Assembly (NCBI RefSeq): GCF_020509005.1
Contig: NC_063014.1
Coordinates: 3,286,001-3,350,000 of the forward strand
DNA: 64,000 nucleotides
Source of the DNA: Fulvia fulva
Taxonomy: Eukaryota; Ascomycota; Dothideomycetes; Mycosphaerellales; Mycosphaerellaceae
Direction: 5' to 3'
Part shown: positions 1 through 64,000 of the stretch, piece after piece
Layout: every line of letters starts with the position of its first letter
Numbering within the stretch: position 1 is the first letter of the stretch
Notes under the pieces: model-generated
The model's database searches: none
Told to the model about the DNA's origin: nothing
What the model saw: only the letters and a program-made list of their open reading frames with translations
Program-made: the position numbers and the translations under genes

Positions 1-870
1 GTAGTAGTCGTAGTGAACTAATAGTCTAACGGCACTCTATAGATCTATACTAGCTCTACTACTACTAGGAGGCACCTAGAGGCATAGCTATAGTAGGTAT
101 CTAAGGTTACGGTATTAGTAAAGCTCTTAACGAAGCAATTTACAATCCTAGTCTACGATATACCTAAAGAGTTCGACCTTATTAACTAAGGTCACCTACG
201 TACTCTCTAAGAGGACAACCCGGTTACTCTTAACTCTCTAATCTAGAAGGCGACTTAGCTCTATATAAAATGGCTAGAAGGTAAGAAGGCCTCGGCGCTA
301 ATCGTATAGCTATAAGACGCGAAAGCGGCGGATCTAGTAATAGAACAAGGCCTAATCTAGTAATATAGCCTTAAGATAGTCGAAAAGGACTCCTTATCCT
401 TTCGTATCCTCTAATACTTTAAATACTAACAGTGTAGACACTAAACCTATACGTATATAAACAAGTAGGCCTACTCGAACTATATAGGAGACTATATATC
501 TAGGGACTATATATCGGCTACGAGGCGGTACGCGGACTGTCCGGGGCACTACCTATTATATAGCGCGGAATGCCTATAGCGGAAACTAGCAAAAAACAAG
601 GTAATCATAAATAGAACCGTCGCTCTAAGATTATACGGCGACCGTAAGGCTAGTATATACCGGAACTAGCTAGCGGCGGTCGGGTATAAGCGCTCTAGGG
701 CCGAGAATAATATAAAGGATACGTAACCTAGGTCGTACGGGAGGCTACGTACTCTACTAGCTACGGGGAGGGAATCTAATTAGGCCCGGCTCCCCTTTAG
801 TATATAGCCGATAGGCGTAGACTAGGACGTATAAGGTAGCTAGATATAGGACATTATAGAGGAATCGATT
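1..870 (+). pseudogene. LINE-A ORF1 (gag-like, zinc knuckles), 5' partial
   Basis: Remnant of the ORF1 protein, which in this class binds the element RNA and forms the RNP. Reading TAG as former Gln or Trp and TAT/TAC as former Cys/Tyr/His, a run of CCHC-type knuckles is recognisable at about 405-600, followed by a basic stretch. Many stops interrupt it, so no product is expected. The N-terminal part is outside the window but can be read on the minus strand in copy 2. The family assignment rests on the knuckles and on the ORF2 that follows. Confidence 0.65.
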
Positions 871-879
871 GTCGATAAC

Positions 880-3800
880 AATAACTAGCCTCGATACGCT
901 TAGTATTATCTAGTACAACGTTAACTATAGTCAGGATATAGTATAGAACCATTTCCTATACGAGGCGGACCCGTACGTCTACTACGTCCTAGTAATCTAG
1001 GAGCTATAGATTAACCCGTACTATAAGAGACTAACGACCTATAACTTACTAGGCTATACGATATACCTACGTAGCGACGGTAGACCCCGTACGTACTTCT
1101 ATATTAGTAAGGATATACTAGAATCCGACTAGGAGGTAGTATACTACGTAGACGAAGAAGGCGGGGGAGATATTACCTCCCTCTACGTAGGTAGTACTTA
1201 GATATATAACTTGAATATATGACCGCTAGCCTCGAGGTCTAGCCGCGACCTTAGGGTCTATAGATACCTAGATAGTACGCTTAAGAGATAAGGGTACTAT
1301 CTCGTAGTAGGAGACTTTAATATATACTACCCTTCCTAGGAAAGCCTTATATAGCCGTACCCTATAGCCGACGAAGTACTCGACTTGATAGCGAGTAACG
1401 TAATTGCCCTTAATACCCCGAAGGACCAAGGTACCTAGAAGAGAGGGGGACTCTAAGGCACGATCGACCTCTCCTAGATCTTAGATAGCTACTACTATAT
1501 AGTAACCTACTATAGGATCGAATATAGACTCGAGGCGTCGTTAGGCTATATACTAGTCAGCACCTCTATTACGATATAGATATAACGTATACTAGCGAGA
1601 ACCCCTAAGCTATACTAGGGAAAGGCCTACTTAGCTAATATCTAGGCGTACCTCGATAACTCCGAGAGGCTAGTCTAGATCGCGTAGTAGTAATACAATA
1701 GTAAAGACGAGATAGACGAAGCAGTCTAGGGGTTAATAGACGAAATAAGAATAGCGACCTTACTTTACGTTCCGCTTGCCTAACTAACGATATAGTCTAA
1801 ACTATACTAGACGCCGGAGTGCACTACGGTAGTAAGAGAAGTAAGGAGAGCCCGCCGGGTATAGACGAGCAGCTATAGCGAGGAGGCCTAGAACGTATAT
1901 AGGGAGGTATACTAATAGAAGAAAGCTATAATACGAAGGGAGAAAGTAGTCGGCTAGAGGGCTATAGTAGAAGAAATCGCCGGCAAGCTAGAGAGGATGT
2001 AGAAGCTAGCGAAATGGGCCCGATAGGACCCTATATAGGGCCCCTCCTTCTCTATCCTAGCGCTATAATCGCCTAGTGGCCCGGTTAGCGACCCCGAGGC
2101 CAAGGCGCGTCTACTAGCTAGCAAGTTCTTCCCGCCCCTAGTCGAGGCTAATCTAAGCGATATAAATAGCTCTACTCCTCTAGCCCCTAGTATCGCGGTC
2201 TAATAGGAGGTGTCCGAGGGAGAAGTTGCCGCTATACTTAGGAAGTTACTAGCGAAGAAAGCCCCGGGGCCGGATAGGATCCTAAACGAGCTACTAAAGA
2301 AGTATAGAGATTAACTAGCCCTAGTAGTTACAGCGATCTTTAACGCCTGCCTATAGACCGGATACTACCCGATAGTATTTAAATAATCGAGGATAGTAGT
2401 CCTACGTAAGCCGTAAAAGGAAGACTATACGTAGGTAAAGTCGTACCGCCTAATTACGCTCCTTAATACTCTTAGGAAGGCGCTTAAGAAGCTAGTTAGA
2501 ACGAGACTCTTCGAGGCGGTAGAGGAATACTCCCTACTCCCGGACACCTAGATAGGTGCGCGCCTATAGCGATCGACGCTATCCGCGATAGAACTTATTA
2601 CCTCTTAGGTAAAAGCTATCTAGTATAAGAATAGGGACAAGGTGGCTTCCTTACTTAGCCTAGACATATCGGGAGCCTTCGACTACGTGTTATACCCGCG
2701 GCTACTCTATATCCTAAGGTCGAAAGGACTCCCTAAGTAGCTTATTAACTTCGTACGGTCCTACCTCTAAAACCGTAGTACGTCGATCCTAGTCGGTTAG
2801 TATAAAAGCCTATTTTAAGTAGTCTATACTAGAATCCCGTAAGGCTTAACGCTAGTACCTATCCTATTCCTCTTCTTTATAGCGACGCTACTCCTAGCCC
2901 TAGAATCTAAGAATACCGCTACGAGCGGCTTTATAGACGACACGAACATCCTAGCGTAGTCTTCCTCGACTAAGGAGAACTATAGGCTACTAGAAGAGAA
3001 GTATAAGATCTACGAGGACTAGGCTAGGAGGTACGGGGCTCGGTTTGCCCTAGAAAAGTACAATCTAATATACTTTACGCGCCGGCTACGGTTCTATAAT
3101 ATACAAGCTTCTATCTAGATATAGGGGTATACGACTAACCCGGTAAATCAGCTTAGGATCCTCGGACTATAGGTAGACCCGGCGCTACGGTAGAGGAAGT
3201 ACGTATAGGTAATATTACGGAAAGCTAAACAGAATATAGCATTATACTAGAGGCTTACTACGTCTATATAGGGGGCGGACTTTCGGTAGTTACGACTTCT
3301 ATATACGGCTATTATACGGCCAGTCCTTACCTATAGTAGCTAAGTGTAGTCCTTAGGCGAGAGGGCCTACCTATCGAAGGGACTCGTCGCGCCGCTAGCA
3401 AAGATCTAAAACTAATGCCTAAGGAAGGTCACCGGGGTATATAAGTCGATACTAATAAGGATACTTAAGCACGAGACCGCTATACCGCCGATCGACCTAT
3501 ATATCTAGGGACTACGGACCTCCTACTTAGGCAAGTCGGCATAATACCTAGTATAGAAGGTTATCGCTAGTATAGTCGTAAGGGCCCGCAAATTAGTACT
3601 AGCGTATAAGGGCATTCGACCCGGAAACGAGCCGAACTACCGAGTAAGGGACGAATAGCTAGTAACATAATAGGAAGGTAAGAAGTCGTTTATAGAGCAA
3701 CTATAGAAAGAGAGGTAGAACAACTAGGGTATAGGGTATAGTAGACGCCCTTAGCTAGCGGGACAACCTAAGGAATAGTTAGCTACGAAATCCGCGGTCA

Positions 3801-4195
3801 AGCACCCCCCGAAGCTTATCTACTACCGCCTTACGAGGGTATAGAGTAGTATAGTAACCTAACTACGAAGCGAACACATCGGCCTCTAGGGGTACCTATT
3901 ATAGAGGAAGGTTCTAGGATACACGAATACTAGCTACCCCTACGGCTATTACTCCTAGAACGTACGGTACGTACTCCTCGTCTATCCGAGGTAGTCGCTA
4001 GGAAGGGGGGAGTAGATAGTAAAGGCGAGGAACCGGACGATTAGGGCACTTCTTAATAACGCTAAGGACCTACGGCGCATTACGAACTAGATACTAGAGA
4101 AGGGCTAGCTAGAACAGTACCGCCTAGTAGGAGTAGTATAGGAAGAGAGGACACGATATAGCGCGACGAGACCGGCTAGGAGCGGGGGCTAACGG
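880..4195 (+). pseudogene. LINE-A ORF2: endonuclease + reverse transcriptase (dead)
   Basis: Remnant of the polyprotein that nicks the target and copies the element RNA. An APE-type endonuclease start (YNVN motif) lies near 930 and its GDFN motif at about 1308-1340. An RT block resembling KAPGPDRI lies at about 2255, and the catalytic FIDDTN motif at about 2927-2950 is still spelled intact. A C-terminal Cys/His cluster lies at about 3925-3990. No RNase H motif was seen between RT and the C-terminal cluster. In-frame TAG/TAA codons throughout make it non-functional. It is clearly related in layout to the intact ORF2 at 41971-45324. Confidence 0.85.
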
Positions 4196-4262
4196 GGTAG
4201 TGACATAGACTACGTACGTTCAGAGGGAAAGCTAAACTAGATAAGGAGTAGTCGGGGGCGGG

Positions 4263-4291
4263 AAGGGTTTTCACCTATTCGGGTTTCCCTT
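4263..4291 (+). promoter_or_regulatory. LINE-A 3' UTR stem-loop
   Basis: AAGGG at 4263-4267 pairs with CCCTT at 4287-4291 around a loop that starts TTTTCACC and ends GGGTTT; an inner ACC/GGT pairing is possible. The same architecture with different stem bases sits at the same place in LINE-B, C and D. It is probably an RNA signal read by the element's own RT; that role is inference. Confidence 0.6.
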
Positions 4292-4370
4292 TATACATAA
4301 TAATAGATATATACCTATATAGGCCGGATAGGGTCCTAGAACAGGGGAATGACAAATCTATCTATCTATA

Positions 4371-7300
4371 TAGTAGTAATACTTATAGTAGGTTAAGTTT
4401 AGTATTAGCGTATCGTAGGTTCTTACTAATATTTACTATAAACGGGCTTACTCCTATAGTTTTAGAGACGTAGTCGTTAGCGGTGAACTCTACGAGAGGT
4501 AACTAATCTAGCTAATCGTCCTATATATAGCTAATAAATATACGTAAATATTGTTCTATTATCTTGTTCGTATTTTTGCTCTAACTATCGGTCTCCGGAT
4601 AGTAGCCCGTTAAGATCTTATATTTAATCTATAGTAGCTTATAGAGCCGCCCCTAAAAGGCGGAGATCTACTAAGGCCCGCGGTCTAATATAACCGTCTT
4701 TAGTAGGCCGTAGCGTAAGAAGATATACTTAATATAGATGTAGGCGATATATTCGGCTATTATCTCGAGGATAGGAATGTAATGTCGCTCCTTCCCTAAG
4801 CGGTCCGTAACTATAAGTACGTTCTCGTAGATCTAGCTATCTACTATATACCTCGCTAGGGGTAGATCCACTACAAAGTCTATTACGACATCGTCCTAAG
4901 TATCGAATAGAACTAGTAGCGGTATAAGTAGCCCGTATTAACGTTTATTAATACTACGGCTATTACGGTATATCCGATAGGCGCGTACGAAGGACCTAAT
5001 AAAACGAGTTATCTAAGGCTATATATAGGACTATAATACTAATCTACTCGTAGTAGTCTTTCCTAGGTGTCCTACTACTAGCGTATCGTAGAAAGCTTTA
5101 ATAATACGTATATAGATAGTGTTCCCTTTATCGTCTATAGGTAGGATAAAAAGGCTATATCCGCTATATTAGTTCTTAATATAGATTATACTATCGAACA
5201 GTATTATATATTTGTCGTCGATCTTGTTCTTACGAAGGAGCTTAACGGGCTTACCTACTACTAGCTAAGTCGTAGCCTCTATTATATCTTCTTGTTTATT
5301 TAACTTACTAATATCGGTAGCTAGTTATTTATCTACGACTTCTCCTACTTCTAAGGAAGACAGTCGGAGAATCGTGCTTATAGAGACTAAAAAGTAGTGC
5401 TCTAGTTTTAGTAGGATCCGGTCCTATTAAGTATACCTTAGGTCGGACTTATCTTATAGAATTATATCCTAGGAGCGTCGTATAAGACTATCTAGCTTTG
5501 CCCCTTATATGCCTAGTCTATATACGATCTTAAAGAATTGTAATAGGAACTCGGCCTATCTCGCTTATCGACGATATAGCTATTTCGAACTTATAAAGTA
5601 CTCGAGGTTCTTATAGTCGCTATCTACGAGTATAGGGCCGCCGCTCGGGTCTTATAGGTCTTTGAAGTCGGACTCTTTATCGATATTACCTACTATAAGC
5701 TTAGGTCTCTATTCTTCGAAAGCTTTAATAATAGTAAGTAGCTCCTTATTATAGATGTCGTGATTACACTCTTACGGGCTTATTTTCTTAGATAAGTATA
5801 CGATAGGTCTTAAGATATTGTCCTTATCGTATTAAGACAGTACCGCCGTAGTAACGAAGTCGCTAGTATCTATTTTAAGGACGGTTCTACGCCCTAGAAC
5901 GAATATTATAAGGACAGTGCCCTCTATATTAGTAAACGCTTACTTTAGCCTATCGAAGGCCTTTTAATACTCTTCGGTCTACTACTAAGGTTTGTCTTTC
6001 TTAGTTAGCTTTACTATAGGTAGTAATATCTTGCTATAGTTCTTAATAAAGCGCCGATAAAAGCCGGAGAAGCTATTAAACATAAGGATATCTTTGACAT
6101 TAGCCGGTATGCCCTATTCTTATATCGCTTACACCTTAGCCGGATCTATCAAGACTCCGTCCTTACTAATAATAAGACCTAAGTACTTAGTAGATTAGGT
6201 ATGAAACTCGTACTTAGTAATGTCGAGTTATAGGCCGGCCTCGCCGTATTTCTAGAGTACCTTCTTTATATATTCGATATGTTCTTCTAAGGTATTATTA
6301 AATATTAGGATGTCGTCGAGGTATACCGAGGCGAATTTATCTAAGAACTCCCTTAGGGTATTATTAATATAAGACTGAAACGTCCCTAGGGCGTTATATA
6401 GACTAAACGGTATTATAAGGTATTTAAACTACCTATATCTCGTAGTAAAAGCTATTAGCTATTCTAAGCCTTTAGTAATCTATATACGATTAAAGGTTAC
6501 GATAACATCGAGTTTAGTAAAGTAATTCTTTCCTACTATACGGTTAAGGGTATCCTATATAAGAGGAATTGGATATCTTGACTTAATAGTACGTTTATTT
6601 ATACTATAATAGTCGATATATACTCGTAGGCCTCTACCGGGTTTCTTAACGATAAAGACTAGTAAAGAGGCATCTACTCTACCTTAGTATCGGCGTATAC
6701 CCTTCTAGGTAAGCTATTCGTTAACCTAATAGGCGATGATCTTATCTTCTTAGTTTAATATACGGTATAGTCTACTAAATAGAGGAGTTACGCTAGGTTT
6801 AAGCTTGATCTCGTAATCTATACCTAGCCGGTAAGGTAGAAGCTCCTTCGCGTCTTACTTCGAGAAGTAATACGCGAAGTTATAATAGATAGGTAGGAGG
6901 TGGTCCTTTAGATTAATAACTTCCGCCTTCTTCTCTATAAACCTATCTATATCGGACTACGTATATATCTTATAGGCGGAAAGTGTCGGACTAACGCGTT
7001 ACGCTACTAGTATAAACGCCGCTATACGTATATCTAGCCGTTCGATAGTCTTATTATTAGATAGTATCCTATAGCCGGTATTAGGTATATAGAGTACGAC
7101 ATTACGTATATTCCGAGTACTTATCGTATAAGCTATTAGAGGGTCTATTATACATAGATCCCCTAGTTACTAAGGTTCGTTCTTATCGAATATAAACATT
7201 ATATAGGCTTCGGCTCCCTTTCGCTTAGCTATCTTCTCGATCGCTTTTACGCTAACTTCCTAGATATTGATATCCGGTAGTATCGGTATAGTTACTTTAT

Positions 7301-7793
7301 TAGCGGGTAGCGTAGTCGACGGCGATGTCGAGTAAGTACGTAGGCGCGGTCGCGGCTTTATAATTGTGCCGGAGGTCATTATCTATACTAGATCTCCTTT
7401 ATTATCTTCCCCTATAGTAGCTCGGAAGGGTAGTCGTATTAGTAATATAGCCTCGAACTTCTACGTAGTAACTATAGGCTCTTATTCTCTATTATTAACA
7501 CTTTAGGCCTAAACTAGCTTGCTATTCTATAGGCAATATTCCTTATAGTGCTCCGAGTTAAGTATTATTATACTAGAGGCAAAGTGGATACCTAGTTAGT
7601 GTTCGTCGTACTAGGGCCTTCCGAGTACGATATTATATTTAAGATAAGTTACCTAGAAAGTCCTTGTCTCTATATAACCGTTACTTAGTATAAGTTCTAG
7701 GTTTATACGGTATTCTATTATTTCTTTAGCTATTGATCTATTTACTAACCCGAGAGCTAGTAGGTTATTAAGCTTAGTTAGAGGGAGGTTATG
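4371..7793 (-). pseudogene. Gypsy-1 pol: protease, RT, RNase H, integrase (dead)
   Basis: Read on the minus strand, a protease-like region lies around 7400-7790. The RT runs about 5990-6900 with a recognisable catalytic YLDDILIF at about 6300-6335, followed by RNase H around 5560-5960 and integrase below 5450. The integrase C-terminal block reading FTANDYVSKTIGVSPF lies at about 4440-4530. The order protease-RT-RNase H-integrase defines Ty3/Gypsy rather than Copia. Numerous TAG/TAA codons interrupt every domain. The integrase tail is cut by LINE-A copy 1 at about 4371. No chromodomain is visible, since the end is missing. Confidence 0.85.
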
Positions 7794-7805
7794 TTTTTAT
7801 ATATA
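7792..7805. repeat. Target-site duplication of composite element 1 (partner 13117-13130)
   Basis: TGTTTTTATATATA at 7792-7805 matches TATTTTTATATATA at 13117-13130 with one G/A difference. The copies lie immediately outside the LINE-B tail on one side and the R module on the other. This marks 7806-13116 as one insertion event. Confidence 0.75.
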
Positions 7806-7883
7806 AATAAAATAAATAGATACATTTATAATGTCTATCTAGCTCCTAAAAGGTCTACGAGGCCGGGGGCTATTAAGGAAGAG

Positions 7884-7918
7884 AGAGGGGAAAACCGTCG
7901 TACGGGGAAAAACCCTCT
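7884..7918 (-). promoter_or_regulatory. LINE-B 3' UTR stem-loop
   Basis: AGAGGG at 7884-7889 pairs with CCCTCT at 7913-7918. On the minus strand the loop begins TTTTTCCCC and ends CGGTTTTC. Position and loop ends match the 3' hairpins of LINE-A, C and D while the stem bases differ. Confidence 0.55.
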
Positions 7919-8053
7919 TTAGGTATTAGTAAGTTCTCTCTATTACTTATCGGTTAATCTGTCGTACTAGAAGCGGTAAGTACTAGGTAGCTAGCCGCCC
8001 CGGAGTACTAATCTACCCGGTACCTAGGAACGAGTACTAGTAGCTAGCCGACT

Positions 8054-8165
8054 ATCGAGTAGACGATAGGTCGACTATTAGTAGAGGCGGGTTGCCTATC
8101 GAGTAGGAGACAGGTCGACCGTCGAGCGGAAAACGAGCTAGCCGTCGAGTAGACGACGAGTCGAC
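8054..8165 (-). repeat. Three degenerate tandem repeats in the LINE-B 3' UTR
   Basis: A 22-bp unit of the form ATCGAGTAGACGATAGGTCGAC starts at 8054, 8098 and 8144, giving a period of 44-46 bp, with each unit ending in GTCGAC. It lies between the end of the ORF2 remnant and the 3' hairpin. Its role is unknown. Confidence 0.6.
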
Positions 8166-8169
8166 CCTT

Positions 8170-11133
8170 CCGGGCTCCTATACTCTATTAGTACTCCTGT
8201 CGCTATTCCTCCTATACTCGGGGTCGCTATAGGCCACGGTCTACCCGCCTACGTAGTCGTCGGTACCGCCGGAGTTCTACTACGTCTATAGGTAGGGCGC
8301 CTTCGAAGGCTTCCTAGAGCTCTTCCTCCTAGGCTATCTCCCCTATTCTTACTACTATCTTACCCGCTATCTAGAACTACTATAGTAGGCCGGTCCGTAT
8401 TACTATTCGTACCGCTACTCGTATCCTACGCGCTATACCTATTATATATTAGAAGTCTATAGCCCTAGTCTCGAGGCGTATTACCTACCGGGCTTCTATA
8501 AATCGTAGATAGAATAGTACGACGTGTTTCGCCGTCTAGACACGTCTATATTCGTATAGGCTACTATCTACTCCCGGTACCTTTTAGTAGTATAGCTAGT
8601 CCTTAAACCTAATATATTCCGAGCGGAGTAGTATCGCGACTATTACCTATAGGCGGGTAAGGGCTCGGAAGAGCATTACCCTATCTCGGCTAATAGGTCC
8701 TGTCTTCGCCGCTACCTCGTCTTCTCGTCGGTATACTCGTCGCTATAGTAGTTACCCGTTCGGGTACCGTTCGCCTTTCTTCTAGCGCTCGTTCTAGATT
8801 CCCTATATATATCTACGGACCGCGTTCGCTATAGCCTTCCGTTCTTCGCGTCCCTATCCCGCTCCTATTACTAGTATACTACTAGCTATAGCCTATACTC
8901 GGAACTTTACTATCGGGGTTTATTACGTATCTAGCTACCGCTAGGCCTATAATCCTATCTTCTTCTTAGGCGCTATAGATCGAAGGCGTATCGTGATCGC
9001 CTAGTACGCCGCGCGGATATCGCTCCCTACCTTACTATTCGCCGTCTAGAGCGTATAGCCTATAGCGAGGTATTAGAGGTAGAGGTCTAGTAGCGTAATC
9101 TACGTATCCGCTTCTAGGACCTACGTCGGTATAGTACGGTATACCCCGGTCGCCCTACGTAGACATTCGTTCTATACGTTTTGAATCTACTTTATCTAGC
9201 TAGTCGCGTAGGATAGATACTAGACTAGTACCCTAAAGGTGATCGCCGGTCGGACGATAGAGCTATATAGCTAGCGTACCCTTACGAAGGCTACGCCCTA
9301 TATAGAGGCCGCGAGGCGTATAACTAAGGCTTTGTTCTAGTCTCCTCGCTACCGGAGCTACTTTAGGTAGGCGTACTCCCGGAGTTACGTGTCTACTTAG
9401 AATCCTAGGACCCGGATAGATAGCTATAGAGTAGACTAGCTTACGCCGGTCCTAGCCTCGATCGTAGCTTAGAGGTTATACTTCTTCGGGGTCCTCGTAA
9501 GGTAGATTATCTAGTACTTCTTAGGTACGAAGACTACCCCGTATCGCGCTACCTATTTATTATATACCTCGAGCGCCGCTTCGAGTTAGCGGTAGTTAGT
9601 CTCGGTTAAGTTACTATATATTAGAATGTTCGTATTATCGACAAAGCCTATATAGGAGTTAGTACCGCCGGCGCTTCCCCTAAGTAGCGGGAGGAGCGTA
9701 GAGGCGAAGAAAGGGAAGAGGATCGGAGAGAGCGATAAGCCCTACGGGATCCCTATTTCTATAGGCTATATCTAAGGTTTACGCTACTCCTTTAGGACGA
9801 GCTATATAGACCGGTTACTAAGGAAGGACTTAACGAACGCGACGAGCTAGCTAGGTAGACCTTTCGCCCGGAGTTTATAGAGTAGTCGGGCGTAGGAAAC
9901 TTTATCGAACGCCCCCGAGATATCGAGGGATAGTAGGGTAGCGACCTATTATCGGCGTATTACCTAGATTATATAAACCTATTCCGTAACGAGTTCTAGG
10001 GCGGTCGTCGTAGACCGCCCTAGTTAGGCTCCTATCTACTCGGCTAGGAGGAGCTAGTACTCCTCGGCTTATATAGAGATACGATCGGCTACGATACGCT
10101 CTAGCGCCTTACCGATCGTACTAAGTAGGGCTATCGGGCGGTAGGCCTTCCTAACGTCGTATCTAGCCTTACCCTCCTTACGGAGGACGACTATACTCGA
10201 GTACCGGAAGGGGGTCGGTACGTATAACTACTAGAGGTATACCGTAAATAGCCCCGCGAGGTACGGGGCGAGTGTCTAGCGGTAGTACTTAAGGTATCGG
10301 TTAGGGATCTTATCTAGTCCTAGGGCCTTGTCTAGTAGCACCGCTTTTAGTACTATTAGTACCTCCGCCTCCGTTACTTCTTAGCTAGTCTCGAGCTCCG
10401 TTAGGTATACGAAGCCTTCGATATTATCGAGTCGGGTAGTTACCGGAGGAGAGAAGAACGCCTCTACTAGCGCGTCGGCTCTACCTTACTAGGCTTCCTA
10501 GAGGACCCCTTACCTATTACGGATAGGTAGGAACTATAGTAGTAGTAGCGGCGTCTCCGGCTTCCTCGTACGCGCCTACTTAGCGAGCTTCTAGACCTTA
10601 CTTCGGTCTCCTATAACTTTACGGACGGCGTTACGCTACGTAATATTACCCTAGCGCCTAATAATCCTACCCTTCTCGTTATCTAGTCGGCGGTATTAGG
10701 CGTATATAGCGTCCTATTTTATCTCGTTCTACCGGCGCCGCGCCGCTACCGTTATACGGACTACGTCTACGTATTCCTATAACTAGGCTAGCGACGCGTA
10801 CTTCGAGGGTCGGGTATAGGGGATCTTATCCCGGATTACTCTTACTATATACTACTATAGGCTCCCTACCGCCGTATTAATTTCCGCCTCTATACGGAGG
10901 GGTACCGGCGGTACGAGGGCTGTTATTCGTTCTTTTAGTACCTTATTAATCTCCTTCTAGTCCGCTCTCTTCTACTAAGGCCGTAGTTATAGGGCTAGTA
11001 GCGCCTATAGGTATATACGTCGAACGTCGTACGGATAGCTAGGTAGTCTAGATAGCCGGTATCGAGTTCTAGGTCCGTATCGTAGAAGAGAGTCCGCTAG
11101 GCTATCTACTATATCGCGAAGGTTAGGTTACGG
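8170..11133 (-). pseudogene. LINE-B ORF2 3' part: reverse transcriptase (dead, 5' truncated)
   Basis: RT remnant of a third LINE family. On the minus strand a GIP.G.SLSPILF block is read at about 9685-9760, and the catalytic motif at about 9625-9650 reads GFVDNTN, so the second catalytic Asp codon has become Asn by a G-to-A change. Upstream RT blocks continue to 11133, where homology stops abruptly and LINE-C sequence begins. The endonuclease domain is absent. Stops are frequent. The catalytic change alone would kill the enzyme. Confidence 0.75.
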
Positions 11134-12038
11134 TTAATTATCTATTAGTATCCGCTCTCGCTTACGCCTTCTTCACTTATAGTCCCTAGCTAAGTTTCGC
11201 GTCTAGCTATATCCTAAGGACTCTAAGTTTCCTTATAGGAGAGGTCTCGAACCCCTAGATATTTACTAGTACTACTAAATTGTGTTTTGTCTTTACCTTA
11301 CTAAACTAGATAAGTTAGTACTTATCCGGTACGAATTTTGCCCTATACTATCTTACCTACTTTTCGTATTATCTATATCTCTCCTCTAAAAGTACGTAGT
11401 TTTTCTCTATAGACTCCGACTACGCTAGGATATTTATGTTATCTATAAACCCCGATACTAAGGTGTTTACTGTTTCTAGGAGTAGGGTCAGGTCGGCTAG
11501 AAAGAGGAGGAACAGAATTAGGGAGAGTATAGAGCCCTATATAATGCCCGTGTTCGTAATTAGGGTCTACGGGGCTTTAAAGGACCCTAGGAGGATCTAG
11601 GTTGTTCTGTCCTTAAGGAATAACTATATAAAGTATACTATCTAGGCTAGGATGCTTTTTATTCTAAGGATATATAGGAGCCTTACGTAGGACACGTTAT
11701 CGAAAGCCCCTAATATATCTAGTAAAAGTAGTAAGGCTACCTTGTTATTACTATAGTACTGGATATGTCTAATTTGCTCTATGATTAGTTCGACTACTAT
11801 AAGGGTAGATCTCTTTTATCTCCCCTCTATTTACGTTACCGGGAGGAGGTTATGTTCTTCTACTATTCCGGTAAGCCTTATAGCTACGACCTTCTCTAGG
11901 AGCTTCCCTAGTATATTTAGTAACGTAATTAGTCTATATGACTTTAACTTAGTATAGTCTTCCTTTTAGGGTTTCCTTAGGACGTAAGTTAGTAATTACC
12001 TAAAGGCCTTTAGGCAATACCCCTACTTTATATACTAG
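11134..12038 (-). pseudogene. Internal LINE-C RT fragment inside composite 1
   Basis: About 905 bp matching the minus strand of LINE-C positions 54506-55412. It covers the RT core, including the region corresponding to GFIDD.NILA at about 11435-11465. Both ends are internal to LINE-C: one joins LINE-B at 11133/11134 and the other joins R at 12038/12039. No LINE-C 3' tail is present, so this piece cannot have started its own insertion. It is best read as a template captured during LINE-B reverse transcription. Confidence 0.75.
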
Positions 12039-13116
12039 TAAGGAAGGAATCGTATTTAGTAAGCTAGCTACGAGGTAAGGTAATAAGTCTTAACCGCGCT
12101 TTCCTACTTATCTAGTACTACCGTATAGCCTCGTTTCGAGAGGTTAGCCCGGAGTAAAAGCTTCCCTCTATACCCTCCCTCCCTATTTACTCCTTAAGCT
12201 AATATCCACCTCTATAGGCCTAAGCCCTTTAGTGCTCTCTATTAACCGACATACGTATCCGTCCTCTCGGGCTATATAGATAGTGTTAGCCGTCGCTACT
12301 AGTATATACTACGCCCTAGGTTTTGACGCCCTTCGCGTTACCGTAGCCTATCTCTAGAAAGCGGCCGTCTATACCTCGTAGGTTTACTCGGGGTATATAC
12401 TACGCCGGGTAGCGTACTCCTTACGTTTCTACCTACTAACTAATATAAAGTTCCTTATTACCCTACCCTCGATCCTCCCCGATTATAGAACTAATCTACT
12501 TGTATTATACGTCTTTTCCCTATCCTAATAGCCGTCTTTTCCTTACTTAGGCTATCGTCTTTTCCTCGTCGTAATCTACTATATTAGACTAGGTACGTTA
12601 TATAGCGAGATAGGTAGTACCTTAGGCAAAACCCTCGTTCCTATACCGGGTACTTAATAGGCCCTTATAGGCTTCGTCGCGTATCTACCTACCTACCGTA
12701 TTGCCCGCTAGTAAACACTAGATTGTTTCGTAGTCCGCTCGACGCCGTTATATAGTCCGCTTAGTTATTATTCTATAGTCCGCTCGTCTAATGTTCGTCG
12801 CTTAGCCCGCTCGGTTTACGGGCTCCGGAGGTGAAAATTCTATACTTATACTAGAGGTGTCATATCTAGCGTATAGGCTACGGTTCCGCGCCCTTCTTCT
12901 ACGTAGAAAGAAGAGGGACTCACTCCCGGCACGAGTATACGCTCGTCGGATAGTTTTTATACCCGTTTTACTAGTAGTCCTCTATTCGCCGCGGCTTTGC
13001 CTACGTTACGCGCCCGTCGCGCCTACGACGCTCTAGCGTAAGAATACTTAGCTCTCTCGTAGTAAGACGAGAGGTTCGTAGCCGATACTACGTATAGGTG
13101 ATTCTCGTCGTCGACC
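12039..13116 (-). repeat. R module, copy 1 (RIP-mutated)
   Basis: A 1,078-bp sequence matching 38253-39330 end to end at equal length, the differences being mostly C/T and G/A. Its left end is fused to LINE-C here and to LINE-D in the second copy. Its right end (GTCGTCGACC in + reading) is directly followed by the target duplication in both. No protein motif is visible. Three CGTCTTTTCC units start at 12510, 12533 and 12556, a 23-bp period. Its position at the 5' end of LINE composites resembles the WEIRD part of the MINE elements of Magnaporthe; I could not compare the sequences. Confidence 0.75.
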
Positions 13117-13130
13117 TATTTTTATATATA

Positions 13131-15610
13131 GGAGAGGTCGATATATTTAGAGTTAGTACTATTATTAAGGAAAGTACATATATATTGCCTATTAGCTATC
13201 CCTAGTATTATAAGGTATAAGCCGATAATAGGGTTATGTTCTATTTCTACTATCCTAAGAATATATAATAAGGGCTTAAGCCCTTCTAGCGGCTCTACTA
13301 GTAGTACTTCCTTATATCGTATCTTCTCCTCTTCGTGTCTACTACTTATTACGCTTAAATAGCGGACTAGGCATTTTCCGCCGGTAGTATAACGGTGGTA
13401 CCGCTAGCGTTAGTACTAGATCGTACTAGTATCTCGTATTTAAAGAGTTCGTAAGTACGCTACTATAGATAGTAACCGGGCTTACGACATTTCTTATAGA
13501 GGTTCTTACGTATATAACGAGTATTCTTAGCTTTATCTATAGTCTCGCCGAGATTGCTCTTAAAAGGTTTAGGACGGGTAGACTAGGCCTTACGGGTTAG
13601 CTTATTAGAGTCTAAGCCCAAGCCTAGGCCTACTAGCTTATCGTCCTTATCCTTACCGTCCTTATTCTTATTATCCTTCTTATCGTTCTTTAGCTTCTCG
13701 GAGCGCGGGTATAGGGCGTCGAGGATCTTAAAGTCTTTGTCTACTTAATAGAGGTTATTAATTATCTTAGTTATCTTTAAGGATCGGAAGTTAAGATACT
13801 TATTAAGGTAGCGGACAGTTAGCTTACGTTATAGATTATCTATTATATCTTTACCCTTAAGGCCTAGGATATTAGTATCCTAGCGCTACTTAGGGAAGAA
13901 GGTCTAGAAGCTGTCCTTATTATCTATCTTAAGATTATTTAGGCGGTTACGAGCCCTACCGACTAGGTTACGGTCTCTATATCGCTTAGCGAGTTCCTTA
14001 ATTAGGACGTTAAGGCCCTTATACGTCTTCTTACTACTATTTAGGCTTCCTAAGATAGTAGGGATCTTAGGTCTAACTAACTCCTAGGCGTTACCTAGCG
14101 AGGCTAGTAAGTCGTATACGAACTTAAGTACTACCTTCTTATTACGGAAGACTATATAGTCGATAATAGTCTCTAACTCGGAGAAGAACTTCTCGAGGGA
14201 GGGTCTAGATAGCTTACTATTAATAGTACCGACAAACTTCTTAGGCTTGTCTATACTACGCTACGTCTTAAAGGGCTAGCTAAGGTCCGGATCGTACTTA
14301 ACTAGAGACTCGAAGTCGTAGACTAGCTTCTTCTTAGAAGAGCGGCGATAAGTACGAGTATCGCTATCCGACTCCGAGGCGTCCTCTAACTTATTAGATA
14401 ATAGATCGGAGTCGTTAATATTATCTAGCTTACGTATAGACTTCTTAGCTTTCTTTCTAGTAGTACGGCAAGCTACCTTATCCTCGTACTTATTACCGCG
14501 GTCCTTATTACTAGCTCTACTATTATTATTCTTGTCCTTAGATAGGGTTCGGCCGTTTTATAGGGCACGGCGATATAATATAGCGCGAGATAGTAAGGAT
14601 CGTACTTAAGAGCGGCCTCGGCGGTCGTTAAGTTACTTCTTAAGGTTATCTACCTAAGTTGACTACGACTTATTAAGCTAATCAATATCGCTCTAATAGG
14701 TCTAGGCTTCTATCTTATATATATTAAGGTCAAATTTAAGGGCCTTGATCTTCGAGTTGTTATTAGACAACTACTAAAGTGCCTCCTTTACTTACTTCTT
14801 TAGGGTATCGTTCTTTATAGTAAGCGAGCTAATCCCGGCGGTTATTACTATACTTAAGGATACTCTAGGTTAGGCCTTTAGGTTATCGAGTTCCTACTAG
14901 ACCTAAGTAAGCTATTACTTAGCCTGATCTATTTCTCCTCGTACCGTACCTAGGTCCTTCTAGAAAGCGTCGCGGTACTTAATAGTATCCTCCCTCTATA
15001 TCTTCTATATATCGCGGTCCTTAACTAGTATGTCGTACTCGTTACGTATCTACTAATCGTGACTCTTCTATCTCCTAAGCTCTTACCCTACTTTACCTAA
15101 TTGCTCGTAGAGTATAGTCGCTATTTATATTACATTCCTATACTCTTACTCGGTACGTCGTAGGATAAAGTAGATAGCCGCGGCCCTCTCGGGCTCCTAT
15201 ACGAGCTTAACGAGTCGATCGGTATCGAGTTATAGAAGGTCGTTAACGGGGATTTAGAGGGTCTTCGCAACTTATTATTATATCTTACCTTCCTCTCCTT
15301 CGCCTTCTTTAGTAGCGCCGTCGTCGTCGTAGTTAACTACCGCCGTAGCTATACTATCGATATTCTAGATCTCTTTATCGGAAAGAAGGTCGTATAGGCT
15401 AAACTTAGGCGGTAGGTTAGTAACTAGTCGCTATAAGCTCTCGAGTTTATACTATAAGGCGTCGTTAGTAGTTTACTACTACTACTATATCTATTCTTAA
15501 GTCTATATATTATATATAGACTCGTGCTATACTACTAGTTATATAGCTAGTAGCGAGCCTCGCTATCCTTAAGGGCGTACGATATTAGGTACTACTTAGC
15601 CTAGGGTAGT
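13131..15610 (-). pseudogene. Gypsy-1 gag with coiled-coil and CCHC knuckle (dead)
   Basis: Read on the minus strand this is a long gag of several hundred codons. Its N-terminal part is rich in Leu/Lys/Asp/Glu and probably coiled coil. A central capsid-like segment at about 13880-14250 includes a stretch reading LIKELAKRYRDRN. A Lys/Asp-rich linker follows at about 13650-13720, and then a CCHC-like knuckle reading CRKPGYY with RIP-altered Cys codons at about 13485-13510. Below this it leads into the protease region that continues at 7793 across composite 1. It is interrupted by many stops. Gypsy-3 gag shares the same coiled-coil plus basic-linker layout. Confidence 0.7.
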
Positions 15611-15747
15611 AGTCTCTTATACCGAGTCGTACATTTTTTCTAACGTACGCCGTAATGTCTTATTACGGTTATTAATAATCTATACTCTTATAGATCCCGT
15701 CGTAGCTCTTCTACGGATAGAGAGACCTAGCTAAGTATAGCGGTTTA
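15611..15747. other. Leader or flank of Gypsy-1, no gene
   Basis: This stretch lies between the Gypsy-1 gag remnant and the target duplication of LINE-A copy 2 (TAGTCGTATTAATA at 15748-15761). I see no coding potential. It may be the 5' leader of Gypsy-1. Confidence 0.35.
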
Positions 15748-15761
15748 TAGTCGTATTAATA
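15748..15761. repeat. Target-site duplication of LINE-A copy 2 (partner 20755-20768)
   Basis: TAGTCGTATTAATA is present exactly at 15748-15761 and at 20755-20768. It brackets LINE-A copy 2 and fixes both ends of that element. Confidence 0.85.
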
Positions 15762-15836
15762 GATAGGTAGATTTGTTATTCCCCTATTCTAGGACCCTAC
15801 TCGGCCTATATAGGTATATATCTATTGTTATATATA

Positions 15837-15865
15837 AAGGGAAACCGGAATAGGTAGAAACCCTT
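15837..15865 (-). promoter_or_regulatory. LINE-A copy 2 3' stem-loop
   Basis: AAGGG at 15837-15841 and CCCTT at 15861-15865 keep the 5-bp stem seen in copy 1, although the loop has picked up RIP changes. Confidence 0.55.
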
Positions 15866-15934
15866 CCTGCCCCCGACTTCTCCTTATCTAGATTAGCTTT
15901 CCCTCTAAACGTATATAGTCTCTATTACTACCCC

Positions 15935-18900
15935 GTTAGGCCCCGCTCCTAGCCGGTCTCGTCGCGCTACGCCGTATCCTCTCTTCCTATACTACTCCTA
16001 CTAGGCGCTACTGTTCTAGCTAGCCCTTCTCTAGTATCTAGTTCGTAATACGCCGTAGGTCCTTAAAGTTATTAAGAAGTGCCCTAATCGTCCGGTTCCT
16101 CGCCTTTACTATCTACTCCCCCCTTCCTAGCGACTACCTCGGATAGACGAGGAGTACGTACCGTATATTCTAGGAGTAATAGCCGTAGGGGTAGCTAGTA
16201 TTCGTATATTCTAGAACCTTCCTCTATGATAGGTACTACTAGAGACCGATATGTTTGCTTCGTAGTTAGGTTACTATACTACTCTATACCCTCGTAAGGC
16301 GGTAGTAGATAAGCTTCGGGGGGTACTTAACCGCGGATTTCGTAGCTAACTATTCCTAAGGTTATCCCGCTAGCTAAGGGCGTCTACTATGCCCTATAAC
16401 CTAGTTATTCCACCTCTCTTTCTATAGTTGCTCTATAAACAATTTCTTACCTTCCTATTATATTACTAGCTATTCGTCCCTTACCCGGTAGTTCGGCTCG
16501 TTTCCGGGTCGAATACCCCTATACGCTAGTACTAATTTGCGGGCCCTTACGACTACACTAGCGATGACCTTCTATACTAGGTACTATACCGACGTGCCTA
16601 CGTAGGAGGTCCGTAGTCCCTAGATATATAGGTCGATCGGCGGTATAGCGGTCTCGTGCTTAAGTATCCTTATTAGTATCGACTTATATACCCCGGTGAC
16701 CTTCCTTAGGCATTAGTTTTGGATCTTTGCTAGCGGCGCGACGAGTCCCTTCGATAGGTAGGCCCTCTCGCCTAAGGACTACACTTGGCTACTATAGGTA
16801 AGGACTAGCCGTATAATAGCCGTATAAAGAAGTCGTAAATACCGAAAGTCCGCCCCCTATATAGACGTAGTAAGCCTCTAGTATAATGCTATATTCTGTT
16901 TAGCTTTCCGTAATATTACCTATACGTACTTCCTCTACCGTAGCGCCGGGTCTACCTATAGTCCGAGGATCCTAAGCTGATTTACCGGGTTAGTTATATA
17001 CCCCTATATCTAGATAGAAGCTTATATATTATAGAACCGTAGCCGGCGCGTAAAGTATATTAGATTGTACTTTTCTAGGGCAAACCGAGCCCTATACCTT
17101 CTAGCCTAGTCCTCGTAGATCTTGTGCTTCTCTTCTAATAGCCTATAGTTCTCCTTAGTCGAGGAAGACTACGCTAGGATGTTCGTGTCATCTATAAAGC
17201 CGCTCGTAGCGGTATTCTAGGATTCTAGGGCTAGGAGTAGCGTCGCTATAAAGAAGAGGAACAGGATAGGTACTAGCGTTAAACCTTACGGGATTCTAGT
17301 ATAGACTGCTTAAAATAGGCTTTTATACTAACCGACTAGGATCGACGTACTACGGTTTTAGAGGTAGGACCGTACGAAGTTAATAAGCTACTTAGGCAGT
17401 CCTTTCGACCTTAGGATATAGAGTAGCCGCGGGTATAATACGTAGTCGAAGGCTCCCGATATGTCTAGACTAAGTAAGGATACTACCTTGTCTCTATTCC
17501 TATACTAGATAGCCTTTACCTAGGAGGTCATAAGTTCTATCGCGGATAGCGTCGATCGCTATAGGCGCGTACCTATCTAGGTGTCCGGGAGTAGGGAGTA
17601 CTCCTCTACCGCCTCGGAGAGTCTCGTTATAACTAGCTTCTTAAGCGCCTTCCTAGGAGTATTAAGGAGCGTAATTAGGCGGTACGACTTTACCTACGTA
17701 TAGTCTTAATTTTACGGCTTACGTAGGACTCCTATCGTCGATTGTTTAGATACTATCGGATAGTATCCGGTCTATAGGCAGGCGTTAAAGATCACTACGA
17801 CTACTAGGGCTAGTTAATCTCTACACTTCTTTAGTAGTTCGTTTAGGATCCTATCCGGCCCCGGGGCTTTCTTCGCCGGTAACTTCCTAAGTATAGCGGT
17901 AGTATCTCCCTCGGACATATTCTATTAGACCGCTATACTAGGGTCTAGGGGAGTAGAGCTGCATATATTACTTAGATTAGCCTCGACTAGGGGCGGGAAG
18001 AACTTACTAGCTAGTAGACGCGCCTTAGCCTCGGGGTCGCTAACCGGGCTACTAGGCGATTATAGCGCTAGGATAGAGAAGGAGGGGCCCTATATAGGGT
18101 CCTATCGGGCCTATTTCACTAGCTTCTACATCCTCTCTAGCTTGCCGGCGATTTCTTCTACTATAGCCCTCTAGCCGACTGCTTTCTCCCTCCGTATTAT
18201 AGCTTTCTTCTATTAGTATGCCTCCCTATATACGTTCTAGGCCTCCTCGCTATAGCTACTCGTCTATACCCGGTAGGCTCTCCTTACTTCTCTTACTACC
18301 GTAGTATACTTCGGCGTCTAGTATAGTTTAGACTATATCGTTACTTAGGTAAGCGGAACGTAAAGTAAGGTCACTTTTCTTATTTCGTCTATTAACCCTT
18401 AGACTACCTCGTCTATCTCGTCTTTACTATTGTATTACTACTACGCGATCTAGACTAGCCTCTCGGAGTTATCGAGGTACGCCTAGATATTAGCTAAGTA
18501 GGCCTTTCCCTAGTATAGCTTAGGGGTTCTCGCTAGTATACGTTATATCTATATCGTAATAGAGGTGCTGACTAGTATATAGCCTAACGACGCCTCGAGT
18601 CTATATTCGATCCTATAGTAGGTTACTATATAGTAGTAGCTATCTAAGATCTAGGAGAGGTCGATCGTGCCTTAGAGTCCCCCTCTCTTCTAGGTACCTT
18701 GGTCCTTCGGAGTATTAAGGGCAATTACGTTACTCGCTATTAAGTCGAGTACTTCGTCGGCTATAGGGTACGGCTATATAAGGCTTTCCTAGGAAGGGTA
18801 GTATATATTAAAGTCTCCTACTACGAGATAGTACCCTTATCTCTTAAGCGTACTATTTAGGTATCTATAGACCCTAAGGTCGCGGCTAGACCTCGAGGCT

Positions 18901-19240
18901 AGCAGTCATATATTCAAGTTATATATCTAAGTACTACCTACGTAGAGAGAGGTAATATCTCCCCCGCCTTCTTCGTCTACGTAGTATACTACCTCCTAGT
19001 CGGATTCTAGTATATCCTTACTAATATAGAGGTACGTACGGGGTCTACCGTCGCTACGTAGGTATATCGTATACCCTAGTAAGTTATAGGTCGTTAGTCT
19101 CTTATAGTACGGGTTAATCTATAGCTCCTAGATTACTAGGACGTAGTAGACGTACGGGTCCGCCTCGTATAGAAAATAGTTCTAGACTATATCCTTACTA
19201 TAGTTGACGTTATACTAGATAATACTAAGCGTATCGAGGC
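15935..19240 (-). pseudogene. LINE-A ORF2, copy 2 (dead)
   Basis: Mirror of the ORF2 remnant in copy 1. On the minus strand it reads an APE-type endonuclease (near 19240-18500), an RT core with an intact-looking FIDDTN codon string at about 17175-17200, and a C-terminal Cys/His cluster near 16150-16200. No RNase H motif was seen. Stops occur in every domain. It is useful as a second RIP-dead allele for deducing the ancestral LINE-A. Confidence 0.83.
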
Positions 19241-19259
19241 TAGTTATCGTTATCGACAA

Positions 19260-20560
19260 TCATTTCCTCTATAATGTCCTATATCCTATTACCTAGCGCG
19301 TCCTAGTCTACGCGTATCGGTTATATACTAAAGGGGAGCCGGGCCTAGTTAGATTCCCTCGCCGTAACTAGTAGAGTACGTAGCCTCCCGTACGCCCTAG
19401 GTTATATATCCTTTATATTATTCTCGGCCCTAGGGCGCTTATACCTGACCGCCGCTAGCTAGTTCCGGTATAGACTAGCCTTACGGTCGCCTTAGAATCT
19501 TAGGGCGACGGTTCTATTTATAATTGCCTTGTTTTTCGCTAGTTTCCGCTACGGGCATTCCGCGCTATACGATAGGTAGTACCCCGGACAGTTCGCGTAC
19601 CGCCTCGTAGCCGATATATAGTCCCTAGATATATAGTCTCCTATATAGTTCGAGTAGGCCTACTTGTTTATATACGTATAGGTTTAGTGTCTATACTGTT
19701 AGTATTTAAAGTATTAGAGGATACGGAAGGATAAGGAGTGCTTTTCTACTATCTTAAGGCTATATTACTAGATTAGGCCTTATTCTATTACTAGATCCGC
19801 CGCTTTCGCGTCTTATAGCTATATAATTAGCGCCGAGGCCTTCTTACTTTCTATCCATTTCCTATAGAGCTAAGTCGCCTTCTAGATTAGAGAGTTAAGA
19901 GTGACCGGGTTATCCTCTTAGAGAGTACGTAGGTGACCTTAGTTAATAAGGTCGAACTCTTTAGGTATATCGTAGACTAGGATTGTAAATTGCTTCGTTA
20001 AGAGCTTTACTAATACCGTAACCTTAGATACCTACTATAGCTATGCCTCTAGGTGCCTCCTAGTAGTAGTAGAGCTAGTATAGATCTATAGAGTGCCGTT
20101 AGACTATTAGTTCACTACGACTACTACTAGTTAATTAATTCGTTAGGCGAGCTCCTTGTTCGATAGCTTCGTAACTTCGGCCTAGTCTTCCTTTACTATA
20201 ATATACATCGTAACTATATCGTACGTTAGGCGGGGGCCTAGTATCGATACCGCGACCGATACCTAGCTATAGGGGTATAAATTCCGGGTAGCCTTATTAA
20301 TCGGCTAAGACGTCGTCCTTATTTCTTATTGCCCTCGGTAGTACGATAGTACTAGCGCCCTACGTAGCTAAGTGATTATTATCTATAGAGACCGGTATAG
20401 GAGCTAATTGTTAGTCTCTATACTTTTTACGTCCTCTATAAGTTGCTACTAGTTGTCTTAGGGGAGCTTCGCCTATAGAGCCGTAGGCGCCGGTAGTACC
20501 GTAGCCTAGGCTACTATTACCTAGGAGTTGCCTAATATAGCTAGGCACCTCCGCGGCGTT
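19260..20560 (-). pseudogene. LINE-A ORF1, copy 2 (dead)
   Basis: Minus-strand ORF1 remnant. Its N-terminal part can be read with few stops from about 20540 downward and includes a short stretch rich in Gly and Ser. Its C-terminal part carries knuckle-like Cys/His clusters at about 19530-19725. It directly precedes ORF2. The 5' UTR occupies about 20560-20754 and shows no clear motif. Confidence 0.6.
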
Positions 20561-20768
20561 TAGGGCTATAGAGCTAAAGAAATAGGGTGAAGAGAACTTT
20601 AAGCTATCTAACTTAAATAAGGTAGAACTCCCTTAATTCTAGGGGTAGTAGCCTACTTTATAGATCGTTAGAATAGCCTTAATATAGGCTTTCGAATATA
20701 TCGTATTTAGCGATAGCGCCGACTTAGGTAGAGTTTATAGCGATGACGACGAATTAGTCGTATTAATA

Positions 20769-21190
20769 TAAAGTAGCTAGGTACGTAGGAAAGAAGAGCG
20801 CGAGGTACGCTAAGGCTATATATAAGCCGAAGTATTACGCTAGTATACGCGGTTACGTAACCTACGTACTAGCTATCTATTTACTAGGCCTAGGGCCGTG
20901 ATATAAGGAGGCTATCTAATACTAGCCGGAATAGCTACTTAGAAGCGTCCTATCGTATTACCGTACCGGGGAACATTTACCTTAACCTATATATACGGGC
21001 TTAGACCCCTACTTACGTAAGCGGGCTTAGCGCTCGTATAAGAACCTCGAGTACCCCGCGCCTCTCTTAGATAGAATATCTATTCGACTTATACCTTATC
21101 CGACTACGTACTTATATCTACTTATAATACTTCGAATAGATTATTACTAATATATAGAGAGATACGAGAAGCTACGATCAGGAGATTATA
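20769..21190 (+). other. Possible 5' LTR/leader of Gypsy-3
   Basis: No protein motif is recognisable here. A TATATATA string at about 20987-20994 is followed by a C-rich stretch and then by the open gag-like region, as expected for an LTR promoter and leader on the plus strand. I could not find a matching second LTR in the window, so this is a guess from position. Confidence 0.3.
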
Positions 21191-22311
21191 GAGAAACGTA
21201 ATAGTATACGAAGAGTACTAAGTATTAGATATCGTACTCGATCGAGTCGTACCTTAAGAAGGTTATACGGCTAATACCGTATAATAGCTAGAGTAAATAA
21301 TAACGGCGGCGCGCTAGGCGCGTAGATAACTTATAGTCGCGTTAAGCGCGCGAGTATTAGTAGATCCTCTTTCTTTACCCTTCTACCCGACTCTAGCAAT
21401 AATAGCGGAACCGAGGGCGACGCGACGTAGACCTACGGACGCGAAGAGGAGGTAGTAAGGAAACTCGTCGATAAGAGTAACGTATACTATAAGTAGTATA
21501 AGAAGGTCTTTAACCGACTCGCGGAGATATAAGAGGAGGACGAGACCGAGGCCGAGCTTAAACTTAACCTAGCTAACTTAGTAGGCGATAGCTACGTCGA
21601 GGACGAGACTAACGACGAGGGTAGGACCGGTATAATAGGACGCCGAGTTACGATATTAGCGGACAAGTTTAAGAAGTAAGTTAACGACTACCCCTAGTAG
21701 ATATATAAGATCTTAGTCGATATCGAGTTAGACTATCGACGCGTATATAAGACGATCTCTATACTAGATATAGCTAACCGTATTAATATACGTAAGGTTA
21801 AGGATACGAGAGATTAGATAGATAGACTCGAAGACGAGATTAGTACTATTTAGGCTACTAACTAGTTACTTTAGGACGAAGTAGCTCGACTTAAGAGCAC
21901 CCCGATTATTATCGATCTAGACGAGCTAGTAAAAGCTTAGGAAGAAGTAAAGAAGGCTAAGGAAGGCAAAGCCTTATATAGGATATAGTATAAGGACGCG
22001 GAGAATAAGTTAATAGCTACTAAATAGCGTATCGCCGGACTCGAGTAAGAGGTACGTAGTCGACTATAAGAAAAGTAAGATCTACTACCGTAGCGTACCG
22101 AAACCGATAAATCGCTAGAACGTTATAAGAGTAAGCCTAGTCGGAAGCCGGCGAAGGGAAACGGCGATCTAGACTCCTTAGACGAGGACGATAACGATAA
22201 GAATAAGGACGGTAAGCGTAAGAGTAGTAGTAAGCCGAGGCGTAAGAACGCTAGCGACTCGAATATACCTATCTCTACGTATACTACGTACGACCTCGAT
22301 ATAATAACGGG
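21190..22311 (+). pseudogene. Gypsy-3 gag, N-terminal part with coiled coil (dead)
   Basis: Plus-strand reading gives a charged, heptad-rich segment at about 21650-22080 that should form a coiled coil, then a Ser/Lys/Asp-rich linker at about 22130-22260. It stops at the LTR of Gypsy-2 (22312). The capsid-like continuation is found on the other side of Gypsy-2 at 46128. The match across the gap rests on strand, order and domain layout. I could not confirm a target duplication (ACGGG against ATATG). Stops are frequent, in RIP style. Confidence 0.55.
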
Positions 22312-22658
22312 TATTAAGTTATTATACTATAGACGACTAACCACCCTAGTAAGTAAGGGCGCGCCTAGTAACCTTAAGATGGCTTATAGGTAGGTATATA
22401 TACTTGTCGGTCCGCGGGCCGTAAAGTTTATATAGTGATCTTGAAAAAAAGATAATAAATCTGAAATTTTTAGATTCCCGTATCTTCGCCTTATAGAGAG
22501 ATTCCTCGTAAATCCTTAGCTTCCTACTAAGGTCGCCTCCTAACTATATATATCTTAGTAGTACCCCTATATACCCCTACTACGTAATTAACCGTTAAAG
22601 GTTAACGGGATTCGACGCGCAAATTTTCAGGGTCTAAAGGGGCCTTAGCTCGTTAGTA
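22312..22658 (-). repeat. Gypsy-2 3' LTR
   Basis: 347 bp, same length as the copy at 45781-46127 and similar throughout. RIP-adjusted ends are TGTTAA...GTTAACA (here TATTAA...GTTAGTA), giving the short terminal inverted repeat usual for LTRs. Because Gypsy-2 reads on the minus strand, this left copy is the 3' LTR. Confidence 0.78.
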
Positions 22659-22670
22659 TATCCTCCCCTA
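22659..22670 (-). promoter_or_regulatory. Gypsy-2 polypurine tract
   Basis: Directly beside the LTR, the plus strand reads TATCCTCCCCTA, which is TAGGGGAGGATA on the element's strand. A purine run touching the 3' LTR is the expected plus-strand primer of LTR retrotransposons and independently supports minus orientation. Confidence 0.6.
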
Positions 22671-23030
22671 TTACGAAACTGTCCCTAGTTTCACCTCCGC
22701 TACGCTAATATAAACTAAGAAACTATACCTACAAGTTATACGTAAAGAAGGCGGATCCGGCGTCTAGTCAAGTAGTTAGTCTAGAGATATTAAGGAGATC
22801 GCAAGTTCATGCTATAAGGGGCTAAGGAGGCTAAGTCAAAGTCTAGGCTTCGTAGTAAGCCTACTCTCAAATGAAGAATATAGCCTAGAGATTAGTTAAG
22901 TACGCTAGAAACTAGGTACTAAAACTAGAAGCTAGTTAAACTAAGGTTAGAAACCAAAACTACTAAGTAAACTCCTTACGCCTAAAAAAAGAAAAAATCG
23001 AGTCCTATCCCTCCTTTGACCTAAATCCTA
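22671..23030. other. Gypsy-2 3' untranslated stretch
   Basis: Between the polypurine tract and the end of the integrase remnant there is no coding potential in any frame. Several ACTAGAAACTAG-like short motifs recur around 22900-22960. Confidence 0.45.
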
Positions 23031-24110
23031 GTGAATTTGGCTATCTCCTCCGTAGTAAGGTCATAAGGCCGTACCTATAGTCTCGTCGGCTTAGATTCTA
23101 GTTCCGGAAGTATAGTAGCTCTATTAATACCTATTAGAAGTATATCGTCATCCTCTTTATCGGTAGATTCGGACGTAGTAGGTCTTTTCTTGTTCGGAAG
23201 ATCGCCTTTTTCGACATTCGCGACGTTAACCCTATTCTCTAGCGCTATAATGTCTTTAGCTTTAGGAAGATTAAGCTCCGGGTCCGGTCTTAACTATAGG
23301 ATTAGCTTTAGGCTCTCTCGGGCTTATATATCCTTTAACCTCGTATTATTAAGCTCTTCGAGGACGTATATACTAAACCCCGAGTACACCTTAGCTATAC
23401 GATACGGCCTAAGCTAGCGGTAACTAATCTTTCTAGATAGGTTATCCTTGTACGGCTTGTCGAACTTGACTATAAGAATCCCGACCTAGAACCCCTAGAA
23501 GTTAATACTACGTTTAGTATCGAAATATTCCTTACTTAGGGTACGAAGCCTTGCTCTTTGTAACTATAACTCCTAAACACTTATGTCCCGTACCTATAAT
23601 TAACGCGCCCGAATAGCGAATAGCTCCTCCTTTGATCTAATAGATCCCTATTTATAGTTCGCCTATATCGGGTATTCTACCTCGATTAGGAGAATAGTAC
23701 GATGGCTATATAGGACCTCCGCCGGCGCTATACCCGTAATTCTAGATACTATAGTTCTATTAGCCTAAAGTACCGTAGTAATCTATCGTTCCTAGGACTT
23801 ATAGGTGTTCTTAGTGAGCTTAGCTAATATAGCTAGAACAGGTCGATGTCCTACTTCTATAGTTATATTTGACTACGGATAGTAGGGTAAGATCCGGATA
23901 TACTTAATACCTATACTAATAAGTATCCTCTCTACCTCCCCTACGTTAATACTAGCGTTATTAAGCACAATCTTATAGTAGTATCTATACCGGCTAAATA
24001 CTATCTTATATAAAAACTTAGTAATCGCCCGCGAATTAAGAGGCTTCCGTACGACCTTCGCCTTAATCTACCTACTTAGAGCTTCTCGGGCGATAAGTAA
24101 GTACCCGTTT
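23031..24110 (-). pseudogene. Gypsy-2 integrase, C-terminal half (dead)
   Basis: Minus-strand reading gives the integrase C-terminal region, including a segment reading KISYR.LRPYRI at about 23395-23440 and, upstream of it, residues like KPYKDNLS. Such a block follows the catalytic core in many fungal Gypsy integrases. It is separated from the N-terminal half of the integrase by LINE-D copy 1 at 24126. A 75-codon plus-strand frame inside it is a shadow. Stops show RIP decay. Confidence 0.6.
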
Positions 24111-24125
24111 CTATATACGTAGACG
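24111..24125. repeat. Target-site duplication of LINE-D copy 1 (partner 25652-25666)
   Basis: CTATATACGTAGACG (24111-24125) against CTATATACGCAGACG (25652-25666), differing at one T/C position in CpA/TpA context. Confidence 0.85.
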
Positions 24126-25458
24126 CCTACTCACCTCTCCGCAAACCTCAGCATCGGGGTTCGTAGACGATACAAACATCCTAGCCTGGTCAGACTCGAC
24201 AGAAGAGAACTGTCGCCTCCTTGAAGATAGGCACAAGAAATGCGAGGAGTGGGCAAAGAAGCATGGTGCCCGGTTCGCCCCTGAAAAGTACCAACTTATA
24301 CACTTCAGTAAAGCGAGAACACACCATAATATGAAGGCGGCGGTAAGAATCCAAGGCTACGAGACCAAGCCATCAGCGGAGCTACGAGTACTAGGGATCT
24401 GGCTCGACCCGAAGCTAAGCTGGAATGTACAGATTAAGAAAGCCCAGAGTCGAGCGCAAGTCAATGAAGCCTCGATAAAGAGGCTTACGGCATCTACATA
24501 GGGAGCAACATTCGACAAGGCAAGAGTAATGTATAAGGCGATCGTCAGACCAGCTATGTTGTACGGGGCACAGATTTGGGGAACAGGAGGCGCAGGCAAG
24601 CCGATCCCGAAACGGATAGAGCAACCCCTAAACAGGACACAGGCAGGCAACCTACGTAGGGTACTAGGCGCATACAAGACAACGTCAACAAGCACGGTAG
24701 AAATGGAGACAGGAATACCACCAATCGGCCAGTACATCCGGGGAATGAGAATTCAATACGCGGCAAAGACGACAGGTTACCTAGCACAAACCACGATCTA
24801 GGAGGCAAAGAATAAGATAGAAAGCCGCTACCGGAGAGGGGCAGGATATAGGACAAGCCAAAAAGAGGATGACCTTACGACCTTTACGGCCGTACAGACA
24901 AGCACCGAATGGCTAGCACGAAAGGAGGAGGAGCGTAGGACTCGCCAGGCCGGCGGGAGCAAGGCTAAGACCCAAAACCTAGCGGAACAGATAGCGAGCT
25001 GCCTATGGGAGCAGGACTGGAAAAGGAAGCCCCCTAAGACAACAGGCCCGATAGCGCTCCGAGCCTTCCAGAGACACAATTACCAGCTATATAGGGACCT
25101 GACAAGGGCCGAAGCAAGCATAGCGATCCAAATCAGGTCCGAACACATTGGATTAAGGGCCTACCTGTTCAGAAGACGCGCACTAGACATCTATAGCCCA
25201 GCCTGCCAGTGTGGCTACCCATCGCAAAACCCAGAACATATGCTACTACGATGCCCGCAGTGGGCGAGAGGCAGGGGAAATTGGAGGCACCAAGCGGGAA
25301 GGAGAGACTACAAGTCAATTATTAGGGACAAAGGCAACATTCGCCGAATCTCTCGGTGGATACTACAGCAGGGATACCTCCAGCAGTTTAGCCTCGCGAG
25401 CGAGACGGAGGAGTGGATAGACAAGAGGCGGAAGCGAGGGGGGTTGCAGATAGGGTAG
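24126..25458 (+). pseudogene. LINE-D ORF2 3' fragment with two nonsense changes
   Basis: Encodes the RT catalytic motif (GFVDDTN, about 24159-24179), the thumb and C-terminal region and the Cys/His cluster, corresponding to residues of about 675-1117 in the intact ORF2. Two in-frame stops are present: TAG at 24499-24501, where copy 4 has TGG (Trp), and TAG at 24799-24801, where it has CAG (Gln). Both are CpA-to-TpA changes on one strand or the other, so they look like the first hits of RIP. The fragment has no start region or promoter and is not expected to be expressed. Confidence 0.88.
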
Positions 25459-25651
25459 TCATCAGGGCAGGCCCATGACACTAGCGTACCCCTAACAAGG
25501 GAAATTTAAGACGACAACGAGGAGGAAAAGACAGGCGGGAAGGAGGAGGGGTTTTCACCAACACGGTTTCCCCTCTATATATACAAAAACAAGATAGCAT
25601 AGCTGCATAGGCCAAAGGGCACTACAACAGCTTAATGAAATATCTATCTAT
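24126..25651 (+). mobile_element. LINE-D copy 1, 5'-truncated, nearly unmutated
   Basis: Matches LINE-D copy 4 from about 43992 to its (TATC)n tail. The 5' truncation falls just before the RT catalytic motif. It carries only a handful of changes relative to copy 4, so it is young, although it sits inside a RIP-dead Gypsy-2. The 15-bp duplication confirms a single target-primed insertion. Confidence 0.9.
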
Positions 25652-25666
25652 CTATATACGCAGACG

Positions 25667-26983
25667 GGATCGTAGTACTACCTCTCTTCTATAACCTACT
25701 AAGTCGATAAGTGTATTTCTCCTACTCTCTAGTTGCCTTCGCGAAAGTTATAAGTAGTATAAGTCCTTACCTAATTTGACACGTCGGAGAAGTAGCCCTC
25801 CTAGTAATACTAGCTAGTAATAAGATTATATACTAGCTCTATACTCTAGTAACTATGCTTTTTATAATGGTGCATTACGATCTCTTTCTAAGTATTATTA
25901 TCGTCTACTACTAGCTATATCGGTATACCCTTTCGCCGCTAATAAAACAAGAGCTTGTCTCTTAAGTAGTACCGAGGACTCTTCTTAACGAGGTTTCGAT
26001 ACTTAGCCCGGGTGACCCCTTCCGGTCGTGTTCGATATACTAGAATATAAGCTATAAGCTCGGAATTGTTACTATACTAGGGTTCGAGGAGTCGTTCACG
26101 CTCTAGAATAACGGGGAAAGTATTAACTAGCTCGGCGTAACGGAAGAATTTGTCGTTAATTATCTTATTAATGTTATCGTTAGGTTCCGTAAGCTCCTTA
26201 GCTATAGGTAGTTTACGAGACAGTACATCCGGTCCGGAGTACTTCTTCCTATCGACATGCCTTACCTTAAAGGTAAACAGCCGGATCTAAGTAACCTACC
26301 TTACTATTATAGAGTTTAGAATGTCGGATACTAGCCGATTTAACTACTATACTAGCGTTTTAGCATTAACTTCGAGGATGAAGTCTATACCTACAAGGTA
26401 GCGCTATACTTCTTAAGGCCCTTTAGTACTCCGAGGCACTCCCGCTTTCCTATATCGTACTAAGCCTCGTTTACGTTCTAGGTACCGCTCTTATACCTTA
26501 CTAGGTATCTTCGTCGAGTGTTATCTAGTAATTCCTACGATATTATACAACCCTACCTAATACTACTCGCGTTGATAGAAACGAAGATCCTACTAGCTCC
26601 TAGGGCGTAGGAGATAGTTACTAACGCTAGTACTATTACTAAGAATCTTACTAGGTTCTCTTTCGAGAACTGCTTATTCTTAGTCTAGACAAACTTGACG
26701 TCCTTCCTTAAAAGCTTATACATTAGCCGAGCGACGATTATGAACTAGGGGACCTAAATCCGGAAGTAAATATAGATTCTAATATAAAATCGAACGTCTT
26801 TTACGTAGTTTAGGGTTAGCTAGTCTAAGATCTTAGCTAGTACCTTAGGATCTAGATAGCGGCCGCTCGGGCTAGTAATATAGCCTACGATCTTTAGGGT
26901 CTTATAAAGCCACTACGACTTCTCCTCTACGACTACCGCTCCGGCCCTCTCTAGGTCCGTAAGAATATAATTAAGGGATATAA
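25667..26983 (-). pseudogene. Gypsy-2 RT C-terminus, RNase H and integrase zinc domain (dead)
   Basis: Read downward on the minus strand: the RT C-terminus, with NYILTDLERAG at about 26925-26965; an RNase H-like domain around 26400-26640 (RYKSGT-type motif); then a linker; then the integrase HHCC region and start of the catalytic core toward 25670. It joins the RT segment at 32169 once LINE-D copy 2 and one target copy are removed, with the frame kept. RIP stops occur throughout. Confidence 0.75.
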
Positions 26984-26997
26984 TATATTCTACGACC
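26984..26997. repeat. Target-site duplication of LINE-D copy 2 (partner 32155-32168)
   Basis: TATATTCTACGACC occurs exactly at 26984-26997 and 32155-32168. Excising 26998-32168 restores a continuous Gypsy-2 RT frame. Confidence 0.88.
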
Positions 26998-27256
26998 GAT
27001 CTTTTAGGATTACTATATATATTTCGGAGGAACTATATACTCTTTAAGATTGACGAGGACTATTTGATCGACAGCCCTTATTAAGACGAGCAATCTACTT
27101 AAGTAGTAGCGACCCGCCTACGCTAGCGGCGGCGTAATCGTAGTACAAAAAACCCCAAAACCGAGGTCCCTTTCCCCTAAAGGCAGACCCTAGAATTACG
27201 GAGTTACGGAGGATAACTACCTAATTAGGAAGCGCGACCCTAAATAGTAGCGAAGG

Positions 27257-28606
27257 ATAGTAACTAACGAGAGCTATAGCCTTACGAACATTCTATACTA
27301 AGCGTTAAACCGGGGAACAAACTAAGAAAAAACCTAGGACATAAGCTAAGGCCTACTATATAGAAAATAGAGGCTAACGACAAATAATATAGCGTAGACG
27401 ACCCTATATACGGAGGCGGAAAACTTACTAGGGGATAACGAACACCTAGCCCGGGTATATAAGAACACTATAGTATAGCTACTAGGAGCGCTAAAAGCGC
27501 TATTATACCAAATCCCGAAGACAATCTAATAAGTAATACAGAAGGCAGCCTAGAAACTAACTATATAGGTAATAGTAGTAGGAGGCAAGAATTAACCCCC
27601 TCCGAAGGCAAGTAAGGCGGTACGCCTATATATTACTAATTCGGCGGAGAAACAAGAAATCGTAGCCCTAATAAGCAAGGAGATTGTCGACAGAATCGGC
27701 CAAAAGGAGGTAGTTAGGGCGAGGGTAGAGGCAATAGGCGTAGTAAGACTCTTTACCGTATAAGAGTCTAATAGACGAAAGCTAGAGATCTATAAGGAGT
27801 AGACTACTAAAGTCGCGAAGTCGGTACGAGTCTCCTACTAATAGTATACCGTTATCGCCTACGGGGTCCCTAGGATATTTAAGGTCGAAGACCTTCCCTA
27901 CCTCTAAGTATAGAACTAGAACACCTCCCTAGGAGTACGACTAACGAAGGCGGCATAGCTATATAAGACAGTAGACTGAGAAAAGACGTATTTATCGCTT
28001 ATTATTTAGGTAGAGATAGCGGAACAAGCTAACTAGATACTAGATAATAGGCTATTCTAGAACTACGAGAGAATAGACACGGAGATCTATTAGAGTAGCT
28101 ATAGGGTACTATAATGCTTCTAATGCTAATAGTACGGTTATATAGCCCTAAAATGCGGGGAGAAGACCCTAAGGTATCCTTACTACGTAGGCCTATACTA
28201 GGGAAGGGAATGCCTAAAAAAGGAGAGTAGGTACGTATACTACGGTAGAAGGCACCTAGCGTATTCAAGCTAATACCTAGATAGAATAGTAGTATAAGAA
28301 CGAGCGAGATAAGTAAGGATCTCTATACTAGCTAGGTACCCCTAACGATAGTAGGAGGGACCTACCGTATATAAGGGCTTCGAGCCGAGCAAAAGGAGGA
28401 GGGTAGAAGAGACGAACAAGGGAACCTAACCGTAAACGTATCTACCTCCCGGTAGGCCTCGACACCTTAACCGGGCTACTAATGAACTAGGCCAAATGCA
28501 AATCTTTAGGGCGCCCTAGCGGCCCTAGGGCTAGCCGGACAGCGAGATATAGGCTTAGGAGACATAGTAGGTCAGTACGGAAATAGACCTTACGGATAAC
28601 GAATAA
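27257..28606 (+). pseudogene. LINE-D ORF1, RIP-dead
   Basis: Allele of the intact ORF1 at 40625-41974. The start codon is ATA instead of ATG (27257) and Gln/Trp codons are widely converted to stops. The three zinc knuckles are still traceable at about 28115-28275, with several Cys codons changed to Tyr. Comparison with the intact copy gives a direct record of RIP preference in this genome. Confidence 0.88.
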
Positions 28607-31600
28607 TACTATACGACGACATTACTATCGTATAGTATAACGTAAACAAAAGTAGGGACAAGGTCTAGCGCTACTTTCTATAAGAGCTAGACCCGCTACG
28701 GCACTACGTTATTACGGTATAGGAACTATAGATCAACCCCTACGTAGGACTCCTAGCCACTTATAATAACCGGAGATACTATACCGTAATCGCGGGCTAA
28801 CGAGGCGTTATCCCGAGGACATATATATACGTAAGTAAGACTATAGACCTTAAGTCGTAGAAGGTTATACTACCGTAGTAGGGCAACCTAGGAGACATAA
28901 CATCAATCTAGATCGACACGACACAAGGCCCTATCTAGATCTATAACGTTTATAACCCGCTACCGCGGGGTCGGACGAGTAGGGAACTAGGAACCCTTAC
29001 CTACCTAGAGCGGACCCTAAGCTAAGACACGAAGTAAGTACTCCTCGGCGACTTCAACCTCTACTACCTATAGTAGGGACTCGAATTCACTCCCCCGTAC
29101 GCGTTTCTAGGGGGGAAGCTACTAGATATAACCGTACGCTACGGAATGGCCTTAGTAATACTAAAGGGAATAGAGACGTAGAAGGCCCGTACTAGTATAA
29201 GCACAATCGACCTATACTTTCTATTACGAGAACTTGAAGAGAGACTAGTCTAATGCCGACCGAACTACGCGCTAGAAGCCTCCTTAGACCATTCCCTATC
29301 TAAACGACGCTAGGGGTGAAGGCGATAGAGGAGCTAGTAAGCGAACCACGCCGTAACTAGAAGAAGGCATACTAGGACGACATAAGAGGCTTCCTAATAG
29401 CGAACCTACTATAGTATAGAGAACTCGAGACGACAGCTTAGCTAGATCAAGTAGCGGAATAGATTACCTCGGTTATATAGCAAGTAGCGGAACAATACAC
29501 GCCGTTACTCCGGCCCTTAACGTAGTAGAAGGCCTTCTAGACCCCTAAATACTCTACGAAGGTAAGGGAGGCTAAAAGGGCAAGGCGACAGTAGACGAAG
29601 GAGCACACCTAAGAGACGTAGGAGTAATACTACTACGCGACATAAGAGAAGAAGGCACAGATAAGACGCGATAAGCTATAGGACTAGAGAGCGACGATCG
29701 GGCTCGTTATAGAAAACCCGGAACAGATATAGAGACTTACTAAATAGGCACGACTACCTAAAGAGCAACAAGCTCCTCACTTCTCCCTAATCGTAGACCG
29801 CGAAGGGATTGCCTAGGCTACGCCCTGGGGCCAGGCAAAAGCGTTAGCCGACTATTTCTTTTCGACGTAAGTAGAGGCAGACCTTACGAACATCGACCCG
29901 AGTATATATCCGGAACCCCTAGACATAGATTAGGCGGTTAGCTCTAATATAGTAACAGGAGTTAAAAGTAAGCTAAAAGGACGAAAAGCCCTAGGCCTAG
30001 ATAGGATACTAAACGTACTACTAAAAGAGTATAGAGAAGAGATCGCGCCGAGCCTTATAAACCTATTTACCGCGTACCTACGGCTAGGGTATTACCCGAA
30101 GCCGTATAGAGAGTCTATGACAGTAGTGCTACGTAAGCTATAGAAGGAAGACTATACTTAGCCCAAGTCGTATAGACTAATAGCACTTCTAAATACGATA
30201 GGGAAGGTCCTAGAAAAGATAGTAGCCTAGAGACTTACGTAGCTTACCGAGGACAACTACGTACTCCTAGCAATATAGATAGGGGGAGGAAGCTAGCGAT
30301 CGATACTAATAGTAATAGAGCTAATTACGGAGCAAATTCAGACCCTCTAGCACTACGGCAGGAACCGAGCGGCGTCCTTGCTATCCCTCGACATCGTAGG
30401 GGCCTTCGACAACGTCTCACACCAAAGGCTAATACATATTCTACAGCAGAAAGGCATCCCCTAGTAGGTAACGTCGTTCGTCTACTCCTTTCTCTAGGAA
30501 CGGACGACATACCTAGTCCTAGGAAGGTATACGTCCGACCCGGTAAAGGCAGAGACTAGAATACCTTAGGGATCTACTCTCTCCCCTATCCTGTTTCTGA
30601 TATTTATGTCGGATCTAATCCCCCTACTCACCTCTCCGTAAACCTTAGTATCGGGGTTCGTAGACGATATAAACATCCTAGCCTAGTTAGACTCGACAGA
30701 AGAGAACTGTCGCCTCCTTAAAGATAGGCACAAGAAATACGAGGAGTGGGCAAAGAAGTATAGTGCCCGGTTCGCCCCTAAAAAGTACCAACTTATACAC
30801 TTTAGTAAAGCGAGAACATACTATAATATAAAGGCGGCGGTAAGAATCTAAGGCTACGAGACCAAGCTATTAGCGGAGCTACGAGTACTAGGGATCTAGC
30901 TCGACCCGAAGCTAAGCTAGAATGTATAGATTAAGAAAGCCTAGAGTCGAGCGTAAGTTAATAAAGCCTCGATAAAGAGGCTTACGGTATCTATATAGGG
31001 AGCAACATTCGATAAGGCAAGAGTAATGTATAAGGCGATCGTTAGACTAGCTATGTTATACAGGGCATAGATTTAGGGAATAGGAGGCGTAGGCAAGCCG
31101 ATCCCGAAACGGATAGAGCAACCCCTAAATAGGACATAGGTAGGCAACCTACGTAGGGTACTAGGCGTATATAAGACAACGTCAACAAGCACGGTAGAAA
31201 TAGAGACAGGAAGACTACTAATCGGCTAGTATATCCGGGGAATAAGAATTCAATACGCGGTAAAGACGACAGGTTACCTAGCACAAACCACGATCTAGGA
31301 GGCAAAGAATAAGATAGAAAGCCGCTACCGGAGAGGGGTAGGACATAGGACAAGCTAAAAAGAGGATGACCTTACTACCTTTACGGCCGTATAGACAAGC
31401 ACCGAATGGCTAGCACGAAAGGAGGAGAAGCGTAGGACTCGCTAGGCCGGCGGGAGCAAGGCTAAGACCTAAAGCCTAGCGGAATAGATAGCGAGCTACC
31501 TATAGGAGCAGGACTAGAAAAGGAAGCCCCCTAAGACAATAGGCCCGATAGCGCTCCAAGCCTTCTAGAGACATAATTACTAGCTATATAGGGACCTAAC

Positions 31601-31955
31601 AAGGGCCGAAGCAAGTATAGCGATCCAAATCAGGTCCGAATATATTAGATTAAGGGCCTATCTGTTTAGGAGACGCGTACTAGACATCTTTAGCCTAGCC
31701 TACTAGTATAGCTACCTATCGCAAAACCTAGAACATATGCTACTACGATGCCCGTAGTAGGCGAGAGGTAGGGGAAATTAGAGGCACTAAGCGGGAAGGA
31801 GAGACTATAAGTCAATTATTAGGGACAAAGGCAACATTCGCCGAATCTCTCGGTAGATACTATAGTAGGGATACCTCTAGCAGTTTAGCCTCGCGAGCGA
31901 GACGGAGGAGTAGATAGACAAGAGGCGGAAGCGAGGGGGGTTGTAGATAGGGTAG
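28603..31955 (+). pseudogene. LINE-D ORF2, RIP-dead with a 1-bp deletion
   Basis: Allele of the intact ORF2 at 41971-45324. The start is ATA at 28603 and there are dozens of TAG codons in place of CAG and TGG. Near 29285-29300 the sequence lacks one base relative to copy 4 (CCATTCCC against CCATATCCC), a frameshift just after the endonuclease SDH motif. The RT motif region at about 30655-30675 reads FVDDIN, with Thr changed to Ile. No function is possible. Confidence 0.88.
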
Positions 31956-32168
31956 TTATTAGGGCAGGCCTATAATACTAGCGTACCCCTAACAAGGGAA
32001 ATTTAAGACGATAACGAGGAGGAAAAGATAGGCGGGAAGGAGGAGGGGGTTTTTACTAACACGGTTTCCCCTCTATATATACAAAAACGAGATAGTATAG
32101 CTATATAGGCCAAAGGGCACTACAACAGCTTAATGAAATATCTATCTATCTATCTATATTCTACGACC

Positions 32169-35100
32169 TATTGTCGAAGGCTAGGCTCTACCTTAGCGTC
32201 ACTATAGTCCTTAGTAGGACCTTTTACGCCGATCCCGTTAAGAAATAGTTTTGCTCGGTAAGAAATATAGTCTATTAACACCTTAGTTACTACCCGTACG
32301 AACTAAGTAACTGAGTTCGTCGTACCCTATAGTAACGTTATATACTATATAAGCCTAAGAGGCGTTATAAAGGCCGTTAAATCTCGGCTGCTTTCGTTAA
32401 GTATAATCTAGTCGTACCCCGAAAACAAGTCTACTAAAGAGGCTACTCTATACCTAGTAAAGTCCTCCGAGAACCCGTCTATATCTAGGGGAATGTTTAT
32501 ATCCCTTATCGTTACCTCGTTTAAGAGTATAGCGGAGTTAATCAACCTATATAGTATAGCTTTACTGTTTAGCTCGACCTTCTTCGCTAATAAGAACTAA
32601 GTGTTTATATAAGCACCTTGACTATACTTAAGAATTCTGTTCTTAATTCTAGCGCGGATCATCTATTCTATAATCGCTCGTAAGCTTAGGTATAACCGAA
32701 TGTTCCGCGCCTACTACGGTTTATACGTAATCGTTATGATCTTCTAAGGAGGCATAACATTATGTCTAATCTGCTATATATAGCTAAAATCCTACGCTAG
32801 GACACCTTCTTAGTTAAAGAGCATTTTATTAAACATTTGTCTTTCCTTAGCCGAGAGAGCGATACTAACCTTAATACTAGCGAGCCTTTTAGGTATAATC
32901 CTCGAGCCGCGCTCGATACTAGAGAACTTTTTAATAAGATACCTCCTATCGAACGGGCCTTGCCCTACTAGTATTAGAGATTCCTAGTAAAGGGCCTTTC
33001 GCTTCTAATCTATATTACTATTAACTTTCGACTAAGGCTCTTCGTAAACGCTCGTATTAATAGGTCTTTCCTTGTCAGCTTTTCGCTTATATATAGTAAA
33101 TATATACGGCATCCTAATACCGGGTCTATATAACCCTACGTCTCATTTCTAAGCCTACCTATTAATCTGGCCCTATTTTAGGATCTTAGTACACTAGTTG
33201 CCCTATACGGAGTATATATTTAAAATGACCTACTCTCCTAGAGCGTTAGTAGTTACCTTAGCGCTTAAGTATTAGCGGTTCCCGAGTAGTTCTAGCAATT
33301 TCTTCGAATACGGGCTAAGGTCGAGGACATTTTCTCTTTGTTATAATACGGGGCCGCGGTAGTTCTTAAAGTAGTCGAAGACAGTCGTGTCTATAGGCTT
33401 GGGTTTTAGCTTCGTTATACCTTCTTATTGATGTCGATACGCCGTATTATTAGAACACTCCGCCCCTAATATATTTGCTAAGATCTCCCCGACTAGACTC
33501 GAAAAGCGGACTTGTTTCAAAACCGGACTTCTAATACTTATAGCGGGTTGACTGCCGTAAATCAACCCGCGTTCGTATTTTTCGAGGACTATAGAAGTTC
33601 TTAAAGAGTTTTGTACTTGTTAGTACCTATAATAGCCGTGAACATTACACTTTTACCTTTCCTAGTAGCGATTATTCCCTCCTATAATCTATCGTCGTAG
33701 TTATAGCCTATTAGTCGTACCTTTCTATACTAAGGGCGGCTAAGGATCGTAGGCGAATCTAGATTAGCGGAGACAAATATATCGATCTAGTAGTATATAC
33801 GAAATACCTAAGTATTAAGCTTTGAAATTACCCCCTTAAACTTCGCTCTTCTACCCGCTCCTCGAAAGGACAAGTAGGCGCTAGGTATGATAGGTAAGCC
33901 AAACTTATGTACTATCCTCGGGCTAATAATGTTGACTTTAGATCCCTCGTTAAGTAGGGCTCGAGTCTGACCTTTACTAGTCCTAAGCTCGGTAACTACC
34001 TAAGGGCTAGGTACTATTACAAAATCGTCTAGTATACTAGAGAGATCGATCCTTTTAATGTTCTCGTATAACTCGGCGGTAGAGATAGCATCCTTACTAC
34101 ATAACATCGTTAAGAATATACCTATAAAGCGAGCTTAATAATTATCCCGAAATACTTCTTTATTAGCCTCTTCTTCCTCGTCTTTATAGGTAGCGACATG
34201 ACTCGTACGGACTTTAGTCCCTTCTTAGCTAGCTAACTTACGGACGGTAGTAAGCTTAGACTATAGATTCGGGGTATTTACTACTCTCCTAAATAAGGCA
34301 GTCTTAAACTAGCGACTATACCGAAACTAGTCCCGGGCATTAACGTTTAGAAACGTAGTCTAAAGAATTTGATCAATCTAATAGATCACTCCCTCCTCCT
34401 TAGTGACGGGCCTATCTCCTATACCGTACTATTAGACGTAGTTGTTAATCCTTATTGTCTTCGTATTCTATAGCCGTTTACGCTATATAAATAGGGCATT
34501 AATAGGCCCTACCGGCTATTCCGAGGGCGTAGGCCTTGACTTAGCTCGAGGCTTAGGTACCCTCCTTCTAAGAGTCTCCCCTAACGCTACCGTTAACTAG
34601 CTTCTACTAGCCCTAGAACCGGCGTCTCTAATTATCTCTACCTCCTACTAACCGAGGTCTTCCTACCGGATCTCCTCTTCGAGTTCTTATCGTATAGCTT
34701 TAGCGGCCTCGGCTCGTACTCTTAATGCCTATATACTAGACCTAGTTCGAGGATTCGGGTTCTTTATAATTCCTACTAGAGCTTTACCTCGAGATTTATT
34801 ACTCTAGATTAGGTAGGCCTTAACCTTAACCTCGTCGTAGTTTATAATCCTATACTCTTATAGAGCCGGTTCTTCTTCTTCCTTAAACTAGATCTAGTAA
34901 CTACTAGCGGCCGTCGGTTACTACCTAGATCTAAAATCTTAAGGGCTGTGTTCTATAAGGTGTTAGTTATTAGGTAGAGGTTTAGAGTAGTTAGGAAGCT
35001 TTACGCTTAAGACACTAGTATAATCTCGACCTATCTATTGTTTCTGAAGCGTAGGGATCTTTATGTCCTTATTAAATAGAATCGGGCTATAGTGTTCCTT

Positions 35101-35384
35101 AAGCTACGGAAGTATATAAAGGAGCTTAGGTTTACTATAGTCCCGTCGGAAGTTGAACTTAGGGGGATTTAGATCGGTCTTCTTTCCTAGGTACTACTAG
35201 TTGTTCGTCGCTAAAAAGACATACCCTTATAAGATAAGGAATAGTATCGCGGGACACCTATTAGCCTAATGTTCCGTACTACTATAGTTATAATAGCACC
35301 TATTAAGCGCTTTAGACTACTCGCGGTTCTATAACTACGGGCGCTATATTAAGTAAACCTATCGTTTAGGTACTCGATCGGGGT
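32169..35384 (-). pseudogene. Gypsy-2 gag CCHC knuckle, protease and RT (dead)
   Basis: On the minus strand from the right: a CCHC knuckle (C.X2.C.X4.H.X4.C with RIP changes) at about 35265-35305, a charged linker, a protease-like region around 33600-34100, and RT blocks from about 33500 down. The RT includes SLVDLFSGYD at about 32405-32435 and a catalytic-site block reading FLNGIGVKGP at about 32220-32250, where a D-D pair is expected. This type of RT, with GVKGP after the catalytic Asp pair, occurs in one group of fungal Gypsy elements. Stops are frequent. Confidence 0.75.
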
Positions 35385-35398
35385 TCTCTAGTTATATA
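35385..35398. repeat. Target-site duplication of composite element 2 (partner 39331-39344)
   Basis: TCTCTAGTTATATA is exact at 35385-35398 and 39331-39344 (two more bases, GA, also match). It brackets the LINE-D part together with the R module, so both arrived as one unit. Confidence 0.9.
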
Positions 35399-35596
35399 GA
35401 TAGATAGATAGATATTTCATTAAGCTGTTGTAGTGCCCTTTGGCCTATGCAGCTATGCTATCTTGTTTTTGTATATATAGAGGGGAAACCGTGTTAGTGA
35501 AAACCCCTCCTCCTTCCCGCCTGTCTTTTCCTCCTCGTTGTCGTCTTAAATTTCCCTTGTTAGGGGTACGCTAGTGTCATGGGCCTGCCCTGATGA

Positions 35597-38252
35597 CTAC
35601 CCTATCTACAACCCCCCTCGCTTCCGCCTCTTGTCTATCTACTCCTCCGTCTCGCTCGCGAGGCTAAACTGCTAGAGGTATCCCTGCTGTAGTATCCACC
35701 GAGAGATTCGGCGAATGTTGCCTTTGTCCCTAATAATTGACTTGTAGTCTCTCCTTCCCGCTTGGTGCCTCCAATTTCCCCTGCCTCTCGCCCACTGCGG
35801 GCATCGTAGTAGCATATGTTCTGGGTTTTGCGATAGGTAGCCATACTGGTAGGCTGGGCTATAGATGTCTAGTGCGCGTCTTCTGAACAGGTAGGCCCTT
35901 AATCCAATGTGTTCGGACCTGATTTGGATCGCTATGCTTGCTTCGGCCCTTGTCAGGTCCCTATATAGCTGGTAATTGTGTCTCTAGAAGGCTCGGAGCG
36001 CTATCGGGCCTGTTGTCTTAGGGGGCTTCCTTTTCTAGTCCTGCTCCTATAGGCAGCTCGCTATCTGTTCCGCTAGGTTTTGGGTCTTAGCCTTGCTCCC
36101 GCCGGCCTGGCGAGTCCTACGCTCCTCCTCCTTTCGTGCTAGCCATTCGGTGCTTATCTATACGGCCGTAAAGGTCGTAAGGTCATCCTCTTTTTGGCTT
36201 GTCCTATATCCTGCCCCTCTCCGGTAGCGGCTTTCTATCTTATTCTTTGCCTCCTAGATCGTGGTTTGTGCTAGGTAACCTGTCGTCTTTGCCGCGTATT
36301 GAATTCTCATTCCCCGGATGTACTAGCCGATTAGTGGTATTCCTGTCTCCATTTCTACCGTGCTTGTTGACGTTGTCTTGTATACGCCTAGTACCCTACG
36401 TAGGTTGCCTGCCTGTGTCCTATTTAGGGGTTGCTCTATCCGTTTCGGGATCGGCTTGCCTGCGCCTCCTGTTCCCCAAATCTGTGCCCCGTACAACATA
36501 GCTGGTCTGACGATCGCCTTATACATTACTCTTGCCTTGTCGAATGTTGCTCCCTATGTAGATGCCGTAAGCCTCTTTATCGAGGCTTCATTGACTTGCG
36601 CTCGACTCTAGGCTTTCTTAATCTATACATTCCAGCTTAGCTTCGGGTCGAGCCAGATCCCTAGTACTCGTAGCTCCGCTGATGGCTTGGTCTCGTAGCC
36701 TTGGATTCTTACCGCCGCCTTCATATTATAGTGTGTTCTCGCTTTACTAAAGTGTATAAGTTGGTACTTTTCAGGGGCGAACCGGGCACTATGCTTCTTT
36801 GCCCACTCCTCGCATTTCTTGTGCCTATCTTCAAGGAGGCGACAGTTCTCTTCTGTCGAGTCTGACTAGGCTAGGATGTTTGTATCGTCTACGAACCCCG
36901 ATACTGAGGTTTGCGGAGAGGTGAGTAGGGGGATTAGATCCGACATAAATATCAGAAACAGGATAGGGGAGAGAGTAGATCCCTAAGGTATTCCAGTCTC
37001 TGCCTTCACCGGGTCGGACGTGTACCTTCCTAGGACTAGGTATGTCGTCCGTTCCTAGAGAAAGGAGAAGACGAACGACGTTACCTACTAGGGGATGCCT
37101 TTCTGCTGTAGAATATGTATTAGCCTTTGGTGTGAGACGTTGTCGAAGGCCCCTACGATGTCGAGGGATAGCAAGGACGCCGCTCGGTTCCTGCCGTAGT
37201 GCTAGAGGGTCTGGATTTGCTCCGTAATTAGCTCTATTGCTATTAGTGTCGATCGCTAGCTTCTTCCCCCCATCTATATTACTAGGAGTACGTAGTTGTC
37301 CTCGGTAAGCTGCGTAAGTCTCTAGGCTACTATCTTTTCTAGGACCTTCCCTATCGTATTTAGAAGTGCTATTGGTCTGTACGACTTAGGCTGAGTATAG
37401 TCTTCCTTCTGTGGCTTGCGTAGCACTACTGTCATAGACTCTCTATACGGCTTCGGGTGATACCCTAGCCGTAGGCACGCGGTAAATAGGTTTGTAAGGC
37501 TCGGCGCGATCTCTTCTCTATACTCTTTTAGCAGTACGTTTGGTATCCTGTCTGGGCCTAGGGCTTTTCGTCCCTTTAGCTTACTTATGACTCCTGTTAC
37601 TGTGTTAGAGCTAACCGCCCAATCCATGTCTAGGGGTTCCGGGTATGTGCTCGGGTCGATGTCCGTAAGGTCTGCCTCTACTTACGTCGAAAAGAAATGG
37701 TCGGCTAACGCTTTTGCCTTGCCCCGGGGCGTAGCCTAGGCAATCCCTTCGCGGTCTACGATTGGGGGGAAGTGAGGGGCTTGTTGCTCTTTAGGTAGTC
37801 GTGCCCATTTAGTAAGTCTCTACATCTGTTCCGGGTTTTCTATAACGAGCCCGATCGTCGCTCTCTAGTCCTATAGCTTATCGCGTCTTATCTGTGCCTT
37901 CTTCTCTTGTGTCGCGTGGCAGTATTGCTCCCACGTCTCTTGGGTATGCTCCTTCGTCCACTGTCGCCTTGCCCTTCTAGCCTCCCTTACCTTCGTAGAG
38001 CATTCAGGGGTCTAGAAGGCCTTCTGCTACGTTAAGGGCCGGAGTAACGGCGTGTATTGTTCCGCTGCTTGCTATATGACCGAGGTAATCTGTTCCGCTG
38101 CTTGATCTAGCTGAGCTGTCGTCTCGAGTTCTCTATGCTGTGGTAGGTTCGCTATTAGGAAGCCTCTTATGTCGTCCTAGCGTGCCTTCTTCTAGTTACG
38201 GCGTGGTTCGTTTGCTGGCTCCTCTATCGCCTTCACCCCTAGCGTCGTTTGG
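35597..38252 (-). pseudogene. LINE-D ORF2 3' part in composite 2 (partly RIPed)
   Basis: Covers the end of the endonuclease, the RT and the C-terminal Cys/His region of ORF2. Many but not all CAG/TGG codons have become TAG, intermediate between copy 1 (two stops) and copy 2 (saturated). The RT catalytic region at about 36880-36900 is still readable as FVDDTN. Short open stretches remain, such as 37322-37627, but no long frame. The N-terminal endonuclease is replaced by R, so no ORF2 could be made. Confidence 0.85.
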
Positions 38253-39330
38253 CAAGGAAGGAATCGTATTTAGCAAGCTAGCTACGAGATAAGGTGACAA
38301 GTCTTAACCGCGCTTTCCTACTCATCTAGCACCACCGTGTAGCCTCGTTTCGAGAGGTTAGCCCGGAGCAAAAGCTTCCCTCTACGCCCTCCCTCCCTAT
38401 TTGCACCTTAAGCCAATATCCACCTCTATAGGCCTAAGCCCTTTAGTGCTCTCTATTGACCGACATGCGCATCCGTCCTCTCGGGCTGTATAGACAGTGT
38501 CAGCCGTCGCTACTAGTGTACACTACGCCCTAGGTTTTGACGCCCTTCGCGTTACCGTAGCCTATCTCTAGAAAGCGGCCGTCTATGCCTCGTAGGTTTG
38601 CTCGGGGCACACACCACGCCGGGCAGCGTACTCCTTGCGTTTCTACCTACTAACCAATATGAAGTTCCTTATCGCCCTGCCCTCGATCCTCCCCGATCAC
38701 AGAACTAATCTACTTACATTATACGTCTTTTCCCCGTCCTAATAGCCGTCTTTTCCTTGCTCAGGCTATCGTCTTTTCCTCGTCGCAATCTACTATGTCA
38801 GACTAGGTGCGTTGTGTAGCGGGACAGGCAGTGCCTTAGGCAAAACCCTCGTTCCTATACCGGGTGTTTAATAGGCCCTTATAGGCTTCGTCGCGTGTCC
38901 ACCTACCCACCGCATTGCCCGCTAGCAAACACCAGATTGTTTCGTAGTCCGCTCGACGCCGTTGTATAGTCCGCTTAGTTGTTGTTCTGTAGTCCGCTCG
39001 TCTAATGTTCGTCGCTTAGCCCGCTCGGTTTACGGTCTCCGGAGGTGAAAATTCTGCACTTATACTAGAGGTGTCCTGTCGAGCGTATAGGCCACGGTTC
39101 CGCGCCCTTCTTACACGTAGAAAGAAGAGGGACTCGCTCCCGACACGAGTACACGCTCGTCGGATGGTTTTTATACCCGTTTTGCTAGTAGTCCTCTATT
39201 CGCCGCGGCTTCGCCTACGTTACGCGCCCGTCGCGCCCACGACGCTCCAGCGTGAGAATACTTGGCTCTCTCGTAGCTAGACGAGAGGTTCGTAGCCGAC
39301 ACTACGTACAGGTGATTCTCGTCGTCGACC
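38253..39330 (-). repeat. R module, copy 2 (nearly unmutated, 1,078 bp)
   Basis: Same length and ends as 12039-13116. On the minus strand it begins GGTCGACGACGAGAATCACC and ends CTTCCTTG. Near its 5' end, two hairpins are visible: CTCTCGT...ACGAGAG (39270-39289 on +) and CGTAG...CTACG (about 39290-39306). Three CGTCTTTTCC units start at 38724, 38747 and 38770 (period 23), and four TAG(T/C)CCGCT units start at 38945, 38967, 38990 and 39017. No convincing ORF was seen: the longest frame starts with GTG and is not kept in copy 1. It is probably derived from a structured or non-coding RNA. Confidence 0.8.
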
Positions 39331-39344
39331 TCTCTAGTTATATA

Positions 39345-40361
39345 GACCTTTAATTTTCACTAGGGTTAAAGGATCTAACCTCTACCGCGCGACCTCGTTA
39401 GTAAGCCCGAATACTCATTTCTACTATTTTCTAAATAAGGTCATCGTCGATAGTAGCGGAAATAGCTAGTTTATTAAGTATATTAATCTTAGGGATAAAG
39501 CGCGGTATCTACTTTATAACTGACCGATAAAGCTACGGTAAAGTAAGTAGAAAGTCCGTATATACGGCCTTCTATCCTTCTTCACTATTAGCGATACTTA
39601 TCGCCTCGTCTAGTATCTTTTAAAAGCGCCGAAACTTCTTAGGCTACTTCGGATAGAGCCTACATTTCTTGTAAACTACCTTAGTAACTAACTCTAGGAG
39701 CCCCTAAAGTAGAAGACGGCTACGGGAGCTATTATCGAGGTCTTCGGGCTTAATTAGGTCACTAGAGGCCACGAAGAGACGGATAAACTCCTTTATATCC
39801 TGTTCCTTAGGGCTTTTCCCTTACTCGGCCCGAACTATCTCTTCTAGATATTCTCGACTTCCTAATATCGAATAGGCATCGAATCTCGAAAATTCAGCTA
39901 AGAAGGACCTCCTAAAGGTACTCCGCCTCACTTACTATCCCTCTAACCTTATTACCGAACGTCGGATAGTAGTCTCGTAGTTACGCTCGAAACGACCCTA
40001 GAAGTTGTCTTTCTTAATTAATAGCCTTAGTAGATACTAGTCTATAAGATTATTAAACCTCTCCTAGAATTTAGTAGCGTTCCTACTATTAAAGAGGGCG
40101 TTTTCCGGACTCCCTAGAGTAGGGAAGCAAGGTCCTATATTTTCTATAGTAATAGTAAGACGGCTCAATAAAGCTGCTATCGCATTCGGACTATAGGGCA
40201 TTCCTAACGTTATAGTGCCCTTATTTGAGTCATCCTCTTCTTAGTCATTTCGTCGTGCTCTTTCCTTACCCTTATTATTAGAGCTTAGAGCCTCCGGGGT
40301 GTTATCTTCGTCGCTATCCGAGTCTTCTATCCCTTCTAGGATTATGGCCTCCCTATAAGGC
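39345..40361 (-). pseudogene. Gypsy-2 gag, main part (dead)
   Basis: The minus-strand reading gives a long, mostly readable gag. It has an acidic Ser/Asp/Glu stretch at about 40290-40335, then capsid-like sequence with segments such as SPNAIAALLSRL (about 40160-40195) and KEFIRLFVASSDLIKPEDL (about 39740-39800). It is bounded by composite 2 on the left and LINE-D copy 4 on the right. Its N-terminus continues at 45534 and its C-terminal knuckle at 35384. RIP stops interrupt it at moderate density. Confidence 0.7.
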
Positions 40362-40376
40362 CTATATACCTTTGTT
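40362..40376. repeat. Target-site duplication of LINE-D copy 4 (partner 45519-45533)
   Basis: CTATATACCTTTGTT is exact at 40362-40376 and 45519-45533. The right copy overlaps the end of the (TATC)n tail. Confidence 0.9.
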
Positions 40377-40624
40377 CATATATACGGCCAGGGAACCGAC
40401 CCATCTCGGGTACTAGGACGAGGACCATTCAATCGATAGCCCTTATCAAGACGAGCAATCTACTCAAGCAGTAGCGACCCGCCTGCGCTGGCGGCGGCGC
40501 AATTGTGATACAAAAAAAAACCCCAAAACCGAGGTCCCCTTCCCCTGAAGGCAGACCCTAGAATTGCGGAGTTGCGGAGGACAACTGCCCAATTAGGAAG
40601 CGCGACCCCGAACAACAGCGAAGG
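40377..40624 (+). promoter_or_regulatory. LINE-D 5' UTR, presumed internal promoter region
   Basis: 248 bp between the target duplication and ORF1, with no open frame. A run of nine A's followed by CCCC occurs at about 40512-40525. Full-length LINEs must carry their promoter inside the element, so it should lie here or in early ORF1; no specific motif is recognised. The first 40 bp differ from those of copy 2. Confidence 0.45.
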
Positions 40625-41974
40625 ATGGCAACCAACGAGAGCCACAGCCTTGCGAACATTCTGCACCAAGAGTCAAACCGGGGAACAAACCAAGAAAAAA
40701 CCCAGGACACAAGCCAAGGCCCACTATACAGAAAGCAGAGGCCAACGACAAACAACACAGCGTGGACGACCCTATATACGGAGGCGGAGAACTTACTAGG
40801 GGATGACGAACACCCAGCCCGGGCATATAAGAACACTATAGCACAGCTACTAGGAGCGCTAAAAGCGCTATCATACCAAATCCCGAAGACAATCCAACAA
40901 GTAACACAGAAGGCAGCCCAGAAACCAACTACATGGGCAACAGTAGCAGCAGGCAAGAATCAACCCCCTCCGAAGGCAAGTAAGGCGGTACGCCTATACA
41001 TTACTGATCCGGCGGAGAAACAAGAAATCGCAGCCCTAACAAGCAAGGAGATTGTCGACAGAATCGGCCAAAAGGAGGTAGTTGGGGCGAGGGTAGAGGC
41101 AACAGGCGTAGTAAGACTCTTTACCGCACAAGAGTCTGATAGACGAAAGCTGGAGACCTATAAGGAGTGGACTACTAAAGTCGCGAAGTCGGCACGAGTC
41201 TCCCACCAACAGTATACCGTCATCGCCCACGGGGTCCCTAGGACATTCAAGGTCGAAGACCTTCCCCACCTCCAAGTACAGAACCAGAACACCTCCCCAG
41301 GAGTACGACTAACGAAGGCGGCATGGCTGCACAAGACAGTAGACCGAGAAAAGACGCATTCATCGCTTATTATTTGGGTAGAGACAGCGGAACAAGCTAA
41401 CCAGATATTAGACAATGGGCTATTCTGGAACTGCGAGAGAATGGACACGGAGATCCATCAGAGCAGCCACAGGGTACTACAATGCTTCCAATGCCAACAG
41501 TACGGTCACATAGCCTCAAAATGCGGGGAGAAGACCCCAAGGTGTCCTCACTGCGCAGGCCCACACCAGGGAAGGGAATGCCCAAAAAAGGAGAGCAGGT
41601 GCGCATGCTGCGGCAGAAGGCACCCAGCGTATTCAAGCCAATGCCCGGCTAGAATAGCAGCACAAGAACGAGCGAGACAAGCAAGGATCTCTACACCAGC
41701 TAGGTACCCCCAACGACAGCAGGAGGGACCTACCGTGTACAAGGGCTTCGAGCCGAGCAAAAGGAAGAGGGCAGAAGAGACGAACAAGGGAACCCAACCG
41801 CAAACGCATCCACCTCCCGGTAGGCCTCGACACCTTAACCGGGCTGCCAACGAACTAGGCCAAATGCGAATCTTTGGGGCGCCCCAGCGGCCCCAGGGCC
41901 AGCCGGACAGCGAGATACAGGCTCAGGAGACACAGCAGGTCAGCACGGAAATGGACCTCACGGATAACGAATGA
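40625..41974 (+). CDS. LINE-D ORF1: gag-like RNA-binding protein with three zinc knuckles
   Basis: 449 residues. LINE ORF1 proteins coat the element RNA and form the transposition particle; that role is known for the family and not shown here. The N-terminal third is polar and Gln/Thr-rich. The middle (about residues 115-285) is compact and mixed in charge, in the place where RNA-recognition-like folds occur in related proteins. Three zinc knuckles follow: CFQCQQYGHIASKC at 287-300, CPHC...H...C at 307-319 and CACC...H...C at 326-340. The C-terminus is basic, then Pro/Gln-rich. The ATG at 40625 is the first in frame and is flanked by GCGAAGG. The stop overlaps the ORF2 start (ATGA), suggesting coupled translation. 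Confidence 0.92.
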   Translation: MATNESHSLANILHQESNRGTNQEKTQDTSQGPLYRKQRPTTNNTAWTTLYTEAENLLGDDEHPARAYKNTIAQLLGALKALSYQIPKTIQQVTQKAAQKPTTWATVAAGKNQPPPKASKAVRLYITDPAEKQEIAALTSKEIVDRIGQKEVVGARVEATGVVRLFTAQESDRRKLETYKEWTTKVAKSARVSHQQYTVIAHGVPRTFKVEDLPHLQVQNQNTSPGVRLTKAAWLHKTVDREKTHSSLIIWVETAEQANQILDNGLFWNCERMDTEIHQSSHRVLQCFQCQQYGHIASKCGEKTPRCPHCAGPHQGRECPKKESRCACCGRRHPAYSSQCPARIAAQERARQARISTPARYPQRQQEGPTVYKGFEPSKRKRAEETNKGTQPQTHPPPGRPRHLNRAANELGQMRIFGAPQRPQGQPDSEIQAQETQQVSTEMDLTDNE

Positions 41975-44900
41975 TACTATACGACGACATCACTATCGTA
42001 CAGTACAACGTAAACAAAAGTAGGGACAAGGTCCAGCGCCACTTTCTACAAGAGCTAGACCCGCTACGGCACCACGTTATTGCGGTACAGGAACCATGGA
42101 TCAACCCCTACGTAGGACTCCCAGCCACTTGTAATGACCGGAGATACCACACCGTAATCGCGGGCCAACGAGGCGTCATCCCGAGGACATGTATATACGT
42201 AAGCAAGACTATAGACCTTGAGTCGTGGAAGGTTATACTACCGCAGCAGGGCAACCTAGGAGACATAACATCAATCCAGATCGACACGACACAAGGCCCT
42301 ATCCAGATCCATAACGTTTACAACCCGCCACCGCGGGGTCGGACGAGTAGGGAACTAGGAACCCTCGCCCACCTAGAGCGGACCCTAAGCCAAGACACGA
42401 AGCAAGTACTCCTCGGCGACTTCAACCTCCACCACCCACAGTGGGGACTCGAATTCACTCCCCCGCACGCATTCCTAGGGGGGAAGCTACTGGACATAAC
42501 CGCACGCTACGGAATGGCCTTAGTAACACCAAAGGGAACAGAGACGTGGAAGGCCCGTACTAGTGCAAGCACGATCGACCTATGCTTTCTATCACGAGAA
42601 CTTGAAGAGAGACTAGTCCAATGCCGACCGAACTACGCGCTAGAAGCCTCCTCAGACCATATCCCTATCCAAACGACGCTAGGGGTGAAGGCGATAGAGG
42701 AGCCAGCAAACGAACCACGCCGTAACTGGAAGAAGGCACGCTGGGACGACATAAGAGGCTTCCTAATAGCGAACCTACCACAGCATAGAGAACTCGAGAC
42801 GACAGCTCAGCTAGATCAAGCAGCGGAACAGATTACCTCGGTCATATGGCAAGCAGCGGAACAATACACGCCGTTACTCCGGCCCTCAACGCAGCAGAAG
42901 GCCTTCTGGACCCCTGAATGCTCTACGAAGGTAAGGGAGGCTAGAAGGGCAAGGCGACAGTGGACGAAGGAGCACACCCAAGAGACGTGGGAGCAATACT
43001 GCCACGCGACACAAGAGAAGAAGGCACAGATAAGACGCGATAAGCTGCAGGACTGGAGAGCGACGATCGGGCTCGTTACAGAAAACCCGGAACAGATGTG
43101 GAGACTTGCTAAATGGGCACGACTACCTGAAGAGCAACAAGCCCCTCACTTCCCCCCAATCGTAGACCGCGAAGGGATTGCCCAGGCTACGCCCCGGGGC
43201 AAGGCAAAAGCGTTAGCCGACCATTTCTTTTCGACGCAAGTAGAGGCAGACCTTACGGACATCGACCCGAGCACATACCCGGAACCCCTGGACATGGATT
43301 GGGCGGTTAGCTCTAACACAGTAACAGGAGTCATAAGTAAGCTAAAGGGACGAAAAGCCCCAGGCCCAGACAGGATACCAAACGCACTGCTAAAAGAGTG
43401 TAGAGAAGAGATCGCGCCGAGCCTTGCAAACCTATTTACCGCGTGCCTACGGCTAGGGTATCACCCGAAGCCGTACAGAGAGTCTATGACAGTAGTGCTA
43501 CGCAAGCCACAGAAGGAAGACTATACTCAGCCCAAGTCGTACAGACCAATAGCACTTCTAAATACGATAGGGAAGGTCCTAGAAAAGATAGTAGCCCAGA
43601 GACTTACGCAGCTTGCCGAGGACAACCACGTACTCCCAGCAACACAGATGGGGGGAAGAAGCCAGCGATCGACACTAACAGCAATGGAGCTAATTACGGA
43701 GCAAATTCAGACCCTCTGGCACTACGGCAGGAACCGAGCGGCGTCCTTACTATCCCTCGACATCGCAGGGGCCTTCGACAACGTCTCACACCAAAGGCTA
43801 ATACATATCCTACAGCAGAAAGGCATCCCCCAGTGGGCAACGTCGTTCGTCTTCTCCTTTCTCCAGGAACGGACGACATACCTAGTCCTAGGAAGGTACA
43901 CGTCCGACCCGGTGAAGGCAGAGACTGGAATACCTCAGGGATCTACTCTCTCCCCTATCCTGTTTCTGATATTTATGTCGGATCTAATCCCCCTACTCAC
44001 CTCTCCGCAAACCTCAGCATCGGGGTTCGTAGACGATACAAACATCCTAGCCTGGTCAGACTCGACAGAAGAGAACTGTCGCCTCCTTGAAGATAGGCAC
44101 AAGAAATGCGAGGAGTGGGCAAAGAAGCATGGTGCCCGGTTCGCCCCTGAAAAGTACCAACTTATACACTTCAGTAAAGCGAGAACACACCATAATATGA
44201 AGGCGGCGGTAAGAATCCAAGGCTACGAGACCAAGCCATCAGCGGAGCTACGAGTACTAGGGATCTGGCTCGACCCGAAGCTAAGCTGGAATGTACAGAT
44301 TAAGAAAGCCCAGAGTCGAGCGCAAGTCAATGAAGCCTCGATAAAGAGGCTTACGGCATCTACATGGGGAGCAACATTCGACAAGGCAAGAGTAATGTAT
44401 AAGGCGATCGTCAGACCAGCTATGTTGTACGGGGCACAGATTTGGGGAACAGGAGGCGCAGGCAAGCCGATCCCGAAACGGATAGAGCAACCCCTAAACA
44501 GGACACAGGCAGGCAACCTACGTAGGGTACTAGGCGCATACAAGACAACGTCAACAAGCACGGTAGAAATGGAGACAGGAATACCACCAATCGGCCAGTA
44601 CATCCGGGGAATGAGAATTCAATACGCGGCAAAGACGACAGGTTACCTAGCACAAACCACGATCCAGGAGGCAAAGAATAAGATAGAAAGCCGCTACCGG
44701 AGAGGGGCAGGATATAGGACAAGCCAAAAAGAGGATGACCTTACTACCTTTACGGCCGTACAGACAAGCACCGAATGGCTAGCACGAAAGGAGGAGGAGC
44801 GTAGGACTCGCCAGGCCGGCGGGAGCAAGGCTAAGACCCAAAACCTAGCGGAACAGATAGCGAGCTGCCTATGGGAGCAGGACTGGAAAAGGAAGCCCCC

Positions 44901-45324
44901 TAAGACAACAGGCCCGATAGCGCTCCGAGCCTTCCAGAGACACAATTACCAGCTATATAGGGACCTGACAAGGGCCGAAGCAAGCATAGCGATCCAAATC
45001 AGGTCCGAACACATTGGATTAAGGGCCTACCTGTTCAGGAGACGCGCACTAGACATCTATAGCCCAGCCTGCCAGTGTGGCTACCCATCGCAAAACCCAG
45101 AACATATGCTACTACGATGCCCGCAGTGGGCGAGAGGCAGGGGAAATTGGAGGCACCAAGCGGGAAGGAGAGACTACAAGTCAATTATTAGGGACAAAGG
45201 CAACATTCGCCGAATCTCTCGGTGGATACTACAGCAGGGATACCTCCAGCAGTTTAGCCTCGCGAGCGAGACGGAGGAGTGGATAGACAAGAGGCGGAAG
45301 CGAGGGGGGTTGCAGATAGGGTAG
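41971..45324 (+). CDS. LINE-D ORF2: APE-type endonuclease and reverse transcriptase
   Basis: 1,117 residues. It nicks target DNA and primes reverse transcription there. Endonuclease at about 7-240: YNVN (12-15), the QE pair (40-41), GDFNLHHPQW (149-158) and SDH (228-230), all expected catalytic or metal residues. RT at about 450-780: KAPGPDRIP (462-470), SLDIAGAFDNV (595-605), GIPQGSTLSP (653-662) and catalytic FVDDTN (686-691). The C-terminal zinc motif is CQCGY...H...C (1034-1050). No RNase H domain follows the RT, although several related fungal LINEs have one; the host enzyme would have to remove the RNA. The ATG overlaps the ORF1 stop. The frame is intact, with no RIP stops, and differs at only three residues seen by eye from the 742-codon copy at 51209-53437. 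Confidence 0.94.
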   Translation: MILYDDITIVQYNVNKSRDKVQRHFLQELDPLRHHVIAVQEPWINPYVGLPATCNDRRYHTVIAGQRGVIPRTCIYVSKTIDLESWKVILPQQGNLGDITSIQIDTTQGPIQIHNVYNPPPRGRTSRELGTLAHLERTLSQDTKQVLLGDFNLHHPQWGLEFTPPHAFLGGKLLDITARYGMALVTPKGTETWKARTSASTIDLCFLSRELEERLVQCRPNYALEASSDHIPIQTTLGVKAIEEPANEPRRNWKKARWDDIRGFLIANLPQHRELETTAQLDQAAEQITSVIWQAAEQYTPLLRPSTQQKAFWTPECSTKVREARRARRQWTKEHTQETWEQYCHATQEKKAQIRRDKLQDWRATIGLVTENPEQMWRLAKWARLPEEQQAPHFPPIVDREGIAQATPRGKAKALADHFFSTQVEADLTDIDPSTYPEPLDMDWAVSSNTVTGVISKLKGRKAPGPDRIPNALLKECREEIAPSLANLFTACLRLGYHPKPYRESMTVVLRKPQKEDYTQPKSYRPIALLNTIGKVLEKIVAQRLTQLAEDNHVLPATQMGGRSQRSTLTAMELITEQIQTLWHYGRNRAASLLSLDIAGAFDNVSHQRLIHILQQKGIPQWATSFVFSFLQERTTYLVLGRYTSDPVKAETGIPQGSTLSPILFLIFMSDLIPLLTSPQTSASGFVDDTNILAWSDSTEENCRLLEDRHKKCEEWAKKHGARFAPEKYQLIHFSKARTHHNMKAAVRIQGYETKPSAELRVLGIWLDPKLSWNVQIKKAQSRAQVNEASIKRLTASTWGATFDKARVMYKAIVRPAMLYGAQIWGTGGAGKPIPKRIEQPLNRTQAGNLRRVLGAYKTTSTSTVEMETGIPPIGQYIRGMRIQYAAKTTGYLAQTTIQEAKNKIESRYRRGAGYRTSQKEDDLTTFTAVQTSTEWLARKEEERRTRQAGGSKAKTQNLAEQIASCLWEQDWKRKPPKTTGPIALRAFQRHNYQLYRDLTRAEASIAIQIRSEHIGLRAYLFRRRALDIYSPACQCGYPSQNPEHMLLRCPQWARGRGNWRHQAGRRDYKSIIRDKGNIRRISRWILQQGYLQQFSLASETEEWIDKRRKRGGLQIG

Positions 45325-45518
45325 TCATCAGGGCAGGCCCATGACACTAGCGTACCCCTAACAAGGGAAATTTAAGACGACAATGAGGAGGAAAAGACAG
45401 GCGGGAAGGAGGAGGGGTTTTCACCAACACGGTTTCCCCTCTATATATACAAAAAACAAGATAGCATAGCTGCATAGGCCAAAGGGCACTACAACAGCTT
45501 AATGAAATATCTATCTAT
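45325..45518 (+). other. LINE-D 3' UTR and (TATC)n tail
   Basis: Nearly 200 bp after the ORF2 stop, ending AATGAAATATCTATCTATCTAT. The last 25 bp are highly conserved among all five LINE-D copies. The tail is a short tetranucleotide run rather than poly(A), as in I-like LINEs. Confidence 0.8.
45412..45441 (+). promoter_or_regulatory. LINE-D 3' UTR stem-loop
   Basis: GAGGGG (45412-45417) pairs with CCCCTC (45436-45441). The 18-nt loop TTTTCACCAACACGGTTT has a possible inner ACC/GGT pairing. The same fold with other stem bases sits in LINE-A, B and C, pointing to a shared RT-recognition structure. Confidence 0.65.
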
Positions 45519-45533
45519 CTATATACCTTTGTT

Positions 45534-45780
45534 AGAACCTCTAGTAACTCTTAGCTAGCTCTATTACTAGTAAACGACTCGAACCTCGATAAAGACATAA
45601 CTAAAACTTATAACCTTATTCGTAACCTTGCTCGTAACGTTATACTTGCTTTACTTAATACTAAGAACCTTGACCTTAGGTGCCTTAATGCCTTAAAATT
45701 TCGACTTCGAGTCGACCTTAACCTTGATTTTGCTGAAATGTACTAATAATACTACCGGGTATATACTTAAAACCCCCCCT
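45534..45780 (-). pseudogene. Gypsy-2 leader and gag N-terminus (dead)
   Basis: Lies between LINE-D copy 4 and the 5' LTR. Minus-strand reading gives a Lys/Val/Ser-rich segment that flows into the gag at 40361 when the insertion is removed. A G-rich run (AGGGGGG on the element's strand, about 45775-45780) touches the LTR where a primer-binding site would be expected. I do not recognise a tRNA match. Confidence 0.45.
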
Positions 45781-46127
45781 TATTAACTACTAAAATATAG
45801 ACGACTAACTACCCTAGTAAGTAAGGGCGCGCCTAGTGACCTTGAGATGGCTTACGCGTAGGTATATATACTTATCGGTCCGCGGGCCGTAAAGTATATA
45901 TAGTAATCTTGAAAAAAAGATAATAAATCTGAAATTTTTAGATTCCCGTATCTTCGCCTTATAGAGAGATTCCTCGTAAATCCTTAGCTTCCTACTAAGG
46001 TCGCCTCCTAACTATATATATCTTAGTAGTACCCCTATACACCCCTACTACGTAATTAACCGTTAAAGGTTAACGAGATTCGACGCGCAAATTTTTAGGG
46101 TCTAAAGGGGCCCTTAGCTCGTTAATA
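45781..46127 (-). repeat. Gypsy-2 5' LTR
   Basis: 347 bp, matching 22312-22658 in length and sequence apart from RIP-type and a few other differences. Ends are TATTAAC...GTTAATA (ancestral TGTTAAC...GTTAACA). It contains an A-rich stretch (CTTGAAAAAAAG at about 45908) and a TATATATA string at about 45862. Confidence 0.78.
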
Positions 46128-47745
46128 ATATGATCTAAAGGCCCCTATACCTCTCGATCCGAAGGATACGGAGGGCATTAAGTTTCGAGAATAGTAGCGA
46201 GTAGCCGAAGCTAAGCTATAGGTATCGAAATATAAGACCGTACTTGCTTCGCTATAGAATATCTAAAGCTAGTTAAAGAAATTAGTATAGGTATACGTCG
46301 ACCCTAAGATTCCTATACTTACGAAGGTTAATATAGGTACTACCGTCCTCTATACCTCCGTAGACGAGATAATAGAAGATCTAGCTAAGCGTTATAGAAT
46401 ACGTAACGCTTAAGATTAGGCTATAACTAAGCTTACTATAATATAGTAAAGTAAGAAGGAGAAGTTCTTAGACTTCTACCTATTCTTCCGAGAGAACGCG
46501 GATATCGTTAACTTAAACTACGGTACCGTAGATAAGGTCCTTAAGAAGGACTTCTTATTACGGAAGCTAAACGCGCGTTACGATAACCGTATTATAAACG
46601 AGGACACTACTAAGATAAGCTTCGAAGCTATAGTTACCGTACTATATAAGTATAAGGACAAGTTTAAGGCTTATAATCTTAAGTACGGTAAGAATAATAA
46701 GGACAAGGCCCCCGGGAGTGATAAGAACCCCGGTAGTAAGTCTACTAATAATAAGAAGGATAGCGGAGACGCGGGTATAGGTAGCGATAAGCCTAACCCT
46801 AATAGTAAGGTCAAGTAGATTAACCGCAAGTAGAAGTACTAATATATCTAACTACTCGATACTACTAGAGTATAGGAGTGTATTAAGTAGGGTCTCTACT
46901 TCAAGTACGAAGAACTAGGTTTTTGCCGTATAGATACTAATTAGTACCTACTTACTTATATCGCCCGCCGCCTATTTATACTAGGATATAACCCGAACGC
47001 GAACGTACGTAGTAACGGTAATAATAACGGTAGTAGTTCGGAAAACGCTTAGTCTACTCTATAAGCGTAATATGAAGTAGACCGTATAAGTCAAAAGTAT
47101 AAGAAGTAAAAGAATATAAGCCTCTAGAAAGAGGTAAAGATCTAAGTATATCTAGCTACTCGCTAGTAATAGCAAACTATTCTATAGATAAATATAATCT
47201 CGTAATAGCTTCTTATTTAGTTATACCTTATATAGTAAATGAAAAGATTCCTACTTATTCCTTCTACAATAATAGAGTAACTTCTACGTATTACGATATT
47301 AACTCTACGTACCGAAACAACCTTAAACTAAGACTACTAGACAACCCTCTACGGCTAACGTTAGTAGATAGCCGACCTACTAGTGAACTTATTACTTATA
47401 TAACGACGGCTAAGATCAGAATCGGGAACTATATCGAGATAAGAGACGGATACTATACGGTATTAGAATACGACGTAGTCCTCGGCCGAGACTAGTACGA
47501 CGAATACTAGCCTATATTTCATTATACCTTCGGTACTATAACTTTGTTCTCGATATAGTGTCGCTAGAACTATATTAAGGGTACGGAGCCGGTATATATC
47601 TAGTCTATTTACGATAGGAATACTACTATAGTAGGGATACTTTAGATAGAGATACCGGTACTCGAGCTACCGAAGAACCCCTATACTAGTTAATAGGAAC
47701 AGTCTCCTACTAACTCTAGACAATCTATTTCTCTTAGTAGTGAAG
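46128..47745 (+). pseudogene. Gypsy-3 gag (capsid, knuckle) and protease (dead)
   Basis: A plus-strand continuation of the gag started at 21190. A capsid-like segment lies at about 46130-46700, then an Asn/Lys/Gly/Ser-rich linker (about 46690-46800), a knuckle-like Cys/Phe/Tyr cluster at about 46880-46940, and a protease whose C-terminal block reads DVVLGRD.YDEY at about 47470-47510. The sequence then breaks off at about 47745, where Copia-1 sequence on the other strand begins. The RT remnant at 57169-58963 may be its continuation, now inverted. RIP stops are present. Confidence 0.6.
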
Positions 47746-50609
47746 CTAGGAATTGGGACTACTTCGTATATACATTTATAGCTATATATTTAGCCTCTAT
47801 TATAGATGTTGCTATAGACTTTTACTTCTTACTTATCTAAGAAACTAATGCCCTATAGAGGAAGAAGACATACCTAAGGATTGAGACTCTATCTACTTTG
47901 TCTATTATATAATCAGAATTATAGTATCTAATAAGGTGTCCTTTTCTAGACTTTAAGAACTAGAGTCCTAGATTAGGGTATAATCTTAGGTACCTAATAA
48001 TCTTCTCTTAAGCCTTTATATAGTAAGTAGATAGGTCACTTATAAATGAGCTTATCCTTCCTAGGGCAAAAGCAATGTCTGGCCTTATAATTGTTACTAG
48101 TCATATCTAAGTACTATTAATACTCTAGTACTCTGCCTTATTATACCTCTTATCTATATAGCTTGAAGGTTTAAGGTCCTTATAGCTGTCTATAGATAAG
48201 TGTATAGGTACTGCCTTCTTATAGTTCATTCCTATCTTAGCTAGGCTGTCCCTAATAAAGTGTCCTTAGTCAAGTTTTAGGATTCCTCTCTTCCTATCCC
48301 TTATAACTCTTATACTAAGGATCTTTTTAGGTTCACCTAGATCTTTGATCTTGAAGATCTTACCAAGTTCTCTTTTGAACTAGAGAACATCTATTAACTT
48401 TAGTATAGTAATTAGAATGTCATCTATATATATAAGGATTATGATCTCCCTCTTCTTATAGATAAGTAGGTATAGATCCACTTCTAACTATATAAATCCA
48501 ATCTCTCTGAGCTTTAATATATAGATTTGATTCTAATCTCTAGCTACTTACTTAAGTCTATATAAGCTTTTAAGTATATTGAACACTATATTTAGTAGAA
48601 GCTTAACTCCTAGTAGTAGTAATATAAAGATGTCTTTATAGAGAGTGCTTTCTATAAATGTATTGTTTATATCTACTTAGTGAAGATGAAGATTCTTCTT
48701 ATACATAATAGCTATAAATACCCTAAGGGTGTCCTGTCTTACTATAGGTACAAATGTCTCTATAAAGTCAATACTAAACTTCTATAAGAAGCCCCTTATA
48801 ACTAGTCTAGCCTTGAACTTTTCAATAGCTCTACTAATGCTTCTCTTAATATTAAAGACCTATCTTAATATAACCAGATTTGCTCCTTTTAGTAGAACAG
48901 AATTTTCCTAGGTGTTGTTACTCTATAGAGCATCTAGTTCCTTTTGGATCGCTTCCTTCTAAAGATGTCACTATTTCTTATTATTTATAGCATACTTCTA
49001 GGATTTTAGAATTAGGACCTCTTACTTATATATAATAGCTTCTATAGTTACTATAAAGGCTATTTCCTTAACTTCTTCTAGGAATTCGCTATCCTATAGT
49101 ATTGAACTGTCTACTAATTGTATAGCTATAAAGAAAGCTTAGTAAAAAGTAGTAAAGTTCATTAAGAGGTCTATTACTTCTCCTACTTTAGTAGTTAGTC
49201 GGGCTTAGGGACTATAGATTTTAGGGCTTTCTATTTCATGTTATAGCCCTTAACATTACAGTTAGCCTTTCTCTTTCTAAGGGATGATTTAGGGACCGTT
49301 ACTTATAACCTAGTAACGTCTATTTCCTAGGGATCTAGGGAGCTTGTCTTAATTAGCTAATCGATTTTCTGAAATTCCCCTACATTCTCCGGAGGTTAGG
49401 GAAGTTATTTAAACAGCTTTCTCGGCTAAGCGACTTTAGGGGTCTTAATTAGCTGATCTCTTTCGGGGGTGCTTTAATAGACGCCTAAATAGTAGGTAGA
49501 TCATCCTAAGGATACGTTCTTCCTCGGCCTTCCTAAGGGCTTCCTAGCTAGTATACTACTTAGTAGATTCAATGTTAGAACATTGAGACCTATATTACCT
49601 CTAGGCTAGTCCTTAAAGAAGTCTATATATGTATGTTGCTTAACAGCTCTTATATCTGGTTCCTAAAAGAGCTAGGCTTTAGCTATATTTTTAATATAAC
49701 TAATAAACACTGCTTCTTTACCCCTATTTATTAGCTTGTCACTTCTTGCCTATTGAGGTTAGGATCTTGTGTCTATATAGACAATAGCTTTGTATCCCTA
49801 AACTTTTAAATGGTTAATGGTCGGTTTGATACTATCAAAAGCCTTATCTAGTAAAACCTTAAACCTATCGTAATCTAGGCCATTTAGCAGTTTGTTCCTT
49901 ATATAAGTTTGGGCCTCTAGTGCTTTAGGCCAAAATTCAACCGGCATTTTAGCCTCTTTAAGCATTGCCCTTATAGAGTCCTCTAAGGTTTGTATTGACC
50001 TCTCAACTAGTCTATTCTGTAGAGAGTTGTATACCTTAGTCGGCTCGAGCCTAATCCCTAAATCCTTCTCCTACTACTTTACTAATACAATAAGTTCTTT
50101 TATATTGTCAAGTCTTACTGCTTTTAGCTACGCTAATGATTTCCTCTCTACTTTGATCTTCTAGTTCTAGAGAGCAACTAGAGTATCTTCTCTTTTCCTA
50201 AGAGGAAAGGTCCACTTCTTCCTAGAGAAGTTGTTAACAATCTTAAGCTAGTATTTGAATCCTAGTCTTGAGATTAGTAGTAGGCTATATATGTCAATAG
50301 ATATAAGGGCAAGTCTTTTAGGTCTTCTCTCTATAACTTTGCCTTTGTACTTCTTTATCTTTGCTATTAAATATACTCTATACTAGTGAAAGCTATCCTT
50401 AGGGATAGGAATAGGTTCTTTTAAGTCTATTACCTTATAAAGATTCTAGAGCAAATTCTTCCTAAAGTATATAAATCTTCTATACTAAAGCTCCTACTAC
50501 TTTAGGTCGGTCTCTAATTAAGTAGTTATAAAGGCATTCTCTATTAGTAGTGTATATAATGAGTAATGTGCCCGTTCTTATAGTAGAGGAGAAATCTTAT
50601 TAATAAATA
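47746..50609 (-). pseudogene. Copia-1 pol: integrase, RT, RNase H (dead)
   Basis: Read downward on the minus strand: a GAG-pre/integrase N-terminal region near 50540, an integrase core around 50300-49700 (including PKALEAQTYIRNKLL at about 49870-49920), RT with the Copia-type YIDDI motif at about 48420-48440, KIKDLGEPKKIL at about 48320-48360, and an RNase H remnant down to about 47746. Integrase ahead of RT defines the Ty1/Copia order. The gag and protease that should precede it lie on the plus strand at 59440-61096, beyond solo LTR S. Many RIP stops; the 3' LTR was not found. Confidence 0.8.
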
Positions 50610-50614
50610 GAGCC

Positions 50615-51008
50615 TATTAGGGCGAGAGCCTGGCCTATAAGATATAAGAGTAAAAGCGAGAATATAGGTACGAAGTATAGATGTAAAGGGTATAGTATAA
50701 TTGCTATACAAAACGAAAGACGAAGAAAGTAAGAGAGGCCTAGGGAAGGCTAGATACTTATACGCGACCCTCGCGAGTACGTGTCCTAGTATTAATAGGG
50801 CTAACCCGTACAAAGCCGCGCTTAGTAGCTTTACTCAAAACCTTATTCTAACCTACCCTACGTTCCGAGTCTTCTACGTGCTTCTTCTAGGGTCTAGCGT
50901 AGTCGCGGGTGCTCGCGGGAGTACCGTAAGTTATATAGTTACGAGCCGAAGTGAATCTGTTAAGGGTTAGTAGAGTAGTAGATCTAGAGGGCTAGGTCCC
51001 GTAGTAAA
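50615..51008 (-). repeat. Solo LTR S, copy 1 (truncated by LINE-D copy 5)
   Basis: First 394 bp (in + reading) of the S repeat, starting TATTAGGGCGAG for ancestral TGTTAGGGCGAG. It stops where the LINE-D tail begins. The 5 bp to its left, GAGCC (50610-50614), pair as a target duplication with the GGTTC (reverse complement GAACC) beside S copy 3 at 61092-61096. An 89-codon open frame at 50701-50970 is shared with the other copies. The strand is given relative to S copy 3; its true orientation is unknown. Confidence 0.75.
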
Positions 51009-53447
51009 TAGATAGATAGATAGATATTTCATTAAGCTGTTGTAGTGCCCTTTGGCCTATGCAGCTATGCTATCTTGTTTTTGTATATATAGAGGGGAAA
51101 CCGTGTTGGTGAAAACCCCTCCTCCTTCCCGCCTGTCTTTTCCTCCTCGTTGTCGTCTTAAATTTCCCTTGTTAGGGGTACGCTAGTGTCATGGGCCTGC
51201 CCTGATGACTACCCTATCTGCAACCCCCCTCGCTTCCGCCTCTTGTCTATCCACTCCTCCGTCTCGCTCGCGAGGCTAAACTGCTGGAGGTATCCCTGCT
51301 GTAGTATCCACCGAGAGATTCGGCGAATGTTGCCTTTGTCCCTAATAATTGACTTGTAGTCTCTCCTTCCCGCTTGGTGCCTCCAATTTCCCCTGCCTCT
51401 CGCCCACTGCGGGCATCGTAGTAGCATATGTTCTGGGTTTTGCGATGGGTAGCCACACTGGCAGGCTGGGCTATAGATGTCTAGTGCGCGTCTTCTGAAC
51501 AGGTAGGCCCTTAATCCAATGTGTTCGGACCTGATTTGGATCGCTATGCTTGCTTCGGCCCTTGTCAGGTCCCTATATAGCTGGTAATTGTGTCTCTGGA
51601 AGGCTCGGAGCGCTATCGGGCCTGTTGTCTTAGGGGGCTTCCTTTTCCAGTCCTGCTCCCATAGGCAGCTCGCTATCTGTTCCGCTAGGTTTTGGGTCTT
51701 AGCCTTGCTCCCGCCGGCCTGGCGAGTCCTACGCTCCTCCTCCTTTCGTGCTAGCCATTCGGTGCTTGTCTGTACGGCCGTAAAGGTCGTAAGGTCATCC
51801 TCTTTTTGGCTTGTCCTATATCCTGCCCCTCTCCGGTAGCGGCTTTCTATCTTATTCTTTGCCTCCTGGATCGTGGTTTGTGCTAGGTAACCTGTCGTCT
51901 TTGCCGCGTATTGAATTCTCATTCCCCGGATGTACTGGCCGATTGGTGGTATTCCTGTCTCCATTTCTACCGTGCTTGTTGACGTTGTCTTGTATGCGCC
52001 TAGTACCCTACGTAGGTTGCCTGCCTGTGTCCTGTTTAGGGGTTGCTCTATCCGTTTCGGGATCGGCTTGCCTGCGCCTCCTGTTCCCCAAATCTGTGCC
52101 CCGTACAACATAGCTGGTCTGACGATCGCCTTATACATTACTCTTGCCTTGTCGAATGTTGCTCCCCATGTAGATGCCGTAAGCCTCTTTATCGAGGCTT
52201 CATTGACTTGCGCTCGACTCTGGGCTTTCTTAATCTGTACATTCCAGCTTAGCTTCGGGTCGAGCCAGATCCCTAGTACTCGTAGCTCCGCTGATGGCTT
52301 GGTCTCGTAGCCTTGGATTCTTACCGCCGCCTTCATATTATGGTGTGTTCTCGCTTTACTGAAGTGTATAAGTTGGTACTTTTCAGGGGCGAACCGGGCA
52401 CCATGCTTCTTTGCCCACTCCTCGCATTTCTTGTGCCTATCTTCAAGGAGGCGACAGTTCTCTTCTGTCGAGTCTGACCAGGCTAGGATGTTTGTATCGT
52501 CTACGAACCCCGATGCTGAGGTTTGCGGAGAGGTGAGTAGGGGGATTAGATCCGACATAAATATTAGAAACAGGATAGGGGAGAGAGTAGATCCCTGAGG
52601 TATTCCAGTCTCTGCCTTCACCGGGTCGGACGTGTACCTTCCTAGGACTAGGTATGTCGTCCGTTCCTGGAGAAAGGAGAAGACGAACGACGTTGCCCAC
52701 TGGGGGATGCCTTTCTGCTGTAGGATATGTATTAGCCTTTGGTGTGAGACGTTGTCGAAGGCCCCTGCGATGTCGAGGGATAGTAAGGACGCCGCTCGGT
52801 TCCTGCCGTAGTGCCAGAGGGTCTGGATTTGCTCCGTAATTAGCTCCATTGCTATTAGTGTCGATCGCTGGCTTCTTCCCCCCATCTGTGTTGCTGGGAG
52901 TACGTGGTTGTCCTCGGCAAGCTGCGTAAGTCTCTGGGCTACTATCTTTTCTAGGACCTTCCCTATCGTATTTAGAAGTGCTATTGGTCTGTACGACTTG
53001 GGCTGAGTATAGTCTTCCTTCTGTGGCTTGCGTAGCACTACTGTCATAGACTCTCTGTACGGCTTCGGGTGATACCCTAGCCGTAGGCACGCGGTAAATA
53101 GGTTTGCAAGGCTCGGCGCGATCTCTTCTCTACACTCTTTTAGCAGTACGTTTGGTATCCTGTCTGGGCCTGGGGCTTTTCGTCCCTTTAGCTTACTTAT
53201 GACTCCTGTTACTGTGTTAGGGCTAACCGCCCAATCCATGTCCAGGGGTTCCGGGTATGTGCTCGGGTCGATGTCCGTAAGGTCTGCCTCTACTTGCGTC
53301 GAAAAGAAATGGTCGGCTAACGCTTTTGCCTTGCCCCGGGGCGTAGCCTGGGCAATCCCTTCGCGGTCTACGATTGGGGGGAAGTGAGGGGCTTGTTGCT
53401 CTTCAGGTAGTCGTGCCCATTTAGCAAGTCTCCACATCTGTTCCGGG
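51009..53447 (-). mobile_element. LINE-D copy 5, 5'-truncated, nearly intact
   Basis: The tail is at 51009 (TAGATAGATAG). Its 5' break falls within ORF2 just upstream of the RT domain. At 53447 it abuts LINE-C head to head. It has no RIP stops, so it is about as young as copy 4. I found no target duplication: S lies on the left and LINE-C on the right. The right flank was probably lost or rearranged. Confidence 0.88.
51209..53447 (-). CDS. LINE-D ORF2, C-terminal two-thirds (RT), open but 5' truncated
   Basis: An open frame of at least 742 codons from a Met at 53437 to the stop at 51209, equal to residues 376-1117 of the intact ORF2. By eye only three residues differ (Ser/Pro, Ala/Val and Thr/Ile near the RT start). 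All RT motifs, including GFVDDTN (about 52490-52512), and the C-terminal zinc cluster are present. The endonuclease and any promoter are missing, so expression is unlikely. The frame has stayed open because the copy is recent. Confidence 0.85.
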
Positions 53448-56400
53448 AAAAACTATAATATAGTAATAGGAGATTTTAACCTCTACTACCTAAAGTAGGG
53501 ATCGGACTTTACCCTAGTATACTACTTCTTAGTAGGGAGGCTTATTAGTTAGATAGAAACAGCCTAAATAGACTTAATCACGCGAAAGGGTATAGAAACT
53601 TAGGCTAGAAATAACAGTTCTAGCACGCTAGACCTATACTTTATGTCCTACGCCTTAACACGACGGGTAGAAAGCTATATAGTCAATAACTAACTAGAGT
53701 CCTTATCGGACCACTATCTAATCTAAACTAATATCTAACTCACGGTTAAGGAGGAGAGGGAACCTAAGAGGAAGCTTCACTAGAAGTAGGCCGATTAGAT
53801 ACTAGTATAGTAGCGGCTAGAAGGCGAACTAGAATAGGTGAACATTAAAGATATATTTATAACGGAGGGGATCGACTAAGTAGTAGAGTAGCTAATAGAA
53901 GCTATATAAAGGGTAGCCTAGGCCTATATACCTAAGAAGAGATAGTCGCTATACTAGAAGCTATACTAGATACTAGAGTATATAGCTAAAGTCAAGGAGG
54001 TAAGGAGAGTATTAAGGAGATAGGAGTAACGACGTACCTAAGTAAACTAGGAAGCCTATAACAACGCGTATAAAGCAAAGAAGGCGTAGATTAGAAGAGA
54101 CAAGACGTAGGAGTAGAGGTTAACTATAGGGATGATTATAGAACACCCGGAACAAATCTAGAGACTAGTAAAAGAGGCTAGAAAACTAGACGAGGAACGA
54201 AACTCCCCGCCCTAGTTTCTCTTAATATAAGACTAAGACGGGGAAACGTAAACCACTCCGATAGGGAAAGCGAAAGCATTCGTAGACCACTTCTTCGGGA
54301 CTTAGGTAGAGGTAGACCTAAGTAATATCCTAGGAATATATATCCCTCCGCTAAGGGAGGCTAACTAGTAAGTATCTACTATAGAGATCGGAAACATTAT
54401 TAAGAAACTAAAGGGCAACAAAGCCCTAGGCCTAGACAAGATCCCTAACTATTACCTAAAAGCTAGTAGTAGCCTTATTACTCTAGTGCTTACGCTAATC
54501 TTTACCTAGTATATAAAGTAGGGGTATTACCTAAAGGCCTTTAGGTAATTACTTACTTACGTCCTAAGGAAACCCTAAAAGGAAGACTATACTAAGTTGA
54601 AGTTATATAGACCAATTGCGTTACTAAATATACTAGGGAAGCTCCTATAGAAGGTCGTAGCTATAAGGCTTACCGGAATAGTAGAAGAATATAACCTCCT
54701 CCCGGTAACGTAAATAGAGGGGAGATAAAAGAGATCTACCCTTATAGTAGTCGAACTAATCATAGAGCAAATTAGACATATCCAGTACTATAGTAATAAC
54801 AAGGTAGCCTTACTACTTTTACTAGATATATTAGGGGCTTTCGATAACGTGTCCTACGTAAGGCTCCTATATATCCTTAGAATAAAAAGCATCCTAGCCT
54901 AGATAGTATGCTTTATATAGTTATTCCTTAAGGACAGAACAACCTAGATCCTCCTAGGGTCCTTTAAAGCCCCGTAGACCCTAATTACGAACACGGGCAT
55001 TATATAGGGCTCTATACTCTCCCCAATTCTGTTCCTCCTCTTTCTAGCCGACCTGACCCTACTCCTAGAAACAGTAAACACCTTAGTATCGGGGTTTATA
55101 GATGACATGAATATCCTAGCGTAGTCGGGGTCTATAGAGAAAAACTACGTACTTTTAGAGGAGAGATATAGATAATACGAAAAGTAGGTAAGAGAGTATA
55201 GGGCAAAATTCGTACCGGATAAGTACTAACTTATCTAGTTTAGTAAGGTAAAGACAAAACATAACTTAGTAGTACTAGTAAATATCTAGGGGTTCGAGAC
55301 CTCTCCTATAAGGGAACTTAGAGTCCTTAGGATATAGCTAGACGCGAAACTTAGCTAGGGACTACAAGTGAAGAAGGCGTAAGCGAGAGCGGATACTAAT
55401 AGATAATTAACCGAGAGACTTACTACGTTAACCTAGGGGGCGACCTTTATAAAGGCCTAGACTATATACAAGGCTATTATCAAGCCCGTAATACTATATA
55501 GAGTAGCAATTTAGGCAGCGGAAAAACACATCCCGAAGAGAATTAAGGACCCCCTTAATAGAGCGTAGGTAGCTTACCTAAAGAGAGTACTAGGGGTATA
55601 TAAGTCAACCCCTTATAGGATAATAGAAATAGAATTAGGTATAGCCCCTATTAGGGAGTACCTCTAGGGTATAAGGTATCAATACGTAGAGAAGACATTA
55701 GTATACCTAGCCTAGGGAACTATCTAAGTAGCTACTTAAAGGATAAGAACCTAGTAGGAGAGGAGGAGAAGACCTAACCGGCTATATATAATCCTATAGA
55801 AGGAAGTAGACCTAAAAACATTATAGGAAATCCTAGTAGCCCTTAAATAGAGAGAAGCTCTAAGGGAGCAAGCTAATATAGGGGACAAAGGGAAAAAGAA
55901 GTAAAGCTAAGTAGAAAGGATCGTAGGTCACCTATAGGAAACGCGTTAGAACTAAAAACCAGTAAGGCTAGGAGCCCTACTAGCGGCTAGGACCTTCGGG
56001 AGGTATAACTACCTTATCTACAAAGACCTAAAGAGGGCGGAAGTAAGTATAGCTATCTAGATTCGCTCTAAGTATATTAGGCTAAGAGTATACTTGTACT
56101 AAAGAAGAGTCCTAGGATACGATTCTAAACGTTACCTCTATAGCTACCTATCCTAAAACCCGGAGTATATAGTGCTCAACTATACTAAGTAGATCAAAGG
56201 GAGAAGCTAGTTGTTAGGGCGAGAGCCTGGCCTATAAGATATAAGGGTGAAAGCGAGAATGTAGGTGCGAAGTGTAGATACAAAAGGGTATAGTATAATT
56301 GCTACACAAAACGAAAGACGAAGAAAGTAAGAGAGGCCTAGGGAAGGCCAGATATTTATACGCGACCCTCGCGAGTACGTGTCCCCGCATCAATAGGGCT

Positions 56401-56985
56401 AACCCGTACGAAGCCGCGCTTAGTAGCTTTACTCAAAACCTTATTCTAACCTGCCCTACGTTCCGAGTCTTCTACGTACTTCTTCTAGGGTCCAGCGTAG
56501 TCGCGGGTGCTCGCGGGAGTGCCGTGAGTCACATAGTCACGAGCCGAAGTGAATCTATTAAGGTTTAGTAGAGGGGTGAATTTGGAGGGCTAGGTCCCGT
56601 AGTAAATGTTACGGGGCATATGATTCTTAGCGCTTACACACTAAGCTAGACTGTCACTTCTTGACGACTTCTAAGCACTCTGAGGCTCTTCTGTCCCTAC
56701 CTTCTATATACTCTATAGGGAGACCATAATACTAGTAGAGGGCGAAGGTAAGAGATAGGCAATACTAGGCTATTATCTAGAACAGACAAGATATAAGGAG
56801 AGTGATAAGATAGATCCTTAACGAGGACTACCTAGAGCAATTCTCCCTAGTAGTAGAAACGGAAAGGTAGATAGAGAGGAGGGAGAGAGAGAAGAGCCGG
56901 GGAAACAGAAGGGAGAAAGGGGATCGAGAGGAGGACATTACTAGGGTTACGGGCAAGGTAGTTATAGGGTAATTACTATAACACT
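53448..56985 (+). pseudogene. LINE-C ORF2: endonuclease (partial), RT, C-terminal cluster (dead)
   Basis: Begins at the endonuclease GDFN motif (about 53469). RT blocks run from about 54400, with a KALGLDKIP-like site at 54420-54445 and a catalytic block reading GFIDDMNILA at about 55095-55125. A Cys/His cluster remnant lies at about 56125-56165, just before solo LTR S, and the C-terminus continues after 56737. Stops of TAG type are frequent. The N-terminal endonuclease and ORF1 are absent. Confidence 0.8.
56212..56731 (-). repeat. Solo LTR S, copy 2 (complete, 520 bp, 5-bp TSD)
   Basis: Starts TGTTAGGGCGAG and ends GACCATAATA (ancestral TAACA), giving TGTTA/TAACA terminal inversion. CTAGT is duplicated at 56207-56211 and 56732-56736. 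Those ends plus a 5-bp duplication mark an LTR, probably Copia-like, with no internal region. An 89-codon frame at 56299-56568 is nearly unchanged among the copies. The strand is relative to copy 3. Confidence 0.85.
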
Positions 56986-57047
56986 AGCGTACCCTAAAGG
57001 AAGGAGAACGAAAGGACAAGATAGGAAAGAAAAAGGAGGGCAAAGAC

Positions 57048-57082
57048 AAGGAGTTTTTATCCGTTAATCGGGTTTCCTACTT
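57048..57082 (+). promoter_or_regulatory. LINE-C 3' UTR stem-loop
   Basis: AAGGAG (57048-57053) faces CTACTT (57077-57082), five of six pairs, with a loop that starts TTTTTATCC and ends CGGGTTTC. It is the weakest member of the four-family set; one C/A difference breaks the fourth pair. Confidence 0.45.
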
Positions 57083-57168
57083 ACATAAATAGACCTAAAT
57101 AGCGAGAGACCTATATAGGCTATAGGGCACTAAAACAGGCGAATAAACAATCTATCTATCTATCTATA

Positions 57169-58963
57169 TCTATCGTCGATACGGTACTTCCGGAGTAGAG
57201 TATAGGGTTTGTCTCTCTCTAGTTATTATAACGCTTCTCGGGCGTCCGGAAGGGTATAAAGCTCTTAAATAGCTGTTATAAGTAGCGTAACTATATTGTT
57301 CGCGGACGCGCTTAGTATCTATAAGCTCGAGATATTAAGTACCCTATCGGGACCTAATACGACTTAATATTAATATTAGTCACGGGGGTCTTCGAGATCT
57401 CTAGATACTAGTAGGTCCTATAACCTCCTTATAAGGCTATCTAGCTTAGTCCCTTATACGCCTAGTCGGTATATAATCTTAAAGAAAAATTGTAAAGAAA
57501 ATTTGGCCTAGCGTACTTATCGACGGTTTAGCTACTTAGTACTTATAAACTACTCTAGGTTTTTATAATTAGAGTCGACTAGTATCGGCTTGTCTTTAGC
57601 TAAGTTAGGGTCTAGTAGGTTCTCGAAGTCGGCGTACTCGTTAACTATTAGTTTAGGTCTCTATTCTTCGACAGCCTCTACGATCGTAAGTAGTTCCTTA
57701 TCCTAGATATCGTAGTTATATTATTACGGGTCTATCTTCTTAGATATATCTATAATAGGATATAGTACTCCCTAATTATCTCTCTATAAAAACACTACTA
57801 CCGTAACGTACCTAGAAGCGTCCGTCTCTAGGATAATCTCCCGTCTAGGGAAGAAGTACTTAAGCGTAGGAGCCGCGGCGTAGGCTACCTTTAGTCCGTC
57901 GAATACGGCTCAGTAGTCTACTATCTATTCCCACGGTATATTCTTCCTCGTAAGCTTTGTTATAGGCAAGTATATCTTACTAAAGTTTGTAATATATTGT
58001 CGGTAGAAATTAGCGAACTCTATAAACGAGAGGATATCGGTAACTTTAGCGGGTATCGGCTAGTTCTTTACGTATTTAATCTTCTTAGGGCCTATCTTGA
58101 TTCCTTTATTAGTAATAATAATCCTAAGGTATATAGTTTCGTGTCGGAAGAACTCGTACTTATCGATATTAAGCTATAGTCCTACTACGTCTAGTTTTAA
58201 TAACACCTTCCTTATATAAGCTACGTATTCTTCGCGTGCCTTACTAAAGATTAGTATATTATCGAGGTAGTACAAAACCAAGTCGTCGAGGTATTCTCTT
58301 AGAGTGTTATTAATAAAGGACTAGAAGGTTCCCGGCATATTATATAAGCTAAAGGGTATAATAAAGTATTCGAATTACCTATAGCGTATCGTAAAGGCTA
58401 TCTTCTATTTATCTCCTACGGTAATACAAATACGGTTATATACTATAATAACGTCTAATATTTTATAACCTACTAAGCTCCCGTAATACGATCTAGTGTC
58501 TCCTAGAATAGCGGTATCGGATAATAAATCTTCGTTATAAGTACGTTTAACGCCCGAAAATCTACGTATACTCGTAGCCTACCTCCTAGCTTTCTAACTA
58601 TTAGAATAGGTACTACTACTAGTAATACGCTACGCTAGATAGATCCCTTCTCGAGCTAGTCGTCTAGTCATTTCTTAATAATATTATTCTCCTATATAGA
58701 GAAAGTATATAGCCTCCGAAACGGTAGTATCTTACTATCCTTTAGCTTGATCTTATAGTCGACACCTAGTCGTCGTTATAGGACTTTGTCTACTTCTCGC
58801 CAACTCTATAGCCGGGCGAGGTCTCGAAATTCTTTAGGTTGTAAGGGGATTAGATTCTAGTCCTTATCCTTTAGATTTATAAAACGCTAGTAGTCGTCCG
58901 CTAATATCGCTAATATTTTAAGTTATCGCTAGCTATAATCACCTAGAGCCTCTCCCTAGTATC
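57169..58963 (-). pseudogene. Gypsy RT and RNase H segment, probably Gypsy-3 (dead)
   Basis: Minus-strand reading from 58963: a region before the RT, then RT blocks including GGRLRVYVDFRALN at about 58555-58600, the catalytic motif reading YYLDNILIF at about 58248-58276 (second Asp changed to Asn), RNase H around 57600-57900, and the linker before integrase at about 57180-57370. It is cut by LINE-C on the left and Copia-1 on the right. Undoing the inversion proposed in the findings puts it on the plus strand after the Gypsy-3 protease at 47745, the order expected. That assignment is inference. Confidence 0.7.
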
Positions 58964-58967
58964 TATA

Positions 58968-59003
58968 TTGTCTATTAAGATGTAGCATCTTAAAGGGAGA
59001 CAA
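58968..59003 (+). other. Strong hairpin at the Copia-1 5' boundary
   Basis: TTAAGATG (58975-58982) and CATCTTAA (58986-58993) form a perfect 8-bp stem with a TAG loop, enclosed by TTGTCT/AGACAA (58968-58973/58998-59003). It lies where Gypsy coding sequence ends and Copia-1 sequence begins, with a TG at 58969. It may be the start of the Copia-1 5' LTR. Confidence 0.55.
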
Positions 59004-59440
59004 CAATTAGGAAGTGATCTAGTAGCCTAATATATCTATAATAACTTAGCTTATAGGGAGATACCTTCTCTCTCCTTTAGCTTAGATAGACATCTAATAT
59101 AATCAACACATTAGTTCCTAATATATTGCTATATACTCGTACTAGTAGTTAGTTAAAGATTGATCTCTTACTCTACTCCGCTACTATCAATTTGTACCTA
59201 TTTAATAGGTTATAAGCCCGGGTTTATATAGGAATAAGAGCAACCTATATTAGTATAGGTTACTTATATCCCTTGCTATCGTAGTAGAAAATATCTAGGA
59301 ATTAGAAGTCTACCCCGTCTATCCTATTAAGGAGCTTAGTTCGATACTAAGTAATAGGTAACCTAGACAAGGACTCTATACGGCTTACTTAAAGCCAATA
59401 CCTTAAAGATACTCTATAGGTAGAACTACATCGAGATACT
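58969..59440 (+). repeat. Probable Copia-1 5' LTR and leader
   Basis: No coding potential. It contains a TATA-like GTTTATATAGG at about 59220-59232 and then a leader running into the gag. No second copy is present to prove LTR status; the 3' LTR expected left of 47746 was not found. Confidence 0.4.
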
Positions 59441-61096
59441 ATTAAGAAGGACTTCAAGTAAGTTCTTTAAAGCTCTACTAGGAGAGACAGACCTATGTCC
59501 TAGCCCTAAGACCTTATACCGCTCCTTCCTTACTTTACTAAGCAGGCCTTAGTATCTTTACCTACGAACTTTCCTATTCTATACTAGAAGCCTTAGTAGG
59601 ATCTGAGCTACTACTTTAGAGTATATACACCTTGTTTCATTATATCCAATCTATTATAGATTTATACTAAGAGAAGATAGAGGAGAAGGGAGGCAAAATC
59701 CTAATTCTTAGGAGGGACAATTAGAAGAGATAGTTCAACCTTTAGAGATATAAGATAGAGAGCTAATCAGCATTCTTTATAATTAATGACCTAATAGAAG
59801 TGTCTTTTAACAACATTAAGAGCAAGACTCTAAAACTCTAAGAAGAGGCTATAACTAAAGAGATCCTTAATACGGTAATATAGACAAGACATAATATAGT
59901 ATACAACTTTAGTATCCTTAGTAGTATTATAGAAGAAGATGAATTTGAGCTTAAGGGCTTATATAAATCTAGAAGAGCTACTAAGAAGTAGGTATATCTC
60001 TAGAACAAGTATAGCTAGGTACTACTAACCTATATATATAAGCTTATAAAGTAATTTGTGACCTTCGAGATAAGTAAAGATTTCACTATTAGATCTGTAT
60101 AGACACACCTAGTTTCTCTTAGAAAAAGGATTGCTAATGTTAACCTAGAGGGTTAGCATTATAGGAAAGCTAATATAAGGGTGACCTAGCTCTTAAGCTT
60201 ACTACTACCTAACTACTATATAGCTAGGGATACTATTGTAGCTTAGCTAAAGATAGATTATAAAAGGACCTCAAAGATCCTTAAAGCTTAAGAAGCTAGG
60301 TTAGATCCCTCTAAGGCTAAGTATAGTATAGTAGCTACCTAGGTCAAGCCCTTAGGTCGAGTAAGACTACTCTCCTACCTTCTCTATAAGAAGGATCATC
60401 TAATCAAGGACTACCCTAGTCTACCTAAGGCAAGAAAGGTCCTCAGATCTTATTCCTAACTACTATCTTCCTAGAATATAATATATATTAAGAAGAAGAG
60501 AACTCTACTACCTACTTTAAGGAGGACACTAAGAGAGAAGTCCTCTATAAAAGAACTTAAGAAAATAGTGTAGAAACTCAGCTCTAATATACTATTACTC
60601 TAGAAGAACTAGGCCTAGTCTTATACCTCTAAAGTAAAGAAGACTAGAAAAGGGTTTTCCGCCTAAGAGTCACGTGACATATGCAGCTCATCCCTAGAGA
60701 CAATGTCTAATAATAATGAGTATAATGAAGTGGCTTACTTAACTATAGAAGTCTAAGGCAAGTTCCCCTTGTTAGAGTAGTTACTTAACTCCTATACTTT
60801 ATCCTATATAACTAACCAAAGCTACCTCTTTAGATCTATAACTCCCTTAATAAGGAAGAGATAGATCAAAGTAGGAGTTAGGTTCTTATTAGCTACTTAT
60901 ATTAGGAATGTAGAGATAAGTAGGAGAGCTAGTAGAAAAGTTGATTTAGAAGACGTCCTACTTATACCTAAGCTAGGAGTAAACCTGCTTCTATAGAACT
61001 AGTTTAGTAAGTAGTTTAGTGTTCAACCTCTATTATTTTCTCTTATTTTCCCGTCTAGTAAGACTATTGTCTAGACAAAGCTCCTTAGGGGGGTTC
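59440..61096 (+). pseudogene. Copia-1 gag and protease (dead)
   Basis: Plus-strand gag remnant with a charged N-terminal part (about 59640-60300) and a knuckle remnant of C.X2.C.X3.H.X4.C form with Cys codons altered at about 60375-60415. The protease C-terminus reads DVLLIPKLGVNLL at about 60955-60995, the sequence that normally comes just before the GAG-pre/integrase part of Copia pol. It is followed at once by solo LTR S (61097). The missing pol is on the minus strand at 47746-50609. RIP stops are present. Confidence 0.72.
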
Positions 61097-61615
61097 TGTT
61101 ATAGTCTCCCTATAGAGTATATAGAAGGTAGGGATAGAAGAGCCTTAGAGTGCTTAGAAGTCGTTAAGAAGTAAAAGTCTAGCTTAGTGTATAAGCGCTA
61201 AGAATTATATACCCCGTAATATTTACTACGGGACCTAGCCCTCCAAATTTACTACTCTACTAACCTTTAACAGATTTACTTTGGCTCGTAACTATATGAC
61301 TTACGGCACTCCCGCGAGTACCCGCGACTACGCTAGACCCTAGAAGAAGCACGTAGAAGACTCGGAACGTAGGGTAGGTTAGAATAAGGTTTTGAGTAAA
61401 GCTACTAAGCGCGGCTTCGTACGGGTTAGCCCTATTAATACTAGGACACGTACTCGCGAGGGTCGCGTATAAGTATCTAGCCTTCCCTAGGCCTCTCTTA
61501 CTTTCTTCGTCTTTCGTTTTATATAGCAATTATACTATACCCTTTATATCTATACTTCGTACCTATATTCTCGCTTTTACTCTTATATCTTATAGGCTAG
61601 GCTCTCGCCCTAATA
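61097..61615 (+). repeat. Solo LTR S, copy 3 (complete, inverted relative to copies 1 and 2)
   Basis: 519 bp from TGTTATAGTC to CGCCCTAATA, the reverse complement of copy 2. A purine run, TTAGGGGGG, ends just upstream, but the reading frame of Copia-1 runs through it, so it is coding rather than a polypurine tract. Flanks are GGTTC on the left and TTACG on the right, which do not match each other. The left one matches the flank of copy 1 instead. The 89-codon frame lies at 61260-61529 on the minus strand. Confidence 0.8.
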
Positions 61616-61689
61616 TTACGAAAGACTAATAAACCGTTAACTACTCGAGTCATCCTTATAGGTAACTATACTACCGATAGAGGTGTTAA

Positions 61690-62870
61690 CCTCGATAACT
61701 AAGACACTCTATTCTACTTTAGTAAGTGGGCTAATATCCCCTTCTCGAACGCCGCTACCTTCGGTACCTAGGCAAACGCTAACCCCGATACCGTCTACGC
61801 TCTTATTAACCGTACCGTCTCCTCTTTCCGCGAGACCGCCTAGCAGGTCGAGCAAGTAAACAACTAAGTAATATACCTTTAAGGTATTATAAACACCTTC
61901 TAGAACCTCGTACCGTACGCCGACGATAACCGCCGCTAGTACTTCTCTAAGAAGGTTAACGACCTAGACGAGTTCGACGGTAATAAGAGTAATTTCGAGG
62001 CATTTAAGACATAGCTTACTATCAAGCTATTAGCTAATGCCGACCACTTTCCGTAAGAGAAGGACAACGTTACGTACGTCTTCTCCCTCCTTCGGGGAGA
62101 CGCCGCGGCTTAGGTATAATACTATATCGATAACGCTACGTAGACTATCGGCTACCCGGACGTCCTTACCTTAATATAGGACCTCCGTGCTACCTTTAGT
62201 AATCTAGACCGTAGAGCTACCGCCTAGAACGCTATCTATAACCTCCTCTAGAAGAACAAGAGCTTCGCCGAGTACCTCGCGGCCTTTAACCGCGATATCG
62301 GGTTTACCGGCTATAACGAAGAGACTAAGAAGAGCACTCTCCGCCGTAGCTTATTAGTAGAGCTTCTTCGAGCCCTCGAGGATAAGGACGTCGGTACTAT
62401 AAGCTTCCGTAAGCTCGTCGAGACCTACTAGCGCCTCGACTCTAATATACAATATACCGCCTCTCTCCTCGCTTCCCGTTCTTAAGGTCGTTAGCCTCGT
62501 AGTCCCGGAAGCCACTTCGCTACTCTACTAGGCGCCGCCGCTCCTACGGCTTTCCCTCCCGTCTCTATAGGTAATACTATAGATCTTAGCGCTAGTACCG
62601 CCGTCCCTCGAGTCTAGGGCCTCGTTAATAGTAAGCTTACTCCCGAAGAGAAGCTTCGCCGTCGCTAGGCCGGACTCTATACCTACTACGGCGGTCTAGG
62701 CTATATCGTAGTTAACTATCCGTAGCTCGCTACCCGTAACGCCCGTAACCCGGTTCGCGGCGCTATCGGCGCTATCGAGCCTACTCCTACTACTCCCGCT
62801 AAGTAGGAAAAAGCCTAGGTCTTCCTTATCGACGCGATAAAGACTAAGAATAACGTTTACCGAAAGTGAA
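61690..62870 (+). pseudogene. Gypsy-4 gag (dead)
   Basis: Readable gag of almost 400 codons with scattered TAG/TAA in place of Gln/Trp codons. A retrotransposon-gag-type helical segment lies at about 61990-62290 (including FKT.LTIKLLANADHFP and, later, NKSFAEYLAAFNRDIGFTG). A Pro/Ala/Thr-rich stretch occurs near 62520-62800. No CCHC knuckle was seen, unusual but known in one group of fungal Gypsy elements. The start codon was not determined. Confidence 0.7.
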
Positions 62871-63560
62871 GAGAGGAAAGAAGTTAAGGATCAATATAGT
62901 ATAGCTAGACCTATACGACGAGACGGGTAAGGACTACGCTTATAAACCGTTCGTTACGAATGTAAATATCGGCTTAAAGAAACTCTCTTCTTCTAATCTT
63001 ACTCTTATAGATACTAGCGTACTAGGCGAGTCTTTTATAGACTATAAACTCGCGACCTCTCTTAACCTTGAACTATAGGAACTAAAGTACCCTCGTACCC
63101 TTAAACTCTTTAACGGTACCGAGACTACTACTAGTAAGATTACTTATATTATATATACGTCAATTACTCTCGGAGGCAAGCGTATGTCGATTACTAGCTT
63201 CCTTACGTCCCTACCGTATTAGAAGTTTATCCTCGGCCTCCCCTAGTTTAGACGATACTAATCTATTATCGACTAGACTTCCCTTACTATTAGCTTCCCT
63301 CTAGAAGCTCCTCCGGTACCTCCGCCTTCTCCGCCGCCTTAGCGCGGTCCTAAGTATACTAAGATCTTCTAGGTAAACGCCGCTACCTTTACTACTACTA
63401 CCGAGTAGCCTAAAGCTTAAGTCTTCGCCGCCTCTCTCCGCGATATCGATATCGCCCTCGAGAAGCTCGATAAGAAGCGTATACCTACCGACCCTACTAC
63501 GAAGGTCCCTCCTTAGGCATACTATATCCTCTATATATTCGATACTAAAGCCGTAGACGA
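62871..63560 (+). pseudogene. Gypsy-4 protease region (dead)
   Basis: After the gag comes a segment reading TLIDTSVLGESFIDYKLA at about 63000-63055, where D-T/S-(G or S) of an aspartic protease is expected. Further on, FILGLPWF-like residues lie at about 63225-63250, the usual LG.PW C-terminal block of this protease. Then a Pro-rich linker leads to the RT. RIP stops interrupt it. Confidence 0.65.
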
Positions 63561-63589
63561 GCTACCTCCTTATCGCCCTTACGACTATA

Positions 63590-64000
63590 AGATTAAGCTA
63601 GAAGAAGGTGTAGAGATACCGTTCGGACCGCTATATTCTATGTCCCGAGAAGAGCTTATCGTCCTTAAGAGATACCTCGAAGAGAACCTAAAGAAGGGGT
63701 TTATTCGAGCGAGCCGTTCTAGCGCTAGTAGTCCCGTTATATTCGTTAAGAAGCCCGGCGGTAGCCTACGCTTCTACGTAGACTACCGAGGCTTAAACGC
63801 TATTATAAAGAAGAACCGCTACCTAATACCGTCAATTTAGGAGACGCTCGAGCGCCTCTCTAAGGCCAAGTACTTCACTAAGCTCGATGTTATCGCTACG
63901 TTTAACAAGTTACGAATAGTAGAAGGATATAAGTATCTTATAGCCTTCCGTACTCGCTACGGGCTATTCGAGTCGCTCGTTATACCCTTCGGCGTTTATA
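63590..64000 (+). pseudogene. Gypsy-4 reverse transcriptase, N-terminal part (cut by window end)
   Basis: A 66-codon open stretch (63640-63840) gives the classic Gypsy RT start, with [20 protein letters not shown] then [13 protein letters not shown]. It ends at a TAG that replaces a Gln codon. Beyond it the next RT block (AKYFTKLDV, then [17 protein letters not shown]) is readable to the window end. The catalytic Asp pair lies outside the window. Confidence 0.85.

Follow-up and report, generated by a model that had tools for sequence, protein, structure and literature searches.

A 1,078-bp sequence with constant ends heads LINE insertions of several families in Fulvia fulva and may be the copy of a discrete RNA

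Introduction

Template switching by the reverse transcriptase (RT) of LINEs has mostly been studied through tens of rare chimeras. In the R2 system, a 2004 study is said to have found that RT leaves one RNA and continues at the 3′ end of a second one. In Magnaporthe grisea, MINEs are described as chimeric retroelements composed of WEIRD and MGL; in the part of that report that is available, no solitary WEIRD was found, and gaps in the assembly were suspected by the authors (PMC2104539). The full phrase, 'Mixed Interspersed Nuclear Elements', occurred only in PMC2104539 within the literature searched, subscription papers being outside its scope. For chimeras of U6 and LINE-1, the accessible portion of another paper proposes a route by RNA ligation (PMC13174262). 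The assembly of Cladosporium fulvum Race 5, where the LINE Tad1 makes up 16.3% of the genome, is reported to run from telomere to telomere in the available part of its description (PMC9453070). Here we analysed a stretch of 64,000 nucleotides of Fulvia fulva (the window), together with the genome around it, for a sequence termed R that stands at the head of LINE insertions. A search of the literature, with the same scope as above, returned no report of anything like R in Cladosporium.

Results

The original prediction held that R occurs twice in the window, with one length and the same two ends. This was borne out by alignment of the two copies, which gave 89 differences and 0 indels over 1,078 bp (Table 1). 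In sense (minus strand) R starts with GGTCGACGACGA and ends with ATTCCTTCCTTG, and because both window copies are on the minus strand, R stands on the 5′ side of the LINE with respect to transcription. One copy had been placed on a LINE-C/LINE-B chain and the other directly on LINE-D, and we located these joins at 12038/12039 and 38252/38253, respectively. The LINE-C fragment of the three-part insertion has both of its ends internal to longer LINE-C copies. In the full-length LINE-D of the window there is no R at the start, and the element is flanked by a target-site duplication (TSD) of its own; LINE-D positions are counted from window position 40417.

Table 1. Positions of R, its LINE partners and the associated duplications in the window
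Feature	Position	Strand	Description
R copy 1	12039..13116	-	1,078 bp, full length; strongly mutated by RIP; T allele at position 53 of R
R copy 2	38253..39330	-	full length (1,078 bp); forms 5′ part of the R-LINE-D insertion
LINE-D, 5′-truncated, (CTAT)n tail	35401..38252	-	R joined at LINE-D position 2253
TSD, R 5′ side of R-LINE-D	39331..39346	.	16 bp
TSD, past LINE-D tail of R-LINE-D	35385..35400	.	16 bp
Internal LINE-C fragment between R and LINE-B	11131..12038	-	908 bp, ORF2 reverse-transcriptase region
LINE-B, 5′-truncated, (TTTA)n tail	7806..11130	-	3′ part of three-part insertion
TSD, R 5′ side of R-LINE-C-LINE-B	13117..13130	.	14 bp, with mismatch
TSD, past LINE-B tail	7792..7805	.	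partner of 13117-13130
Full-length LINE-D without R	40376..45525	+	junction reference
ORF1 of full-length LINE-D	40625-41974	+	449 aa
ORF2 of full-length LINE-D	41971-45324	+	1,117 aa, EN+RT

The window copies belong to a large population. In the assembly of 67,169,167 bases on 14 contigs, exact patterns found 546 R 3′ ends and 332 R 5′ ends, with 0 matches to reversed-pattern controls, and the counts rose to 622 and 583 when up to 3 mismatches were allowed. On contig 1, 73 of the 82 exact-type R 5′ ends listed were paired with a listed 3′ end and 9 were without a listed partner. The lengths of these 73 copies were 1,078 bp in 64 and 1,073 bp in 4, with one copy each of 1,055, 1,072, 1,077, 1,079 and 1,080 bp. 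Among the copies picked for alignment as nearly full matches, 40 of 40 spanned 1,078 columns without a gap (38 once two duplicates were dropped). Two tandem joins were found, on C1 and C9, in which R(1-1078) runs into R(371-1078) and into R(168-1078), and 5′-truncated copies were also present, such as that of L035, which starts at 677. The case of R having many different ends, named beforehand as contrary to the prediction, was set aside by the 64 of 73 contig-1 copies of 1,078 bp, with some qualification from the copies that are 5′-truncated or joined R to R.

The sequence differences among R copies are mostly of one kind, with C to T in CA context making up 2,093 of the 2,281 changes typed; such a bias is the signature of repeat-induced point mutation (RIP). 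Allele 53T, a transversion free of RIP, was carried by 11 of 38 copies, across several LINE families and junctions, and the 53T copies form the more RIP-mutated set (p = 2.5e-5). This pattern fits a succession of source alleles, with one or few sources changing allele over time. Another allele, 926T, is common to the LINE-D chimera of the window and to L034, which belongs to another LINE family, and it is absent from L041 despite the same junction as in the window copy (2253). Alleles common to different families and junctions are consistent with R having been captured repeatedly from a single source locus or a few of them. We also found 40 or more full-length copies whose match to the least mutated R reaches 1,927-1,945 bits, and therefore the capture of R is recent.

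What R is joined to was read from 114 3′ junctions, comprising 94 of the 100 R 3′ ends listed on contig 1 and 20 from another set of 31 near-identical copies. The results revealed that 108 of these lead straight into a LINE oriented like R, 93 by DNA match to LINE references at 84% or more in the orientation of R and 15 more by LINE protein match. The best references among the 93 were LINE-D (49), the L015 family (21), the L010 family (10) and others (13); the references L030, L032 and L033, which bear ORF1 or ORF2, were matched by 9. The remaining six comprise four inside the L016 stretch of a LINE with ORF1 and ORF2, a weak 41-nt match near the LINE-D start (L065) and one unassigned junction (L057). 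Between families the partners have about 65% DNA identity, and they are diverged relatives within one LINE group, so that calling them unrelated, as had been done, was too strong. An R tied to one LINE or one junction was looked for and was not seen in the sampled junctions.

For LINE-D, 571 3′ ends were found genome-wide by exact pattern. Among the first 100 of them (all on contig 1), 33 had a same-strand R 3′ end within 5.4 kb, of which one (7447148) is joined to another LINE family and 32 were confirmed by junction sequence; R was upstream by distance for 37 of 100 once R 5′ ends were added, the exact patterns overlooking mutated copies. A few copies of R are joined near a LINE 5′ end (L056 at LINE-D 141, and L072). 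No stand-alone R was seen among the copies inspected, a minority of the genome total. A purine directly after R was found at only 7 places, while an almost identical pattern gave 546 exact 3′ ends, and as candidates for a source locus these were rejected, every one that was read continuing into R or LINE-like sequence.

From 155 junction sequences we obtained 69 LINE-D matches, or 64 LINE-D events after removal of 5 of the L010 family. These fall on 27 sites, with 16 events at 3338, 8 at 2870, 5 at 2253, 4 at 3597 and 3 at 3180, whereas 5,000 simulated runs on Y·C positions (the dot marking the join) never gave more than 4 events per site or fewer than 53 sites. Together with the gap-free alignment and the joins to other families, this upheld the expectation that the ends of R are constant while the LINE partner and its break point vary. 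Of the 27 sites, all have Y directly before the join, 25 have a purine one position earlier, 24 have C as the first base after the join, and 18 have CC there; the enrichment of Y·C has p = 3e-19 (28 sites). The joins are therefore site-specific, with hotspots and the rule RY·C(C). At site 1713, used twice, the LINE has no CC and neither has the join, and elsewhere CC is kept when the LINE has it, indicating that CC is part of the LINE.

The strongest hotspot, 3338, lies in the RT codon run LDIAGAFDNV, and the same codon (within about 3 nt; 'LDI.GAFDNV') is used in the L015 (1673), L010 (475) and L014m families and in L048. Since the LINE parts differ, descent from one chimera cannot account for this cross-family hotspot. 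In 100 listed places, site 3338 was R-joined 10 times and plainly truncated 0 times, with a pattern that overlooks about a quarter of plain truncations, and this leans towards a step that requires R. Speaking against such a step, two of three plain truncations examined start within 1 nt of an R-junction site, namely window 53447 (LINE-D 2670 against junction 2671) and L019. The site rule may mark the place where RT stops or the place where LINE RNA is cut. Nine tests of RNA structure or of pairing between R and LINE as a site signal gave a lowest p of 0.066.

The duplication had been predicted to enclose R plus LINE, with R at the 5′ end of the block, and the two pairs of the window agree with this. 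Furthermore, in copies with long flanks the first base of R adjoins a duplication that is completed past the LINE tail, with a score of at least 11 in 17 of 23 copies compared to 14 of 506 swapped-flank control pairs. The LINE tails ahead of the TSD partner are CTAT, TTTA or TA repeats. The score was missed in 6 of the 23, one of which is cut by its locus end. In L017 a chimera was inserted into a LINE-D copy, and at that point the two LINE-D pieces share an overlap of 10 bases.

Several readings of what R itself is were tried and rejected. An LTR or solo LTR, also named beforehand as a contrary case, was looked for as a 4-, 5- or 6-bp repeat flanking R alone, which occurred in 0 of 23 copies. 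A SINE was dismissed on one A-box-like match without a B box and on sampled R 3′ ends that meet a LINE, not a TSD. A described structural RNA was sought in Rfam with window 38100-39500, with no match at E <= 5, and R has no CCCTAA-type template of 7 nt as for a telomerase RNA. As to a viral origin, the R 5′ 21-mer had 0 matches in viral_contigs, and the 3′ 19-mer matched one viral contig (L140) with a good alignment over those 19 bases only, which was taken as chance. A spliced R-LINE transcript was rejected on the LINE bases before the junction, which are Y and not AG. The folding of R was not above that of shuffles (tiles, z -1.5 to +1.7), and TRF found no tandem repeats in R. R contains two 10-mers with three occurrences each, about 23 nt apart.

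Discussion

We propose, with a probability of roughly 0.58, that R derives from a discrete putative RNA, copied into DNA and captured by template jumping of LINE RT during target-primed reverse transcription (TPRT). This R RNA would exist free, measure about 1,078 nt, start with GGUCGACG, end with CCUUG and come from one or very few source loci. RT copying the LINE RNA would stop at preferred sites (purine-pyrimidine before C, often CC), jump seamlessly onto the exact 3′ end of the R RNA and then usually copy to its exact 5′ end, with LINE-C or a second R as an occasional intermediate template, and the cDNA of R and LINE would be completed as a single insertion with one target duplication. The full R 5′ ends, the seamless joins and the chains would all follow from such a jump from the LINE to the R RNA 3′ end. 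The jump itself, R as a free RNA and the source locus are what we infer from the genomic copies. Counted against jumping were the lack of a stand-alone R locus among the copies inspected, the lack of plain truncations at 3338, which would not be expected from a simple pause of RT (yet two of three plain truncations lie within 1 nt of R-junction sites), the 6 of 23 copies without a TSD score of at least 11, and the structure and pairing tests, which gave no site signal, with R folding no stabler than shuffles.

The main rival to template jumping, which we prefer, is a join at the RNA level, in which LINE RNA is cut at purine-pyrimidine before CC and the R RNA 3′ end is ligated to the new 5′ end, followed by ordinary TPRT. 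The sharp site motif and the seamless joins agree with such a ligation, as does the count at 3338 (R 10, plain 0, in 100 listed places), but it requires two ligations for the three-part and the R-R insertions, plain truncations occur within 1 nt of R-junction sites, and we know of no nuclease that cuts by the RY·CC rule. We consider the ligation route unlikely. A scheme in which a few R-LINE chimeras, with R for a 5′ region, re-retrotranspose as non-autonomous elements and most copies are their offspring would explain why one junction is common to many copies (16 at LINE-D 3338, 8 at 2870). However, junction 3338 comes with 53T in L012 but 53A in L042 and L043, junction 2253 comes with 926T in the window copy and not in L041, and 926T returns in L034 with its other LINE family. 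The homologous codon is joined in several LINE families, and most copies are mutated by RIP, making such re-mobilisation quite improbable.

The reading of R as an ordinary LTR, a DNA transposon or a SINE beside LINEs, or else as a 5′ UTR that belongs naturally to a single LINE, has in its favour that R is repeated hundreds of times and that L056 and L072 are joined near a LINE 5′ end. This is contradicted by the lack of a B box and, in all 23 copies, of a 4-6 bp repeat flanking only R, by the full-length LINE-D of the window, which begins without R and has its own TSD, and by the one R common to several families, and we regard it as very improbable. A bolder suggestion, which we hold as tentative and rather doubtful, is that R represents a non-autonomous element of a new type, whose RNA is the preferred second template or ligation partner of many LINE families, always seated at the 5′ end, with sequence-specific donor sites and no self-primed 3′ start. 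In one LINE family a third of all insertions end in R, and therefore R may also determine the completion of LINE insertions.

What looked like a curiosity of the rice-blast fungus now looks like a large and recurrent process, with several hundred R-headed insertions in several families, and the MINE-type phenomenon appears not to be confined to Magnaporthe. One genome offers about 600 chimeras with exact ends, which reuse the same nucleotide and obey a simple site rule; the fungus is haploid, and its assemblies run from telomere to telomere. With so many exact-ended chimeras in one haploid genome, RT jumping versus RNA ligation becomes testable. The question raised is the nature of the ~1.1-kb RNA in both fungi; the host of R is a Dothideomycete, unlike Magnaporthe.

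The likeness to MINE that had been predicted was confirmed in design: a 5′ part that resembles an RNA copy, a truncated LINE directly behind it in the same orientation, and one TSD around the whole, here with several LINE families. According to the available part of the MINE report, the two have in common what would be, for R by inference, a full-length copy of a non-coding RNA of ~1.1 kb at the 5′ end, a same-orientation 5′-truncated LINE behind it with a single target duplication, hot spots marked by a short sequence motif, the failure to find a solo copy, and a three-part insertion (PMC2104539). In that same part MINE has 31 copies, compared with about 600 here (~20 times as many), and its partners are one LINE (MGL) plus Mg-SINE, compared with several LINE families for R; WEIRD has 1,113 nt and R 1,078 nt, the likeness considered here being one of architecture (PMC2104539). 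The MINE motif given there, GCC·A/U, differs from RY·C(C), where CC is kept from the LINE, in the placement of the cut, within a similar CC context (PMC2104539). The two could be reconciled by a 2-nt shift only if WEIRD ends in CC. With mammalian chimeras of the U6/LINE-1 type, as presented in the accessible portion of their description, R-LINE shares a full-length RNA 5′ of an often 5′-truncated LINE, in sense and with TSDs; the partners of LINE-1 there include U1-U6, 5S, Y, tRNA, 7SL, 7SK and 28S, whereas R has no Rfam match, and the term 'hotspot' is absent from the main text of that source as far as it is available (PMC13174262). R2 template jumping is a biochemical system, whereas R-LINE provides genomic evidence and a sequence-specific donor site.

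Short repeats within R

Within R, the module of about 1,078 bp that heads several hundred LINE insertions, GAGCGGACTA and GGAAAAGACG each occur three times at a spacing of ~23 nt, and these repeats may be protein-binding sites.

Positions of the short repeats in R
Feature	R positions	Copy of R
GAGCGGACTA / GGAAAAGACG repeats	332, 355, 377 and 552, 575, 598	L016:476-1553:-

Complete and duplicated copies

The LINE-D copy at window 40376-45525 (+) is a recent insertion, with two ORFs that are both open, a target duplication of 15 bp and little RIP mutation. A nearly complete LINE carrying R was found at L072 (G000:C1:3731958), where R is followed by ~33 nt of unrecognised sequence and then by LINE-D, starting about at its 5′ end.

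Three R–LINE units with an identical junction, spaced ~4.67 kb apart (G000:C1:8826063, 8830730 and 8835401; L115–L117), are a tandem duplication of one chimera, and four LINE-D stretches on one strand of G000:C1:2449201-2451842, spaced exactly 872 bp apart, form an array in which one piece of LINE is repeated in tandem. Two R insertions that share the same flanks at either side (L027 and L028, G000:C10:2920000-2940900) represent a segmental duplication. In the window, 1-4369 and 15759-20127 form an inverted pair of 4.37 kb with 95% identity and a (CTAT)n tail at 4358.
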